Origin: Salinadaptatus halalkaliphilus
Lineage (GTDB): Archaea; Halobacteriota; Halobacteria; Halobacteriales; Natrialbaceae
NCBI RefSeq assembly: GCF_006543045.1
Contig: NZ_RBZW01000076.1
Coordinates: forward strand, 180,820-244,819
Direction of reading: 5' to 3'
Length of the DNA stretch: 64,000 bases
The notes under the pieces are model-generated. The model searched no databases and was not told the DNA's origin. It was given only the letters and a program-made list of their open reading frames with translations. Made by a program: the position numbers and the translations under genes. Positions 1 through 64,000 of the stretch are shown piece by piece; position 1 is the stretch's first letter; every line of letters begins with the position of its first letter.

Positions 1-123
1 TACGCTCGCAAACGAGATCAGATCGACGACAAGTACGGTATCGAACAGCAGGTGTACGAACCCGAAACGACCGAGACTGTGCCGGACGATGCGGCGGCGG
101 CTGATGGAGGTGTAAGCGAATGA
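1..123 (+). CDS. C-terminal end of small symporter subunit (DUF4212-like), partial
   Basis: Open from base 1 in frame 1 to a TGA at 121-123. The last 40 residues are charged (YARKRDQIDDKYG near the start, then an acidic tail), which is how DUF4212 proteins end after their two membrane helices. Its stop overlaps the start of the large symporter gene in an ATGA arrangement, and DUF4212 genes normally sit directly before VC_2705-type symporters. The identification rests mainly on this context because the membrane part lies outside the window. Confidence 0.6.
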   Translation, partial: YARKRDQIDDKYGIEQQVYEPETTETVPDDAAAADGGVSE

Positions 124-1832
124 TAGACGCGCTCGCGGTGACGCCGGAACTCGCGACGGTTCCGCTACAGGCGTCAGAAGAACTGCTACCGGAGGGGCTC
201 GACATTTCGTTCAAGGCCGCTCCCGCAGTCATCGTCGTGTTGATGATGCTGTCGTTCCTCGTGGCTGGCTTCTTCTACAGGGTCGCTAACACGGACGACA
301 TGTGGGTCGCCGGCCGCTCGATCGGGAACGTCGAGAACGGGATGGCGATCGGCTCGAACTGGATGTCGGCCGCGTCGTATCTCGGAATGGCGGCGCTGAT
401 CGCCCTTTCGGGGGTTTACGGCCTCGCATTCGTCGTCGGCTGGACCACGGGATATTTCATCCTGCTAATCTTCATGGCCGCGCAGATGCGCCGATTCGGG
501 AAATACACCGCACCGGACTTCGTCGGGGACCGATTCAACTCCGACACCGCCAGAGCGCTGGCCGCGGTCACCACGTTCCTCATCGGACTCGTGTACGCGC
601 TCGGACAGGCCCGTGGGATGGGACTCGTCGGGATGTACATCCTCGGTGACTGGTCTGCCATCACTGGCGGCACGCTGAGTGCCTACCAGACGATGATGGT
701 CCTGTTCATGGTCGTCACCATTGCGTACCTCGCGCTATCCGGGATGCTGGGAGCGACCAAGAACATGGTGCTTCAGTACGTTATTCTGATCGTCGCGTTC
801 CTCGTCGGCCTGCTCGTTACGGGCTGGACCACCGGGTACACGACCATCCTGCCACAGATCGAGTACGGGCTGTTGATCGACCAGCTCGGCAACGAGTTCT
901 CCGATCCCTTCGCCGGTGGGAGCTACTACCTCTGGATCGCGACCTGTTTCAGCCTGATCTTCGGGACCTGCGGACTGCCCCACGTCCTGGTCAGGTTCTA
1001 CACGGTCGAGAACGAACGGATCGCCCGCTGGTCGTGCACCTGGGGGCTGTTCTTCATCTGTCTGCTGTACCTGAGTGCACCCGCGTTCGCGGCGATCGGA
1101 ACGCTCCTGTTCAGCGAGAACATCACAGCCGCCTACGGCGACCCCGGCATGACCGACGTCGCCGGTGACGTGATCGTCGTCCTGGCCGCACAGCTCGCCG
1201 GGTTACCGGAGTGGTTCGTGGGCATCGTGGCCGCCGGCGGTATCGCGGCGGCGATTGCGACCACGGCCGGCCTGTTCATCGCCGCGTCGTCTGCCATTTC
1301 ACACGACATCTACGCGAACATCATCAACGAAGACGCGACCCAGCGCCAGCAAGTCCTGATCGGGCGCCTGAGCATCGTCCTGCTGGGCGTGCTGACGATC
1401 ATCATGACGCTTGATCCGTCCGCACCGATCGCCGCGCTCGTCTCCTTTGCGTTCGCACTCGCTGCGATCGTGCTGTTCCCGATGTTCTTCCTCGGGCTCT
1501 GGTGGGAGCGCACCAACCGACAGGGTGCACTCGCCGGCATGGTCATCGGACTGATCATCTGGACCATCCCGATGCTCAACGAAGGACATCTCATGAACGA
1601 ACCGTGGGGCATCGAGTGGCTCGCGACCTGGGTGCCGGCGATCGGTTCCGGACTGATCGGCGTCCCAGTCGTCTTCGCCGTCGTCATCGTCGTCTCGCTG
1701 CTCACTGACGACCCGCCACTCGAGACCAAACAGATGGTCCGACAATGTCACAGCCCAGATCCGATGCCGAAAGACAAGACTGCGGCGGATATCGTCGCCG
1801 AAAAGAACGGAAACGCACCAGCCGACGACTAA
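120..1832 (+). CDS. Sodium:solute symporter family protein (VC_2705/ActP-like cation-acetate symporter)
   Basis: 570 residues with about 13 hydrophobic segments, the length and pattern of the SSS family. The N-terminal core carries WVAGRSIG and GSNWMSAASYLG, matching the substrate/sodium-binding region of acetate and other monocarboxylate symporters. The segment GTCGLPHVLVRFYTV in mid-protein is typical of the VC_2705 subfamily. The ATG overlaps the stop of the upstream DUF4212-like gene, and a universal stress protein gene begins 4 bases after the stop. A three-gene operon for carboxylate uptake is likely. The exact substrate cannot be read from the sequence; acetate, propionate or lactate are plausible. 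Confidence 0.9.
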   Translation: MIDALAVTPELATVPLQASEELLPEGLDISFKAAPAVIVVLMMLSFLVAGFFYRVANTDDMWVAGRSIGNVENGMAIGSNWMSAASYLGMAALIALSGVYGLAFVVGWTTGYFILLIFMAAQMRRFGKYTAPDFVGDRFNSDTARALAAVTTFLIGLVYALGQARGMGLVGMYILGDWSAITGGTLSAYQTMMVLFMVVTIAYLALSGMLGATKNMVLQYVILIVAFLVGLLVTGWTTGYTTILPQIEYGLLIDQLGNEFSDPFAGGSYYLWIATCFSLIFGTCGLPHVLVRFYTVENERIARWSCTWGLFFICLLYLSAPAFAAIGTLLFSENITAAYGDPGMTDVAGDVIVVLAAQLAGLPEWFVGIVAAGGIAAAIATTAGLFIAASSAISHDIYANIINEDATQRQQVLIGRLSIVLLGVLTIIMTLDPSAPIAALVSFAFALAAIVLFPMFFLGLWWERTNRQGALAGMVIGLIIWTIPMLNEGHLMNEPWGIEWLATWVPAIGSGLIGVPVVFAVVIVVSLLTDDPPLETKQMVRQCHSPDPMPKDKTAADIVAEKNGNAPADD

Positions 1833-1835
1833 CCA

Positions 1836-2297
1836 ATGTACGAACGCATACTCATTCCGACGGACGGCAGCAACGTCGCACAGGCAGCGGTCGACAGCGC
1901 AATCGATCTCGCCGAGAGGTACGACGCAGAGATCCACGCGTTGTTCGTCGCCGATACCGACGCAGTGGCGTACGGTCTCGGTACCGAACAGGTCGATCGG
2001 ATCCGACAAGGGAACTTCGAGGGGATGACCGAGTTACGCGAGGACGCCACGGAAGCAACCAGTTACGTGACCGAACAGGCCGAGAAAGCAGGCGTCGCGG
2101 CGGTCGAGCACCACGCGGGGGGACAACCCCACCGGATGATTGCCAACTACGCAGACGATCACGAAATCGACCTCATCGTGATCGGTAGCCACGGTCGCTC
2201 GGGCGTCCGGCGTGCGTTGCTCGGCAGCGTCACCGAACGCGTCCTTCGATCCACGCACACCCCGGTGCTGGTCGTCGACTACCAGGAAGACGACTGA
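1836..2297 (+). CDS. Universal stress protein family (UspA-like)
   Basis: 153 residues forming one Usp domain. It starts MYERILIPTDGS and ends with GSHGRSGVRRALLGSVTERV, the G-x2-G-x9-G(S/T) ATP-binding signature, so it is expected to bind ATP. It starts 4 bases after the symporter stop and is probably co-transcribed; Usp genes often follow transporters in haloarchaea and may tune their activity (inference). Its TGA stop is also the first three bases of a copy of the dispersed palindromic element. Confidence 0.93.
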   Translation: MYERILIPTDGSNVAQAAVDSAIDLAERYDAEIHALFVADTDAVAYGLGTEQVDRIRQGNFEGMTELREDATEATSYVTEQAEKAGVAAVEHHAGGQPHRMIANYADDHEIDLIVIGSHGRSGVRRALLGSVTERVLRSTHTPVLVVDYQEDD

Positions 2298-2379
2298 TAC
2301 GGTCGCGTGGAACGACGTCCCGGTGGCCCCGCAGGGCGGTCGCGGGCACACCGGCATCGACCCACAGCAGACCGTCTGA
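2295..2379. repeat. Dispersed palindromic element, copy a (degenerate)
   Basis: 85 bp running from TGATACGG to CCGTCTGA. The ends match full copies elsewhere but the arms have diverged, and the inner CCGGTG...CACCGG pairing is weak. The left TGA is the usp stop codon. Confidence 0.6.
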
Positions 2380-2468
2380 ACGGACGAACGCGCAAGACTG
2401 ACGTACGACCGTTTCTTTCCACAGACTATGATCGAACTCGTACGACACTCGCGGTGTGAAACGCCACG

Positions 2469-2687
2469 ATGAGTCTCACTGACCGCCTTCGCGAGCACGT
2501 TCGTGACAACCGTGGGGGAATGCTGTACGACCTGATGTTCGCCGTCGTCTGGGTCGGCCTGGTTAGCTTTCTGTTCGACGTCGTCTTTACCGACGCACCC
2601 CGGTGGGCGTTCTACATGTTCATGCTCGCCGGCATTCCCGCCTACTTCGGCTTTTTCATCTCGCTCGAGATCGCGAAAAACCAGTGA
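2469..2687 (+). CDS. Small two-helix membrane protein, function unknown
   Basis: 72 residues: a charged N-terminus (MSLTDRLREHVRDNRGG), then two hydrophobic stretches at roughly residues 22-41 and 47-66, and a short basic end. The composition fits a real haloarchaeal membrane protein. I do not recognise a characterised family. It sits alone between two copies of the palindromic repeat, and its TGA stop is the start of copy b. Confidence 0.7.
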   Translation: MSLTDRLREHVRDNRGGMLYDLMFAVVWVGLVSFLFDVVFTDAPRWAFYMFMLAGIPAYFGFFISLEIAKNQ

Positions 2688-2770
2688 TACGGTTTCCTGT
2701 GAGTCATTTCCGGCGCAACCGCGACCCGAGCAGCGGTTGCGTCGGTACATCGTTACAGTAATCCGTATGA
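2685..2770. repeat. Dispersed palindromic element, copy b (full)
   Basis: 86 bp from TGATACGG to CCGTATGA. The inner stem is CCGGCGCAACCGC with its partner GCGGTTGCGTCGG (one G-T pair) around a 10-base loop. It lies in the opposite orientation to copies e, f and g: the GTCATTTCCGG-type arm is on the left. Direct TGA triplets flank the TACGG/CCGTA ends. Confidence 0.9.
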
Positions 2771-2799
2771 CTCGTCGAGAAGGCGCCGGCCAGATCCGA

Positions 2800-3027
2800 T
2801 TAGGCGGCGTCTTTGCTCGCAATCGCTCGCTGTCGCAGCCACACACAGAGGAGACTGGCGAGGGCGAAGATCACCGGCGTCGCTAGATCACTCGCCGAAC
2901 CCGACACAGCCTGCGAAACGGTCATGCCAGCCAGCAGCGCGAACAGAAACGCGAGCAGTCCCGTTATCGGGACCGCGAACCCGTCCGGAAATGCCGACGC
3001 ACGCCCGCCGTTCGACTCGTTTCCCAT
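2800..3027 (-). CDS. Small membrane protein, function unknown
   Basis: 75 residues if started at the ATG giving MGNESNGG. The upstream in-frame extension (MCRFQCHRCVGF...) is basic and unlike halophilic proteins, so I rejected it. Two hydrophobic helices span roughly residues 17-38 and 45-64, ending in a short charged tail. Its stop faces the repeat copy b. It is followed divergently by nothing obvious and preceded by the cyclophilin-like gene on the same strand. No family recognised. Confidence 0.6.
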   Translation of the reverse strand: MGNESNGGRASAFPDGFAVPITGLLAFLFALLAGMTVSQAVSGSASDLATPVIFALASLLCVWLRQRAIASKDAA

Positions 3028-3103
3028 ACGCCGCCCGTTCGTCCGTCGCCGACTAAAACCTACGCATCGGTGACACTGGAAACGACACACACTCGAGCGT
3101 CGG

Positions 3104-3475
3104 TCACGACCGATCGAGGCTCACGCGGGCCCCGCCCTCGAGACCGGAAAGCGCCGCGACATCCTCGAGGACGGCGACGACGGTGACGGGCGCAGCGGCT
3201 CGCGGTTCGTCGTCGACGCTGGCTGGCGTCGGTCCCCAGAACAGACAGCACTTCTCGCCGGCAGGCCAGTAGGCGATCGCGCCTTCGGGAACGACTTCGC
3301 GTGCGTTCTCGTTCGAGACGGATATCGACGCGTCGAAGTAGAGTTCGTCACCCCAGCGGATCGCCTCGCCCGAGAGAGGAAGCGCGTTGGCAAACGCCGC
3401 CCGGGTTTCGGGCGCGTCGTCGGTCCAGGTCGCCTCGAGGTCGTACTCGCCGACGGTGACTCGAAGGTCGGTCAT
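3104..3475 (-). CDS. Cyclophilin-like fold protein (COG2164/TM1367-like)
   Basis: 123 residues. The pattern is that of archaeal cyclophilin-like proteins: MTDLRVTVGEYDLEATW, then APETRAAFANALP, WGDELYF, VPEGAIAYWPAGEKCCLFWGPTPAS. The conserved YWPAG....LFWGPTP block is diagnostic. The fold resembles cyclophilin but the usual peptidyl-prolyl active site is not evident, so enzymatic activity is unproven. It is monocistronic or loosely linked to the membrane protein genes on either side. Confidence 0.85.
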   Translation of the reverse strand: MTDLRVTVGEYDLEATWTDDAPETRAAFANALPLSGEAIRWGDELYFDASISVSNENAREVVPEGAIAYWPAGEKCCLFWGPTPASVDDEPRAAAPVTVVAVLEDVAALSGLEGGARVSLDRS

Positions 3476-3529
3476 AGAACGAGCGACGGCAATGGACTAC
3501 TTTTCGCCACCGATTCACCGTCGGCAGAC

Positions 3530-4459
3530 TCATCGTTTGGTCTCGGTCTCGCGTTCCGGTTCGGGACCAGTAGGGATGCGTTCGACCGGTTTGCCACCAG
3601 TCCGTGCGCGTTCGATCGCCTCGAGGACTGCGTCGGGATCGTCGATCGTCCGTCGATCACAGCGAACGTCGAGCCATCCCGAACGCTCGAGGACGAGTTC
3701 GTCGTCGGTCAGCCGAACCGACTCGATCGCGTCCCACGGGACGACTTTCTGCGAGAGGGATTTCTCGAAGCGGAGACCGTGCTCGTGAACCGAGATCGTC
3801 GGCGGGTTCCACCGGTTCGTCGGATCGAAGTTCGCGTGGCGATCGGTCCAGACCGAGTACAGCAACGCGCCACAGTAGGCCGCGAAAAAGAGTCCGTAGA
3901 GCGAACCGGTTGCCAGTACCGAGGCGACGCTGGTCAGGAGACCGATCCCAAGAAACACGGTGCTGACGCTCCGGTGGGTAAGGATCCCACTTCGGTGCCA
4001 GTCCCACTGCGCGATCGGATCGTCGGGCGTCCGCGCGGCGGCGACGCGGTTTCGAGCCATCCGTGCGCCGCCGACCGCAAGCGGGGTCGTAAGCACGAAC
4101 AGCAATCCGATGGCGAACCCGAGTCGCCACTCGAGGGTTACGAGACCGACGAGGTGGGCGAACCAGACCGAGCCGAGCGCGACCACCGGGAGGAACCAGA
4201 CGAGTCGGCGACGGCGACTCCGACCGAGACGAACCGTCAGTCCGGACGTTCGGTTTACGAAGACGATACCGAGGACGGTCACGGCGGTGACGACGGTCGG
4301 AAACGTCGACAGGATGGTCGCGTTGTCCGCCCCGGCGACGACGCTCCCGAGCGTGACGACGCCGGCGACGATCACGCCGACGTAGAACGCGAGCGCCGCC
4401 GTAAAGCCGAGACTAGAGCCGTCGAAATCGGCCAACTCCGGGACCTGCTGGGTGGCCAT
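3530..4459 (-). CDS. Multi-helix membrane protein with C-terminal PH-like region
   Basis: 309 residues. About six hydrophobic segments fill residues 15-195 in three pairs. A soluble C-terminal part follows, with ISVHEHGLRFEKS...VPWDAIESVRLTDDELVL, the spacing seen in bacterial-type PH (bPH) domains. A polar, charged tail ends the protein. No catalytic motif is visible. It could be a membrane-stress or lipid-sensing protein, but that is speculation. It starts with the ATG giving MATQQVPEL, about 100 bases from the start-proximal end of the neighbouring flavoenzyme gene's stop. Confidence 0.75.
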   Translation of the reverse strand: MATQQVPELADFDGSSLGFTAALAFYVGVIVAGVVTLGSVVAGADNATILSTFPTVVTAVTVLGIVFVNRTSGLTVRLGRSRRRRLVWFLPVVALGSVWFAHLVGLVTLEWRLGFAIGLLFVLTTPLAVGGARMARNRVAAARTPDDPIAQWDWHRSGILTHRSVSTVFLGIGLLTSVASVLATGSLYGLFFAAYCGALLYSVWTDRHANFDPTNRWNPPTISVHEHGLRFEKSLSQKVVPWDAIESVRLTDDELVLERSGWLDVRCDRRTIDDPDAVLEAIERARTGGKPVERIPTGPEPERETETKR

Positions 4460-4559
4460 ATGAATCGGTCCACGCCGTCGATGATAATGCTACCGAACTG
4501 ACGACTCGAGGGCCGCGGCGAGATTCCTGGGACCGACCCTCGCCGTTGTAACCACCCTG

Positions 4560-6182
4560 TCACACGGACCGGCGTACTGCTCTCGGCAGGGATCGAAGCG
4601 AGTGAGTCACTTTGGCAGGGTGTGGCAATCCGAGCCGATAGCGAAGCCGATCCTGGCGTTTGAACGGCTCGAAGACTGCCGGCTCTTGGAGCTCCCAGAT
4701 CCGTGCCGGGTCGTCATAGCCGTGGCGCTCGAGGATGGCGTTTGCGGCCCGGCGTCCGGCTTCGGCCGCGGATTCCATCGAAGCCAGGTCGGTGTTCGTT
4801 CGAACGTAGTCCCCGGCGATCGAGAGGTTTTCGACGGCAGTATCGGCGGGCGGTCGATGTCGAAGCGATCCGGCGGTGTTGATCAACAGCGGCGATCGGT
4901 TCTCGACGCCGCTTTCGGTCTCGACGAGAGCGGGATCCAAGAACCACTCGACGAGCGCATCCTCGGGGAGTCTGGTGCCGTTCGTGTTGAGATGGGACTG
5001 CACCTGCGTCCAGATTTCCTCGGCGATCTCCTCGCGCGTACAGTTCCTCGCCGACTTCTCGTAGACCACGCCGGGTGTGTCCCACTCCGACGCGATGACC
5101 GAGAGCACACCCTCGACCTGGTCGGGAGCCCGTCGGTCGATGGCAGCGACGTCCCAGAACTGCCGCTGTGAGATCGAGGTCAGTGCCCATGGCGACTCCG
5201 TGTAGACCTGATGGCCCCGCGTGAGTTCGACGTCGTCGTCGAGATAAAACTGGATACCGTTCATCCACGCGGTATCGAGGCGGTCGATTCCTGCGAGTGC
5301 CGGTGCCGCTCGGGCGAGCGACGGGGTGACGAACTCGGGAGCGACGTGGACCGGAACCGCAAGGACGAACTCGTCAGCGGCGACGGTGCGGCCATCTTCG
5401 AGCACGGCGGTCGACACCCGGTCTCCGTCGAGGGTCAGGTCGGCGACCGGCGTCGCCGCGTGTAGATCGACCCCGAGTTCCGTCAACCGATCGATCCAGG
5501 GATCGATCCACACGTCGTTCGTCGGTCCGTTCAGCACTCGCTCGGCAGGCCGGGTTGGATCGAGCTGACCGAACAGTAACTGGAGATAGATTGTGCCGAT
5601 CGTTCGAGCGCTGCCGACCTGTGGCCGGAGCGCTACCAGCGACTGTGTCGCGTAGGCGAGGCGATCACGGAATTCGGGCGAGCGGTGCTCGGCATCGACG
5701 AACTCCCACCAGGACATCGCCTCGAGTTCCGTTTCGCGCCGCTTTCGACACGCCGTCAGCAGGTAGCAAAGTCGTTCGAGGAGGAATCGAACGTCGCGAC
5801 GGGGGAGGTCATCCGCGAACGCGGGTTGCAGGCGCTGGAACCACTCCCGGACCGTCGTCGGCGTCCCGGTTTCGCCGAGCCGATCGGGTCGGCTGATGCC
5901 TGCGATTAGCGTCTCGCTCGTCGGCACCAAATTGTCCGCGACGGTTCCGTTTCCGTCCGGTATCCGTGCCATCGTGTCGACGACGTGGCGATAGAACGCC
6001 GGAAAGAACCGGAAGCCGTGTTCGCCATGAAGCGTCCCCTCGCCGTCGATCGGCATCGATCTGGCCTTCCCGCCGAACCGCGCTCTCGCCTCGAACAGGC
6101 TGACGTCGACCCCTCGCTCGGCGAGTTCGTGTGCCGCCGACAGACCGCCGACACCGCCGCCCAGAACAGCGACTTGCGTCAT
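4560..6182 (-). CDS. FAD-dependent amine oxidase/desaturase-like protein (HpnE/COG3349-like)
   Basis: 540 residues. The N-terminal dinucleotide-binding motif VLGGGVGGLSAAHELAERG ends in an acidic residue (SLFEAR), followed by FGGKARS and GEHGFRFFPAFYRHVVDTM. This is the pattern of phytoene-desaturase relatives and hydroxysqualene dehydroxylase HpnE. The C-terminal LSIAGDYVRTNTDLASMESAAEAGRRAA is the FAD-closing motif. An isoprenoid or carotenoid substrate is likely because haloarchaea make bacterioruberin and squalene, but no isoprenoid gene is adjacent. The length is slightly greater than typical HpnE, so I keep the specific substrate open. Confidence 0.82.
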   Translation of the reverse strand: MTQVAVLGGGVGGLSAAHELAERGVDVSLFEARARFGGKARSMPIDGEGTLHGEHGFRFFPAFYRHVVDTMARIPDGNGTVADNLVPTSETLIAGISRPDRLGETGTPTTVREWFQRLQPAFADDLPRRDVRFLLERLCYLLTACRKRRETELEAMSWWEFVDAEHRSPEFRDRLAYATQSLVALRPQVGSARTIGTIYLQLLFGQLDPTRPAERVLNGPTNDVWIDPWIDRLTELGVDLHAATPVADLTLDGDRVSTAVLEDGRTVAADEFVLAVPVHVAPEFVTPSLARAAPALAGIDRLDTAWMNGIQFYLDDDVELTRGHQVYTESPWALTSISQRQFWDVAAIDRRAPDQVEGVLSVIASEWDTPGVVYEKSARNCTREEIAEEIWTQVQSHLNTNGTRLPEDALVEWFLDPALVETESGVENRSPLLINTAGSLRHRPPADTAVENLSIAGDYVRTNTDLASMESAAEAGRRAANAILERHGYDDPARIWELQEPAVFEPFKRQDRLRYRLGLPHPAKVTHSLRSLPRAVRRSV

Positions 6183-6341
6183 TGACGGAGGTCAGAGCCC
6201 GACAGTTGTAAACGCAGCCCCAAACAGTGATGTGCGGACTCCCCACACTGGTACTGCAGACTCGAGTCCGGCGGTGTGGGAGTCCCTGTCTCGTCGACTC
6301 CCCTCCGAAACCGTTTTCAACTGCTCACGCGCACACTCGGT

Positions 6342-8045
6342 ATGCCGACGGAATCGGACACTCATTATGACCCCGAACTGGGGAACAAGTTCATCTTCGT
6401 CACCGGCGGCGTCATGTCGGGACTGGGCAAGGGGATCACGGCCGCGAGCACCGGCCGGCTCCTCAAAAACGCCGGGTTCGACGTCACCGCGGTCAAGATC
6501 GACCCGTATCTGAACGTCGACGCGGGGACGATGAATCCCTACCAGCACGGGGAGGTCTATGTCTTAGAGGACGGCGGCGAGGTCGACCTCGATCTGGGGA
6601 ACTACGAGCGGTTCCTCGATATCGACATGACCTCGGACCACAACATCACCACCGGGAAGACCTACCAGCACGTCATCGAGAAAGAGCGTGCCGGCGACTA
6701 TCTCGGGAAGACGGTCCAGATCATCCCGCACGTTACGGACGACATCAAGCGGCGGATCCGGGAGGCCGCCGAAGGTACTGACGTCTGTCTCATCGAGGTC
6801 GGCGGCACCGTCGGGGACATCGAGGGGATGCCCTACCTCGAGGCATTGCGCCAATTCGCTCACGAGGAACCCGAGGAGAACGTCCTCTTCGCCCACGTCA
6901 CCCTCGTCCCCTACTCGAAAAACGGCGAACAGAAGACGAAACCGACCCAACACAGCGTCAAGGAGGTGCGCTCGATCGGCCTCCAGCCCGACGTGATCGT
7001 CGGCCGTTGTGAGGACCGTCTGGATCCCGAAACGAAAGAGAAAATCGCGCTCTTTTGTGACATCCCGACCGACGCGGTGTTCTCGAACCCCGACGTCGAG
7101 GACGTCTATCACGTCCCGCTGATGGTCGAGGAAGGGGGCCTGGACCAGTACGTTTTAGAGCACTTCGGGATGGCCGAGGAGGCCCTGCCACCGGCCGATC
7201 GCACGAGCGACTGGCGCGAGACGGTCACGACCGAGAAGGAAGGCACCGTCGATGTCGCGCTCGTCGGCAAGTACGACTTGGAGGATGCCTACATGTCGAT
7301 CCACGAGTCGCTGAAACACGCCGGCTTCGAGGTCGGCGTCGACGTCGATGTCCACTGGGTGCCGGCCGACGACCTGGCCGACGGCCACGACGGCCAACTC
7401 GAGGGGACCGACGGCGTCATCGTCCCCGGCGGCTTCGGGATGCGCGGCTCCGAAGGCAAGATCGAGGCCGTCCGCTACGCCCGCGAGAACGACATTCCCT
7501 TCCTCGGGCTCTGTCTGGGCTTCCAGATGGCCGTCGTCGAGTACGCCCGCAACGTGCTGGGCCTCGAGGGCGCTCACTCCGCGGAGATGGACGAGGAGAC
7601 GCCCCATCCCGTCATCGACATCCTGCCCGAGCAGTACGAGGTCGAGGACATGGGCGGGACGATGCGCCTGGGCGAGCACACGACCGTCATCGAGCCGGAG
7701 ACGCTCGCCTACGACCTCTACGACGATACGTCCTGTTCGGAGCGCCACCGCCACCGCTACGAGGTCAATCCGGAGTACTTCGACGCCTTCGAGGACGAGC
7801 CCCTGACGTTCTCGGGCACCGCGGGCAACCGGATGGAGATTCTCGAACTCGAGGACCACCCCTACTTCCTCGGGACGCAGTTCCACCCCGAGTACACGTC
7901 CCGACCCGGCCAGCCGAGCCCGCCGTTTTTGGGCCTGGTCGAGGCCGTCACCGCGGCCGAAGAACACGACGATGCAGACGGTCAATCGATCGGCAAGACG
8001 GACGGTCAGACAGCCGACGACACCGAAACGGAGGTTACCCACTAA
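6342..8045 (+). CDS. pyrG: CTP synthase (glutamine-hydrolysing)
   Basis: 567 residues from the ATG at 6342; the in-frame extension upstream has no family match. Converts UTP, ATP and glutamine to CTP. The synthetase domain opens with [21 protein letters not shown] and contains [15 protein letters not shown] and [14 protein letters not shown]. The class I glutamine amidotransferase domain has [10 protein letters not shown] and the catalytic cysteine in [18 protein letters not shown], with the partner His/Glu in [12 protein letters not shown]. An acidic C-terminal tail of about 35 residues is a halophilic extension. Its TAA overlaps the ATG of guaAb by one base, so the two are translationally coupled. 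Confidence 0.98.
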
Positions 8046-8962
8046 TGGTAGACACTGAGACGTTCGTTCCAGACGCAGTCGAAGAGATCGAAGCCGAAAT
8101 CGGCGACGCAAACGCCGTCATCGCCCTCTCGGGCGGGGTCGACTCGAGCGTCGCCGCCGCGCTGGCCTACGAGGCTATCGGCGACCGACTCACGCCGGTC
8201 TACGTCGACACCGGCCTGATGCGGAAAGGCGAGACCGACCAGATCCGCGAGACGTTCGACTACATGGAGTCGCTGCGGATCGTCGACGCGAAAGATCGCT
8301 TCCTCGAGGCGCTTGCCGGCGTCACGGACCCCGAACAGAAGCGGTCGGTCATCGGCGAACAGTTCATTCGGGAGTTCGAGCGCGAAGCGACAGACGCCGA
8401 TGCCGATTACCTCGTCCAGGGGACGATCTACCCCGACCGCATCGAGAGCGAGGGCGGGATCAAATCACACCACAACGTCGGCGGCCTCCCCGATGTCGTC
8501 GACTTCGAGGGCATCGTCGAACCCGTTCGTGACCTCTACAAGGACGAAGTTCGGGAGGTCGCGCGCCACCTCGGCTTAGACGAGATCGTCGCCGAGCGGA
8601 TGCCGTTCCCCGGTCCCGGACTCGCCGTGCGGGTCATCGGGGAGGTCACCGAGGAGAAACTCGCGGTCGCCCGCCACGCCTGTCACGTGGTCGAAGAGGA
8701 ACTCGAGGAGTACGAACCGTGGCAGGCCCTCGCGGCGGTCATCGGGAAGGCGACGGGCGTCAAAGGCGACAACCGCGTCCACGGCTGGGTCGTTTCCGTT
8801 CGCTCGGTCGAGTCCCGCGACGGGATGACCGCCCGCGCCCAGGAGATCGACTGGGAGACCCTCCAGCGCATCCAGTCTCGCATTACGGGCCAGAACGACA
8901 ACGTCGCCCGCGTCGTCTACGACGTGACCCACAAACCGCCCGCGACCATCGAGTACGAATGA
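8045..8962 (+). CDS. guaAb: GMP synthase subunit B (ATP-pyrophosphatase subunit)
   Basis: 305 residues. Activates XMP with ATP and aminates it to GMP using ammonia from a separate glutaminase subunit. The PP-loop is [18 protein letters not shown] near residue 30. It carries the dimerisation end [17 protein letters not shown]. Archaea encode this enzyme as two subunits; the partner guaAa is not in this window. It overlaps pyrG upstream and the small gene downstream, forming a nucleotide-synthesis operon. Confidence 0.97.
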
Positions 8963-9288
8963 GTATGGACGCTATCGTCGCCGGACCGGACGAGGACGAC
9001 ATTGGCGCGGCTCTCGAGGCCGAAGGCGTCGCCGTCTCCCGGCTCGACGGCGTCATCAGCCGACCCGAACTCGAGGAGGCGGGCGCGCTCGAGGCCGATC
9101 TGTACGTGCTCACCGACCTCGATCAGGCGACGACGATCCCGATCGTCTGCGATCTGAACGACGACGTTCGGACCGTCGTCTACGCGAATCGGACGATTCC
9201 GGAGTTCGTCTCGGCCCAGCTGGATCTCGCGATCGATCCGAAGTTGATGGACGCGAGCGTCGTCGCCGACGAGTTAGCCACGCAGTGA
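8959..9288 (+). CDS. Small haloarchaeal protein linked to pyrG-guaAb (DUF7126-like)
   Basis: 109 residues from the ATG at 8959, which overlaps the guaAb TGA (ATGA); a second ATG lies two codons on. It contains [21 protein letters not shown] and [24 protein letters not shown]. No catalytic motif is visible. Similar small proteins follow guaAb in haloarchaea and have been loosely labelled CTP synthetase; I would not use that name since pyrG is present. A regulatory or accessory role is inferred from coupling only. Confidence 0.75.
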
Positions 9289-9301
9289 CGGGGCGGTCCT
9301 C

Positions 9302-9982
9302 ATGATCGCGACGAGTATCACGCTCGCTGCAGGCGCCGTCTTCGGACTGGCACTCGCCGCACCGCCGGGCCCGATGAACGCCATCATCGCCGAGGAGAGC
9401 GTCGTCCGCGGCTGGACCGCCGGCTTTTCGGCCGGCCTCGGCGCGATGGCCGCCGACGTGCTCTTTTTCGTCCTGACGCTCGCCGGCGTCGTCGCCGTCA
9501 TCGACCACTATCCGGCGGTCCGGCCGTTGCTCTATTTCGGCGGCGGCCTGCTCATGCTGTACTTCGCGGTCGGCGCGATCGAGGAAGCCAGAGCCGCCGC
9601 CTCCTTTACCGACGGCGGGCAGGACACCTCGAGCGGCTTTCGCAAGACGTTCGCGCTCTCGTTGACCAATCCGTACCAGATCGGCTTTTGGGTGACTGTC
9701 GGCGTCGGCTTGCTCGAGGCGGGCACCCTCGACGTGTTGGCCTACGTCCCGGCACTTGGCGAGGCCCTCGCGGGAACGCTCGTCGTCCAGACCGGGTCGC
9801 CGTCGCTACTGGTCGGTTTCTTCGCGGGCATCGCCGTCTGGATCGTCGTCTACCCGGCGGCGCTGGTCTCGGCGGGCCGGCGCATCGACGCCGCCGCACC
9901 GATCGTCGCCGCGGGAAGTGCCGTCGTCCTGGTCGGCTTCGGACTCGGCTTTCTGGCGATGGGTGCGCTTCGAGTCGTCTGA
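9302..9982 (+). CDS. LysE family amino acid exporter
   Basis: 226 residues with six hydrophobic helices. The opening carries LAAPPGPMNAIIAEESVVRGW, the LysE/RhtB signature around helix 1, followed by FSAGLGAMAADVLFFVLTL. FALSLTNPYQIGFWV matches the conserved mid-protein motif. It probably exports amino acids or homoserine-like compounds, substrate unknown. It begins 14 bases after the preceding small gene and may be part of that operon. Confidence 0.9.
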   Translation: MIATSITLAAGAVFGLALAAPPGPMNAIIAEESVVRGWTAGFSAGLGAMAADVLFFVLTLAGVVAVIDHYPAVRPLLYFGGGLLMLYFAVGAIEEARAAASFTDGGQDTSSGFRKTFALSLTNPYQIGFWVTVGVGLLEAGTLDVLAYVPALGEALAGTLVVQTGSPSLLVGFFAGIAVWIVVYPAALVSAGRRIDAAAPIVAAGSAVVLVGFGLGFLAMGALRVV

Positions 9983-10047
9983 TCGGGAACCCATAGACGG
10001 TTGTTGGCGATCTGTTTTTGCCTGGAGCTACTCGTCTCGAGTCGGGT

Positions 10048-11292
10048 CTATGCCCACGGATCGTCGGAGTCGTCGGAGTCGTCGGAGTCGTCGGAGTCGT
10101 CGGAGTCGTCGGAGTCGTTGGACTCGGACATCGCGCTCGAGTCGCCATTCGAATCAGTATCATCGTGCCGGCCGTCGTCGACCGATCGCCCGCCGGTTGT
10201 CGATTCATCGTCCCAGCCCGACGACGCACCCCAACTGGGCGAGTCGTCCCAGGAATCCGTCTCGGAGTCGGTCGGCTCACTCGAGTCGCCCCACCCAGTC
10301 GAGTTCTGAGTGGTACCTGTGGTCCCGCGGTGACTCCCCGTTGTCCCGGCCACAGATCGAACCGCACCGCGTTGGTCGGGGATGAGATCCAGCGTCTCGT
10401 CGGTGTCGCCCAGCAACAAGAGTGCGTAGTACCGGACGTAGCTCCGGACGGGCGCCTCGAGCAAGGACAGCGCGTACGAGTAGGCGAGACCGCCGAGGAT
10501 GGCGAGTGCACCGACGACGTAGATGAAGGCAGGATCCCCTTCGTTCACCAGGGCGAGGACGAACAGACTCACGAAGAGTCCGATGACCATCGCGAAAATG
10601 CCGATGAACGCGAAGACGATCCAGAGGCCGGCACCGATTACCCAGCCGACGGCGAGGAAGGCGAGCGTCGCGGTCCAGTTCGATCGAAGCGCCGGCGCGA
10701 CGCGTCGCCAGCCGTCGATCGGCCCGCGGTTCTCGAGGAGCATGACCGGCACGACGAAGGCCGTCGTCAGGGTATAGACGATCCACAACCCGACGTAGCC
10801 GACGAACCCGACGCCGAGCATCGTCAGGATCTGGCCGGCAGTCACGTCGTCGACGCCGTCGACGTTCCCGCCGAGGACGAACACGGCAGCCACGCTCGCG
10901 AGGACGGCGACGAAAGCCAGCCAGAGCCCCGCCCGAAACAGAAGCAACCAGAGGGCCTCTCGGAGGTTCTGACCGGCGTCCGATCGGACGGATACTGTCT
11001 CCGAACGGAGCGATTCGACGAAGACGAACTCGAAGACGGCAGCGAGGTACCGAAAGCCGACGTAGAGGGAGAGGCCGGCCACGACGAGCGCCGCCTCGAG
11101 GCCGAGTCCAGTGAGTGATTCGAACTGGGCTGCGATCGGTTCGGTATCGACGCCGGTAAACTGGTTCGAAAACCCGAGACCGCCGATAACGAGGACGACA
11201 GCCGCGAGTTTGAGATAGTCGACGAATCCGAGTACACCGAGATAGCGCTTCGTGAGGTGGAGGGCGTCACCGAGGTCGTCAGCGGCGTACAT
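10048..11292 (-). CDS. Multi-helix membrane protein with acidic Ser/Asp repeat tail
   Basis: 414 residues. About six hydrophobic helices lie in residues 20-290 (segments around VVLVIGGLGFSNQF, VAVLASVAAVFVLGG, VGYVGLWIVYTLTTAFVVPVMLLENRG, VIGAGLWIVFAFIGIFAMVIGLFVSLFVLAL). The LLENRGPIDGWRRVAPALRSNW stretch resembles haloarchaeal DUF4013/DUF7847-type and glycerophosphodiester-phosphodiesterase membrane domains. The C-terminal ~110 residues are disordered, polar and acidic, finishing in a run of Asp-Asp-Ser units and DDPWA. No enzymatic motif is seen. Confidence 0.75.
   Translation of the reverse strand: MYAADDLGDALHLTKRYLGVLGFVDYLKLAAVVLVIGGLGFSNQFTGVDTEPIAAQFESLTGLGLEAALVVAGLSLYVGFRYLAAVFEFVFVESLRSETVSVRSDAGQNLREALWLLLFRAGLWLAFVAVLASVAAVFVLGGNVDGVDDVTAGQILTMLGVGFVGYVGLWIVYTLTTAFVVPVMLLENRGPIDGWRRVAPALRSNWTATLAFLAVGWVIGAGLWIVFAFIGIFAMVIGLFVSLFVLALVNEGDPAFIYVVGALAILGGLAYSYALSLLEAPVRSYVRYYALLLLGDTDETLDLIPDQRGAVRSVAGTTGSHRGTTGTTQNSTGWGDSSEPTDSETDSWDDSPSWGASSGWDDESTTGGRSVDDGRHDDTDSNGDSSAMSESNDSDDSDDSDDSDDSDDSDDPWA
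10061..10117. repeat. 9-bp tandem repeat encoding Asp-Asp-Ser units
   Basis: Just over six near-identical units of GTCGTCGGA on the plus strand, read as SDD on the minus strand inside the end of the membrane protein gene. It keeps frame because the unit is a multiple of three. Copy number is likely to vary between strains by slippage. Confidence 0.9.
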
Positions 11293-11367
11293 GCTACTCT
11301 CGTAACTAGTGGCGGTTGATAAATATCGTTCGATGACGCGTCGAAAACCAGCGACGACGGTCGACGG

Positions 11368-12039
11368 TTATCCGATCGCCGCGATTTCGTCCTCGAGCCA
11401 CTCTCGGAACCACGTCACGCGTTTCAGGCGCTGGTGGGCGATGCTCTCTGCGGTGTCACTTTGGACGCGCGAGGCGGCATCGTAACCCCGCTCGAGGACC
11501 CGATCGACCATCTCGTCGGCGTCCATGTGGGTACGGGCTTCATAGCCCATGCGCAACAGCATGAGGACGGTGCCGTTGGCCCCGACCTTATCGAGCAGAT
11601 CGGCCTCGATGAGCGACTGCGTCTCACGCGAGAGGTCGGTCAGATCGCCCTGATAGGAGTGATGTTCGATCGCGCGACACACCTGTTGGATGAACGACTC
11701 TGGATACTCGGCGCGGGCTTCCAAGTACTCGCGAGCGACGCGGGCGCCGGCCTCGGCGTGGAGTTCCTGGTCGGTCTCGAGTTTGGCAACGTCGTGAAAG
11801 AGGGCGGCAACGCGCGTGATATCGACATCGGCACCCTCCTCGCGAGCGATCTCTTCGGCGAGTGCGACCACGTTGAGGATGTGGTTGTGACGGTACTCCG
11901 CGGAGTGCCACGGGTACCAGCGCATGCGACCGCCTTCGGTCTCCTTCTCGACGCTCGCTGCGAGATACTCGAAGACGAAGGCTTTCATCTCCTCGAACTC
12001 TTCGTCAGTTACCCTGGTCTCTTTTATTTCGACGCCCAC
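11368..12039 (-). CDS. HD domain-containing phosphohydrolase
   Basis: 223 residues from a GTG at 12039 that gives MGVEIKETRVTDEEFEEMKAF. The in-frame extension to 12252 (MTMMNTRIDDRF...) is basic and low-complexity and unlikely to be translated. The HD motif set is complete: H in SAEYRHNHILNVV, HD in VAALFHDVAKLETDQE, the following H in LHAEAG and IEHHSYQGDLTDLS, and a D in LIEADLLDKVGANG. This indicates a metal-dependent phosphohydrolase, possibly on nucleotides. It is divergent from the mutase genes and shares a 250-base intergenic region with them. Confidence 0.88.
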   Translation of the reverse strand: MGVEIKETRVTDEEFEEMKAFVFEYLAASVEKETEGGRMRWYPWHSAEYRHNHILNVVALAEEIAREEGADVDITRVAALFHDVAKLETDQELHAEAGARVAREYLEARAEYPESFIQQVCRAIEHHSYQGDLTDLSRETQSLIEADLLDKVGANGTVLMLLRMGYEARTHMDADEMVDRVLERGYDAASRVQSDTAESIAHQRLKRVTWFREWLEDEIAAIG

Positions 12040-12290
12040 GAAAGATCCCTCCGCAGTAAACGAACGATAGTCATTACTGGAATGTTCGATCGTTGCACTC
12101 TTTAGCCTTTGGTTCGGGCTAGTTCCGGTTTCGTTGACCGTCTCGAGGTCGAGACTTCGATCAGCTGTCGAGTGTCGTCGCTTGCGCTCGTCGGTTCTCG
12201 ACGGGCCGCGGTCGTCGAACCTGTCGTCAATGCGTGTGTTCATCATAGTCATCCGTTAAAGTCAAACAGGCGGCCCGGAAACAGGAGGGT

Positions 12291-12707
12291 ATGAGCAGCG
12301 AACAGGAAGGAGAGTCGATTCGGTGTCTCGTCGCCAAAGTTGGCCTCGACGGCCACGACCGTGGGGCCCACGTTATCGCACGCGCGTTCCGTGATGCCGG
12401 ATTCGAAGTGATCTACTCCGGACTACACAAGGCACCCGAAGAGATTGTCCAGGCAGCGGTCCAGGAAGACGTCGACGTGCTTGGCATCTCGATTCTGTCG
12501 GGCGCACACGATACACTCGTCCCGAAGATCATGGACGGGCTCGAGGAGTACGACGCCAAAGCGGATACCCTCGTGCTGGCCGGCGGCGTTATCCCCGACG
12601 AAGACCGCGAGCAACTCAAAGACGAGGGTGTCGCCGCAGTCTTCGGCCCCGGGACATCGATCGAGGAGACGATCGAATTCGTCCGCGAGAACGCCCCCGA
12701 GCGATGA
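12291..12707 (+). CDS. Methylmalonyl-CoA mutase small subunit (cobalamin-binding)
   Basis: 138 residues, a complete stand-alone B12-binding domain. The DxHxxG cobalamin-ligand motif is GLDGHDRGAHV near residue 20, followed by SGLHKAPEEI, LGISILSG and VLAGGVIPDED. It partners with the large subunit encoded about 34 kb away at 46676-48376. Together they interconvert methylmalonyl-CoA and succinyl-CoA in propionate and odd-chain or branched carbon metabolism. It overlaps meaB by four bases. Confidence 0.95.
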   Translation: MSSEQEGESIRCLVAKVGLDGHDRGAHVIARAFRDAGFEVIYSGLHKAPEEIVQAAVQEDVDVLGISILSGAHDTLVPKIMDGLEEYDAKADTLVLAGGVIPDEDREQLKDEGVAAVFGPGTSIEETIEFVRENAPER

Positions 12708-13783
12708 GCGAGGAGACGTTACTCGAGGAGTTGCTCGCGGGGAAACACCGCGCGCTGGCTCGCGTCATCTCGAAGATCGAGGATCGCTCGCCGGGCTATC
12801 GAGAGCTCGTCTCGGAGCTCTACGCGCACACGGGCAACGCAGATGTCATCGGCATCACGGGCAGTCCGGGCGCCGGCAAATCGACGCTGGTCGACAAACT
12901 CGCCGAGACCTATCGCGAACGGGGCGAGACGGTCGGCATTATCGCGATCGATCCCTCCTCGCCCTTTACGGGCGGGGCCGTGCTGGGCGACCGCATCCGG
13001 ATGGCCTCCACTGTGGGGGATATGGATGTCTTCGTGCGCTCGATGAGCGCCCGCGGGACCCTCGGTGGCCTCTCGACGGCGACGGCAGACGCCGTCAAGG
13101 CGATGGACGCCTTCGGCAAGGACAAGGTCATCATCGAGACCGTCGGTGCCGGACAAAACGAGATCGACATCGTCCGGACCGCAGACACCGTCGCCGTCCT
13201 CGTTCCCCCCGGGTCCGGCGACGACATCCAGACGCTGAAAGCCGGCATCTTAGAGATCGCGGACATCTTCGTCGTCAACAAGGCCGACCGGGACGGCGCC
13301 GATCGAACCGTTCAGGAACTCCGGGATATGATCCAGCTGGGCAACGAGGGTGGCATGAGCGGCGGCGCCGGCGGCCACCACAGCCAGGACGTCATCGACG
13401 CCCACGACGACTGGAATGGCGAGGACGACGACACGACCGACGAGACGGGCTGGACCACACCCATCGTCGAAACCGTCGCCACGAAAGGGACCGGCGTCGA
13501 CGACCTCCTCAACGAGTTCGGCGCTCACCGCGAGTATCTCCTCGAGTCGGGCGAACACGCCACCCAGGTTCGCGGTCGCTACGCCGAGGAGGTTCGAACG
13601 CTCCTGCGCGAAGACATCCACGCCATGCTCGAGGCCGAACTCGAGGCCGCCGGCGGCGTCGACGCGCTCGCGGAATCGGTTCGCCAGGGCGAAACGGATC
13701 CGTACTCGATCGCCGACGACGTCCTGGCGCCGCTCGAGGACTGCCTCGAGGAGGTCGACGTCGAGCCGTCCGACGCCGCGTAA
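12704..13783 (+). CDS. meaB: Methylmalonyl-CoA mutase-associated GTPase MeaB
   Basis: 359 residues. G3E-type P-loop GTPase that protects and reactivates the B12 enzyme. The Walker A is GITGSPGAGKSTLVDKLAE near residue 52, then IAIDPSSPFTGGAVLGDRIRM, ETVGAGQNEIDIV and the guanine-specificity motif NKADRDGAD. A Gly/His/Asp-rich insert at about residues 213-245 (GGMSGGAGGHHSQDV) is not usual in bacterial MeaB and looks like a halophilic surface loop. The ATG overlaps the mutase small-subunit stop, indicating coupling. Confidence 0.96.
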   Translation: MSEETLLEELLAGKHRALARVISKIEDRSPGYRELVSELYAHTGNADVIGITGSPGAGKSTLVDKLAETYRERGETVGIIAIDPSSPFTGGAVLGDRIRMASTVGDMDVFVRSMSARGTLGGLSTATADAVKAMDAFGKDKVIIETVGAGQNEIDIVRTADTVAVLVPPGSGDDIQTLKAGILEIADIFVVNKADRDGADRTVQELRDMIQLGNEGGMSGGAGGHHSQDVIDAHDDWNGEDDDTTDETGWTTPIVETVATKGTGVDDLLNEFGAHREYLLESGEHATQVRGRYAEEVRTLLREDIHAMLEAELEAAGGVDALAESVRQGETDPYSIADDVLAPLEDCLEEVDVEPSDAA

Positions 13784-13822
13784 CGACTGGCGCTGCGGGT
13801 CGACCGGGATCCTACGCGGCGG

Positions 13823-14642
13823 TCAGGCGGGATGGCGCGAGTCGGCGTTCGGGTCGTCGATGAAGCGCAGGACTAGCTCGATGAAGCGGTCCGGTGCGGT
13901 GAGCATCGCCTCGTGTGCGTGACCCTCGAACGTCACGACGTGACTGTTCGGGAGCGCCTCGTCGACGATTGCTGTCGCGTCTTGCAGGTTTGGCGGGCTT
14001 TCGCTACCGGTCAACAGCAGCGTCGGCGTCGTCAGGCTCGCGAACCGGTCGGGGTCAAACTCGTAGTCCACTCCGGCTTCGAGGTGACGGAGCCAGACGT
14101 GGGCCGCATCCACGACGTCGTTCCAGTAGGGAGCCGTCCGCTGTGCGTCGATCTCTTCCGGCGTGGATCGAGCTATCTCCTGCAAGAACTCGACGATCGC
14201 CTCCTCGTTTTTCCCCTCTTCAGCAGCGCTCGCATGTCGTCGAATACCGCCTGGGCTTCCTCACCGGTCTCTGCGGGCATCTGGATCCGCGGTTCGTACA
14301 GAACGAGTGCCTCGAGATTGTCGGTCCGACGCGCCGCCTCGATCGCCAGTAAAGCCCCGCCGGAGTGGCCGAGCAGCGCCGCTGGCTCGCTGGTAGCGTC
14401 GACGACCGCAGCGACATCTTCGAACTCCCGAGCGAGCTCGTAAGCCGGGCCGTCGCCGCTTTGGCCGACCCCCCGATAGTCCATTGCGTGGACTGTTCGG
14501 TGTTTTGCGAAGCTTCGACGAACGTCGCCGAGTTCCCAGAACCGATGGTCGCTGACGGCGCCGTGGACGAGCACGAGCGGCAGTCCCCGTCCCGTTCGTT
14601 CGACGGCGATTTCGGCCCCGTCCGGGGACGTGACTGTTTCAT
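13823..14642 (-). pseudogene. Alpha/beta hydrolase, broken by two frameshifts
   Basis: Three reading frames together give one alpha/beta hydrolase: TVTSPDGAEIAVERTGRG and LVLVHGAVSDHRFWELG (oxyanion HG), then the nucleophile elbow LLGHSGGALLA, then in another frame EAIVEFLQEIARSTPEEI, TPTLLLTGSESPP and the catalytic His in VVTFEGHAHEAML. The first break is just after the ATG at 14642 (AAA where MKTV needs AAAA). The second is near 14208 (five A where six restore KRGKNEEAIVEF). Both are single-base losses in A runs on the coding strand. The gene abuts repeat copy c, whose right end supplies the ATG. Confidence 0.85.
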
Positions 14643-14723
14643 ACGGACCGTTGTAGTTCTTTACCGGTGATCACCGACCCCGTCCGGGTGATCACCGGTA
14701 AAACGCTACAACAATCCGTATCA
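14639..14723. repeat. Dispersed palindromic element, copy c (variant core)
   Basis: 85 bp with the family ends (TCATACGG...CCGTATCA, that is TACGG/CCGTA between direct TCA triplets). The core differs: 16-base perfect arms TTTACCGGTGATCACC and its reverse complement around a 10-base loop, and each arm contains the small palindrome GGTGATCACC. The ATG of the broken hydrolase lies inside the left end. Confidence 0.85.
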
Positions 14724-15032
14724 ATCGCTCTCCGTCCGTCCGGTGGTCTCTCGTTTGGCCTCCTCTCCGCTGGTGGTTTGTCTGCCATGGTCGACTCATC
14801 CACCGCCACCTATGCTGCGAGATAACATAGCCCTACCCTGTGGGTGACACCGGCCTATCGACGAGACGGATCTGGAGTGAGAAGAAGTATTATCAGAATA
14901 CAGACATTTCCTCGATCAAAGCGAGCCACAACACCGAAGATCGGGCCTCGGAATCGCCGAGTGGCGACGATACGCCCTATGAGAACCGTCGACAACCGCA
15001 ATTTGAAGACCGTCGCCGATGTAAAGCGGTGC
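14724..15032. other. Gene-free stretch upstream of hydrolase
   Basis: About 310 bases. It holds the promoter region of the hydrolase that starts at 15033. A short AT-richer piece near 14880-14910 (GAAGAAGTATTATCAGAAT) could carry a TATA-like element. An in-frame extension of the hydrolase reading frame back to 14844 is basic and probably not translated. Confidence 0.45.
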
Positions 15033-15983
15033 ATGAAAGCCCGAACAGTCCTCGGCGCAGCCGCCGGTGTGGTCGGCGCGGCCGTTCTCGGCAACCGCCT
15101 CCTCGAACGACGCGCTGGCGACCTCGAGAATCCCCTTCCCGGTATCGAGCGGACCTATCGCTGGCGCGGTATCGAGACGAGATATACGGTCGCGGGCGAG
15201 CCCGCGGCACCCGATATGTTACTCGTCCACGGCGTCCATGCGGGTGCGAGCAGTCACGAGTTCCAGTCGATCGTCGACCGACTGGCCGAGGAGTACCACG
15301 TCGTCGCGGTCGACCTCCCCGGGTTCGGCCGTTCGGAACGGCCGCCGCTGGTTTACTCGGCCGAATTGTATGCCGAGTTCCTCCGGGACTTCGCGAGGGA
15401 CGTGACCGAAGACCCCATCGTCGTCGCGTCCTCGCTGTCGGGCGCGTTCGCCGTCGACGCTGGCGCCGAAAGCGAGTTCGAACACCTCGTCTTGGTCTGT
15501 CCGACCGACGAGACGATGGCCGAGCGACCCTGGCTTCGGACCCTCCTCCGGACGCCCATCGTCGGCACGACGGCGTACAACCTGCTCTCGAGTCGACCCT
15601 CGATACGATACTTCTACGATCGGGACGGCTTCTACGACAGTTCGAACGTCGACGACGACATGGTCGCCCACGCCTGGGCGAGCGCCCACCAGCCCGGCGC
15701 TCGCTACGCCGGCGCTTCCTTCGCCGCCGGCACGGTCGATCCCGACCTCGACCTCCAGACCGAACTGGCCGCCCTCGAGACCGACGCGACGCTCGTCTGG
15801 GGCCGGGACGCCGAACTCGTCCCGCTGCGAGACGGTCGCGACCTCGCCGAAGCCGCCGACCTCGAACTGGTCGTCATCGACTACGCGACCCAACTTCCCC
15901 ACGTCGAACACCCCGACGAGTTCGTCGAGTATCTGATCGCAGAACTGCTACACGCGGATGTCGACGCCGACACCGACGACTGA
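15033..15983 (+). CDS. Alpha/beta fold hydrolase
   Basis: 316 residues from the ATG giving MKARTVLGAAAG, which opens with a hydrophobic segment (residues about 5-22) that could be a membrane anchor. The fold markers are DMLLVHGVHAGASSHEF, VVAVDLPGFGRSERPP and VVASSLSGAFAVDAG. The nucleophile elbow reads ASSLS rather than GxSxG; a similar Ser-based elbow occurs in other haloarchaeal hydrolases. The acid is likely in LVWGRDAELVP and the His in LPHVEHPDEF. The substrate is unknown. Its TGA stop is the first triplet of repeat copy d. Confidence 0.85.
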   Translation: MKARTVLGAAAGVVGAAVLGNRLLERRAGDLENPLPGIERTYRWRGIETRYTVAGEPAAPDMLLVHGVHAGASSHEFQSIVDRLAEEYHVVAVDLPGFGRSERPPLVYSAELYAEFLRDFARDVTEDPIVVASSLSGAFAVDAGAESEFEHLVLVCPTDETMAERPWLRTLLRTPIVGTTAYNLLSSRPSIRYFYDRDGFYDSSNVDDDMVAHAWASAHQPGARYAGASFAAGTVDPDLDLQTELAALETDATLVWGRDAELVPLRDGRDLAEAADLELVVIDYATQLPHVEHPDEFVEYLIAELLHADVDADTDD

Positions 15984-16013
15984 TACGGTTTACTGGAAGT
16001 CATTTCCGGCGCG
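15981..16013. repeat. Dispersed palindromic element, copy d (left half only)
   Basis: TGATACGGTTTACTG, then GTCATTTCCGGCGCG, after which the match ends. It corresponds to one arm of the full 86-bp element; the other arm is missing. The opening TGA is the stop codon of the hydrolase gene. Confidence 0.7.
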
Positions 16014-16037
16014 ATGTGAACCGATAGCTCGGGGCCG

Positions 16038-16424
16038 CTACGCCGGTTCGAAGCCGAGGACGCGCTCACCTGTCGTCTCCGAAACCGTAACCTCGAGGGC
16101 GACCTCGAGTCCGTTTTCGACCGTCTCGAGATCCGCATTGACGACTTGGCCAGTGATACGGACGGGACCGAAGTCGGCGATCGCGGTCGCGTAGGGGGCG
16201 TCGTCCTCGAAGGCCGGCGTCGGGACGTGCGTGACGGTGAACGTTTCGATCGTTCCGGTATCCGGCAGCGGGACCGCAGTCAAGTCGGTCGCGCCACACT
16301 CCGGACAGACGTGTCGCGGCGGCAGCGAGCCGTGGCCCTCGGGACACTCGAGTGCGTCGGCCTCGCCTTCGGCGGCGGCGTCGAGCCAGTCGTCAAAGCC
16401 GGCGTCGCCGACCGCGTCGCTCAT
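16038..16424 (-). CDS. Zn-ribbon/OB-fold acyl-CoA-associated protein (DUF35)
   Basis: 128 residues. The N-terminal rubredoxin-like zinc ribbon has CPEGHGSLPPRHVCPECGATDL (four metal ligands, one pair partly replaced by C..H). The OB-fold part has GTIETFTVTHVPTPAFED and PYATAIADFGPVRITGQV. DUF35 proteins bind acyl-CoA and pair with thiolases, helping channel acyl-CoA intermediates. Its ATG overlaps the stop of the upstream thiolase gene (ATGA), so the two subunits are made together. Confidence 0.92.
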   Translation of the reverse strand: MSDAVGDAGFDDWLDAAAEGEADALECPEGHGSLPPRHVCPECGATDLTAVPLPDTGTIETFTVTHVPTPAFEDDAPYATAIADFGPVRITGQVVNADLETVENGLEVALEVTVSETTGERVLGFEPA

Positions 16425-17590
16425 GGCTCGACCTCCGCTAAAACGTGGACGGTCGCACTGGCGACGGTGCCACCCGCGTTGTGCGCGAGGGCGGTCGTGG
16501 CGTCCGCGACGAACTCGCTGTTGGGGTGGTCGCCCGACAGCAACGTCGCAGCCTCGGCGATCTGGGACGCCCCTGTCGCGCCCACGGGGTGGCCCTTGGC
16601 CTTCAGTCCGCCCGAGAGGTTGACCGGCGTCTCGCCGTCGGCGGTCGTCCGCCCGTCTCGAGCGGCCGAGATGCCCTCGCCGACGCCCGCGATGTCGAGC
16701 GCTTCGATCGCGAGCACTTCGGCGATCGTAAAGCAGTCGTGGACCTCCGCGAAGTCGACGGCGCTCGCGTCGATACCGGCGTCGTCGTAGGCTTCGGCGC
16801 CGGCCTCGCGCGCGGCCGGCGAGCGAGCAAGGTACTCGCGGTCGTGCAGGGCCATCCGGTCGCCGCCCTGCCCGGTCCCCGTGATCGCGACCGGGGCCTC
16901 GAGGTCGTTGTCCTCGGCGTAGTCCTCGCTCGTCAGGACGAGCGCGGCCGCCCCGTCGGAGATCGGACAGGAGTCGTAGAGCCCGAGTGGTGAGGAGACC
17001 TGTGGCGCCTCGAGGACGTCGCTGACCTCGATCGCACTCTGGTACTGGGCTTTGTCGTTGGTCAGCGCGTTCTCGTGGTTCTTGACGGCGATGTGCGCCA
17101 GATCCTCGTGTTCGCCGCCGTACTCCTCGAAGTACGCCTGTGCCATCAGGGCGTAGGCTCCGGGGAAGGTCATCCCGGCCCGAACCTCCCAGAGATCGTC
17201 GGCGGCGATGGCGAGCGCCTCGGTCGCGCCCGCGGTCCCGAGGTTGGTCATGCGCTCGGCGCCGCCCACGAGGACGACATCGGCCTCGCCGTTGCGGATG
17301 CGAACGACGGCCTCCCGGATGGCTGCCCCGCTCGAGGCGCAGGCCGACTCGTAGCGCGTTGCAGGCGCCTGTACGCCCGCAGCTTCGGCCATCAACGGTC
17401 CCTGGTGGCCCTGGTGTTCTGCCAGTTCGCCCATGAAGTTGCCGTAGAAGACGGCCTCGACATCGTCTCGAGGAACGTCGCTGTCCTCGAAGGCCGTTTG
17501 GCTCGCCCGTGCGAAGAGGTCTCGGCTCGTCCGCTCGGGCGTACTGCCAAACGGCGTCACACCCGTTCCGGCGACGCGTACGTCACTCAT
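16421..17590 (-). CDS. Thiolase family protein (acetyl-CoA acetyltransferase, SCP2-type)
   Basis: 389 residues from the ATG giving MSDVRVAGTGVTPFG; an ATG two codons upstream is possible. The active-site Cys is in RYESACASSGAAIREA near residue 85. The His motif is GHPVGATGASQIAEAA, and a second catalytic region is VDFAEVHDCFTIAEV. It condenses or cleaves acyl-CoA thioesters. The coupled DUF35 gene downstream suggests a thiolase-DUF35 complex like the one known from archaeal mevalonate synthesis, but no HMG-CoA synthase is adjacent, so the pathway is open. Confidence 0.93.
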   Translation of the reverse strand: MSDVRVAGTGVTPFGSTPERTSRDLFARASQTAFEDSDVPRDDVEAVFYGNFMGELAEHQGHQGPLMAEAAGVQAPATRYESACASSGAAIREAVVRIRNGEADVVLVGGAERMTNLGTAGATEALAIAADDLWEVRAGMTFPGAYALMAQAYFEEYGGEHEDLAHIAVKNHENALTNDKAQYQSAIEVSDVLEAPQVSSPLGLYDSCPISDGAAALVLTSEDYAEDNDLEAPVAITGTGQGGDRMALHDREYLARSPAAREAGAEAYDDAGIDASAVDFAEVHDCFTIAEVLAIEALDIAGVGEGISAARDGRTTADGETPVNLSGGLKAKGHPVGATGASQIAEAATLLSGDHPNSEFVADATTALAHNAGGTVASATVHVLAEVEP

Positions 17591-17701
17591 GCACACCCCT
17601 ATCGGATCGAGGCGTTAATACTCAGCGGTTACGGTCGCCGTTTCGGACTCCCTAGAGGTTCGATCCGCGCGTTTAACACGTCTGATGGATCACGTGTACG
17701 T

Positions 17702-18769
17702 ATGAGTTCACCGACCGTCGATATCGATGCGCTCGCCACGCTCACCGAGACGAGTGGCGTCCCCGGCTACGAGGATCGGATCCGCGACCTCGTCGTCGAC
17801 CGGTTCGCAGACAGCGTCGACCGCGTCCGCACCGACGCGATGGGCAACGTCGTCGGCACGCTCGAGGGCGACACCGACTACTCGGTCGCCGTCGCGGCCC
17901 ACATGGACGAGATCGGCTTCATGGTTCGCCACGTCGCCGGCAGCGAGGACGGCTTCGGGTTCGTCGAACTCGACGCGCTCGGCGGCTGGGACGCTCGCGT
18001 CCTCAAGGCCCAGCGCGTGACGATCCACACCGACGACGGCGACGTACCGGGCGTCATCGGCTCGCCGCCGCCCCACACCCAGGACGACGACGAGCGCGAG
18101 AAGACGCCCGACGTCGAGGATGTCGCCGTCGACATCGGCCTCCCCTACGAGGAGGCGACCGACCGAATCTCGCCGGGCGATCTCGTCACGATGGAGCAGA
18201 CGACCGAGCGCGTCGGCGAGACGGTCACCGGCAAAGCACTGGACGACCGCGTCTGTCTGTTCGCGATGCTCGAGGCCGCGGATCGGCTCACCGAGCCCGA
18301 CGCCACGATCCACTTCTGTGCGACCGTCCAGGAGGAAGTCGGCCTGCGGGGCGCACAGGCCCTGGGCGTCGACGTCGATCCCGACCTGGCGATCGCACTG
18401 GACGTCACCGTCGCCAACGACGTCCCCGGCTTCGACGACGGCGCACACGTCACCGATCTCGGCGCAGGCACCGCGATCAAGCTCAAGGACTCGAGCGTCA
18501 TCACCAACCCGAAAGTCAACAGGCGACTGCAGTCGGTCGCCGACGCGGCAGAGATCGCGTACCAACTCGAGATCCTCCCCGCCGGCGGCACCGACACCGG
18601 GGGGTTCCAAAACTCGGCTGGCGCGAAACCCGTCGGCGCAATTTCGATTCCGACGCGGTATCTCCACACGCCGACCGAAACCGCCCACGTCGACGACATC
18701 GCGGCGACGATTGACCTGCTGGAAGCGTTCCTCGAGAGCGAGGACGGCGAGCACGAGTACACGCTCTGA
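17702..18769 (+). CDS. M42 family metallopeptidase (aminopeptidase/endoglucanase-like)
   Basis: 355 residues from the ATG at 17702. Metal ligands are visible: H in VAAHMDEIGFMV, D in KALDDRVCLFAMLEA, E-E in TVQEEVGLRGAQ, D in AIALDVTVANDVPG and the late H in PTRYLHTPTETAH. The GGTDTGGFQ loop is typical of the family. M42 enzymes form dodecameric cytoplasmic aminopeptidases that trim peptides. It carries an acidic insert after PPPHTQDDDE. The TGA stop is the first triplet of repeat copy e. Confidence 0.94.
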   Translation: MSSPTVDIDALATLTETSGVPGYEDRIRDLVVDRFADSVDRVRTDAMGNVVGTLEGDTDYSVAVAAHMDEIGFMVRHVAGSEDGFGFVELDALGGWDARVLKAQRVTIHTDDGDVPGVIGSPPPHTQDDDEREKTPDVEDVAVDIGLPYEEATDRISPGDLVTMEQTTERVGETVTGKALDDRVCLFAMLEAADRLTEPDATIHFCATVQEEVGLRGAQALGVDVDPDLAIALDVTVANDVPGFDDGAHVTDLGAGTAIKLKDSSVITNPKVNRRLQSVADAAEIAYQLEILPAGGTDTGGFQNSAGAKPVGAISIPTRYLHTPTETAHVDDIAATIDLLEAFLESEDGEHEYTL

Positions 18770-18852
18770 TACGGATTGCTGTAACGATTTACCGGCGCAA
18801 CCGCCGTCCGGGTCGCGGTTGCGCCGGAAATGACGTACAGTAAACCGTATGA
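18767..18852. repeat. Dispersed palindromic element, copy e (full)
   Basis: 86 bp, TGA-TACGG...CCGTA-TGA. The central stem is perfect over 13 pairs: CCGGCGCAACCGC and GCGGTTGCGCCGG around a 10-base loop. The left TGA is the M42 peptidase stop codon. Confidence 0.93.
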
Positions 18853-18888
18853 GACGGTTGAACTGGTGTGACCAATACAACCGAATAT

Positions 18889-26252: not shown

Positions 26253-27356
26253 ATGTCACCACCAGTGCTCGGTCGATGGACGGACTCGAGTGGGCTCTCG
26301 CTGGGGCTGCTCGGGGTCGGCAACATCGGCACGGTTCACCTGAAATCGGCACGGGCGATCGACGGCGTCGACGTCGTCGCGGCCGCCGATGCGGTGCCCG
26401 AGAATCGGGCCCGGGCGGAACGTGCCGGCGTGGATCGCACGTACGACGACTACACGACGCTGCTCGAGGACGAATCGCTCGACGCGGCGGTGATCGCGAT
26501 GCCGCCGTTTCTCCACGCCGACGCCGTCGAGCGGGCGGCGGCGGCGGGCGTCGACGTCTTCGTCGAGAAACCGCTGGCTCGCTCGACCGACGAAGCGGAT
26601 CGGCTGCTCGAGGCCGCTGCCGAGGGCGGCATCGCTGTCGGCGTCGATCACACGCTTCGGTACCAGCCCGACGTTCGGGGCGTCAAACAGGCCTACGACG
26701 AGGGCCGGGTCGGCCACGTCCCCTACGCCTCGATGACGCGGGTCAACGACGGGCCGCTCGGTCGCCCGCCGGCCGCGGACGAACCGCCCGACTGGGCCCT
26801 CGAGCGTGACGGGGCCGGCGGCGGCTCGCTGCTCGAACTCGGCGTGCACTGTTTCGACGTGCTCGAGTGGCTCTTCGGCGATCTCGAGGTCGAAAGCGCT
26901 GCCGTGGACGCGACGCTCGAGGTGCCGGTCGAGGATGCGGCGACCGTGCTCATGCGCGCACCGGAGACGGGGACGACGGTCACCCTACACTGTGGCTCCT
27001 ACCAGTGGGAGGAACTGCCCGAGGTAAACACCCGGGTCCGACTCGAGGGCGTGACGGGGACGATCTCGAACGCGGACCACCTTCCCACGAACTTCTACGC
27101 CGACGCCGCGAAGTCGGCGCTCTCGAACGTCGCGAGCCGCGTCACGGGTGACGATCCCGACATCTTTGGACCGACGTTCTATTACCAGGCCCACTACGAG
27201 GCCCTGTCTGCCTTCTGCGAGGCGATCCAGCGCGACGAGACGCCGCCGGTCGACGGTCGGGACGGCCGACGAACGCTCGAGCTCGCAGAAACTGCCTACG
27301 AACTGGCTGCAGCAAGCGATCGAGACGGCGTCGAGCGTCCGGAGGTGCGGACGTGA
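26253..27356 (+). CDS. Gfo/Idh/MocA family oxidoreductase
   Basis: 367 residues from the ATG giving MSPPVLGRWTDSSG. The NAD(P) Rossmann motif is LSLGLLGVGNIGTVHLKSA, the family signature is VDVFVEKPLARSTDEADRLL (EKP) and VGVDHTLRYQPDVRGVKQ. The substrate-side His is in LELGVHCFDVLEWLFGDL. It oxidises or reduces a sugar, probably as a nucleotide sugar. It is a second, distinct member of the family relative to the WbpB-like gene at 33489-34499. It overlaps the DUF362 gene by four bases. Confidence 0.92.
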   Translation: MSPPVLGRWTDSSGLSLGLLGVGNIGTVHLKSARAIDGVDVVAAADAVPENRARAERAGVDRTYDDYTTLLEDESLDAAVIAMPPFLHADAVERAAAAGVDVFVEKPLARSTDEADRLLEAAAEGGIAVGVDHTLRYQPDVRGVKQAYDEGRVGHVPYASMTRVNDGPLGRPPAADEPPDWALERDGAGGGSLLELGVHCFDVLEWLFGDLEVESAAVDATLEVPVEDAATVLMRAPETGTTVTLHCGSYQWEELPEVNTRVRLEGVTGTISNADHLPTNFYADAAKSALSNVASRVTGDDPDIFGPTFYYQAHYEALSAFCEAIQRDETPPVDGRDGRRTLELAETAYELAAASDRDGVERPEVRT

Positions 27357-28492
27357 CCGTCGATCGACCGGCGGACGACTCGAGCGACGATCGTCGAACG
27401 GACGGCGGCAGTGATCACCAAGCGGATGCTACCGACGATCACCGAACGGACGGCGGTAACGTGGGCGCGGCGGCTACCGATACGGAGCCGCTCGACGGCG
27501 ATACCGAATCGGCCGGGCGGATTCGAGTGCGTGGAACCCTCGTCGAACCAGGGACGGCCGGGGGGTGGTGCCCCGATATCGATACGCGAATGGCGACCCT
27601 CGAGACGCCGCTCAGTTCCCTCCTCACGTCCGAGCTCGACATCACACCGGGTACCAACGCGCTCGCTGACGCCGACCGAATCACGCTCGTCCCCGACGCC
27701 CACTACCCGTATCATCCCTCGAGCGGCGTCGTCACCGACCCGGCCGTCGTCGGCGCGACCGTCGCGATCCTCGAGCGACGAATCGACGGCGAAGTCGTCG
27801 TCGCCGGCCGCAGCGACGACACCATCTCGTTCGAGCGCACGGCCGAGTACCTCGGCTACGAATCCTTGCTCGAGCGCTTCGACGCCGATCCCGTCGATCT
27901 CGCCAGCGAAGGCCACACCGATACGCGCGTCACGGTTGGCGACGACACGGTCTCGACGTTGGTACCGTCACGGCTTACGCGAAGCACCGTCGTGACGATG
28001 CCGTCGCTTCGCCCGACGGAAACCGGTCGGGTCGCTGGCGGGTTACGAACGCTCGCCGCGATGCTCGAGGACGGGACCGACGAGACGGACGCGTCGGCAG
28101 ACTCGAGAGCATTGGGGGCGGCCCGAGCGATCGATCCCGCGCTCTCGGTGCTCGACGCGACGACCGTCTACGCCGGCGAACCGTACGCGGCGAACACGCT
28201 GTTTGCCGGGCCGGCCGCCGCAGTCGACGCCGTGGGGACGTCGCTGCTCGAGCGCTCGTTCGAGGCCGACGACGTAGTTCGGCGCGCGTTCGACGACGAT
28301 CGGCCGTCGATCACCGTCACCCCCGTCGGTGTCGACCCCGAATCGTTCGATCTCGAGTCGCTTCGCGCGGCGCTCCCGACGGGCGGGCTGCCGCCCGCGG
28401 ACGACACGCCAGCCCCCGTCACGGCCGCCTATCGTCTCTACGCGGCTGTCAGCGGCGATGTCGTGCCACCGCAACTCGAGGGAGGTGAGTGA
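27353..28492 (+). CDS. DUF362 domain-containing protein
   Basis: 379 residues. A low-complexity Asp/Thr-rich N-terminus of about 55 residues is followed by the DUF362 pattern: ADRITLVPDAHYPYHPSSGVVTDPAVVGATVAIL, then GEVVVAGRSDDTISFERTAEYLGYESLLE. There are no ferredoxin-type cysteine clusters, unlike many DUF362 proteins. The biochemical role is unknown. Overlap with the oxidoreductase upstream and a 2-base gap to the epimerase downstream place it in a sugar-modifying operon. Confidence 0.8.
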   Translation: MTVDRPADDSSDDRRTDGGSDHQADATDDHRTDGGNVGAAATDTEPLDGDTESAGRIRVRGTLVEPGTAGGWCPDIDTRMATLETPLSSLLTSELDITPGTNALADADRITLVPDAHYPYHPSSGVVTDPAVVGATVAILERRIDGEVVVAGRSDDTISFERTAEYLGYESLLERFDADPVDLASEGHTDTRVTVGDDTVSTLVPSRLTRSTVVTMPSLRPTETGRVAGGLRTLAAMLEDGTDETDASADSRALGAARAIDPALSVLDATTVYAGEPYAANTLFAGPAAAVDAVGTSLLERSFEADDVVRRAFDDDRPSITVTPVGVDPESFDLESLRAALPTGGLPPADDTPAPVTAAYRLYAAVSGDVVPPQLEGGE

Positions 28493-28494
28493 CG

Positions 28495-29487
28495 ATGGGA
28501 CAGGTCGCCGCAGTCACCGGCGCGACCGGCTTCCTCGGTGGCCACCTCTGTGAACGGCTCCTCGCCGAGGGGTGGACCGTCCGGGGACTCTGTCGGCCGT
28601 CCTCGGATCGGCGACTCGAGCGGCCAGCCTCGCGATCCAGCGACCTCGCAGAGGTGGCGTGGTACGTCGGCGACTGCTTCGACGCGGCGACGCTTTCCTC
28701 GCTCGTCGACGGCGCCGACGTGGTCTTTCACCTCGCCGGCGTCGGCCTCTGGAGCGCCGATCCCGAGACCGTCCATCGAGTCAACCGCGAGGGGACCGAG
28801 AACGTCCTCGAGGCCTGTCGCGACGGCGACGTGGGTCGGGTGGTCTTTACGAGTACGGCAGGAACTCGCCGAACGAACGGCTCGAGCGAGTTCGCCGACG
28901 AGGACGACATCGCCGAGCCGATCGGCGCGTATCAGGCGTCGAAGGCGGCGGCCGAACGACTCCTCGACGACTACGCGGCCACCGGCGGCGACGCCGTCAC
29001 CGTTCATCCGACCTCGATCGTCGGCCCCGGCGACGACTCCTTTACGACCCAGTTGCTCGCGATGGGCCTCGAGCCGACGATGCCGGCGACGCTGCCCGGC
29101 GGGGCGAGCATCGTCGGCGTCTCGGACGTGGTCGACGGCCTCCTCGCGGCCGCCGCCGACGGTGAGCGAGGGGAACACTACATCCTCGGCGGCGAGAACC
29201 TCACCTACGACCAGGCCGCCTCGCGAATCGCCGACTACGCTGGCGGGACGGCAGCACCCGTTCGCGTTCCCGCGACCGCGATCCGCGCGGCCGGTCCCGT
29301 CGCCGAGGGCGTCCGCGCCGTCACCGGCCGGCAGGTGTTTCCCTTCGACCGCCGGATGGCAGCACTCGCCACCCAGCGACTCTTCTACAGCTCACAGAAA
29401 GCCAACGCCGAGCTCGGCTACGAGTACGAGCCACTCGAGAGTCACCTCCCCGAGACGCTGGCCTGGTATCGGGACGCGGAAACGTAA
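28495..29487 (+). CDS. NAD-dependent epimerase/dehydratase (extended SDR)
   Basis: 330 residues from the ATG at 28495; a GTG two codons upstream overlaps the DUF362 stop. The nucleotide motif is VAAVTGATGFLGGHLCERLL, and the catalytic pair is YQASKAAAERLL with the Thr/Ser in VFTSTAGTRRTNGSS. VVFHLAGVGLW fits extended SDRs. It is expected to epimerise or reduce a nucleotide sugar or a related lipid-linked intermediate. It is last but one in the plus-strand run. Confidence 0.9.
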   Translation: MGQVAAVTGATGFLGGHLCERLLAEGWTVRGLCRPSSDRRLERPASRSSDLAEVAWYVGDCFDAATLSSLVDGADVVFHLAGVGLWSADPETVHRVNREGTENVLEACRDGDVGRVVFTSTAGTRRTNGSSEFADEDDIAEPIGAYQASKAAAERLLDDYAATGGDAVTVHPTSIVGPGDDSFTTQLLAMGLEPTMPATLPGGASIVGVSDVVDGLLAAAADGERGEHYILGGENLTYDQAASRIADYAGGTAAPVRVPATAIRAAGPVAEGVRAVTGRQVFPFDRRMAALATQRLFYSSQKANAELGYEYEPLESHLPETLAWYRDAET

Positions 29488-29617
29488 CCGCTCGCATCGA
29501 CCGTAATCGACCGGGCTAGGCCCTCGCGTCGATCGTCACTGACCGGGCCAGGCGCTGGCCTCGAGCGAACCGAACGAGTCAGGCGTTCGGGTCGGTTTCG
29601 CGACGTGTACCCATCTC

Positions 29618-29626
29618 ATTACAAAA
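29618..29626 (+). promoter_or_regulatory. ATTACAAAA motif (variant) upstream of DUF354 gene
   Basis: ATTACAAAACGCC, 34 bases before the ATG at 29652. It differs from the other sites by one base (T for A at position 3). Confidence 0.4.
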
Positions 29627-29651
29627 CGCCAATCGCGGCTACGTTGGATCG

Positions 29652-30749
29652 ATGCGGATTCTCGTCTTCGCGAATACGCCGGCACACGTCCACCTGTATC
29701 GCCACGCCGTTTCCCAGCTCGAGCAACTGGGACACGATGTCCTCGTCATGGGGCGGGAGTACGACTGTACGATCGACTTACTCGAGTTCTACGGGCTGCC
29801 CTATCGACGCTACGGTGAACACGACACCGACGGCGGGCGGGCGACGTTGGTTCGGGAACTGGGCGGGCAACTCGGGACCATCGCAACCACGGCCCGACGG
29901 CTCGAGCCGGATCTCGTCTTCGGTCGCGGTCCCTACGCCGCGCTCGCGGGAACGATCGCTCGAGCGCCGGTCGTGCTCGTCCTCGACGACGAACCCGGCG
30001 ACTTCAACCACGCCGTCTCGCGGCCGTTTGCCGACTGCATCCTCTCGCCGGCGGCAACGCGTCGGGACCTCGGCGACGATCACTACACCTTCGCGGGCTT
30101 CAAAGAGTGTGCGTACCTTCACCCCGATGTGTTCGACCCCGACCCCGGCGTCCGCGAGGCCCTCGGCGTCGGACCGGACGAACCGTACGCGCTCCTCCGG
30201 TTCAACGCCCTCGACGCACTTCACGACACCGGTCTCGAGGGCTTTACGCCCGACCAGCGACGCGACCTGATCGAGCGACTGAGCGAGCGCGCGACCGTCT
30301 TCGTCTCGGACGAGGGCGACGATCTGGACCTGTGGGACCTGCCCGCCCGTCCCTACGATCTCCACCCCGCGCTGATCCACGACGCGATGGCCGAAGCGTC
30401 GTTGCTGGTCGCCGACACCGGGACGATGGTCACCGAAGCCGGCCTGCTCGGAACGCCGGCGCTTCGTTACCGTGGCACCGACGATCACGTCTACGGCGAG
30501 TTCCGCGAACTCGAGCGCGTCGATCTGGTCGAACAGTTCGAGACCTACCACGGCGTTCGCGATCGTACCCTCGAGCTCGCCGGCGACGGTGACGCGACCG
30601 ACCGGTGGCAGCGACGCCGTCGGGCCTACGTCGGCGACCTCGTCAACCTGACCGACCTGCTGGTCGAGATCGGAGACGCAGGCGGATCGATCGATCACCT
30701 CGAGGCCGGGACCCGCCAGTCACTCCAGAACCCCTCGCCGACGCCCTGA
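29652..30749 (+). CDS. DUF354 protein (GT-B/UDP-GlcNAc 2-epimerase-like fold)
   Basis: 365 residues. It opens MRILVFANTPAHVHLYRHAVSQLEQLGHDVLVM and continues DLLEFYGLPYRRYGEH, PDLVFGRGPYAALAG, FKECAYLHPDVFDP and SLLVADTGTMVTEAGLLGTPALRY, all DUF354 hallmarks. The family is related to glycosyltransferases of the GT-B fold and to UDP-GlcNAc 2-epimerase. It may transfer a sugar or epimerise one. That matters here because a 2-epimerase is the step missing from the Wbp-like set on the opposite strand. It is separated from the epimerase gene by 164 bases. Confidence 0.87.
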   Translation: MRILVFANTPAHVHLYRHAVSQLEQLGHDVLVMGREYDCTIDLLEFYGLPYRRYGEHDTDGGRATLVRELGGQLGTIATTARRLEPDLVFGRGPYAALAGTIARAPVVLVLDDEPGDFNHAVSRPFADCILSPAATRRDLGDDHYTFAGFKECAYLHPDVFDPDPGVREALGVGPDEPYALLRFNALDALHDTGLEGFTPDQRRDLIERLSERATVFVSDEGDDLDLWDLPARPYDLHPALIHDAMAEASLLVADTGTMVTEAGLLGTPALRYRGTDDHVYGEFRELERVDLVEQFETYHGVRDRTLELAGDGDATDRWQRRRRAYVGDLVNLTDLLVEIGDAGGSIDHLEAGTRQSLQNPSPTP

Positions 30750-30797
30750 TTCGAGCGGGGACGAGGAGAACTCGAGTGCGAAAAGGGAGAAGACAGC

Positions 30798-32012
30798 TCA
30801 ATCGAGCGGATGCGGACCGTCTTCCGGGCGCTCGCTCGAGGGATCCGTACTCGAACGACCGGGTTGGCCCGAACTCGTCGGGTCGGTTCGCCACTCCCGA
30901 TCGCGATCGGTCCCGGAATCGACCGGCTGGTCGTCGCCCTCCCCGCCGTAACTGTCGCCGTGGCCGCCGAGTTCACTACCGTGACCGGCGCGATTCTCGC
31001 TTGTCTCGTAGCGAGTCACCTCGAGGGGATCGTTTTCGTCGGCGTCCATGGCGATGGCGATGCCGAGGGCGAGCAGGCCGAGCACGACGGTGGCGAAGGC
31101 AGCGATCACGCCCGTAAGACCGGTCACATCGTCGCGACGGACACGCTCCCACGCCGCCCCGCAGAACCCGGCGACGCCGCCGGCCAGCCCGGACGTGCCG
31201 GTGGCGTAGAAGACAGCCGCCGGATGAAAGCCCTCGATCACATACTGGCGTTTGAGCCGCCAGTAGAAACTCCGGAGCAAGAGCAACGAGACGTACCGAA
31301 CGAATGGGACGTACCGGATGCTGCTTTCTTCCTCGCCGTAGACCGCCGACATCGAGACGTCGGCGACGCACCGGTCGGCGACGTTGAGGTGCGTGAGGAT
31401 GTGGTTGAGAAAGCCGTACCGATCGGTGATCGCCTCGAGGTCGAGGTCCTCGATAGCCGCTCTGGAGATGGCGGTGTAGCCGTTCTGGGGGTCGCCGATC
31501 GTCCAGTAGCCCGAGGCGAACTTCGAGAGGCCGGTCAGCATCGCGTTTCCGAACAGTCGAAATCGCGACATATCCTCGCGATCGGCGGGCGTCAGCAGCC
31601 GATTGCCCTTCGCGTAGTCGGCTTCGCCCGTCGCAACCGGATCGACGATCCGATCGAGGATCGCGGGGTCCATCTGCCCGTCGCCGTTCATAACAGCGAC
31701 GACATCGATGCCGTCCGCGGCCGCCCGTTCGTAGCCCGTCTTGACCGCCGCGCCGTAGCCCCGATTCTCCTCGTGGCGAATCGGGACGATGCGCCGTCGG
31801 TCGCCGCCGTCGGTCACCGCTCGCTCGACCGATTCGGTCTCGTTGACCCGCTCGGCGACGCCACAAATCACGTCCCAACTCTCGTCCGGCGAGGCGTCGT
31901 CGATCGCGTAGATCCGGTCGACGAAGTCCGGAACCGTCTCGAGCACTTCGCCGACGAATCGGGCCTCGTCGTAGGCCGTGACGACGACACCGACCGTCCG
32001 TCCCTTATACAT
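30798..32012 (-). CDS. Glycosyltransferase family 2 (polyprenyl-phosphate sugar synthase-like), membrane-anchored
   Basis: 404 residues. The GT-A domain opens VGVVVTAYDEARFVGEVLETV, with VAVMNGDGQMDPAILDRIV as the nucleotide/metal motif and GDPQNGYTAISR as the acceptor loop. Two hydrophobic segments lie near residues 270-290 and 305-328. A disordered acidic tail of about 75 residues follows. It probably charges dolichyl phosphate with a sugar or extends a lipid-linked glycan on the cytoplasmic face. It overlaps the dehydrogenase gene by eight bases and is last in the minus-strand operon. Confidence 0.92.
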   Translation of the reverse strand: MYKGRTVGVVVTAYDEARFVGEVLETVPDFVDRIYAIDDASPDESWDVICGVAERVNETESVERAVTDGGDRRRIVPIRHEENRGYGAAVKTGYERAAADGIDVVAVMNGDGQMDPAILDRIVDPVATGEADYAKGNRLLTPADREDMSRFRLFGNAMLTGLSKFASGYWTIGDPQNGYTAISRAAIEDLDLEAITDRYGFLNHILTHLNVADRCVADVSMSAVYGEEESSIRYVPFVRYVSLLLLRSFYWRLKRQYVIEGFHPAAVFYATGTSGLAGGVAGFCGAAWERVRRDDVTGLTGVIAAFATVVLGLLALGIAIAMDADENDPLEVTRYETSENRAGHGSELGGHGDSYGGEGDDQPVDSGTDRDREWRTDPTSSGQPGRSSTDPSSERPEDGPHPLD

Positions 32013-33492
32013 CGTCGCCCCCGTCCGTCCGCCCGACGGCAGCCGGGTCCGCCCCCCCGTCGCGTTCGCCGTCGGTTCGCCCCTGGGGCGCGGTGCCGTC
32101 GCTCGATCCGCCTAGCGTGTAAATGCGATGGCGTTCGGCGACGGCGTCGCCGGCGAGGTCGCCGAGCGCGTCCCGCCCGTCGAGGACGACCATCGGCTCG
32201 AGGTCGGCCCACGCGATACCCCCGAACGACTCGTGGGGCGTCACGAGCACCGCGGCGTCGAACGATTCCCGCGGCAGGTCCTCGCGATCGACGGCTCGAG
32301 CGCCGTAGTCGGCTGGATCGACGAGCGGATCGACGCCGGCGACGTCGGCCCCGGTTTCCCGCAGCCCCGCCAGGACACCGAGTGCGGGCGAGGCGCGAGT
32401 CTCCTCGACACCCGGACGGTACGTGAGTCCGAGGACGACGACCGAGGCTTCGCTGAGCTCGGTGCCGACGGCCGCGAGTTCGCGCTCTAGGCGGTCGACG
32501 ACGATCGACGGCATCGCGTCGTTGACCTCGCGTGCGGTTCGGGTCAGTGCCATCGGCTCATCCATCCGCGAGAGCAGGAAGTGCGGGTAGAACGGGATAC
32601 AGTGGCCGCCGACGCCGGGGCCGGGGTCGTGGAGTTGGCACATCGGCAGATCGTTGGCCGTCTCGATCGCCTCGCGAGTCGAGATTTCGAGTTCGTCGGC
32701 GAGTCGCCCGAGTTCGTTCGCCAGCGCGATGTTGACGTCGCGATAGACCCCCTCGAAGACCTTGACGGCCTCCGCAGTCGTCGCGTCCGAGACCGGGTGG
32801 ACCTCGTTGCTCGAGAGTTCGTCGTAGACGAGCGAGGCGGCGCGCGTACTCTCCGTATCGATGCCGCCGACGACCTTCGGGTAGGCCCCGCGGATGTCCC
32901 GAATCGCGCGGCCGCTCGAGGTCCGTTCGGGACAGAACGCCAGACCAAATTCGTCGGGCTCGAGGCCCGACCGACTCGCCAGGTGGGGCCCCAGCACATC
33001 CCGGCAGGTTCCGGGCGGTAGCGTCGACTCGGCGATCACCAGGTCGCCGGGTGTGAGCCCGGCCGCGATGTCGTCTGCGACGGCTTCGACCGTCGTCAGA
33101 TCGGGCTGGTTCGCGTCGTCCAGCAGCGTGGGAACGATGACGACGTGGATCCGGGCCCGCTCTGCCGCAGTCGGGCCGTCGGTCGTCGCCTCGAGTCGTC
33201 CCGCCTCGACCTGTTGGGCAACCAGCTCCGCGAGACCGGGTTCGCCGACGACGTGACTCTCGCTGTGCTCGATGGTCTCGACGACTGTCGGATCGACGTC
33301 GACGCCGATCACGTTGCCCGTCGTCTCGGCGTAGACGGCCGCCAGGGGGAGCCCCATCTTGCCGAGGCCGTAGACCGCGACCGGTATCTCGCCCGTCGTC
33401 AACAGCTCGCGCTGGCGTGGCTCCTCGAGATCGGTTCCATAGAGGCCGATCGAATCGGCGTCGAGAGCCGAGTCGGTCGGTGGCCGACTCAT
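32005..33492 (-). CDS. Nucleotide-sugar 6-dehydrogenase (UDP-GlcNAc/UDP-ManNAc dehydrogenase, WbpA/WecC-like)
   Basis: 495 residues from the ATG at 33492 (MSRPPTDSALDADS); the longer in-frame start is antisense noise. The NAD motif is VAVYGLGKMGLPLAAVYAE. The catalytic Cys is in GPGVGGHCIPFYPHFLLS, and EGVYRDVNIALANELG matches the UDP-N-acetylhexosamine branch rather than UDP-glucose dehydrogenase. It oxidises C6 twice to give a uronic acid. The acidic C-terminal tail (about 40 residues) is not catalytic. ATGA overlap with the upstream oxidoreductase shows operon structure. Confidence 0.94.
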   Translation of the reverse strand: MSRPPTDSALDADSIGLYGTDLEEPRQRELLTTGEIPVAVYGLGKMGLPLAAVYAETTGNVIGVDVDPTVVETIEHSESHVVGEPGLAELVAQQVEAGRLEATTDGPTAAERARIHVVIVPTLLDDANQPDLTTVEAVADDIAAGLTPGDLVIAESTLPPGTCRDVLGPHLASRSGLEPDEFGLAFCPERTSSGRAIRDIRGAYPKVVGGIDTESTRAASLVYDELSSNEVHPVSDATTAEAVKVFEGVYRDVNIALANELGRLADELEISTREAIETANDLPMCQLHDPGPGVGGHCIPFYPHFLLSRMDEPMALTRTAREVNDAMPSIVVDRLERELAAVGTELSEASVVVLGLTYRPGVEETRASPALGVLAGLRETGADVAGVDPLVDPADYGARAVDREDLPRESFDAAVLVTPHESFGGIAWADLEPMVVLDGRDALGDLAGDAVAERHRIYTLGGSSDGTAPQGRTDGERDGGADPAAVGRTDGGDDV

Positions 33493-34499
33493 CGTGCTTG
33501 CACCCCCCGTTCGCGACTCGAGTCGTCTGGATCGCGGTCGGCAACGAGCGCGTCGATCGTCTTGACCGTCTCGAGTGCTTCGATCCCGTCTTCGGCCGTC
33601 ACCGTCGGCGCCGAGTCGGTCCGAACGGCCTCGAGAAAGGCCTCGAGTTCGTGACGTAACGGTTCGCCGTTGTCCACGCGCGGTCGTTCGACGACGCTCT
33701 CGTGGCGGTAGCGACGGGTGCCGTCGTCGACGAGGTATTCGGGGTAAGAATCCCGGTGGATCAGGACGGACTGCTGGAGATAGTCGACCTCGAGCAGACA
33801 CTCGCGGGCCGTGACGGTGAGTTTGCGGACCTTCTTCTGGGTCACCCGACTTGCGGTGACCGAGGCGACGACGTCGTCGTAGACCATCGTCGCCGTAGCG
33901 TACTGGCCGTTTTCGGTGCCCATCGCCGACACCGAGTCCGGCCGATCACCGAGCATCGCGTCGACGATATCGACATCGTGGACCATCAGATCGAAGACGA
34001 CGTTCCCCCGGGCGGTGCGATCGACCGGCGGCCCGAGCCGCTCGGCCTCGAGGCTGATCACATCGAGGTCGTCGATCAGATCGGTGGTCGTCTGGACGGC
34101 CGGATTGAACCGTTCGATGTGGCCGACCTGGAGGACGAGCCCGCGCTCGCGAGCCAGCTCGGCCAGTCGCCGTCCCTGTTCGACCGTCTCGGCGATGGGC
34201 TTTTCGACGAGAACGTGCACGTCAGCCTCGAGACACGTCGTGACCGTCTCGTAGTGGGCCGGTGTCGGCACGGCGACACTGACGACGTCACAGCGCTCGA
34301 GGAGTCGCTCGAACTCGAGGGCGGTGGCCCCGTACTCGTGTGCGACACGTCGAGCGACCTCGCCGTCGTGGTCGGTGACGCCGGTCAACTCGACCGACTG
34401 TAACTCGCTGTAGACGCGTGCGTGGTTTTCGCCCATTGCGCCGACGCCGACGACGCCGGCTCGGATCGGTCGTGACGATGCGGTGGTATCCATACTCAT
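33489..34499 (-). CDS. Gfo/Idh/MocA oxidoreductase (WbpB-like nucleotide-sugar 3-dehydrogenase)
   Basis: 336 residues. The Rossmann motif is IRAGVVGVGAMGENHARVY; the family motif is VHVLVEKPIAETVEQGRRLAE, then LVLQVGHIERFNPAVQ, which is typical of the WbpB/UDP-GlcNAcA 3-dehydrogenase branch. VVFDLMVHDVDIVDAMLGD supplies the active-site His/Asp. It should oxidise C3 of UDP-GlcNAc-uronate to the 3-keto sugar for the aminotransferase encoded just upstream. Start and stop overlap both neighbours by four bases. Confidence 0.92.
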   Translation of the reverse strand: MSMDTTASSRPIRAGVVGVGAMGENHARVYSELQSVELTGVTDHDGEVARRVAHEYGATALEFERLLERCDVVSVAVPTPAHYETVTTCLEADVHVLVEKPIAETVEQGRRLAELARERGLVLQVGHIERFNPAVQTTTDLIDDLDVISLEAERLGPPVDRTARGNVVFDLMVHDVDIVDAMLGDRPDSVSAMGTENGQYATATMVYDDVVASVTASRVTQKKVRKLTVTARECLLEVDYLQQSVLIHRDSYPEYLVDDGTRRYRHESVVERPRVDNGEPLRHELEAFLEAVRTDSAPTVTAEDGIEALETVKTIDALVADRDPDDSSRERGVQAR

Positions 34500-35731
34500 A
34501 GTGATTGGAAAACGTCGCGAACTGCGTCGACGACCCGTCTGCGGTCATCGTCGGACAGCGTCGGATGCACCGGTAACGAAAGGACGGTTTCGGCCGCGCG
34601 TTCGGCCTGGGGCAGGTCGGCTGCGGCGGTACTAATCGTCTCGTAGGCCGGCTGGCGGTGGATCGGCGTCTCGTAGTAGATCGCCGTTTCGACGTTGCGC
34701 TCGGAAAGCGCCTGCTGGGCCGTGTCACGGTGTGGCGTCCGAACCGTATACTGGTGGTAGACGTGGCGATAGCCGTCAGGTTCTGTGGGCGTCTCGAGAC
34801 CGGCAACCCCCTCGAGTTCCCGGTCGTAGTACGAAGCGGTGTCCCGGCGCGCCTCGTTGAACTCAGGCAGTCGCTCGAGTTGGGCACGCCCGATGGCGGC
34901 CGCGAGACTCGTCAAGCGGTAGTTGTGTCCGAGCGAGCGGTGGTCGTAGCCACCGCTATCGTCGGCTTCGCGACCGTGATTGACGTAGCTTGCAGCGCGC
35001 TCGGCAACGTCGTCGCGGTCGGTCGTGATCAGCCCGCCCTCACCCGTCGTCATGTTCTTCGTGGGGTAGAAGGAGAAACAGGCCGCGTCGCCGAGACTCC
35101 CGACGCGCTCGCCCGCCACCGTCCCGCCGTGGGCCTGACAGGCATCCTCGAGGACGAACACGCCGTGGTCGTCGGCGAGCGCGCTCAGTGCGGGCATATC
35201 GGCGGCCAGCCCGTAGAGATGGACCGGCAACAGGCCGACGATATCGTCTCGAGCGGCGAGGACGTCGGCGACGGCGTCCGGGTCGAGCGTGTAGGTGTCG
35301 GGATCGACGTCGGCGAAGACCGGGGTTGCACCCGCCAGCCGGATCGCGTTCGCGCTCGCGACGAACGAGAACGGCGACGTGACGACGGCGTCGCCCTCCT
35401 CGACGCCCAGCGCCTCGAGCGCCGCGTGCAGTGCGGTCGTGCCATTCGAGGTCGCCACGGCGTGAGACACGTCACAGTAGGTGGCAAATTCGGACTCGAA
35501 CGCCCGAACTTCGGGTCCGTCGGCGAGCATGCCATCCTCGAGAACCGACTCGACGCGGGAAACGGCATCTTCGCTGAGAGCCGGGTTCGCGATCGAGATC
35601 GTGTCGTCCGTGCTGGCGGTCGCGTCGAATTCGGCATCGTCGGGGTCGGTAGCGCCATCCGCGTTCGCGTCGCTCCCCGACGCTGGGTCGCTGTCGATGC
35701 GTCGATCGGTGTGCGTGTCGGTATCTGTCAT
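34496..35731 (-). CDS. DegT/DnrJ/EryC1/StrS aminotransferase (WbpE-like)
   Basis: 411 residues with a 45-residue acidic N-terminal extension. The PLP lysine is in ACFSFYPTKNMTTGEGGLITT. Other motifs are VATSNGTTALHAALEALG, EDACQAHGGTVAGERVGSLGD and GHNYRLTSLAAAIGRAQLERL. It transfers an amino group, usually from glutamate, to a keto sugar; in this operon the expected product is UDP-2-acetamido-3-amino-uronic acid. ATGA overlaps on both sides. Confidence 0.94.
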   Translation of the reverse strand: MTDTDTHTDRRIDSDPASGSDANADGATDPDDAEFDATASTDDTISIANPALSEDAVSRVESVLEDGMLADGPEVRAFESEFATYCDVSHAVATSNGTTALHAALEALGVEEGDAVVTSPFSFVASANAIRLAGATPVFADVDPDTYTLDPDAVADVLAARDDIVGLLPVHLYGLAADMPALSALADDHGVFVLEDACQAHGGTVAGERVGSLGDAACFSFYPTKNMTTGEGGLITTDRDDVAERAASYVNHGREADDSGGYDHRSLGHNYRLTSLAAAIGRAQLERLPEFNEARRDTASYYDRELEGVAGLETPTEPDGYRHVYHQYTVRTPHRDTAQQALSERNVETAIYYETPIHRQPAYETISTAAADLPQAERAAETVLSLPVHPTLSDDDRRRVVDAVRDVFQSL

Positions 35732-36306
35732 TCGAGCTGGTTCGGCCCCTCGAGGGGGTCGGGTAAGGGTTCGATGCTGGCCGGCGCGCCGACCGCGAGG
35801 CTGTCGGCCGGCACGTCCTGGGTCACGACGGCCCCGGCCGCGACGAACGCGTTCTCGCCGATCGTCACGCCCGGCAACAGCGTCGCGTTCGCACCGATCG
35901 ATGCGCCGTCCTCGATCGTCGGCCCCTCGAGGTCGACGTCGGCTCGGATGGGATACTCGTCGTTGGTCAGGACGGCCCCGGGGCCGACGAAGATGTTGTC
36001 GCCGATCGTCGTCTGGGTGGGGACGTAGACGTTCGTCTGCAGACTCACGTGCGAGCCGATCGTCGTCTGCCCGTCGATGACGGTCTGAGTGCCGACGAGG
36101 ACGTCGTCCCCGATAGTCGTCCCCTCACGGACCAAGACATCGTGACCGGTTGCAAACTCGTCCCCGATCGTCACGTCGCCGTAGATGATCGAGCCGGCCC
36201 GAATCGTCGCGTCGTCGCCGAGTGCCGTCGGCTGGTCGAATTCGCCGTAGCCGATCGTGGCCTCGTCGTCGATCTGGCATGTCGGCTCGCTCTCGAACTG
36301 GCTCAC
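35728..36306 (-). CDS. Hexapeptide-repeat N-acetyltransferase (WbpD-like)
   Basis: 192 residues from a GTG at 36306 (MSQFESEPTCQIDDEATIGYGEF). The longer in-frame start at 36534 adds a basic low-complexity stretch and is not credible. Left-handed beta-helix hexapeptides run through GDDATIRAGSIIYGDVTIGDEF to TIEDGASIGANATLLPGVTIGENAFVAAGAVVTQDVP. It would acetylate the 3-amino group formed by the aminotransferase. It is first gene of the operon, with a ~120-base leader after an upstream ATAACAAAA motif. Confidence 0.9.
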   Translation of the reverse strand: MSQFESEPTCQIDDEATIGYGEFDQPTALGDDATIRAGSIIYGDVTIGDEFATGHDVLVREGTTIGDDVLVGTQTVIDGQTTIGSHVSLQTNVYVPTQTTIGDNIFVGPGAVLTNDEYPIRADVDLEGPTIEDGASIGANATLLPGVTIGENAFVAAGAVVTQDVPADSLAVGAPASIEPLPDPLEGPNQLE

Positions 36307-36723
36307 TACAGTACACCTCCGTCGGCGGACGATCTCGCGTTCATCGGCCTCGTCCGTCGCGTTCGAACTCGTACTCGTCGTTGACGTGCTATCATCGGTT
36401 GCTCGATACCCGGGTGGGAATCGTCCTGATACAGCCGATAGCGAGGTTTTGTTATCCCTGGCTTGACGATGGCGTAGCGTGACGCTACAGCGACTGGGTG
36501 GTCCCAGCGGCAGTTTCTCCGGCACGCTCGCCACTCGTCGTCGCCTGGATCGTCGCCCGCAGTTTCATTCGGAAACGTTGGAATACTCGTCAATCACGGC
36601 TTCTAACCGGTATAATCCGATTTCGAGCGGGTAGCTGATCGATAGTAAAGGGACCGGGACTGGCACCACGTGGTGTGCAGTACATCCCCGATCGCGTTTC
36701 GAATCGGGACCACGAGGGCACTC
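36307..36723. other. Gene-free region between divergent units
   Basis: 417 bases. It holds the leader and ATAACAAAA motif of the minus-strand glycan operon and, near 36600-36660, the upstream region of the DUF7344-type gene. No coding signal with halophilic character was seen. Confidence 0.5.
36447..36455 (-). promoter_or_regulatory. ATAACAAAA motif upstream of the Wbp-like operon
   Basis: Minus strand ATAACAAAACC, 141 bases before the GTG at 36306, implying a leader of about 110-120 bases if transcription starts some 25 bases downstream. Confidence 0.45.
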
Positions 36724-37248
36724 ATGTCTGACCACGAACTCACCCAGGCCGAGCTGTTCGACGTGTTCAGCAACGCTCGCAGGCGACGCGCTGTGCAGTA
36801 TCTGACCTATCAAAACGGGAGCTGCGACCTCGCACCGCTCGTCGAGCAGGTCGCCGCCTGGGAGAACGACACCGATCTCGAGGCGGTCACGCGCACGCAA
36901 CGGCGCCGCGTGTACATCTCGCTCTACCAGACCCACCTACCGATGCTCGAAGACCACGGCATCGTCGACTGGGACCCGGATGCACACGCGATCGAACTGC
37001 TCCCCAGCGAGGACGTCTTCGAACCGTACCTCGATCGTCGCCTCGAGAACCATCGACAGTGGCACCGCCACTACCTGACAGCCACGTTATTGGGCACCGT
37101 CGCCGTCGTGGCCACCTGGCTGGCACCCGTATCAGTCGCCGCCGTCCCGCTCGTCGTCCTCGCACTCTGTGGCATCGTCCTCGCAATCGCACTCGTTCAG
37201 CACGTCTCGCGCCGACCGGACCTCGAGGTCCCGTTCGACCCGGCCTAA
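36724..37248 (+). CDS. Winged-helix plus two-helix membrane protein (DUF7344-like)
   Basis: 174 residues from the ATG giving MSDHELTQAELFDVFSNARRRRAVQYL. The N-terminal ~85 residues form a winged-helix of the haloarchaeal type (LFDVFSNARRRRAV ... RRRVYISLYQTHLPMLEDHGIVDWD). Two helices at about residues 118-136 and 140-158 follow. It probably acts as a membrane-tethered transcription regulator, as suggested for related haloarchaeal proteins; target unknown. A paralogue lies at 40216-40719. Confidence 0.82.
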   Translation: MSDHELTQAELFDVFSNARRRRAVQYLTYQNGSCDLAPLVEQVAAWENDTDLEAVTRTQRRRVYISLYQTHLPMLEDHGIVDWDPDAHAIELLPSEDVFEPYLDRRLENHRQWHRHYLTATLLGTVAVVATWLAPVSVAAVPLVVLALCGIVLAIALVQHVSRRPDLEVPFDPA

Positions 37249-37356
37249 CGGTATCGCCCGCTGCCCTCCGTCCAGCACGTCTTCTGTAGTAGCCACTGCG
37301 AGTCAATCGTAGTACGTGTGTATCCTGCCTGTATCGGGACGGATCGCTCGAGGCCG

Positions 37357-38343
37357 CTACGAGTCGGCCTCGTCGGTCACCGTGACCCAGAAGTAGGTGT
37401 CGACCTCGGCGTTGTCGGTCGTCGGCTCCGCCGGCGGCTCGCCCTGGTAGAGCAAGATGTCGATTCGAACGGTCTCGTTGTTGGCTGCCGTCGGCTCGAG
37501 CGACCGGGTTCCGGTCTCGGTTTCGCCGTCGGCAACGGTCGCCTCGAGCTCCTGGAGGGTCTCGCGTTCGAGTACCTCGTCGTCCTCGATGGTGGTTTGC
37601 TGGACGACGACGGTGTAGTCGGTACGTTCGCCCTCGTGGTTCTCGACGGCGATCGTGACGGGAACCTCGCCGCCGGGTTCGACCTCACCTGGAAGTTCGC
37701 CGGCGACGAGTTCGCCGTCGTCGGTCTCGGTGTAGAGTCCGAGTTCGGAAAATCCGCCCGCGGAGACCGGCGCGAAGACGCCGAGCAATAACGCGCCCAC
37801 TGCTAATCCGATCGCGACGGTGAGCAGGATCGTCGAGACGGTTCCAGCCGGCCCGCGGCGGGCCCGCAGTCGCTCGAGAGAGCGGATCGGTGAGACGACG
37901 AACCGCTCGGATGGCGAGAGTCGGAGTCGCCGAACGGCACCAAGTTGGGCGAGAACGATCGTAATACCGCCGAGAGCGACCGCGAGCGGCTCGAGGCCGA
38001 GTCCCCACGGGGTAAGCGCCAACACCAGTGCAAGCAACGCGACGATCGTCAGCGAGAGAACGAACGAGAGCCCAACTCGTTCGACGGCGTCGACGCCGCC
38101 GGGGTCGTCCGGTGGCCGCCTGGCTCCGGCGGTTGCAGTCGCGGGAAACAACACCGCAACGAGTGCATATCCCGGCAGAAAGAGGACGAACAACGCGGCA
38201 GCACCCACTCGAAACGGACTCGCTGCTGGCAACGATACGACGACCGCGTAGACACAGATGGCAGCCAGAGAGATGACAGCGAGGTCGAACGGATACTGGC
38301 GGACCGTAGTGAGTTGTTGCCACGTTCGTGCACGAATGCTCAT
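37357..38343 (-). CDS. DUF1616 domain-containing membrane protein
   Basis: 328 residues from the ATG giving MSIRARTWQQL. Four helices occupy residues 22-130 (FDLAVISLAAICVYAVVVSL, GAAALFVLFLPGYALVAVLF, SLTIVALLALVLALTPWGL) and one more lies near 185-210. The C-terminal ~115 residues form an extracellular beta-rich domain (VPVTIAVENHEGERTDYTVVVQQ). This is the DUF1616 architecture, often found near haloarchaeal surface glycan and S-layer genes; function unknown. An ATAACAAAA motif lies upstream. Confidence 0.87.
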   Translation of the reverse strand: MSIRARTWQQLTTVRQYPFDLAVISLAAICVYAVVVSLPAASPFRVGAAALFVLFLPGYALVAVLFPATATAGARRPPDDPGGVDAVERVGLSFVLSLTIVALLALVLALTPWGLGLEPLAVALGGITIVLAQLGAVRRLRLSPSERFVVSPIRSLERLRARRGPAGTVSTILLTVAIGLAVGALLLGVFAPVSAGGFSELGLYTETDDGELVAGELPGEVEPGGEVPVTIAVENHEGERTDYTVVVQQTTIEDDEVLERETLQELEATVADGETETGTRSLEPTAANNETVRIDILLYQGEPPAEPTTDNAEVDTYFWVTVTDEADS

Positions 38344-38496
38344 CGTCGCCCCTCGCGGTGTCGGTCGAGCTGTCGACCGATAGTGACTCGTCGAGTTCCA
38401 CAGCGGCCCCCAGCGTGTCGATGGGTTCGACTGGCCGTTGGTCGGGCGGTTCGCGATCCAGAAACCATGCTCGCCTGCGTCTTTACTATCCGGTCG

Positions 38497-38505
38497 TTTT
38501 GTTAT
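38497..38505 (-). promoter_or_regulatory. ATAACAAAA motif upstream of DUF1616 gene
   Basis: Minus strand ATAACAAAACGACC, 154 bases before the ATG at 38343; the same long-leader spacing as the Wbp-like operon. Confidence 0.45.
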
Positions 38506-38528
38506 GACGACGCTATCCGATCGCCGAA

Positions 38529-38804
38529 CTAGAGATCGACGTACTGTGCTTCCCACTCGCGTCGTTCCGCGATCCGCTCGCGACCGGCGTCGGTAATGGC
38601 GTAGTAATTCGTCCGTCTGTCGAGTTGGCCTTTCTCGACGAGCTCTTTGTTGACCAGCGTATCCAGATTCGGGTACAGTCGACCGTGATTGATCTCCGAA
38701 CTGTAATACTCCTCCACTTCATCTTTGACTGATTGTCCCGACGGTTGATCTGCGCCTGCAATCACGTACAACAGGTCTCGCTGGAAGCCGGTCAGATCGT
38801 GCAT
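38529..38804 (-). CDS. PadR family transcriptional regulator
   Basis: 91 residues, a minimal PadR winged helix: LTGFQRDLLYVIAGADQPSGQSVKDEVEEYYSSE, NHGRLYPNLDTLVNKELVEKGQLDRRTNYYAITDAGRE. The LYPNLDTLV helix and the wing are clear. It likely represses a nearby transporter or surface gene. It begins 36 bases after another ATAACAAA site. Confidence 0.92.
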   Translation of the reverse strand: MHDLTGFQRDLLYVIAGADQPSGQSVKDEVEEYYSSEINHGRLYPNLDTLVNKELVEKGQLDRRTNYYAITDAGRERIAERREWEAQYVDL

Positions 38805-38839
38805 TGCTCAATCACAGTGATCGTTCTACTGAATAGATA

Positions 38840-38847
38840 TTTGTTAT
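38840..38847 (-). promoter_or_regulatory. ATAACAAA motif upstream of the PadR gene
   Basis: Minus strand ATAACAAATATC, 36 bases before the ATG at 38804. Confidence 0.4.
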
Positions 38848-38990
38848 CCGTCTCGTACAACAGATTAGAAGGCCGTTCACAGCTATTTCTGTTGTGACTG
38901 TCTATTTTCTGTGACTATCGTGATTCGGTATCGGTCGACGACCGGAGACCACACGAGTCGATCACGGCAGCTCGATCCGCCAAAAACGAG

Positions 38991-39323
38991 TTACCCCCCT
39001 GAATTCGACTGCGTCACGGCGATTCCACCCGAATCGATGCGAACGCGGAGCTGATCGATCGTCGCCTCGTAGGCAGTCGTATGCGAACCATCCTCGTCGA
39101 ACCGAACGCACTCGGCGAGGAGGTCAGCCTCGAGCAGGTTGTTGATGCGTCGGTAGACGGTTGCCGACGAACTATCGGTTCGGTCGGTGAGTTCCTTCGC
39201 CGTCTTCGGACTCTCACTGGTCGCGATGAGGATCGTTCGCGCACACTCGTCGCCGAGGACGTCGAGCTGTGCTGCTGGATCGGGGGTCGGTTCTGTCTGA
39301 GTGTTGGTTGCTTTCGTTGCCAT
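38991..39323 (-). CDS. ArsR/MarR-type winged-helix regulator
   Basis: 110 residues from the ATG giving MATKATNTQTEPTPD. The winged helix runs through LDVLGDECARTILIATSESPKTAKELTDRTDSSSATVYRRINNLLEADLL, where SSATVYRRINNL is the recognition helix. The C-terminus (TTAYEATIDQLRVRID) is the dimer/ligand side. This is a widespread haloarchaeal regulator type. No partner gene is evident; it stands among other small regulators. Confidence 0.88.
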   Translation of the reverse strand: MATKATNTQTEPTPDPAAQLDVLGDECARTILIATSESPKTAKELTDRTDSSSATVYRRINNLLEADLLAECVRFDEDGSHTTAYEATIDQLRVRIDSGGIAVTQSNSGG

Positions 39324-39779
39324 TGGCGTATTACCTATCATGGGGCTGTCGGATTCGTTCGCTCTCGTACTCGAGAGGCGCCGGTCCGGAACGCGCGACG
39401 TTGGCCGGGGATACTAGCACGGTACCACCATTACGTTCCAACGATTCGATCAGTAAGCGATAGTGGTATTTTATAACGATGGACCTTCTCGGACGAAGGG
39501 GCCCCATTCCGGCAGCTAATCTGGTATTTCTCCGATCGAAATGAAACCTTTCTGTAGCGACCAAGCCAAATCAACAACCGCTTTGTCCGTCGAACGTATC
39601 CCAACCCATTTGAATTCACGTTGAGGTCGGATCCGTCGCGTGCAGATGTAATCGACTTCTGGGCCTTCTATCGGCGGGTTTCGGCGGGAAATACAGTATT
39701 TCTAGCCGGGTCGACCGACAGGGTGGTAAACGGTGGTAGCTCTTTATTCGTATCTACCCGCCTCGATTGTAGTACACCG
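39324..39779. other. Gene-free stretch, AT-richer than average
   Basis: 456 bases. It contains runs such as GTGGTATTTTATAACGATGG near 39466 and AATCAACAACC near 39568. No ORF here has haloarchaeal composition; the in-frame extension of the zinc-finger gene back to 39621 is basic and not credible. Confidence 0.5.
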
Positions 39780-39980
39780 ATGAACTCCTCACAAGACAAC
39801 TGGCGACCGATGGAATCGTCGACAGCAGGTGCTCGCTGTCGAAACTGCGGCGAACACGTCACACAGCAGTTTGCTCGCGTCTTCGGCGACAACGGCAATA
39901 TCGTCCACGGCTGTCCCGCCTGTACGACCTATCGAGAGATGCAATCCGGTGACCACCTCCCCGGAAACTCGCGCCCCTAA
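39780..39980 (+). CDS. Small zinc-finger protein (DUF7563-like)
   Basis: 66 residues from the ATG giving MNSSQDNWRPMESS. The metal site is two CxxC pairs: ARCRNCGEHVTQQFARVFGDN and HGCPACTTYREM. This motif, with the VFGDN link, defines a family of tiny haloarchaeal zinc proteins. They probably bind nucleic acid or protein; function unknown. It stands alone with about 235 bases of non-coding DNA after it. Confidence 0.85.
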   Translation: MNSSQDNWRPMESSTAGARCRNCGEHVTQQFARVFGDNGNIVHGCPACTTYREMQSGDHLPGNSRP

Positions 39981-40110
39981 GATCGGTTGGTGTACCCACA
40001 ACCCCGCCGCAACCGGAGGACGGTCGCTGACACACCGGAACGGACTCTGACGACCGTACGAGGCCTGCCGATAGCGTGGTTCGCCCTATTTTCCACACGA
40101 CACACATACA

Positions 40111-40156
40111 GAATAAATACTAGAAGTTAAAGTCGGTGGTTGGTGAACACCAACCT
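40111..40156 (+). promoter_or_regulatory. TATA-like element and 18-bp palindromic operator
   Basis: AGAATAAATACTAG at 40111-40124 resembles a TATA element. About 15 bases on is the perfect palindrome GGTTGGTGAACACCAACC (40139-40156), where transcription would begin. The site lies 60 bases before the DUF7344-like gene at 40216, so autoregulation is possible. Confidence 0.5.
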
Positions 40157-40215
40157 ACATGACGGTCGACGGTGGACAGTGTGCTGAGATTGCGTTCGAG
40201 TACTACGCCTGATCA

Positions 40216-40719
40216 ATGTCCGTCCAGACACGTCGATCCGATTCGCTGGCGGAAAGTGAGGTCTTTCACATCCTCGGAAACGACAGACGGCGAGCCATCG
40301 TCCAATTGCTCGCTCAGGAATCGGGACAAATCGACGTTTCGGACGTCGCAAACGAAATTGCCGCGACCGAATCCGATACCACCCCGGTCCCCAACAACCT
40401 CTACAAGAGCGTCTACGTCTCCCTCCAACAGACCCACCTCCCCCAACTTGAGGAAGACGCCGTCATCGAGTACGACTCGGAAGCGAAAACGATCTCCCCC
40501 GGTCCGAACTTCGACGACGTCATCACCTACATCAACGGCCACAGCGAAGATCAGTCACAGCTCCTGCAGTTGCACCTCGTCGCGTGCGTTCTCGGGCTTG
40601 CACTCATTGCGATCGCCGGGCTGAATCTGCCACTTCTCTCGAGTGTGGATCCGGTATTGTGGAGCGTTCTCGTCCTCCTGGTCGTCGCCGCGAGCAGTCT
40701 CTACCAGTTACTGGCCTGA
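40216..40719 (+). CDS. Winged-helix plus two-helix membrane protein (DUF7344-like), second copy
   Basis: 167 residues. The DNA-binding part is ESEVFHILGNDRRRAIVQLLAQESG ... NNLYKSVYVSLQQTHLPQLEEDAVIEYD, clearly paralogous to the protein at 36724-37248 (shared QTHLP.LE motif). Two helices near residues 117-135 and 143-163 anchor it in the membrane. Upstream lies a TATA-like element with a perfect palindrome. The gene is convergent with the next regulator. Confidence 0.85.
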   Translation: MSVQTRRSDSLAESEVFHILGNDRRRAIVQLLAQESGQIDVSDVANEIAATESDTTPVPNNLYKSVYVSLQQTHLPQLEEDAVIEYDSEAKTISPGPNFDDVITYINGHSEDQSQLLQLHLVACVLGLALIAIAGLNLPLLSSVDPVLWSVLVLLVVAASSLYQLLA

Positions 40720-40772
40720 CCTCCGGACACGGACGGGTGGGGGTTGCCGGGACATCGATCCCGCAGGCCGTA

Positions 40773-41186
40773 TCAATCGGTGTTTGCCTGCTCGGGTGAC
40801 TTCGAGGCCGTCGGTTCGTGACCGGGCAGACAGACCAGATTCTCCCGGCCGAGTCGGAGTTTTGTGATCTGTTCGTCATCCTCGAGGTCGGCAAGCAGTC
40901 GGCTCACTTTCGCCTTCGACCAGTCGACGGAGTCGACGATTTGTGACTGTTTCATCCGGCCACCGTTCTCGTCGATCAATTGATGGACTTTCTCGCGATC
41001 GGTGACGAACTCCTCCCGGGTGGATTCCTGGCGTGTCGTCAGTGAGTGGCGATCCTCGAGTCGATTTCTGAGCACGAGCACGCCGCCGAGGAGTGCAAGA
41101 ACCACCATCCCGACGACAGCCGCGAGGTGAACGCCGCCAACTTGGAGCGGCAAGGCGTACCCGAAGCCGGTCAAAAAAGCAATCAC
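40773..41186 (-). CDS. Membrane-anchored MarR-type winged-helix regulator
   Basis: 137 residues from a GTG at 41186 (MIAFLTGFGYALPLQVGGVH); the extension to 41315 is Cys/Arg-rich and not credible. Two N-terminal hydrophobic segments (residues 2-20 and 22-38) are followed by a charged linker and a winged helix: VTDREKVHQLIDENGGRMKQSQIVDSVDWSKAKVSRLLADLEDDEQITKLRLG. This is a common haloarchaeal architecture. Target unknown. Confidence 0.83.
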   Translation of the reverse strand: MIAFLTGFGYALPLQVGGVHLAAVVGMVVLALLGGVLVLRNRLEDRHSLTTRQESTREEFVTDREKVHQLIDENGGRMKQSQIVDSVDWSKAKVSRLLADLEDDEQITKLRLGRENLVCLPGHEPTASKSPEQANTD

Positions 41187-41714
41187 GAAAGGGACACCTC
41201 TCGTGGCGTATATCGAATTTGTAACGCAGCATCCGGGCCTCGAACCTGTATGCTCATAGCATCGATAGTTGACGTATCTCGCTCGCTCGTTGCAGTACCG
41301 TCGTGACCGTTCCACAAAGCATTTTTTATGGGTTTCCCGTTGTTATATTTCTGCAGTACTGTTCACCTTCCATATTTATCATATTTACACCATATGTTGT
41401 CTCGAGTCGCTACTACCGACGGTGAGTCAGACCGCCTCCGCTCGAGCCGGTCGTTCGTGGTCACTCATCGGTACGAGTTGCCCCCGTCCCGGATAAACTC
41501 GGTTGGACGTTCGATTCGACTAGACGAATTCTGTTTGACTTTATCGAGTAACCGTTCATTGGCGGGACTGTCGATACCGTCGACCAGTCCGAAACGCAAC
41601 CTCGATCGTGCAGCGGCGACGAGAGGTGGGCGCCAAGCTACGCAGACGGTCCGTTCTACCGACGAGTGTTCGCGAGAACGGCGGGTCACGCCGGCACTGG
41701 CCGACACCAGTCTA
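41187..41714. other. Gene-free stretch
   Basis: 528 bases. It includes an AT-rich tract at about 41316-41400 (TTTTTTATGGG, CATATTTATCATATTTACACC). Reading frames here lack halophilic composition or family motifs. I see no RNA gene. Confidence 0.5.
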
Positions 41715-42068
41715 TCAGAGGCCGGGTACGCCGACCGCATCGAAGCCGGTGACGCCGAGGATCGCCAGGACGTAGAGGACGACGAGGACGGCAATCCACG
41801 CAACGAGCGTAATCGCTGCCGCGTCGACCCAGCCACCGGGATACCGGGCGTTGATGACGGCGAGGTACGCCACGAAGACCAGCAACGGACCCAAGAGCGG
41901 GACCCAGCCGAAAAAGAAGCCGACGACGCCCCAGACGACCGCACCGATCAAGGCCGTTATAAGTGCGTAGGTGTAGTCTTCCGAGTCGACGATTGCTTTG
42001 GCACCGACGTAGATGCCGAGCGCACCGATCAACAGGCTGACGACGAAGACGATGAGGCTGTCTATCAT
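41715..42068 (-). CDS. Small four-helix membrane protein, function unknown
   Basis: 117 residues from the ATG giving MIDSLIVFVVSLLIGALGIYVGAKA. Four hydrophobic segments fill the protein: residues 3-22, about 33-52 (LITALIGAVVWGVVGFFFGW), 55-70 and 82-105 (ITLVAWIAVLVVLYVLAILG). No charged catalytic motif. Similar short membrane proteins are common in haloarchaea. No operon partner. Confidence 0.75.
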   Translation of the reverse strand: MIDSLIVFVVSLLIGALGIYVGAKAIVDSEDYTYALITALIGAVVWGVVGFFFGWVPLLGPLLVFVAYLAVINARYPGGWVDAAAITLVAWIAVLVVLYVLAILGVTGFDAVGVPGL

Positions 42069-42250
42069 ACCGTCGATGTGGCCGTGGATACCGTTAGTTA
42101 TCACTCACGTACACGAACGTAACGTCGAACGAGGGAGTTCACCAACTGGAATAATACCGATATAGCAGCCACCAGCTGGTCGAAATGCGGCGATACCGCC
42201 GCAACGATTGCTGGCCGTTTAGTGGGAGTCGTCAGTCGAACCGCAGTAAA

Positions 42251-42852
42251 CTACCCCACCCTACTTCGCTGAAACGTCCCCGTTTCAGCCGCCCAGTCGG
42301 CCCTCGAGAGGCTGTATCGGTAGCAATCGACCGGGTTGCCATTCATAACCCGCCAGTTTCGGAGTCGACCCTCGCAGTCACCACCGTAGCGATCGATGAC
42401 CCGCCCGACAGCGCGGTTCGAGCGATCGTTATCGACGTGGACGGTGATGGGTAACCACCTCGAGGTCGAGTCTGTCAAACGCGAGCGTGAAAACGGCGGC
42501 GGCGCGCTCGCCGGCGTATCGCCGGCCCCAGAACCGTTTTCGAAACCAGATACCCGGCTGTAGCGTTCGCTTCTCCCAGTCGATCTCGACGCTCGTGGTG
42601 CCGGCGATTTCACCGGCGCCGTCCTCGCCGTCCCGAGGACAAAGCACGTACACCGCGCCCGCGCTGTGTCGTACTGGTCGGCCGCGTGCTCGAGGAACTC
42701 GAGCGTCTCTTTGGGCGTCTGGTGGGATCCCAGGGGAGGTATTCGGTGGTCCGATCGACGTCGGGATCGTCCGAATACAGCGGATACAGTTCGGAGACAT
42801 CGACCGGCGACGGGGTCAGTAGCTCGAGTCGGAGCCGATCGGTTTCGATCAC
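42251..42852 (-). pseudogene. GNAT family N-acetyltransferase, broken by three frameshifts
   Basis: The pieces join as MIETDRLRLELLTPSPVDVS and LYPLYSDDPDVDRTTEYLPW, then (new frame) TPKETLEFLEHAADQYDTARA, then (new frame) YVLCPRDGEDGAGEIAGTTS with GIWFRKRFWGRRYAGERAAA, then (back) ITVHVDNDRSNRAVGRVID and NGNPVDCYRYSLSRADW. That is a full RimJ/RimL-like acetyltransferase. The breaks lie near 42735 (one C lost), 42652 (one base lost) and 42450 (one base gained). The gene would acetylate a protein N-terminus or small amine if intact. Confidence 0.85.
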
Positions 42853-42878
42853 CTCGGGTAACAGCTCGCGTACGTCGG

Positions 42879-43340
42879 TTATGACCCCGATTCAGTCTCG
42901 CGTTGCAACGAGAGGACCGTGCGGTCGAACTCACAGACGAGGTCGTCGGTTTGCGTGAAGACCTCGACGTGCATGGTAACGATTCCGCGCTCGCCGTCGC
43001 TGGTCTCGCGTTTGTCGGTCACCGTCGACTGGGCGCGGATCGTATCGCCGTGAAAGACCGGGTTCGGATGCTCGACATCGTCGTAGGACAGGTTCGCGAC
43101 GATCGTCCCGTCGGTCGTTTCCGGAATCGTGATACCGACGGCCAGCGACATCGTATAGAGTCCGTTGACGAGTCGCTCGCCAAAGTCGGTTTCAGCGGCA
43201 AACTCCCGATCGAGGTGTAGCGGCTGCTGGTTCATCGTCATATCGCAAAAGCGCTGGTTGTCGCTCTCTGAAATCGTTCGTTTTCGCTGGTGTTCGATCG
43301 TTTCACCGACCTCGAACTCCTCGTAGTAGCGTCCCGCCAT
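42879..43340 (-). CDS. MaoC family hydratase
   Basis: 153 residues, a single hot-dog domain. It reads AGRYYEEFEVGETIEHQRKRTISESDNQRFCDMT, then the hydratase-2-like region NQQPLHLDREFAAETDFGERLVNGLYTMSLAVGI with catalytic Asp and His, and VFHGDTIRAQSTV. It hydrates an enoyl-CoA. It is divergent from a CitE-like lyase 86 bases away. In haloarchaea that pairing suggests mesaconyl-CoA or methylmalyl-CoA chemistry (methylaspartate cycle), although the characterised mesaconyl-CoA hydratase is longer. Confidence 0.9.
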   Translation of the reverse strand: MAGRYYEEFEVGETIEHQRKRTISESDNQRFCDMTMNQQPLHLDREFAAETDFGERLVNGLYTMSLAVGITIPETTDGTIVANLSYDDVEHPNPVFHGDTIRAQSTVTDKRETSDGERGIVTMHVEVFTQTDDLVCEFDRTVLSLQRETESGS

Positions 43341-43426
43341 ACCGATGCCATCGTGAAAGTTCTACAAAAACGTGTTGTCGGTACCGGCTCCAGTACGTTC
43401 ACAGTGTCGGAGCACGGAGACGCTGT

Positions 43427-44293
43427 ATGGCTCGCAGAAGTCTGCTGTTTGCTCCCGGCGATCAACCCGAACTGCTCCGAAAAACCCCTGCAACTGGCGC
43501 CGACACGGTCATCTTTGATCTCGAGGACGCCGTCACGCCCGACCAAAAGGACGCGGCCCGAGCGACCGTCCGCGCGGTACTCGCGGATCCGTCGTTCGAT
43601 CCCGACTGCGAGGTCTGCGTTCGCGTCAATCCGACGGGATCGGTGATGGACGCCGACCTCGAGGGGCTGTTCGGAACCGACGACGCCGACGCGGTCCGGC
43701 CCGATAGTATCCTGTTGCCGAAAGTCGACGCACCGGCCGACATCCGAACACTCGCGGCCGAACTCGAGACCTACGATCGCTCGCTTCCGATTCTCGCGTT
43801 GCTCGAGAGTGCGGCGGGCATTCTGGCGGCAGCCGACATCGCAGCGGCGTCGGCGACCGACGCGTTGGTTTTCGGTGCCGAGGACTTTTCGGCGGATATC
43901 GGCGCGACGCGAACCGACGAGGGGACGGAGGTGCTTCACGCTCGCGAGCAGGTCGTTCTCGCGGCCAGCGCACACGAGATCGATGCCGTCGATACGGTCG
44001 TCACCGAGTTCGACGACCCCGAACGCGTCCGCGAGGAGGCCGACTTCGCCGTACAACTGGGGTACGACGGCAAAATCGCCATTCATCCGAGTCAGGTCGA
44101 CCCGATCAACAGCGCCTTCTCACCGTCCGCGGAGACGGTCGAGTGGGCCCAAGCAATCCTCGAGGCCAAGCGCGACGCCGACGCCGACGACCGCGGCGTC
44201 TTCGAGGTCGACGGCGAGATGATCGATCCGCCGGTTATTGCACAGGCCAAACAGATCCTCGAGCGCGCCAGTGCGGCCGATCGGAACACGTGA
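43427..44293 (+). CDS. HpcH/HpaI aldolase/citrate lyase beta-like protein (malyl-CoA lyase/thioesterase family)
   Basis: 288 residues in one TIM barrel. Motifs: MARRSLLFAPGDQPELLRKTPATGADTVIFDLEDAV, VCVRVNPTGS, ILLPKVDAPADI, PILALLESAAGIL, VFGAEDFSADIGATRTDEGTEV and DGKIAIHPSQVDPIN. The Arg, Glu and Asp of the Mg/CoA site are all present. It could be a (methyl)malyl-CoA lyase or the related malyl-CoA thioesterase; the length is closer to the shorter CitE-type enzymes. The MaoC hydratase lies divergently upstream and glutamate dehydrogenase downstream. Confidence 0.9.
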   Translation: MARRSLLFAPGDQPELLRKTPATGADTVIFDLEDAVTPDQKDAARATVRAVLADPSFDPDCEVCVRVNPTGSVMDADLEGLFGTDDADAVRPDSILLPKVDAPADIRTLAAELETYDRSLPILALLESAAGILAAADIAAASATDALVFGAEDFSADIGATRTDEGTEVLHAREQVVLAASAHEIDAVDTVVTEFDDPERVREEADFAVQLGYDGKIAIHPSQVDPINSAFSPSAETVEWAQAILEAKRDADADDRGVFEVDGEMIDPPVIAQAKQILERASAADRNT

Positions 44294-44308
44294 CTCGAGC
44301 CACCCCAC

Positions 44309-44394
44309 TGATACGGATTACTGTACCGATGTACCGGCCCAGCCGCCGCCCGGGTCGCGGCTGGGCCGGAACTGACGTACAGTAAACCGTATGA
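44309..44394. repeat. Dispersed palindromic element, copy f (full)
   Basis: 86 bp, TGA-TACGG...CCGTA-TGA. The 13-pair perfect stem is CCGGCCCAGCCGC/GCGGCTGGGCCGG. Relative to copy e, both arms have changed at two positions so that pairing is kept. It lies 16 bases after a stop codon rather than on it. Confidence 0.93.
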
Positions 44395-44531
44395 ACGCTC
44401 TGTCCCCTGAGAGGGTTAGAATTCACACACATACATCCGCGATTAGTATAGATATCAAGACCTAATATCGAGGATCGCTGACTAATTTGCTTTCGGTATC
44501 CTTATTTTGGTAACACCGGAACTGCCACGTA

Positions 44532-45788
44532 ATGACAGAGAGTGCCAATCCGTTCGAGAGTCTGCAGTCTCAGATCGACGAGGCGGCGGCGTATCTTGAT
44601 ATCGACGACGATGTCATCGAGCGACTCAAACATCCAGAACGCGTTCTCGAAACGAATCTGTCGGTCGAGCTCGACGATGGATCTCTCGAGCGGTTCAAAG
44701 CCTTCCGATCCCAGTTCAACGGTGATCGGGGGCCGTACAAGGGGGGCATTCGCTACCATCCACAAGTCAGTCGTGACGAAGTAAAGGCGCTGTCGGGATG
44801 GATGACCTACAAAACGGCGATCGTCGACATCCCCTTCGGCGGCGGCAAAGGTGGAATCGTCGTCGATCCGACGGCGTACTCCGAGAGCGAACTCGAGCGA
44901 CTCACTCGCGCGTTCGCCGTCGAACTGCGACCGCTCGTCGGCGAGGACCGAGACATTCCCGCACCCGACGTGAACACGGGTCAGCGGGAGATGAACTGGA
45001 TCAAAGACACCTACGAAACGCTGGAAAATACGACTGAACCGGGCGTCATCACTGGCAAGAACCTCGCCAGCGGCGGCAGCGAGGGTCGCGTCGAGGCGAC
45101 CGGCCGATCGACCGTTATCGCCGCCCGCGAAGCCTTCGACTACCTCGATACGGACCTCGAGGGCGCGACCGTCGCCGTTCAGGGCTATGGCAACGCCGGC
45201 TGGATCGCCGCGAAGTTGATCGACGAGATGGGCGCGACCGTCGTCGCCGCCAGCGACTCGAGTGGCGGCATCTACAACCCCGACGGCTTCGATCCGGTCG
45301 CCGCAAAGGATCACAAAAACGAGACCGGCAGCATCGTCGGCTACGAGGAGGGCCAGGAAGAAATCACCAACGAGGACGTCCTGACGATGGACGTCGATCT
45401 CCTGATCCCCGCTGCGCTCGAGAACGCGATCGACGGCGATCTCGCCGAAGATGTCTCTGCCGACGTCATCTCCGAGGCCGCAAACGGTCCGCTGACGCCG
45501 GAAGCTGATCGGGTTCTGGAGGGCGAGGACGTTTTCGTCATCCCGGACATCCTCGCTAACGCCGGCGGTGTGACCGTAAGCTACTTCGAGTGGGTCCAGA
45601 ACCGCCAGCGGTTCTACTGGTCCGAACAGAAGGTCAACGATGAACTCGAAGGTCTCATCGTCGACGCCTTCGACGCGCTCGTCGACACGATCGAGGAACA
45701 CGACCTCGACAACCCACGGACCGCAGCCTACGTCGTTGCGATGCAACGCGTCGCTGACGCGTTCGAAGAAGGCGGTCGCTTCCCCTGA
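44532..45788 (+). CDS. gdh: Glutamate dehydrogenase (Glu/Leu/Phe/Val dehydrogenase family)
   Basis: 418 residues. Substrate motifs: [50 protein letters not shown], with the catalytic Lys in the GGGKGG region, and [17 protein letters not shown]. The NAD(P) fold has [19 protein letters not shown]. It converts glutamate to 2-oxoglutarate and ammonia or the reverse. Haloarchaea carry several paralogues, so the coenzyme is not called. The TGA stop is the first triplet of repeat copy g. Confidence 0.96.
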
Positions 45789-45871
45789 TACGGCTCGGTG
45801 TACCGATGTACCGGCGCGACCGCCACTCGGATCGCAGTCGCGCTGGAAATGACGTCCGGTGAACTGTATGC
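45786..45871. repeat. Dispersed palindromic element, copy g (full, slightly diverged)
   Basis: 86 bp, TGA-TACGG...CTGTA-TGC. The stem CCGGCGCGACCGC/GCAGTCGCGCTGG has one mismatch and one G-T pair. The left TGA is the glutamate dehydrogenase stop. Confidence 0.85.
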
Positions 45872-46047
45872 GACGGTCTGCTGTCTCGACGCGTCGGCAC
45901 AATCGCAGGACAGCTCGGAGACACGCCGATACTGACCGACACCAGCCCGTCTACGTCCGACGCCACCGTCGTGACGGATTGCTAACTCGTCGTTGCGGGA
46001 CTCGACATCTTTTTGAGGGCTGGTACGGACCGACTGACAGGGACCGA

Positions 46048-46557
46048 ATGCTACGTGACCGGCTCAGTCGTTATCGTGATCGTGTGCGCCGCAAACTGAC
46101 GGCGGCGTTCCGGGAAGAACACTCGCCTCACGAAGTCGCCTCGAGTTTCGCGATCGGCGTCTTCGTCACGGCGTTTCCGACCGGCGGACTGGGTATCGGG
46201 CTCTTTTTTCTCTTCATCTCGCTGTGGTCGTGGATCAGCAAACCCGCCATCTTCGCCTCCGTCGCGGTGATGAATCCCCTGATCAAGCCGGCCGTCTACC
46301 TGGCGAGCTTTCAGGTCGGCGGCCTGTTCGTCTCGACGCCATCGATCACGGCGACCACTACCGACGGATCGGCGACCGACATCGCCTGGGGGGCGATCCA
46401 GCAGTTGCTCGTCGGGAACGTCATCGTGGCACTCGTCCTCTCGCTCGCGGGCTACGTCACGGTCTTACACATGACTCGAGTCCATCGCGAACGAAAGCGC
46501 AATCGACAGGGGCCATCGCGACTGGCGACCGTCAGGAACTTCTTCCGGCGGCTATAG
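46048..46557 (+). CDS. DUF2062 domain-containing membrane protein
   Basis: 169 residues from the ATG giving MLRDRLSRYRDRVRRKLTAAFREEHSPHEVASSFAIGVF. The HSPHEVA..FAIGVF..FPTGGLG..FLF block and MNPLIKPAVYLASFQVG are the DUF2062 pattern. Three helices lie in residues 34-56, 65-95 and 125-146. Basic ends face the cytoplasm. Function unknown. It follows repeat copy g by about 175 bases. Confidence 0.9.
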   Translation: MLRDRLSRYRDRVRRKLTAAFREEHSPHEVASSFAIGVFVTAFPTGGLGIGLFFLFISLWSWISKPAIFASVAVMNPLIKPAVYLASFQVGGLFVSTPSITATTTDGSATDIAWGAIQQLLVGNVIVALVLSLAGYVTVLHMTRVHRERKRNRQGPSRLATVRNFFRRL

Positions 46558-46561
46558 CCCC

Positions 46562-46646
46562 TCAGACGGTGTTGGACGGCAGTTCCGGCGCGACCGCATG
46601 ACGGGTCGCTCTCGCGCCAGTACATCGGTCCAGCAAGCCGACCACA
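46562..46646. repeat. Dispersed palindromic element, copy h (degenerate)
   Basis: About 85 bp starting TCAGACGGTG. It keeps TTCCGGCGCGACCGC, a 10-base loop and a weak partner CGCTCTCGCGCCAGTACATCGG, and the ends are eroded. It lies between convergent genes. Confidence 0.5.
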
Positions 46647-46675
46647 CAGCCGTTCTGACGGCCATCGTCAGGCGA

Positions 46676-48376
<1,701 letters not shown>

Positions 48377-48721
48377 ACTCGCAAATATTGCTTCGCTCGG
48401 CATTAAGGATTCGGGGAATGATACCACGAAACAGTATTCGAACCGACGGGTATCGCGACGGCCACTGAAGGTAGCTCATCGCCGGCGCGTTCGCGCCACT
48501 ACCGGTCGTCTGGGCAGGACTCACAATGATCCGGGACGTTCCCGGATTTGATCAGCCCTCCTGTGGTTCAGCGCGGTGCAGGTCGGGGTGTCCTCCAGGT
48601 CGCCGGCTTCCTGACCCTGTTTACCGGCGGCACGACGGTGTGTTCTACACTACCGGGCGAGCGGAGCGAGGCGAAGATCAGGGTGGGACGAACCACGTCG
48701 CCGACGTAGCGTCGTCACGTC
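48377..48721. other. Gene-free stretch with strong hairpins, content unknown
   Basis: 345 bases. It has a hairpin GGCGCG-TT-CGCGCC at 48483-48496 and a perfect 8-bp stem ATCCGGGA-CGT-TCCCGGAT at 48529-48547, then GC-rich sequence to 48710 without halophilic coding character in any frame. A structured RNA is possible; I could not match it to SRP RNA or RNase P RNA. Confidence 0.4.
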
Positions 48722-49279
48722 TCACCCCGTCGCTGACGGCCGAAGCCGCTCGAGCACACGACCGATCGGCTCGAGGCCGGGATAGCCATCTCGTCGCCAG
48801 AGCGCGACCGCGACAGCGGCGAAGACGAACTCCGAGAGAAAGTACGGGTCAGACAGCGAGTCGACGAAAAGTGCAAGCACGCTCGGCGCGCCGCTCTCGT
48901 ACGGTTCGACCGCAGTCAGGGGCCACAGCAGGTGGGCGACGCTCTCCTCGGAGTCCCAGAGGATGGGCACCGCGTCGACGAACGTATGCGAGAGTGCGCC
49001 CAACGCGAATGCCAGCCCGTACTCCCCGCGGCCATATCGGCGCGCGAGGAGGTAGACGGCGACCGTCAACGGGACGAGCAACAGTAACGAATGCCCGAGC
49101 GTTCGCCCGGTCGGCAGGACGCCGCCGTACCACGCAAGCGGCTTGTCGACCAGGTCCGGAAACTGGCTGCTGGCGACGAGAATCAGCGTCGCGATCGATC
49201 CGGGTGGGGCGTCGAACCGCACTCGAGTCGAAACCGTATAACAGATGTAGGCGACGGCGACGTGTCCCAGTGGCCACAT
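48722..49279 (-). CDS. YdjM-like membrane-bound metal-dependent hydrolase
   Basis: 185 residues, five hydrophobic segments. The metal-ligand pattern of the family is visible: WPLGHVAVAYICY (His), SSQFPDLVDKPLAW (Asp), LPTGRTLGHSLLLLVP (Arg/His) and LGALSHTFVDAVPILW (His/Asp). Haloarchaeal members are integral membrane proteins of unknown substrate. It is convergent with nothing and upstream of the aldehyde dehydrogenase on the same strand order, with about 80 bases between. Confidence 0.88.
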   Translation of the reverse strand: MWPLGHVAVAYICYTVSTRVRFDAPPGSIATLILVASSQFPDLVDKPLAWYGGVLPTGRTLGHSLLLLVPLTVAVYLLARRYGRGEYGLAFALGALSHTFVDAVPILWDSEESVAHLLWPLTAVEPYESGAPSVLALFVDSLSDPYFLSEFVFAAVAVALWRRDGYPGLEPIGRVLERLRPSATG

Positions 49280-49361
49280 ACTGGCTGAGACGATGGGTGA
49301 GTTGCGTAAATTCCTTCCGGGAATCGATCGGCGAACTCCGGTACGACGCTTCCGACTCGAG

Positions 49362-50942
49362 TTACTCCTCTCGCGTCGTAATATCCGCCGACAGTCCTTG
49401 GGCCATCTCGATCTCGTCGGCGTTGTTCATCGTCCAGGCGGTCCGCTCGGTGACGGCTTCGATGGCCTCCCGTGCAGAGGGATACCCGTTACCGGACTTT
49501 TTGACGCCGCCGAATGGCAACTGGACCTCCGCACCGATACACGGGAGATTCGCGTAGGCGAGTCCCAGCTCCGCGCGATCGCGGAAGTAGTTGATCTGAC
49601 GGTAGTCCTCCGAGATGATCGCGCCGGCGAGGCCGTAGGGCGTATCGTTGTGGATCTCGACCGCCCGCTCGATGTCGCCGTCGTACTCGAGCAAGGCCAC
49701 GTGCGGGCCGAAACACTCCTCTTTCAGACACCTGAGATCGCTATCGTACTCGATCTCGTAGACGAACGGACCGACCCAGTGGCCGTTCGCGTAGCTGGCG
49801 CGACGCTCATCATCGGCGGCAGTGGCTGCCCCCTCGTGCCCGTCGGGAATCTCCGCGTCCTCGAGTTCGAACCGATCGACCAGCACGTCGGCACCCTCCT
49901 GTTGGGCCAGTTCGTTGTGCCGACGGATCTTCTCGACGTGGTCGGCCTCGATCGCCGGTCCCATGAAGGTGTCTTCCTCGAGGGGGTCGCCGACGGCGAC
50001 ATCTTCGGCGAGGTCGACGAACCGCGATTTAAATTCGTCGTAGACATCGGTGTGGACGATCAGACGCTCGCTCGAGACACACCGCTGGCCGGTCGTCTTG
50101 AAGCTCGACATCACTGCCGAGTGGACGGCGATGTCGAGGTCTGCGTTCTCGGTGATCACGATGCCGTTCTTGCCGCCCATCTCGCAGGCCGCGAGCTTGC
50201 CGGGTTCGCCGCCGACGCTGCCGGCGATTTCGTGGCCGACTTCCGCGGAGCCGGTAAAGAGGACGGTATCGACGCGGTCGTCGTCGACGATCGCCGCGCC
50301 AGCGTCGCCGTAGCCCTGGATCATGTTGAAGACGCCGTCGGGAACGCCGGCGTCGTCCATCATCTCGGCGATAACCTGGCCACACCAGGGCGTCTGTTCG
50401 GCGGGTTTCCAGACGACGACGTTGCCCTCGACCAGGGCGATAGCCATGTGCCAGAAGGGGATCGCGACCGGGAAGTTCCAGGGCGTGATACAACCGATCA
50501 CGCCGCGTGGCTTGCGTCGCATGTAGGCATCTTTGCCGGCGACTTCCGAGGGGACGACCTCGCCGTGTGGATGGCGGGCGTTACCTGCGGCCCACTCGAC
50601 CATGTGCCAGGCTTCGGTCACGTCAGCTTTCCCCTCGGAAATCTCTTTGCCGCACTCCTTCGTGACGATCTCGCCGAGTTCCTCGTGGCGCTCGCGGAGT
50701 TCGTGATAAATATCCCAGAGGAACTCAGCCCGATCGATGGACGACAAGGATCGCCACTCCTCGGCGGCGTCGGTCGCAGCCGAAAGCGCGGCGTCGACGT
50801 CGGCGTCGGTACCGCGATGGAACGTCGCGAGCGTTTCGCCCGTTGCAGGATTGGCACTCTCGAAGGTATCCTCGCCGTCGCCGTCCGTCCACTCGCCGCC
50901 GATGTAGTGGCCGTCAGTCTCGGTTGTAGCTCGCTGGCTCAT
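49362..50942 (-). CDS. NAD(P)-dependent aldehyde dehydrogenase
   Basis: 526 residues from the ATG giving MSQRATTETDGHYIGGEW; the longer start adds eleven unlike residues. The catalytic Glu is in AACEMGGKNGIVITENADLD and the nucleophile Cys in FKTTGQRCVSSERLIVHTDVYDEF. Other motifs: GCITPWNFPVAIPFWHMAIAL, VLFTGSAEVGHEI, ECFGPHVALLEYD and PFGGVKKSGNGYPSA. A halophilic insert (GHEGAATAADDERRASYANG) is present. It oxidises an aldehyde to an acid; the preferred substrate cannot be told. Monocistronic. Confidence 0.95.
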   Translation of the reverse strand: MSQRATTETDGHYIGGEWTDGDGEDTFESANPATGETLATFHRGTDADVDAALSAATDAAEEWRSLSSIDRAEFLWDIYHELRERHEELGEIVTKECGKEISEGKADVTEAWHMVEWAAGNARHPHGEVVPSEVAGKDAYMRRKPRGVIGCITPWNFPVAIPFWHMAIALVEGNVVVWKPAEQTPWCGQVIAEMMDDAGVPDGVFNMIQGYGDAGAAIVDDDRVDTVLFTGSAEVGHEIAGSVGGEPGKLAACEMGGKNGIVITENADLDIAVHSAVMSSFKTTGQRCVSSERLIVHTDVYDEFKSRFVDLAEDVAVGDPLEEDTFMGPAIEADHVEKIRRHNELAQQEGADVLVDRFELEDAEIPDGHEGAATAADDERRASYANGHWVGPFVYEIEYDSDLRCLKEECFGPHVALLEYDGDIERAVEIHNDTPYGLAGAIISEDYRQINYFRDRAELGLAYANLPCIGAEVQLPFGGVKKSGNGYPSAREAIEAVTERTAWTMNNADEIEMAQGLSADITTREE

Positions 50943-51020
50943 AGCCGACTGTACGTCGGGTGAGAGCAAAAGCACTGGTGGTGATTCACACGTCGCGGAG
51001 GACTGTGGTGGAGAGCCGAA

Positions 51021-51125
51021 TCACTCGTCGTTGCGTCGCGGGTGTCTCTCGAGGGTCTTCTGGACCTGTCTGGCGGCTTCGGTTGCGGCTCGAGCGCGTT
51101 CGTCGGGGGTGACGTGTCGTTTCAT
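51021..51125 (-). CDS. Very small basic protein (34 residues), putative
   Basis: ATG at 51125 gives MKRHVTPDERARAATEAARQ and ends VQKTLERHPRRNDE, TGA. It is an amphipathic helix rich in Arg, Ala and Glu, with haloarchaeal codon use. It starts 9 bases after the stop of the small membrane protein on the same strand, which suggests a two-gene unit. No family recognised. Confidence 0.5.
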   Translation of the reverse strand: MKRHVTPDERARAATEAARQVQKTLERHPRRNDE

Positions 51126-51134
51126 GGGTGGAGG

Positions 51135-51377
51135 TTAGGTAGGTGAGTGGTTGTGGCCGAGCACCGCACACGCACAGTAGGCTCCGAGGAACCCGACTGC
51201 CGCGGACGGCGTCATCGTCACGATTCCGACGACGACCAGCAGGGGGACGAGCACGGGCAACAACACCGTCGTCCAGAACGCCGTCCCCTGCACGGCGCTG
51301 ACGACGATCTCGATTCCGCTCACCGGCTGCGTGTCGGCCCACCGTGGGCGTCGATCAGTGTTCGTTGACGACGACAT
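51135..51377 (-). CDS. Small two-helix membrane protein, function unknown
   Basis: 80 residues from the ATG giving MSSSTNTDRRPRWADTQPVSG. Two hydrophobic segments: VLLPVLVPLLVVVGIVTM and AAVGFLGAYCACAVLG, then a short HNHSPT end. It probably sits in the membrane with the N-terminus in the cytoplasm. The 34-residue ORF follows. The 273 bases upstream to 51650 hold an AT-rich tract and nothing coding that I can support. Confidence 0.65.
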   Translation of the reverse strand: MSSSTNTDRRPRWADTQPVSGIEIVVSAVQGTAFWTTVLLPVLVPLLVVVGIVTMTPSAAVGFLGAYCACAVLGHNHSPT

Positions 51378-51650
51378 CGGTCTCACCTACTCGTCAGCGA
51401 GTGTCGCTAGCCCTATATAGCGGGCCGATGGTTCGATGAGATTCATCTCGTTTTAGGACAGTCAGTTATTCGTGACACTCACTGAAGGTTTTACGTCGGT
51501 TTCATACGTTTTCTGTCTTCGAGAATAATGGGTTTTAATTGCTCCAGATATTTTAAAGCTGCTTCTAAACCGCCAGTTCGGGTTGTCAGACAGTGCCAGT
51601 TTAGTTCAAAAGGGGACTCGAGTGAGCCCCCAGCAGAGCGATTCCCGCCG

Positions 51651-52463
51651 CTACTGGGCAGTTCGAAACGACAGGTCCAGTGTGTCGGCCGAGTGCGTGA
51701 GCGATCCCATCGAAATAATATCGACGCCCGTCGCGGCGTAGTCGGCGACCATTTCGAGGGTAATTCCGCCGCTGGCTTCCGCGAGTGTATCGTGTGCCTC
51801 GAGCAGGTCCACGGCCTCACTCGTCTCGGCGGGCGTCATGTTGTCGAGCAGGACGATATCCGCGCCAGCCTCGGCGGCTCGCGGCGCATCCGCCACGGAT
51901 TCGACTTCGACATCCAACTGGGTCGCAAAGGACGTTCGTGCCTGAAAGTGGTCGATCGCGCCCTCGAGACCCATCTCGGCGACGTGGTTGTCCTTGACCA
52001 TCACCATGTGCGAGAGATCGAGCCGGTGGCTGTCGCCCCCGCCTGCGACGACGGCCCGTTTCTCGAGGCCGCGCAGGCCAGGAGTCGTCTTTCTGGTCGC
52101 GGCGATCCTGACGTCCGACGATTCGGTTCTGGCGCGGTCGACGACCGCGCGCGTCCGCGTCGCGATGCCCGAGGCGTGGCCCGCGAGGTTGACAGCGACC
52201 CGTTCCCCGCGCAGAACCTCGCGTGCGGGCCCCTCGACCCAACAGACCTCGTCGCCCGTGTCGACCTGCGTGCCGGCCTCGAGCGCGTCGTGAACCTCGA
52301 CGCCGAGATACTCGAAGACCGCCGTCGCCGCGTCGACGCCCGCGACGACGCCGTCTTCCTTTGCGACGAGTCGTCCCGTCGTCTCGCCGGGGACCTGATT
52401 CGTCACGTCGTGGTGCCCGATGTCTTCGCGGAGCCAGCGTTCGATTTGCGTGTCGGTGATCAT
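51651..52463 (-). CDS. nadC: Nicotinate-nucleotide pyrophosphorylase (carboxylating)
   Basis: 270 residues. Converts quinolinate and PRPP to nicotinate mononucleotide. Motifs: EDIGHHDVTNQVPG, LNLAGHASGIATRTRAVVD (as VAVNLAGHASGIATRT), ATRKTTPGLRGLEKRAVVAGGGDSHRLDLSHMVMVKDNH with the RKT and HR PRPP/quinolinate residues, and VLLDNMTP near the end. It starts 2 bases after the nadB stop and is last of the nadA-nadB-nadC operon. Confidence 0.97.
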   Translation of the reverse strand: MITDTQIERWLREDIGHHDVTNQVPGETTGRLVAKEDGVVAGVDAATAVFEYLGVEVHDALEAGTQVDTGDEVCWVEGPAREVLRGERVAVNLAGHASGIATRTRAVVDRARTESSDVRIAATRKTTPGLRGLEKRAVVAGGGDSHRLDLSHMVMVKDNHVAEMGLEGAIDHFQARTSFATQLDVEVESVADAPRAAEAGADIVLLDNMTPAETSEAVDLLEAHDTLAEASGGITLEMVADYAATGVDIISMGSLTHSADTLDLSFRTAQ

Positions 52464-52465
52464 CG

Positions 52466-54004
52466 TCAGTCGTCCGCCGCCGACTCGGTTTCGACTGGTT
52501 CGGCGCTCGAGTCGGCGACGACGTAGTGACAGCCCTTCGACTCCGTGTTCTCGCTTGCCGCCCGCGCGACCAACAGCGCCGTCACGCTCGCGTTGCGCAG
52601 TTCGTAGAGATCCCGCGCCGTCCGCGTGCGGACGTAGGCGTCGACTTCCCCTTTGAGTCGTCGAAGCACGGCGCTCGCACGGGCGATTTCGTCGGGGTTA
52701 CGCTCGAGACCGAGAGATTCGTCCATCGTCCGCTTCAGCCGGACGAACTTTTCGGCGGCGAACCGGTCGGGGAGATCAGGGTCGCTGTTGCGAAGGTCGG
52801 GTGCCTCGACGATTTCGGGTTCGGTCCCCACGTCTGTGGCGTCCGCTCCCGCTCGCAGCCCCCAGACCAGCCCCTCGAGCAGGCTCGTACTCGCCAGGCG
52901 GTTCGCGCCGTGGACGCCGGTGCGGGCGCACTCGCCGACGGCGTAGAGCCGGTCGAGCGAGGTGCGGCCGCGGTCGTCGACGTCGATGCCGCCACAGAGG
53001 AAGTGCTCGCAGGGCGCGACGGGGATCGCCTCGCCCTCGATGCCGCGGTCGCGACAGTTCCGGGCGATGGCAGGATACTCGCGCTCGAAGTCGTCCTCGA
53101 GTGTGCTCACGTCCAGAACGACTTCACCGGTTGCCTCGCGCTCGGCGTCGACGGCGCGGGCGACGACGTCTCGCGGTGCGAGGTCGCCGTCGGGGTGGTA
53201 GTCGGTCATGAACCGATCCCCGTCGCCGTTTCGCAGGACTGCGCCCTCGCCACGCAGGGCTTCCGAGAGGAGGAAGGGATCCTCGCCCGCGTAGGCCGTC
53301 GGGTGAAACTGGACGTACTCGAGGTCCGCCACGTCCGCGCCCGCGAGGGCCGCCATCGCGATGCCGTCCCCGGTCGCGTCGTCGGGGTTGGTCGAGCGCG
53401 TATAGAGCGCGCCGATGCCGCCGGTCGCGAGGACGGTCGATCCGGCGTAGATCGGGTGGCCGTCGCCGGATTCGTCGGTGACGATACCGTGGACGCGCCC
53501 CTCGTGGGTGATCAACTCGAGTGCGGCCGTATCTTGCCGGAGCTCGATGCGTTCGTGGTCGTCGACGTAGTTGAGAAACGGCCGCAAAATGTGCGTGCCC
53601 GTCGCGGCGTCCACGTGGAGGATACGATCCTCGGAGTGGGCGGCTTCGCGCGTGTAGTCGAACTCACCGTCGGCCGCCTCGTCGAATTCGATTCCGAGGG
53701 TGTCGAGTAGGACATCGTCGACGGCGTCGTCGGCGTGTTCGACGAGGACATCGACGGCGTCGGGATCGGCAGTTCCGTCGCTGGCTTCGAGGATGTCGTC
53801 TTTCAGGCTCTCAGGATCGCCCCGCGTCGTCGAAATCCCCCCCTGGGCCCAGTCGGTGCTGGCGTCGTCCGGACGTTCGGCCTTGGTGACGAGCACGACA
53901 TCGCCACCCGCACGAGCGGCCTGTAACGCGGCCCCACAGCCGGCGATGCCGCTGCCGACGACGAGGACGTCTGCGGTGTCGTATTCGGCTGGTGTCTCGG
54001 TCAT
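52466..54004 (-). CDS. nadB: L-aspartate oxidase
   Basis: 512 residues from the ATG giving MTETPAEYDTADVLVVGSGIAG; the much longer upstream frame is antisense to nadA. Oxidises aspartate to iminoaspartate with FAD. Motifs: VLVVGSGIAGCGAALQAARAG, STDWAQGGIST, the covalent-type region AHSEDRILHVDAATGTHI, VQFHPTAYAGEDPFLLSEALRGEGA and YAVGECARTGVHGANRLASTSLLEGLVWG. Iminoaspartate passes to NadA. Two-base gaps to both neighbours. Confidence 0.96.
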   Translation of the reverse strand: MTETPAEYDTADVLVVGSGIAGCGAALQAARAGGDVVLVTKAERPDDASTDWAQGGISTTRGDPESLKDDILEASDGTADPDAVDVLVEHADDAVDDVLLDTLGIEFDEAADGEFDYTREAAHSEDRILHVDAATGTHILRPFLNYVDDHERIELRQDTAALELITHEGRVHGIVTDESGDGHPIYAGSTVLATGGIGALYTRSTNPDDATGDGIAMAALAGADVADLEYVQFHPTAYAGEDPFLLSEALRGEGAVLRNGDGDRFMTDYHPDGDLAPRDVVARAVDAEREATGEVVLDVSTLEDDFEREYPAIARNCRDRGIEGEAIPVAPCEHFLCGGIDVDDRGRTSLDRLYAVGECARTGVHGANRLASTSLLEGLVWGLRAGADATDVGTEPEIVEAPDLRNSDPDLPDRFAAEKFVRLKRTMDESLGLERNPDEIARASAVLRRLKGEVDAYVRTRTARDLYELRNASVTALLVARAASENTESKGCHYVVADSSAEPVETESAADD

Positions 54005-54006
54005 GG

Positions 54007-55140
54007 TTAGATCTCGAGCATGCGATCGAGCGCGACTTCGGCGAGTTCTTTCTCCTCGGGGGCGACCTCGATGACGTTGCGTTCGCGACCCGCCACGAGT
54101 TCCTCCAAGACCCACGTCAGGTAGTTGGGGTCGATCTGGCGCATGGCGTTGCAGTCCATACAGGCGTCCCCACACAGCGGGAGGACGTTCACCTCGGGGT
54201 GCCAGCGCTGGAGGTGGTTCGTCAGGTGAATTTCGGTGCCGATCGCCCAGGTGTCGCCGGGATCGGCGTTTGCGATGGTCTCGCAGATGGTCGCCGTCGA
54301 GCCGGCTTTGTCGGCGGCTTCGACCACCTCGCGGCGACACTCGGGGTGGACGACGACCTTCGCATCGGGGTTGGCGTCACGAACCTGATCGATGTGCTCC
54401 ACGCGGAAGCGTTCGTGGACCTGGCAGTAGCCGTCCCAGAGGATGATATCGCTCTCGGCGACGTCGGCCGCGTCCTTCCCTTCTGGATCCCAGGGGTCCC
54501 ACTCGGCGATATCGTTTTCCATGCCCAGTCTGTGTGCAGTGTTCTCGCCGAGGTGTTTGTCGGGCAGGAACAGCACTTTGTCGCCCGTCTCGAAGGCGTA
54601 CTCGAAGGCCTTGTGAGCGTTCGAGGAGGTACAGACCAGCCCGCCCTGACTCGCACAGAATGCCTTCAGATCGGCGTAGGAATTCATGTACGTGATCGGG
54701 ATGATGTTCGCATCGGGCGCGGCCGCGGTGATCTCGGCCCAGGCGCTGTCGACCTGGAGGGCTTCTGCCATCCCGGCCATCGGACACGACGCCTCCATCG
54801 ACGGCAGGATCACCGTCTGGTCGTCGTCGGTGATGATATCTGCACTCTCTGCCATGAACGTGACACCGCCGAAGATCACGTACTCGGCGTCGGCCGCGGC
54901 GGCCTCTTTCGAGAGTTGGTAGGAGTCCCCGACGAAATCGGCGTGGTCGACGATCTCCCGGCGCTGGTAATTGTGGCCCAGAATCACCACGTCGTCGCCC
55001 AGCGCCTCGAGCGCCGCGTCGATGCGTTCGGTTCGGTCGGTCTCCTCGAGCTCGCGGTATCGAGACGGTAGCTGTTCTAAGTTGTCGTATTTGAACAAAC
55101 TCAAATCGGTTTCCAGCTCCGCCGTTTCCATTTTGACCAT
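54007..55140 (-). CDS. nadA: Quinolinate synthase
   Basis: 377 residues. Condenses iminoaspartate with dihydroxyacetone phosphate. The [4Fe-4S] cysteines are visible in EASCPMAGMAEA, GGLVCTSSNAHKAFEYAF and LCGDACMDCNAMRQIDP. VILGHNYQRREIVDHADFVGDSYQLSKEA is the conserved N-terminal substrate motif. It is first in the operon; a TATA-like AGTTATTCAA and an imperfect palindrome lie just upstream. Confidence 0.97.
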   Translation of the reverse strand: MVKMETAELETDLSLFKYDNLEQLPSRYRELEETDRTERIDAALEALGDDVVILGHNYQRREIVDHADFVGDSYQLSKEAAAADAEYVIFGGVTFMAESADIITDDDQTVILPSMEASCPMAGMAEALQVDSAWAEITAAAPDANIIPITYMNSYADLKAFCASQGGLVCTSSNAHKAFEYAFETGDKVLFLPDKHLGENTAHRLGMENDIAEWDPWDPEGKDAADVAESDIILWDGYCQVHERFRVEHIDQVRDANPDAKVVVHPECRREVVEAADKAGSTATICETIANADPGDTWAIGTEIHLTNHLQRWHPEVNVLPLCGDACMDCNAMRQIDPNYLTWVLEELVAGRERNVIEVAPEEKELAEVALDRMLEI

Positions 55141-55151
55141 TCTACGTCACC

Positions 55152-55165
55152 TATGGTTGACTATA
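55152..55165 (-). promoter_or_regulatory. Possible operator of the nad operon
   Basis: TATAGTCAACCATA on the minus strand, an imperfect inverted repeat (TATAGT/ACCATA, five of six pairs), 12 bases before the nadA ATG and about 20 bases after a TATA-like stretch. It overlaps the expected transcription start. A NAD-responsive repressor could bind here (inference). Confidence 0.3.
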
Positions 55166-55339
55166 CCTCATAGATCGCTATTGAATAACTTTTTCCTTCG
55201 AAGGTCAATTCCGGTTGCATACCACCGAGTGGTGTAATCATCGAAGAGAGTTACGTACGGATCGTGGTTTCGCCGGCAACGGTCGACAATTCGTATCAGT
55301 CGTCGAGTCCTCGGAGGCGAGGCCCGACAAAGGATGTTA

Positions 55340-58300
55340 CTACGGCGGTGCCGGGATCGCGACCGAAAACGTCGAGCCGACGCCCGGCTCAGAATCGACC
55401 CAGATGTCGCCGCCGTGGCGCTGGACGATCCGTCGACAAAGCGCCAGTCCGATGCCGGTCCCATCACCGTCGTCACGGCCGTGAAGTCGCTCGAAGAGTC
55501 CGAATATCCGATCAGTATCGTCGGGGTCGATACCGATTCCCTCGTCGGTAACCGAGACGATCCACGTCTCGCCACTCCAGGAACCGTCGACAGTATCCGG
55601 CTGAACGCCCGCTTGCGGACCGACACTGCCCTCTACTGCACTCGAGGAACGGTCGGTCGACGCTGCAGTCGATTCGTCTGCCCACCGGGACGCCGAGACG
55701 GTGACGGTCGGTGGCCCGTCGCCGCTGTACTCGATCGCGTTGGCGAGCAGGTTCTGGAATACCTGGCGAAGTTGACTCGCGTCGCCCCTGACACAGGGTA
55801 GCGACTCGACGGTCACGTCGGCACCGGATTCTTCGATCTGTACCTCGAGGTCCTTTCGGACATCCGCGAGGACATCGTTCAAATCGACGGGCTCGAACGG
55901 CTCACCACGGGTCTCGACCCTGGAGTATTCGAGCAAGCCGTCGATCATCGTCCGCATACGCTCGGCGCCGTCGACCGCAAAGTCGATGAACTCCTGGCCG
56001 TCCTGATCGAGTTCGTCCTCGTAGCGCTGTTCGATGAGACCGAGATAGCTCGTGACCATCCGCAACGGCTCTTGGAGATCGTGGGAGGCGGCGTAGGCGA
56101 ACTGTTCGAGGCGTTCGTTCGAGGCCTCGAGTTTGCGCTCGTAGCGGACCCGTTCGGTGACGTCCTGAACGACGAGCATCCCGGTGTGGTCGCCGTCGGG
56201 AGTGTCGACGGGAAGCGTATGCGCCCGGAACTCGCGGCCGCGATACTGGACATCGAACGCCCGCTCCTCGCCCTCGAGTGTCGCTCGAAGCTCCGATTCG
56301 ATGTCGTCGACGAGGTCGTCGGGATATCGCTCACGGATACGCTGGCCGATCAGAGTGGTGCGATCGATGCCGAGATCCTCGAGTAGCTGTCCACCGGCCG
56401 CGGTATAGCGAAGGTCCTCGTCGTAGAGTGCGACCATGCCGTTGGGGAAGTGCTCTGCTAGCGTTCGATACCGCTGTTCGCTGGCCTCGAGACGCCGCTG
56501 GCGGTCTTTGCGCTCCGTGATGTCTCGAACGACACCAACCCGTTCGGGTCCCGTATCGGTCCGGCTGAACGCCGTTATCGTCGCCTCGACCGGAACCCAC
56601 TCGCCGGCGCTCGTCTGGAGTTCGGTTTCGATCGTCGAGACGCTGTTGTCGTCCGCGGCGAGCTGTCTGGCACGTTCGACGGTCGCGTCGGTCGCGACGA
56701 GGGAGGCGTGAGCGCCGATCAGTTCCGATCGATCGTAGCCGGTGAGCTCGGTGTAGGCCTCGTTGACCGCGGTAAACTGACCGTCAGCGTCGAGGACGTA
56801 GATACCGTCGTCGACAGTTTCGATGATCCGTTCGTACTGGAGCAGTTGGTGCTCGCGAGCCTTCCGATCGGAAATGTCGCGGAAGTAGACCGATAGCCCG
56901 CTTTCGGACGGGTACGCTTGTACCTCCATCCAGATGTCTAACGTTTCCGAATACCGCTCGACCGAAACCGCTTCTTGGCTATCCATGGCCGTCTGGAACC
57001 GGTCGTAGAGATCCGATTCCCGGCCGTGATGGAAGATATCCCAAACGACCTCCCCGACGAGTTCCTCGGCCGAGTAACCGAGCAACGATTCGGCGCGGTC
57101 GTTGACGTGGGTGAACCGCCACTCCTCGTCGAGCGCATAGAACGCGTCCGAAATGCGACCGAGAATCTCGCTCAACTCCGTCTCCAGTTCCGTCTTCCGA
57201 CGCTCGAGTTGTCGTTCGTGTCGTTTACGCTCCGTAACGTCTTCGGCGACCGAGATAACGCGGGCGACCGAGCCGTCGGCCGCATGGACCGGTGCCGCAT
57301 TGACCGACACCCAGATTCGGTCACCCGTCGGCCCCTCGAGGACGAGTTCGCGATCGGTCACCGGTGTGCCCGTCGTCCGTGCACGGGCGACCGGGGCGTC
57401 CTCGGGTGCGAGTCGCTTGCCGGACCGATCGTAGACGTTCCAGCCGTCGATCGTGCCTGCTTTCCCCAGTGGGAGGCCATCGCTGACACCGAGCAGCTCC
57501 CGGGTTCGTCTGTTCGAGACAACCGTGTCGCCGGCCGCGTCTTCGACGGCGATCGCGACCGGCGCCGTCTGCAGAAGTTGTTCGGTCTGGGCGCGCTCGC
57601 GCTCGCGAACGCGTTTCTGACGGATCTGATCGAAGATCACCTCGAGACCCGAGGCGACGACCGTCGCGAGCGAGCGGTCCCCGTCGTCGAACGCCCGTGG
57701 CCGTTGGGACCCAGCCAATAGAATCCCATGATCGCCGATCGGGAGACAGATCTCGCTTCGAATCGGCGTCTCCGGATTGTAGACATCGGGGTCGGTTCTG
57801 ACATCGTCGTAGATCTCCGGCTCGCCGGATTCGAAGACGCGCCAGGCGACGCCTTCGCCCGCCGCGAAGATCGGAACCTCGTCGAACAACTCGGCTGCCG
57901 GCTCGGACCATCCGGCCGGTCGGAGTGAGTCAGTCGCCTCGTCGTAGAGATAGATCCCGTTGATCTCGAGTCCGAGTATCGATCGGAGCTGTCGGCTCGC
58001 CGTGCTGGCGACGTCCTCGCGGGAGGGTTTCGTGACCCACTCCCGCAGGGAGTCGTTGAGCTGCCGCAACTGGACTGCGCGGTCGTGTTGCTCAGTAATG
58101 TCGTAGTAGAGTTCGACGCGTCCGCCGGCGAAGGGGCCGTGCTCGATCGGTTTGCTCCGATGCTCGAGTCGTCGTTCCTCGCGGTCGTCGTACGGGGTGA
58201 CGTGACACTCGAATCGTTCGACGTAGGTGTTATCGTCGTACGTTGCTGTGACGGTCTCCTCGAACCGATCGGGATCGGCCACGCAGTCCCGGATCGTCTC

Positions 58301-58960
58301 TCGGATTACCTGGCGCTTGTCTCGCCCGAGCACAGCCGCTCGATCGATACCGAAGTACCGTTCCGTCGTCTCGTTGATCCACGCGACGTCGAAGTGCTCG
58401 TCGAGTACGAAAACACCGATCTCGGCGTCCTCGAGAACTGTTGTGGCTGCCTCGAACGCACTCGAGGCAGTTACGTCCGTTTCGGCTGGAGGCCGAGCCC
58501 CGTCCGCGTCGGCACCTACCGTCTCGATGTCGCCGTTCGTCGTCGATGAGGCCCGCTCGAGGGGCGTCAGAACCCCGACCGCCCCGTGGCACTGGTCGTC
58601 GATCCGGACCGGCGTTACCCCGAACCGGCAGTGTCGCCTCGTATTTGCTGCAGTGTACAGCCCGACGTCGATCGACGGCTCTCCAACGGCGTCTTGCTGC
58701 TCCGTGTCGGTAACCGACTCCTCGAGGTGTGCCACCGTCGCATCCGACAGGAGCAACGAGGCGTGTGCGCCCACCAACTCATTGTGGCCGTAACCGGTAA
58801 TCTCGAGGAGCGTCTCGTCGGCCGCACAGATCCGAAGCGACCGATCGAACTGCACGACGCCACCGTCGATCGCTTCGACAAGGGACTGACACCATTCGTC
58901 CGGTGCCGGATCCCCGTCGGGAGTCCAGAACGACGATGGTGACGCGTTCCGTTCGCTCAT
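55340..58960 (-). CDS. Large multi-PAS/GAF sensor histidine kinase
   Basis: 1206 residues from the ATG giving MSERNASPSSFWTPD. There is no membrane segment, so it is a cytoplasmic sensor. Approximate order: PAS (20-140), PAS (175-300), GAF (310-455), then PAS domains around 465-590, 600-725, 725-850 and 850-965. The HisKA phosphoacceptor is FAYAASHDLQEPLRMVTSYL near 985 and the ATPase is near 1080-1206. N box QVFQNLLANAIEYSGDG, G1 VTDEGIGID and G2 GTGIGLALCRRIVQRHGG are intact. A ~40-residue Ser-rich insert separates N and G1 boxes. No response regulator is adjacent. The signal may be redox, light or small ligands. Confidence 0.93.
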   Translation of the reverse strand: MSERNASPSSFWTPDGDPAPDEWCQSLVEAIDGGVVQFDRSLRICAADETLLEITGYGHNELVGAHASLLLSDATVAHLEESVTDTEQQDAVGEPSIDVGLYTAANTRRHCRFGVTPVRIDDQCHGAVGVLTPLERASSTTNGDIETVGADADGARPPAETDVTASSAFEAATTVLEDAEIGVFVLDEHFDVAWINETTERYFGIDRAAVLGRDKRQVIRETIRDCVADPDRFEETVTATYDDNTYVERFECHVTPYDDREERRLEHRSKPIEHGPFAGGRVELYYDITEQHDRAVQLRQLNDSLREWVTKPSREDVASTASRQLRSILGLEINGIYLYDEATDSLRPAGWSEPAAELFDEVPIFAAGEGVAWRVFESGEPEIYDDVRTDPDVYNPETPIRSEICLPIGDHGILLAGSQRPRAFDDGDRSLATVVASGLEVIFDQIRQKRVRERERAQTEQLLQTAPVAIAVEDAAGDTVVSNRRTRELLGVSDGLPLGKAGTIDGWNVYDRSGKRLAPEDAPVARARTTGTPVTDRELVLEGPTGDRIWVSVNAAPVHAADGSVARVISVAEDVTERKRHERQLERRKTELETELSEILGRISDAFYALDEEWRFTHVNDRAESLLGYSAEELVGEVVWDIFHHGRESDLYDRFQTAMDSQEAVSVERYSETLDIWMEVQAYPSESGLSVYFRDISDRKAREHQLLQYERIIETVDDGIYVLDADGQFTAVNEAYTELTGYDRSELIGAHASLVATDATVERARQLAADDNSVSTIETELQTSAGEWVPVEATITAFSRTDTGPERVGVVRDITERKDRQRRLEASEQRYRTLAEHFPNGMVALYDEDLRYTAAGGQLLEDLGIDRTTLIGQRIRERYPDDLVDDIESELRATLEGEERAFDVQYRGREFRAHTLPVDTPDGDHTGMLVVQDVTERVRYERKLEASNERLEQFAYAASHDLQEPLRMVTSYLGLIEQRYEDELDQDGQEFIDFAVDGAERMRTMIDGLLEYSRVETRGEPFEPVDLNDVLADVRKDLEVQIEESGADVTVESLPCVRGDASQLRQVFQNLLANAIEYSGDGPPTVTVSASRWADESTAASTDRSSSAVEGSVGPQAGVQPDTVDGSWSGETWIVSVTDEGIGIDPDDTDRIFGLFERLHGRDDGDGTGIGLALCRRIVQRHGGDIWVDSEPGVGSTFSVAIPAPP

Positions 58961-59011
58961 TGCCTCTGTAACAGGACTCGGAGGCATAAGTCCCACGCAC
59001 CCAGCGAGTGG

Positions 59012-59827
59012 TTACGATCGGTCCGGAGTATCGGAACGGTCCCCCGCGCTCGGCTGGGGGTCGACGTGTGGCGCAGGGAGTAACTGCTCACGCGGTCGGT
59101 CGTCGAGCCACTCGAGCAAGGCGACCAGTTGTTCGGTGGCGGCGTCGAAGAGTCGCTTGCCAATCTCGGGCGTCGCGTCGGTCTGATCACCGAAAACGCC
59201 GTTTTCGCTGTTTTCGATCGTGTCGTAGAACGTCGTCGCACCGTGGACGCGACCGGCGCCGTCGTCGAAGACGGTCCCGCCATCGCGGGCGTCCTCGAGG
59301 CGGTCCTCGCGGACGAGTTCCTCGGCGATGTGCATGATCATCGCGGTCTCTTTGGGGCCGCCGTGAGGACCAGGCGTCTCGAAGACTTCCTCGATGAGTT
59401 CGGGGATCGACTCGTCCCACATCCACTCGATGGCGTAGGCGGTCCCGTCGTCGTGCAGTCGGCGACCGACCTCACGAAGGTGGGCGACGTTACCGCCGTG
59501 GGCATTGACGTAGACGATCCGATCGATCCCGTGGGCGGTTAGATTCCGCGAGAAGCTCTCGACGTAGTCGCGGAATATCGGCGGCTCGACCCACATCGTG
59601 CCGTGGAACTGCCGGTGATGGGAGCTGACGCCGATGCGAACCGGCGAGGTACACAGAAAGCCCGACCGTTCGGCCGCCGCTCGAGCGAGCGCCTCGGCGA
59701 TCATGTAGTCGGTGCCCTCGGGGAGGTGTGGGCCGTGCTGTTCGGTCGATCCGAGCGGCACGATGGCGACCGACTCGGTACCGACGTAGTCGGTAAGTTC
59801 CTGCCACGTTCGGTGGGGAAGGTACAT
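59012..59827 (-). CDS. Creatininase family protein
   Basis: 271 residues. Metal and active-site residues: VPLGSTEQHGPHLPEGTDYMIAEALA (E, H, D), SSHHRQFHGTMWVEP, IVYVNAHGGNVAHL (H) and HGGPKETAMIMHIAEELV (E). These amidohydrolases include creatininase, the FAPy hydrolase of archaeal riboflavin/F420 synthesis (ArfB) and MftE. No pathway partner is adjacent, so the substrate is open. The final ~20 residues are a polar tail. Confidence 0.92.
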   Translation of the reverse strand: MYLPHRTWQELTDYVGTESVAIVPLGSTEQHGPHLPEGTDYMIAEALARAAAERSGFLCTSPVRIGVSSHHRQFHGTMWVEPPIFRDYVESFSRNLTAHGIDRIVYVNAHGGNVAHLREVGRRLHDDGTAYAIEWMWDESIPELIEEVFETPGPHGGPKETAMIMHIAEELVREDRLEDARDGGTVFDDGAGRVHGATTFYDTIENSENGVFGDQTDATPEIGKRLFDAATEQLVALLEWLDDRPREQLLPAPHVDPQPSAGDRSDTPDRS

Positions 59828-59961
59828 AGCCGTATCTGGGAGTGGAACTCCAAAACATTGTATGGCCGACCGCCGTTTCGATCGCCTGCGTCTCGAGTCG
59901 AACGGACCGCGAGCCGAAAAACATAGTAAACCTTAATAGCTAACCGCCGACGAGTTATTAT

Positions 59962-60390
59962 ATGGCAGTCGTCAGCGTCTCGATGCCGGACGAACTTCTC
60001 GACCGGCTCGATCAGTTCGCCGAGGAGCACGGGTACACCGGTCGCAGCGAAGTCGTCAGGGAAGCTTCGAGAAACCTGCTCGGCGAGTTCGAGGACACCC
60101 GACTCGAGGACCGAGAACTAATGGGTATCGTCACCGTCTTGTTCGACTACGAGACCACGAGCGTCGAAGAGCGCATGATGCACCTGCGCCACGAACACGA
60201 AGACCTCGTGGCCTCGAACTTCCACAGCCACGTCGGCGATCACTACTGCATGGAGCTGTTCGTTCTCGAGGGCGAACTCGAGGATATCTCGACGTTCGTC
60301 GGCAAGATCCGTGCGACCAAAGACGCCCTGACGGTCGATTACTCCGTGATTCCCGTCGACGAGTTCGATCCGATCTCGCAGGGACGATAA
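59962..60390 (+). CDS. nikR: Nickel-responsive regulator NikR-like (CopG family)
   Basis: 142 residues. The ribbon-helix-helix part is [39 protein letters not shown]. The ACT-like metal domain has [33 protein letters not shown]; the HSH...C set matches the square-planar nickel site of NikR. It should repress nickel uptake when metal is bound. No nickel transporter or urease/hydrogenase gene is in the window. A TTATTATATGG stretch overlaps the start, and TTAATAGC near 59932 may be the TATA element. Confidence 0.9.
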
Positions 60391-60418
60391 CCCCAAAGAC
60401 AGCACTCGAGGCTACTAC

Positions 60419-60562
60419 TGATACGGATTCCTGTACCGATGTCCCGGCGGTGAGTCGAACGGTGTGCAACGAGCCTCGGTCGAGGGGCGACGCGAGTCGA
60501 CCGGCCCAGCCGCCGCCCGAGTCGCGGCTGGACCGGAAACGGCGTCCAACAGTCCCTACGAA
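60419..60562. repeat. Dispersed palindromic element, copy i, with internal insertion
   Basis: It begins TGATACGGATTCCTGTACCGATG and ends near CCCTACGAA. The central stem CCGGCCCAGCCGC/GCGGCTGGACCGG is kept, but about 58 extra bases lie between the left end and the left stem arm (about 60446-60503). Confidence 0.75.
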
Positions 60563-60904
60563 CGTCTACGGACCCCACAGAACGTGATCTCTGTCGTTTA
60601 TAGAATGTAATGGTTCGTCTATAATACGAGCTATTAATCATCTATCTTATAGGTAAGGGTAGATATACTTCAGCCACCATACAATATGTGTGATGATTCG
60701 AATGCTTCAGAGCTTTCGTTCAGTACAATATTCTCCGATAGAGCACCAGATGCGCCTAGCTATTGTCTTTCGAATAGTATCCCGAACATCTTCACTAGGA
60801 TATCCTATCAGTAAACATAATGTTAGTCTTCGGAGGGAATGCTCACATACTATCAGCCCCTCTATATACATTCGAAATATAGATGAGTGATAAACAGATG
60901 CGGC
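60563..60904. other. AT-rich gene-free island
   Basis: About 340 bases with composition far more AT-rich than the rest of the window (TTTATAGAATG, TCTATAATACGAGC, CTATATACATTCG). A 66-codon ORF at 60690-60890 is not haloarchaeal in composition. It may be a remnant of a virus, plasmid or IS element next to a rearrangement scar. Confidence 0.55.
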
Positions 60905-61324
60905 CTACCCCTCGTGGGTATCACGGTGTACGTGACGTGTGTCGACAGCGGAATCGTTTCGGAGCCAGTAGTGCCACTTCGATCTGATTTTATATCGGTG
61001 CAACAGGGCAAACCTGAATCGCGGATGCCCGGCGAGGTCCCACGGTGCAGACTCGAGGGCGGCTGTGACCGCCTGCATGAGGGCTGCGAGTTCAGCACCG
61101 TGGTCGTCGGGAATCGGCGAGACATCGACGAGGCAAACGCCAGCCGTCGCTCGGTCTCGAGCGTCCGTACGCGTCTCGATCTCGAAGGCAACGGCAGCGT
61201 CCTCGAGTGCCCCTGTGAGCGCCTCGAGAAACGTTGGGTGCGAGCAGCCACAGAACGTACGCCAGCGGTTCCCGACGAGAACGGCGTCGACGAGCCGACG
61301 GCAGTGATGGCGGAGCGAGCGCAT
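60905..61324 (-). CDS. Hypothetical protein next to symporter fragment
   Basis: 139 residues: MRSLRHHCRRLVDAVLVGNR, then WRTFCGCSHPTFLEALTGAL, and DRATAGVCLVDVSPIPDDHG. Composition is less acidic than usual but codon use is haloarchaeal through most of it. No family recognised. Its ATG lies 6 bases after the stop of the truncated symporter, so it was probably the next gene of that operon. The C-terminus runs into the AT-rich island and may have been altered. Confidence 0.5.
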   Translation of the reverse strand: MRSLRHHCRRLVDAVLVGNRWRTFCGCSHPTFLEALTGALEDAAVAFEIETRTDARDRATAGVCLVDVSPIPDDHGAELAALMQAVTAALESAPWDLAGHPRFRFALLHRYKIRSKWHYWLRNDSAVDTRHVHRDTHEG

Positions 61325-61330
61325 CGGTGG

Positions 61331-61678
61331 TTACCAGCCGGCCTCCTCGTGGCCGAGTTGGTCTCGGAGGCGTTCGATCTTTTCGACCGACGGTGCGTCG
61401 GTGAGCAGCGAGACGCCGACGGTAACACACAGCGAGAGCAGTAAGGCGAGCAGGATCGCCCCGAACAGCGGGAGGAAGAGCCAGGCGCCGACGTAGCTCA
61501 GCAGGCCAACGGCCATGCCAGCGAGTGCGCCGGTCGCCGTCGTGCGCTTCCACCAGATGCCGAGGACCAGCGGGAAGAAGAACGCGGCCGCCATCATCCC
61601 GGTCGCGTCGGTGTAGAGGACGACGAGGATGTCCGGCGGATCGAGCGCGGCGATGGGGATCGACGGTGCCGTCGACAT
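61331..61678 (-). pseudogene. C-terminal fragment of sodium:solute symporter
   Basis: About 110 residues matching the last two or three helices of SSS proteins: DPPDILVVLYTDATGMMAAAF, FPLVLGIWWKRTTATGALAGMA and SLLTDAPSVEKIERLRD. Full-length members have about 480-570 residues; the first four-fifths are missing. The 5' break falls near 61650-61675, where the carboxyltransferase fragment begins on the other strand. Confidence 0.8.
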
Positions 61679-61910
61679 CGCCTACAGACACGAGATCGAG
61701 TCGGCCGACGATCCCGAGGGCCGCCGACAGGAGCTGATCGACCGATTCGAGGACCGAACCGACGCCGTCCGGGCCGCTGCACGCGTCGGCATCGACGGCG
61801 TGGTTCAACCCGAAGACACCCGTGACAGAATCCGGCGCGCGTTCGACCGGGCCGACGCCGACCGCGATCGAGACTGGCCGCCGAAGAAGCGAGCGATCAA
61901 TCCGATATAG
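61653..61910 (+). pseudogene. C-terminal fragment of acyl-CoA carboxylase carboxyltransferase subunit
   Basis: About 85 residues: AMGIDGAVDIAYRHEIESAD, RRQELIDRFEDR and QPEDTRDRIRRAFDRADADR ending PPKKRAINPI. This matches the end of propionyl/acetyl-CoA carboxylase beta chains (MGPEGAVDI.YR, PEDTR, PPKKHGN.P). A full protein has about 515 residues. The fragment has no promoter or start of its own. Confidence 0.78.
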
Positions 61911-62030
61911 GCAGTTGTGGACGGGAGCGTCTCGTCTCCGAACGCCTCTCGACGGCGGACGGACGCGTCCGATCGCCCCGGATTCGATCGTACTGAAGAT
62001 TTATGTAAGCGCTCGTGGTAGTGTCGGTGT

Positions 62031-62822
62031 ATGCAAGAGATCGGTGACGGAAACGTCTTGCTTCGTATCGAAAACCACCGCGCGGACGTCGTGCTCAATC
62101 GGCCGGAGCGACGCAACGCGATGAACCAGGCGCTACTGGGCGATCTCCGGACGGCACTCGAGGAGGTCGAGGCCCGAGACGACGTTCGGGTCATGGTACT
62201 GAGTGGGACAGGGGACGTCTTCTGTGCCGGAATGGACCTCGAGATGATGAAACGACGCGGCGAGGACGACGCACCCGACTTGGAGATGGGTCTCGACGAT
62301 ATCACGCACTTCATCGACGACATGAGCGTCCCCTCGGTTGCGAGCATCAAGGGGGCCGCCATCGCGGGCGCGTTCGAACTCGTGTTACCGGTCGACTTCA
62401 GAATCATCAGCGAGGACGCAAAGTACGGCGTCATCGAGGTCGAACTCGGGCTGTTCCCGTCCGGCGGTGCGACCCAGCGGCTCCCGCGGCTGGTGGGTCT
62501 CTCGAAGGCGAAAGAACTCGTCCTCACCGGCGAGTACATCGATCCTTACGAGGCCGAACAGTGCGGGCTCGTCCACGAGGTCGTCGAGGATCGGTCGGCG
62601 ACCGACGACCGCGCTCGCGAGTGGGCTGACTCGTTGGCCGAGAACGCGCCGCTTGGGATGGCGTACGCACGACAGATGCTGAACGCCGCGCTGGAAACGC
62701 CACTCGAGCACGGGCTCGAGCGCGAGGGTGAACTCGGCGAGATGCTGACCGAGACCGACGACTACACCGAAGGGTTCACGGCGCGACTCGAAGGGCGCGA
62801 ACCCGAATTCGAGGGCAGGTAG
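62031..62822 (+). CDS. Enoyl-CoA hydratase/isomerase family protein
   Basis: 263 residues. Crotonase-fold motifs: NRPERRNAMNQALLGDLRTAL, LSGTGDVFCAGMDLEMM (oxyanion hole), SVPSVASIKGAAIAGAFELVLPVDFRI (second oxyanion loop) and GVIEVELGLFPSGGATQRLPRLVGLSKAKELVLTG with the catalytic acid region. It hydrates or isomerises enoyl-CoA. Codon use is typical. It stands alone, 170 bases before an IclR regulator. Confidence 0.93.
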   Translation: MQEIGDGNVLLRIENHRADVVLNRPERRNAMNQALLGDLRTALEEVEARDDVRVMVLSGTGDVFCAGMDLEMMKRRGEDDAPDLEMGLDDITHFIDDMSVPSVASIKGAAIAGAFELVLPVDFRIISEDAKYGVIEVELGLFPSGGATQRLPRLVGLSKAKELVLTGEYIDPYEAEQCGLVHEVVEDRSATDDRAREWADSLAENAPLGMAYARQMLNAALETPLEHGLEREGELGEMLTETDDYTEGFTARLEGREPEFEGR

Positions 62823-62992
62823 TGCCGTGGGAGGGTCGTAGTGGATCAACCGTCAGTTTTCGGTATGGTCGCGGTATACGTCGACGTACGTGACGGTGAG
62901 TTATCTCTCGCACACCCGCTGTCGTTTCTCTCGACCGACGGCCGTCCGACACTATCGGATAGATTTATTTTTCGACCGGCGTGGTATGTGGT

Positions 62993-63760
62993 ATGGCACA
63001 GCAGGGCCCGGGAACGAAACAGCTCAAATCGGTCCGGACGACGTTCAAGATCGTCGAGTATCTCAAACACGAGACGACCGGAAGTGTCTCCGCAATCGCA
63101 GACCAGCTCGAGTTACCCAAAAGTACGGTCCACTCGCACCTGACGACGCTCAACCAATTGGGGTATCTCAGAAACGACGATGGCACCTACCGGCTCGGCT
63201 ATCGACTCGTCCATCTGGGTCGGACGATCGAGCAGTCCGACGAGTTACGCCGGATCGTCGCGCCGACGATCGAAACCCTGGCCAACGAAACGGACGAACA
63301 AGCGTACTTCGCTATCGAAGAGAACGGATTGGCCACGAATATCGTCGTCGCAGAGGGTACCTGTTCGATACGGAGGGAGTTTTTGCCCGGCGGCCAGGCC
63401 AGAATGACCAACACGGCTACCGGGAAGGCCATTCTGGCACACTTGCCGCCCGAACGGATCGACGAAATCATCCAACGATGGGGGATGCCAGCCGAGGCAC
63501 CGGGAACGATCACGGACGAGGACGAGCTCTACGCCGAACTCGAGACGATTCGCGCCGATGGCATCGCGTACGCTCGAGCCGAGAGCATCAAAGGGTTGCT
63601 CGAGATCGCGATGCCGATACTCGACGACGACGGGCAGCCCCACGGCGCCGTCGAGGTCGCAGGGCCGATCAAACGGCTCGACGACGAGTGCCGCGAGCGA
63701 CTCGTCGACGACATCGAAACGGCCGTCAACGAAATCGAGGTCAATCTCTCACTCCGTTGA
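62993..63760 (+). CDS. IclR family transcriptional regulator
   Basis: 255 residues from the ATG giving MAQQGPGTKQLKSVRTTFKIVEYL; an ATG four codons earlier exists. The winged helix is TGSVSAIADQLELPKSTVHSHLTTLNQLGYLRNDDGTYRLG. The effector domain has LANETDEQAYFAIEENGLATNIV, MTNTATGKAILAHLPPERID and GIAYARAESIKGLLEIAMPI. A TATA-like GATTTATTTTTCG lies at 62961-62973. It may regulate the adjacent hydratase or the genes past the window end. Confidence 0.94.
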   Translation: MAQQGPGTKQLKSVRTTFKIVEYLKHETTGSVSAIADQLELPKSTVHSHLTTLNQLGYLRNDDGTYRLGYRLVHLGRTIEQSDELRRIVAPTIETLANETDEQAYFAIEENGLATNIVVAEGTCSIRREFLPGGQARMTNTATGKAILAHLPPERIDEIIQRWGMPAEAPGTITDEDELYAELETIRADGIAYARAESIKGLLEIAMPILDDDGQPHGAVEVAGPIKRLDDECRERLVDDIETAVNEIEVNLSLR

Positions 63761-63942
63761 TCGCGTCCACCGTCGATCGGAAATCCGCTCGAGGAGCGTC
63801 ACGCTGGCGGACGGTAACTCGAACCGTCAGCGAGCTGGACGAGAGGCCGAAGATCGTCGTCACAGCACACCAATTCCTGCCCGGATCCCGATTTGTGACA
63901 TCGGTGTGGGTGTAAACCGAAAACGGGCTCGAGAGGGCAGTC

Positions 63943-64000
63943 CTAGTCCGTCACGAACTCACGCACCATGCGCTTGTACTCTTCGGATCGAAGCAACTCG
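63943..64000 (-). CDS. C-terminal end of an unidentified gene, partial
   Basis: The minus strand reads ELLRSEEYKRMVREFVTD and TAG from the window edge. Only 18 codons are present, so the family cannot be named. It is convergent with the IclR gene, with about 180 bases between. Confidence 0.5.
   Translation of the reverse strand, partial: ELLRSEEYKRMVREFVTD

Follow-up and report, generated by a model that had tools for sequence, protein, structure and literature searches.

The window, i.e. the whole 64,000-nucleotide stretch analysed, contained four intact, one near-intact and four decayed copies of a short imperfect palindrome (TACGG...CCGTA, 79-80 bp) with direct TGA triplets outside its ends:

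2295..2379 (+), decayed element with right end CCGTC TGA, its left TGA serving as the stop of a universal stress protein gene (1836-2297)
2685..2770 (-), intact element of 80 bp (2688-2767), TGA on each side, interior reversed relative to the 18767 and 44309 copies
14639..14723 (-), intact 79-bp element (14642-14720) belonging to a second subfamily, intergenic, TCA/TCA on the plus strand and thus TGA/TGA on the minus strand
15981..16012 (-), truncated element consisting of the left arm alone (~32 bp), on the stop codon of an alpha/beta hydrolase gene (14844-15983)
18767..18852 (+), intact element of 80 bp (18770-18849), TGA/TGA, the left TGA being the stop of an M42 peptidase gene (17075-18769)
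44309..44394 (+), intact element of 80 bp (44312-44391), TGA/TGA, 15 bp 3' of the stop of an aldolase-family gene (43427-44293)
45786..45871 (+), near-intact element whose right end has decayed to CTGTA TGC, sitting on the stop of a glutamate dehydrogenase gene (44532-45788)
46562..46644 (-), decayed element beginning TCA GACGG..., 43.8 bits with the covariance model
60419..60561 (+), long variant of 137 bp (60422-60558), exceeding the usual element by 57 bp, intergenic, with decayed right end CCCTA CGA

A sequence-only reading of this DNA had placed nine copies at these positions, and re-checking confirmed its coordinates. Its description of full copies as 85-86 bp with TACGG...CCGTA inside TGA held for the four intact copies. 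It had rightly seen TCA flanks at 14639 and two arm types that give the element an orientation, the 2685 copy being reversed relative to those at 18767, 44309 and 45786. The covariance model scored the 2295-2379 copy at 37.7 bits. In five of the nine copies (2295, 2685, 15981, 18767 and 45786), the left TGA was the in-frame stop of the upstream ORF; at 2685 this was a 72-aa ORF (2469-2687) with no Pfam match. Interiors nearly identical to that of the 14639 copy were present elsewhere in the genome, and the start of the insert in the 60419 copy (CCGGCGGTGAG) was common to 10 genome places among the matches listed, this copy included.

Across the genome, all 130 intact copies were 79-81 bp long, i.e. 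short and without a transposase gene, as a MITE requires. Among them, 114 were flanked by TGA/TGA and four by TAA/TAA, in a set partly chosen by TGA. The triplet was duplicated in 76 of 83 distinct copies from named genomes (78 of 85 with duplicates), and in 69 of the 74 copies of this set in which the search pattern fixed only one end; together with the single triplets at empty sites, these proportions correspond to the target-site duplication of a MITE. The joined flanks of 118 copies gave a palindromic target, GAC-TGA-GTC, and a similar tendency was seen in 27 copies of other genomes. The interior was oriented one way relative to TGA in 68 copies and the other way in 44 (114 copies, 2 unclassified). 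As interiors lay either way round, four copies carried TAA/TAA and empty sites held one triplet, TGA is to be regarded as part of the target. The triplet evidently is duplicated at a palindromic target irrespective of orientation, which bears out the 3-bp target duplication that had been suggested for the window copies.

Empty sites with a single TGA, proposed earlier as a check, were found between genomes. Two copies of the relative G074 were absent from its congeners G028 and G062, which had one TGA (85% identity over 239 bp and 90% over 148 bp, both ungapped). For two insertions of the genome that holds the window, G028 had the empty counterpart, one carrying a lone TGA and the other a lone TCA (83% over 172 bp and 78% over 241 bp, gapped), and one copy in G211, from another family, was matched in the window's genome by an empty site with a single TGA (89% over 240 bp). 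Paralogous empty sites also held one triplet. For the 45786 copy, 2 of 30 loci compared, its own included, were filled and 28 were empty; an arm was present at the glutamate dehydrogenase stop in G044 too. Six empty sites held one- or two-base triplet variants (TGT, TCG, TCG, CGG, CCA and CCA), which divergence would explain without this being proof. Tandem copies with a single triplet between them occurred at C4:27379/27462 and C21:11842/11925, and many copies were identical or nearly so within the genome, pointing to recent spread. The filled and empty orthologous sites are those expected of a moving MITE and show, at the level of aligned sequences, that the element is mobile.

The earlier reading had recommended looking for a transposase gene with TACGG ends; none turned up in the sequence examined. 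Among transposase families, the search covered PF01609 and PF13359. No TNA-flanked TACGG...CCGTA element occurred at the 9 PF01609 loci of the window's genome, nor any TNA-flanked TACGG-ended element in 30 loci examined of 134 PF01609 matches in eight high-copy relatives; at two PF01609 loci (L332 and L335), a TACGG...CCGTA pair was flanked by matching triplets, but these were CCG and GAC and not TNA. PF13359 had 0 matches in all 12 high-copy genomes. In ~3 Mb of partly overlapping sequence, all similar-ended, TNA-flanked TACGG...CCGTA long pairs listed used at least one short-copy end, and the candidate pairs L102 and L111, composed of such ends, were dropped as autonomous elements. Orphan arms retrieved with filtered patterns (26 in the window's genome; 46 in six genomes, 30 loci examined) led to no autonomous partner. 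Repeats inside large syntenic stretches gave one match, without TACGG...CCGTA ends, host genes between inverted copies were negative as mobilisers, and phage records and viral contigs did not match the element. Overall, no ends shared with an autonomous transposon were found among the PF01609 loci, PF13359 and the pair scans, which covered part of the IS families and sequence.

Among 34 copies with identities below 80%, pairing at variable positions of the stem was seen in 524 of 646 cells compared to 395 when shuffled (reached by 0 of 2000 shuffles), and positions 16-18 paired in 16 of 102 compared to 35 (1 of 5000 shuffles as low), in shuffles that do not account for kinship among copies. 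The commonest internal loop had CGAT in one arm and GTCA in the opposite one. The element therefore has the terminal inverted repeats of a MITE, TACGG/CCGTA being set by the search patterns and the stems beyond pairing far above shuffled values, and between diverged copies it shows a hairpin with covarying stems and an internal loop kept open.

Hairpins are read by dedicated enzymes in other systems, REPs by RAYT and attC sites by the integron integrase. It is conceivable, though unlikely, that here too a folded single strand or cruciform is what moves, recognised through its structure by a dedicated enzyme and not derived by deletion from an insertion sequence. The stem covariation and fixed internal loop of the 34 diverged copies would suit such an element, as would the missing autonomous element and the near-constant length (78-81 bp in the places listed from a class-wide search whose pattern permitted 78-88 bp). 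The duplicated TNA, symmetric target and free orientation, however, are signatures of double-strand staggered-cut insertion; moreover, palindrome-correcting mutation could match the arms without selection, the relatedness of copies was ignored in the shuffles, and 14 of the 34 copies paired at least one of positions 16-18. A class-wide version, with a superfamily of mobile hairpins in Halobacteria read mainly from their shape (a stem fixed at 80 bp, interrupted by an asymmetric internal loop), served by a dedicated and perhaps chromosomal enzyme without any autonomous transposon, and forming an archaeal counterpart of REP/RAYT with a 3-bp duplication, is doubtful.

Of 118 genome copies, 43 (about a third) lay exactly on stop codons and 75 lay elsewhere, in classes that are rough, above all 'inside' (21 of 118), as genes were called with a simple GC-periodicity caller; in Natrialba magadii, a RefSeq CDS independently ends exactly on the element's first TGA. 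Weights learnt on the 75 non-stop insertions predicted a stop share of 37% (42% without 10 resident copies), compared to 43 of 97 non-disruptive insertions observed (44%; p = 0.14 and 0.61, respectively), and unweighted TGA triplets would give 12%. The copies on stop codons thus follow from target preference, many genes ending in ...GAC TGA, and dedicated stop-codon targeting was rejected since the non-stop weights predict the stop share.

The five window copies and 43 genome copies beginning exactly at a stop codon, the strong folding of the intact copies in the window (z -4.8 to -8.1, four copies) and the equal flanks of some copies across genomes (L361/L363, L362/L364/L367, L375/L376) would also fit an immobile 3'-end regulatory hairpin, a terminator or mRNA-stability element kept by selection behind stop codons. 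This is highly improbable, as it is contradicted by the empty sites, target-site duplications, tandem insertions and identical copies, by a G074 insertion at a point inside a called ORF of G028, and by the 75 copies away from stops, target preference alone accounting for the stop share. Furthermore, the element lacks any T-run, and the window had 0 Rfam matches above the gathering score, hence none to a 3'-UTR RNA family. A regulatory role could still have been gained after insertion.

The pattern TGATACGG N70-76 CCGTATGA had 96 matches in the 4.52-Mb genome compared to 0 for a reversed-pattern control, and TACGG N68-80 CCGTA had 228 compared to 17, i.e. ~210 copies above background. Of 292 Halobacteria genomes, 90 had exact TGA-flanked copies, with one control match in the whole set. 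Copies number up to about two hundred per genome, Natrarchaeobius chitinivorans and Natrialba swarupiae being among the high-copy species, and the element is spread across several families of the class. Repeated chance resemblance or an assembly artefact is refuted by these controls, even though the bare-end pattern was weak in the window alone (4 matches compared to 1.1 expected; as many were reached in 5 of 100 shuffles).

A variant end, GACGG instead of TACGG, was seen in 23 arms beside TGA and one beside TCA. It occurred in 21 of 169 copies; a suspected selection at stop codons was not borne out, the stop share being alike (9/21 and 53/148; p = 0.63). Plasmid-like contigs held 0 intact copies and one decayed copy in 213 kb; as these contigs were partly picked for having no listed match, the fair sample is the ~127 kb of transposase-bearing contigs (roughly 6 copies expected), and scarcity on plasmid-like contigs is suggestive only.

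Taken together, the anatomy and behaviour of the 79-80 bp element support the MITE reading first made from the window: it is probably a non-autonomous transposable element moved in trans and inserting at a palindromic target. The transposase acting in trans would most likely be a DDE enzyme with a 3-bp staggered cut, recognising both ends through TACGG and the paired subterminal stem. Insertion would take place at the centre of the short palindrome GAC-TNA-GTC, with duplication of TNA, nearly always TGA/TCA. Insertions within genes would mostly be lost, and those between genes, or on a TGA stop codon itself, would survive, the latter because the duplicated TGA keeps the protein intact. Genes ending in ...GAC TGA would be the best target, placing a third of surviving copies exactly on stops. 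Three observations count against the MITE reading: constraint on the stems and internal loop extends along the entire element, beyond the needs of an ordinary MITE; six empty sites have triplet variants; and no autonomous relative was found in the PF01609 loci, the PF13359 search or the pair scans. We regard the element as a real and mobile member of a new, unusually structured MITE superfamily and, as far as we know, as one of the smallest mobile elements.

A symmetric DNA target, together with the ...GAC TGA endings frequent among haloarchaeal genes, makes gene ends a safe landing place, where genes can bear the element on their stop codon without protein loss. Such copies fall in the presumed 3' UTR and should be marked in annotation. 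The missing enzyme and conserved internal loop raise a testable question, namely what moves an 80-bp hairpin without a visible parent.

Among known systems, Tourist/Harbinger-type and IS5-group elements (IS1031, ISL2) make 3-bp TNA duplications, which we take to be a mark of the IS1031/ISL2-like elements. The 80-bp element shares this TNA-type duplication but no common ends were found, the expected family PF13359 was present in 0 of 12 high-copy genomes, and the 39 PF01609 loci examined lacked TNA-flanked TACGG...CCGTA ends. REPs and REPINs, associated with RAYT, are dispersed imperfect palindromes whose stem has a mismatch bulge; their copies number in the hundreds and are mostly extragenic, and to our knowledge REPs make no target duplication. 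The element is likewise a dispersed imperfect palindrome with a bulged stem, mostly extragenic and in hundreds of copies, but differs in its 80-bp length, TACGG ends and duplicated TNA. According to the available part of PMC3733652, REPs measure 20-40 bp and are sorted by GTAG or CGTC tags.

The open-access PMC literature, including the accessible parts of PMC3119063, PMC10969869 and PMC3402447, gave no description of the element, ISfinder and most subscription papers lying outside this search. In Haloquadratum walsbyi, the available text of PMC3119063 describes five MITE families, some without a functional copy of the matching transposase. The element resembles these haloarchaeal MITEs in its shortness, terminal inverted repeats, target duplication and high copy number; in contrast, it is smaller (79-80 bp), is imperfectly palindromic from end to end apart from an internal loop, occurs in several families of the class, and matched no transposon found here, whereas the Haloquadratum MITEs are assigned to a known transposon through their ITRs (PMC3119063). 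The same text describes short mobile repeats in Haloquadratum, namely SMR-A (~110 bp) and SMR-B (one of 80 bp), which the element resembles in size, in inverted ends unrelated to known transposons and in the lack of a known mobiliser. While SMR-A makes no target duplications and prefers PATE/IS605 palindromes (PMC3119063), the 80-bp element duplicates TNA and prefers GACTNAGTC.

The repeat, an imperfect palindrome of 79-80 bp (TACGG...CCGTA) between direct TGA triplets, was present in the window (64% GC) at the positions given by the sequence-only reading, as follows:

2295, decayed, truncated or longer-type copy
2685, intact copy
14639, intact copy
15981, decayed, truncated or longer-type copy
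18767, intact copy
44309, intact copy
45786, nearly intact copy
46562, decayed, truncated or longer-type copy
60419, decayed, truncated or longer-type copy

Across the whole 4.52-Mb genome (G000), the pattern with both ends flanked by TGA was matched 96 times with N70-76; with N68-78 there were 162 matches (83 forward, 79 reverse), and the control gave none in either search. Bare ends (TACGG N68-80 CCGTA) were found 228 times against 17 control matches, which corresponds to about 210 genome copies with intact ends.

The flanking triplets of 130 distinct intact copies, a collection biased to TGA because one of its searches demanded it, were TGA/TGA in 114 (either direction), TAA/TAA in 4 and unequal in 12. 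In a set from named genomes, where the pattern fixed TGA and one arm at a single end only, the free-end triplet was identical in 69 of 74 pattern-matched copies, and equal triplets flanked 76 of the 83 distinct copies overall (78/85 before removal of duplicates). The interior is asymmetric, with two arm types, and faced either way relative to TGA (68 vs 44 of 114; 2 unclassified); the TGA is therefore not part of the element.

Empty sites holding a single triplet, named by the sequence-only reading as support for transposition, were recovered with joined flanks both in relatives and in G000. In Natrarchaeobius chitinivorans AArcht4T (G074), the TGA/TGA copy at 205308 (joined-stretch numbering) was empty in the congener G028, with one TGA and 85% identity over 239 bp without gaps, within ORFs of our simple caller; the copy at 280544 (left TGA, right CGA) was empty in the congener G062, with one TGA (90% over 148 bp) that by eye appears to end an upstream frame. 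G028 lacked two of the G000 copies: the L129 site there held a single TGA (83% over 172 bp, one gap), the L135 site a single TCA (78% over 241 bp, several gaps). Copy L370 comes from G211, which belongs to another family, and its site on G000 contig C12 was empty with one TGA (89% over 240 bp). For G000 copies within other dispersed repeats (L101; G000 75719), repeat copies in G074 or G000 carried one TCA or TGA. Six further pairs had one triplet differing by 1-2 bases from TGA/TCA (L352, TGT; L432 and L081, TCG; L006, CGG; L139 and L076, CCA, both matching one common other repeat). The 24 matches listed for 359 queried copies comprised these six pairs, L370, L257 (one of the two G074 sites) and, uncounted, L085, whose matched place was itself filled, and 15 copies whose match was a tandem or older neighbour of their own. 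At no counted empty site was the triplet present twice.

After joining, the 118 sites whose triplets were both TGA or both TAA gave the consensus G(59%) A(56%) C(62%) - TNA - G(62%) A/T(76%) C(62%) G(53%), a target forming a 9-bp interrupted palindrome, GACTNAGTC. Among 27 copies of other genomes, which include same-site copies of related species, a comparable but weaker tendency was seen (G at -3 in 24, C at -1 in 20, G at +1 in 13, C at +3 in 12). Symmetry of the target about a short duplication of fixed length is what a transposase dimer making staggered cuts would be expected to produce. A repeat, GCGAATTCGCGACCGACGTTTCACTGACTTCTGTCCGACAGTAT..., dispersed in both G000 and G074, was itself a target of the element (L035/G000 75719, L034, L110, L131), and two element copies had inserted into a further repeat, CCGGGRATYGAAACASGGTA...ATCC (L057, L047/L076, L139, a G000 stretch).

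Five of the nine window copies started exactly at the in-frame stop of the upstream gene, as did 43 of 118 genome copies (54 intergenic, 21 inside called genes). Target weights learnt from the 75 non-stop copies and applied to all TGA triplets in 184 kb of G000 predicted a stop-codon share of 37% of non-disruptive targets, or 42% without 10 resident copies; the observed share was 43/97 (44%; p = 0.14 and p = 0.61, respectively), while unweighted triplets predicted 12% (p = 2e-15). The element therefore need not seek stop codons: gene ends in GAC-TGA are good targets, and the stop is restored on insertion. On Natrialba magadii plasmid pNMAG01, a RefSeq CDS ends with the first TGA of the element. 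The glutamate dehydrogenase stop (window 45786) was filled in 2 of 30 loci (G000, G058) and empty in 28 (TGA 13, TAA 11, TAG 4); in Natronolimnohabitans sp. A-GB9 (G044), outside those loci, an arm also begins at this stop.

Among 173 distinct copies of 78-81 bp flanked by TGA/TAA-type triplets, 34 that were <80% identical were used to assess hairpin structure. At variable stem positions beyond TACGG/CCGTA, 524/646 cells were paired vs 395 with right arms shuffled among copies (reached in 0/2000). Positions 16-18 were paired in only 16/102 cells vs 35 shuffled (1/5000 shuffles as low) and entirely unpaired in 20/34 copies. Usually, therefore, an internal loop stays open, and its commonest form has CGAT on one arm and GTCA on the opposite one. 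Both comparisons are strong evidence rather than a formal test, shuffles ignoring relatedness and the sample being the loci collected here. The four intact window copies, folded as single-strand DNA, gave z of -4.8 to -8.1, and size was 78-81 bp among the class-wide matches listed, with 78-88 bp permitted. The match between the arms could persist through selection on shape or through mutational correction of palindromes.

About 12% of copies (21/169; e.g. L086, L091, L095, L098, L120) began TGA|GACGG instead of TGA|TACGG, and GACGG arms adjoined TGA 23 times and TCA once. GACGG directly followed the second triplet in 13/130 intact copies; new copies therefore land beside older ones. A long subtype, ~57 bp longer with an insert starting CCGGCGGTGAG, occurred at window 60419-60561, L304, L313 and other G000 copies, and at L313 a short copy appears to have inserted into it. 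Very short derivatives (L171, end of contig C11; L084 near 750) consisted of TGA-TACGGTTTACTGTAATCCGTA-TGA plus a 33-bp form, without the hairpin top. Window 10061-10126 held a 9-bp tandem repeat, TCGTCGGAG.

Among 121 family genomes, matches greatly exceeded the control in several, including G074 (241 vs 10), G044 (166 vs 14), G017 (144 vs 16), G012 (143 vs 20) and G064 (140 vs 16), and showed no excess in others. At least one exact TGA-flanked copy occurred in 90/292 Halobacteria genomes (window's own family, f3, f4, f7, f9), with 1 control match across all 292; the phage records and viral contigs searched gave no match. Identical flanks were shared across genomes (L362/L364/L367; L361/L363; L375/L376). 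Some of the insertions are therefore probably ancient, having been retained through speciation. Transposase-bearing G000 contigs (C17, C12, C5, C43, C74, C70, C3) held no intact copy in ~127 kb, with ~6 expected, and one decayed copy (C43); the element may largely be restricted to the main chromosome.

A transposase gene with TACGG ends, the partner suggested for the element, was not found in the sequence examined. TNA-flanked TACGG...CCGTA ends surrounded PF01609 transposases at 0 of 9 G000 loci and at 0 of the 30 loci examined from 134 matches in eight high-copy relatives, PF13359 had 0 matches in 12 high-copy genomes, and orphan arms or long TACGG pairs (~3 Mb, partly overlapping) yielded just decayed copies, lone arms and pairs using short copies. 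An autonomous element that is rare, a transposase of another family or a dedicated enzyme could each act as the mobiliser.

The proposed MITE identity agrees with the anatomy and behaviour of the element, its matching autonomous element being untraced, and interest lies in which enzyme moves it. No published description was found in the open-access library searched (ISfinder not covered). The element differs from REPs in size, tag and duplication, and whereas the SMR-A short mobile repeats of Haloquadratum make no target duplication, the element described here does.
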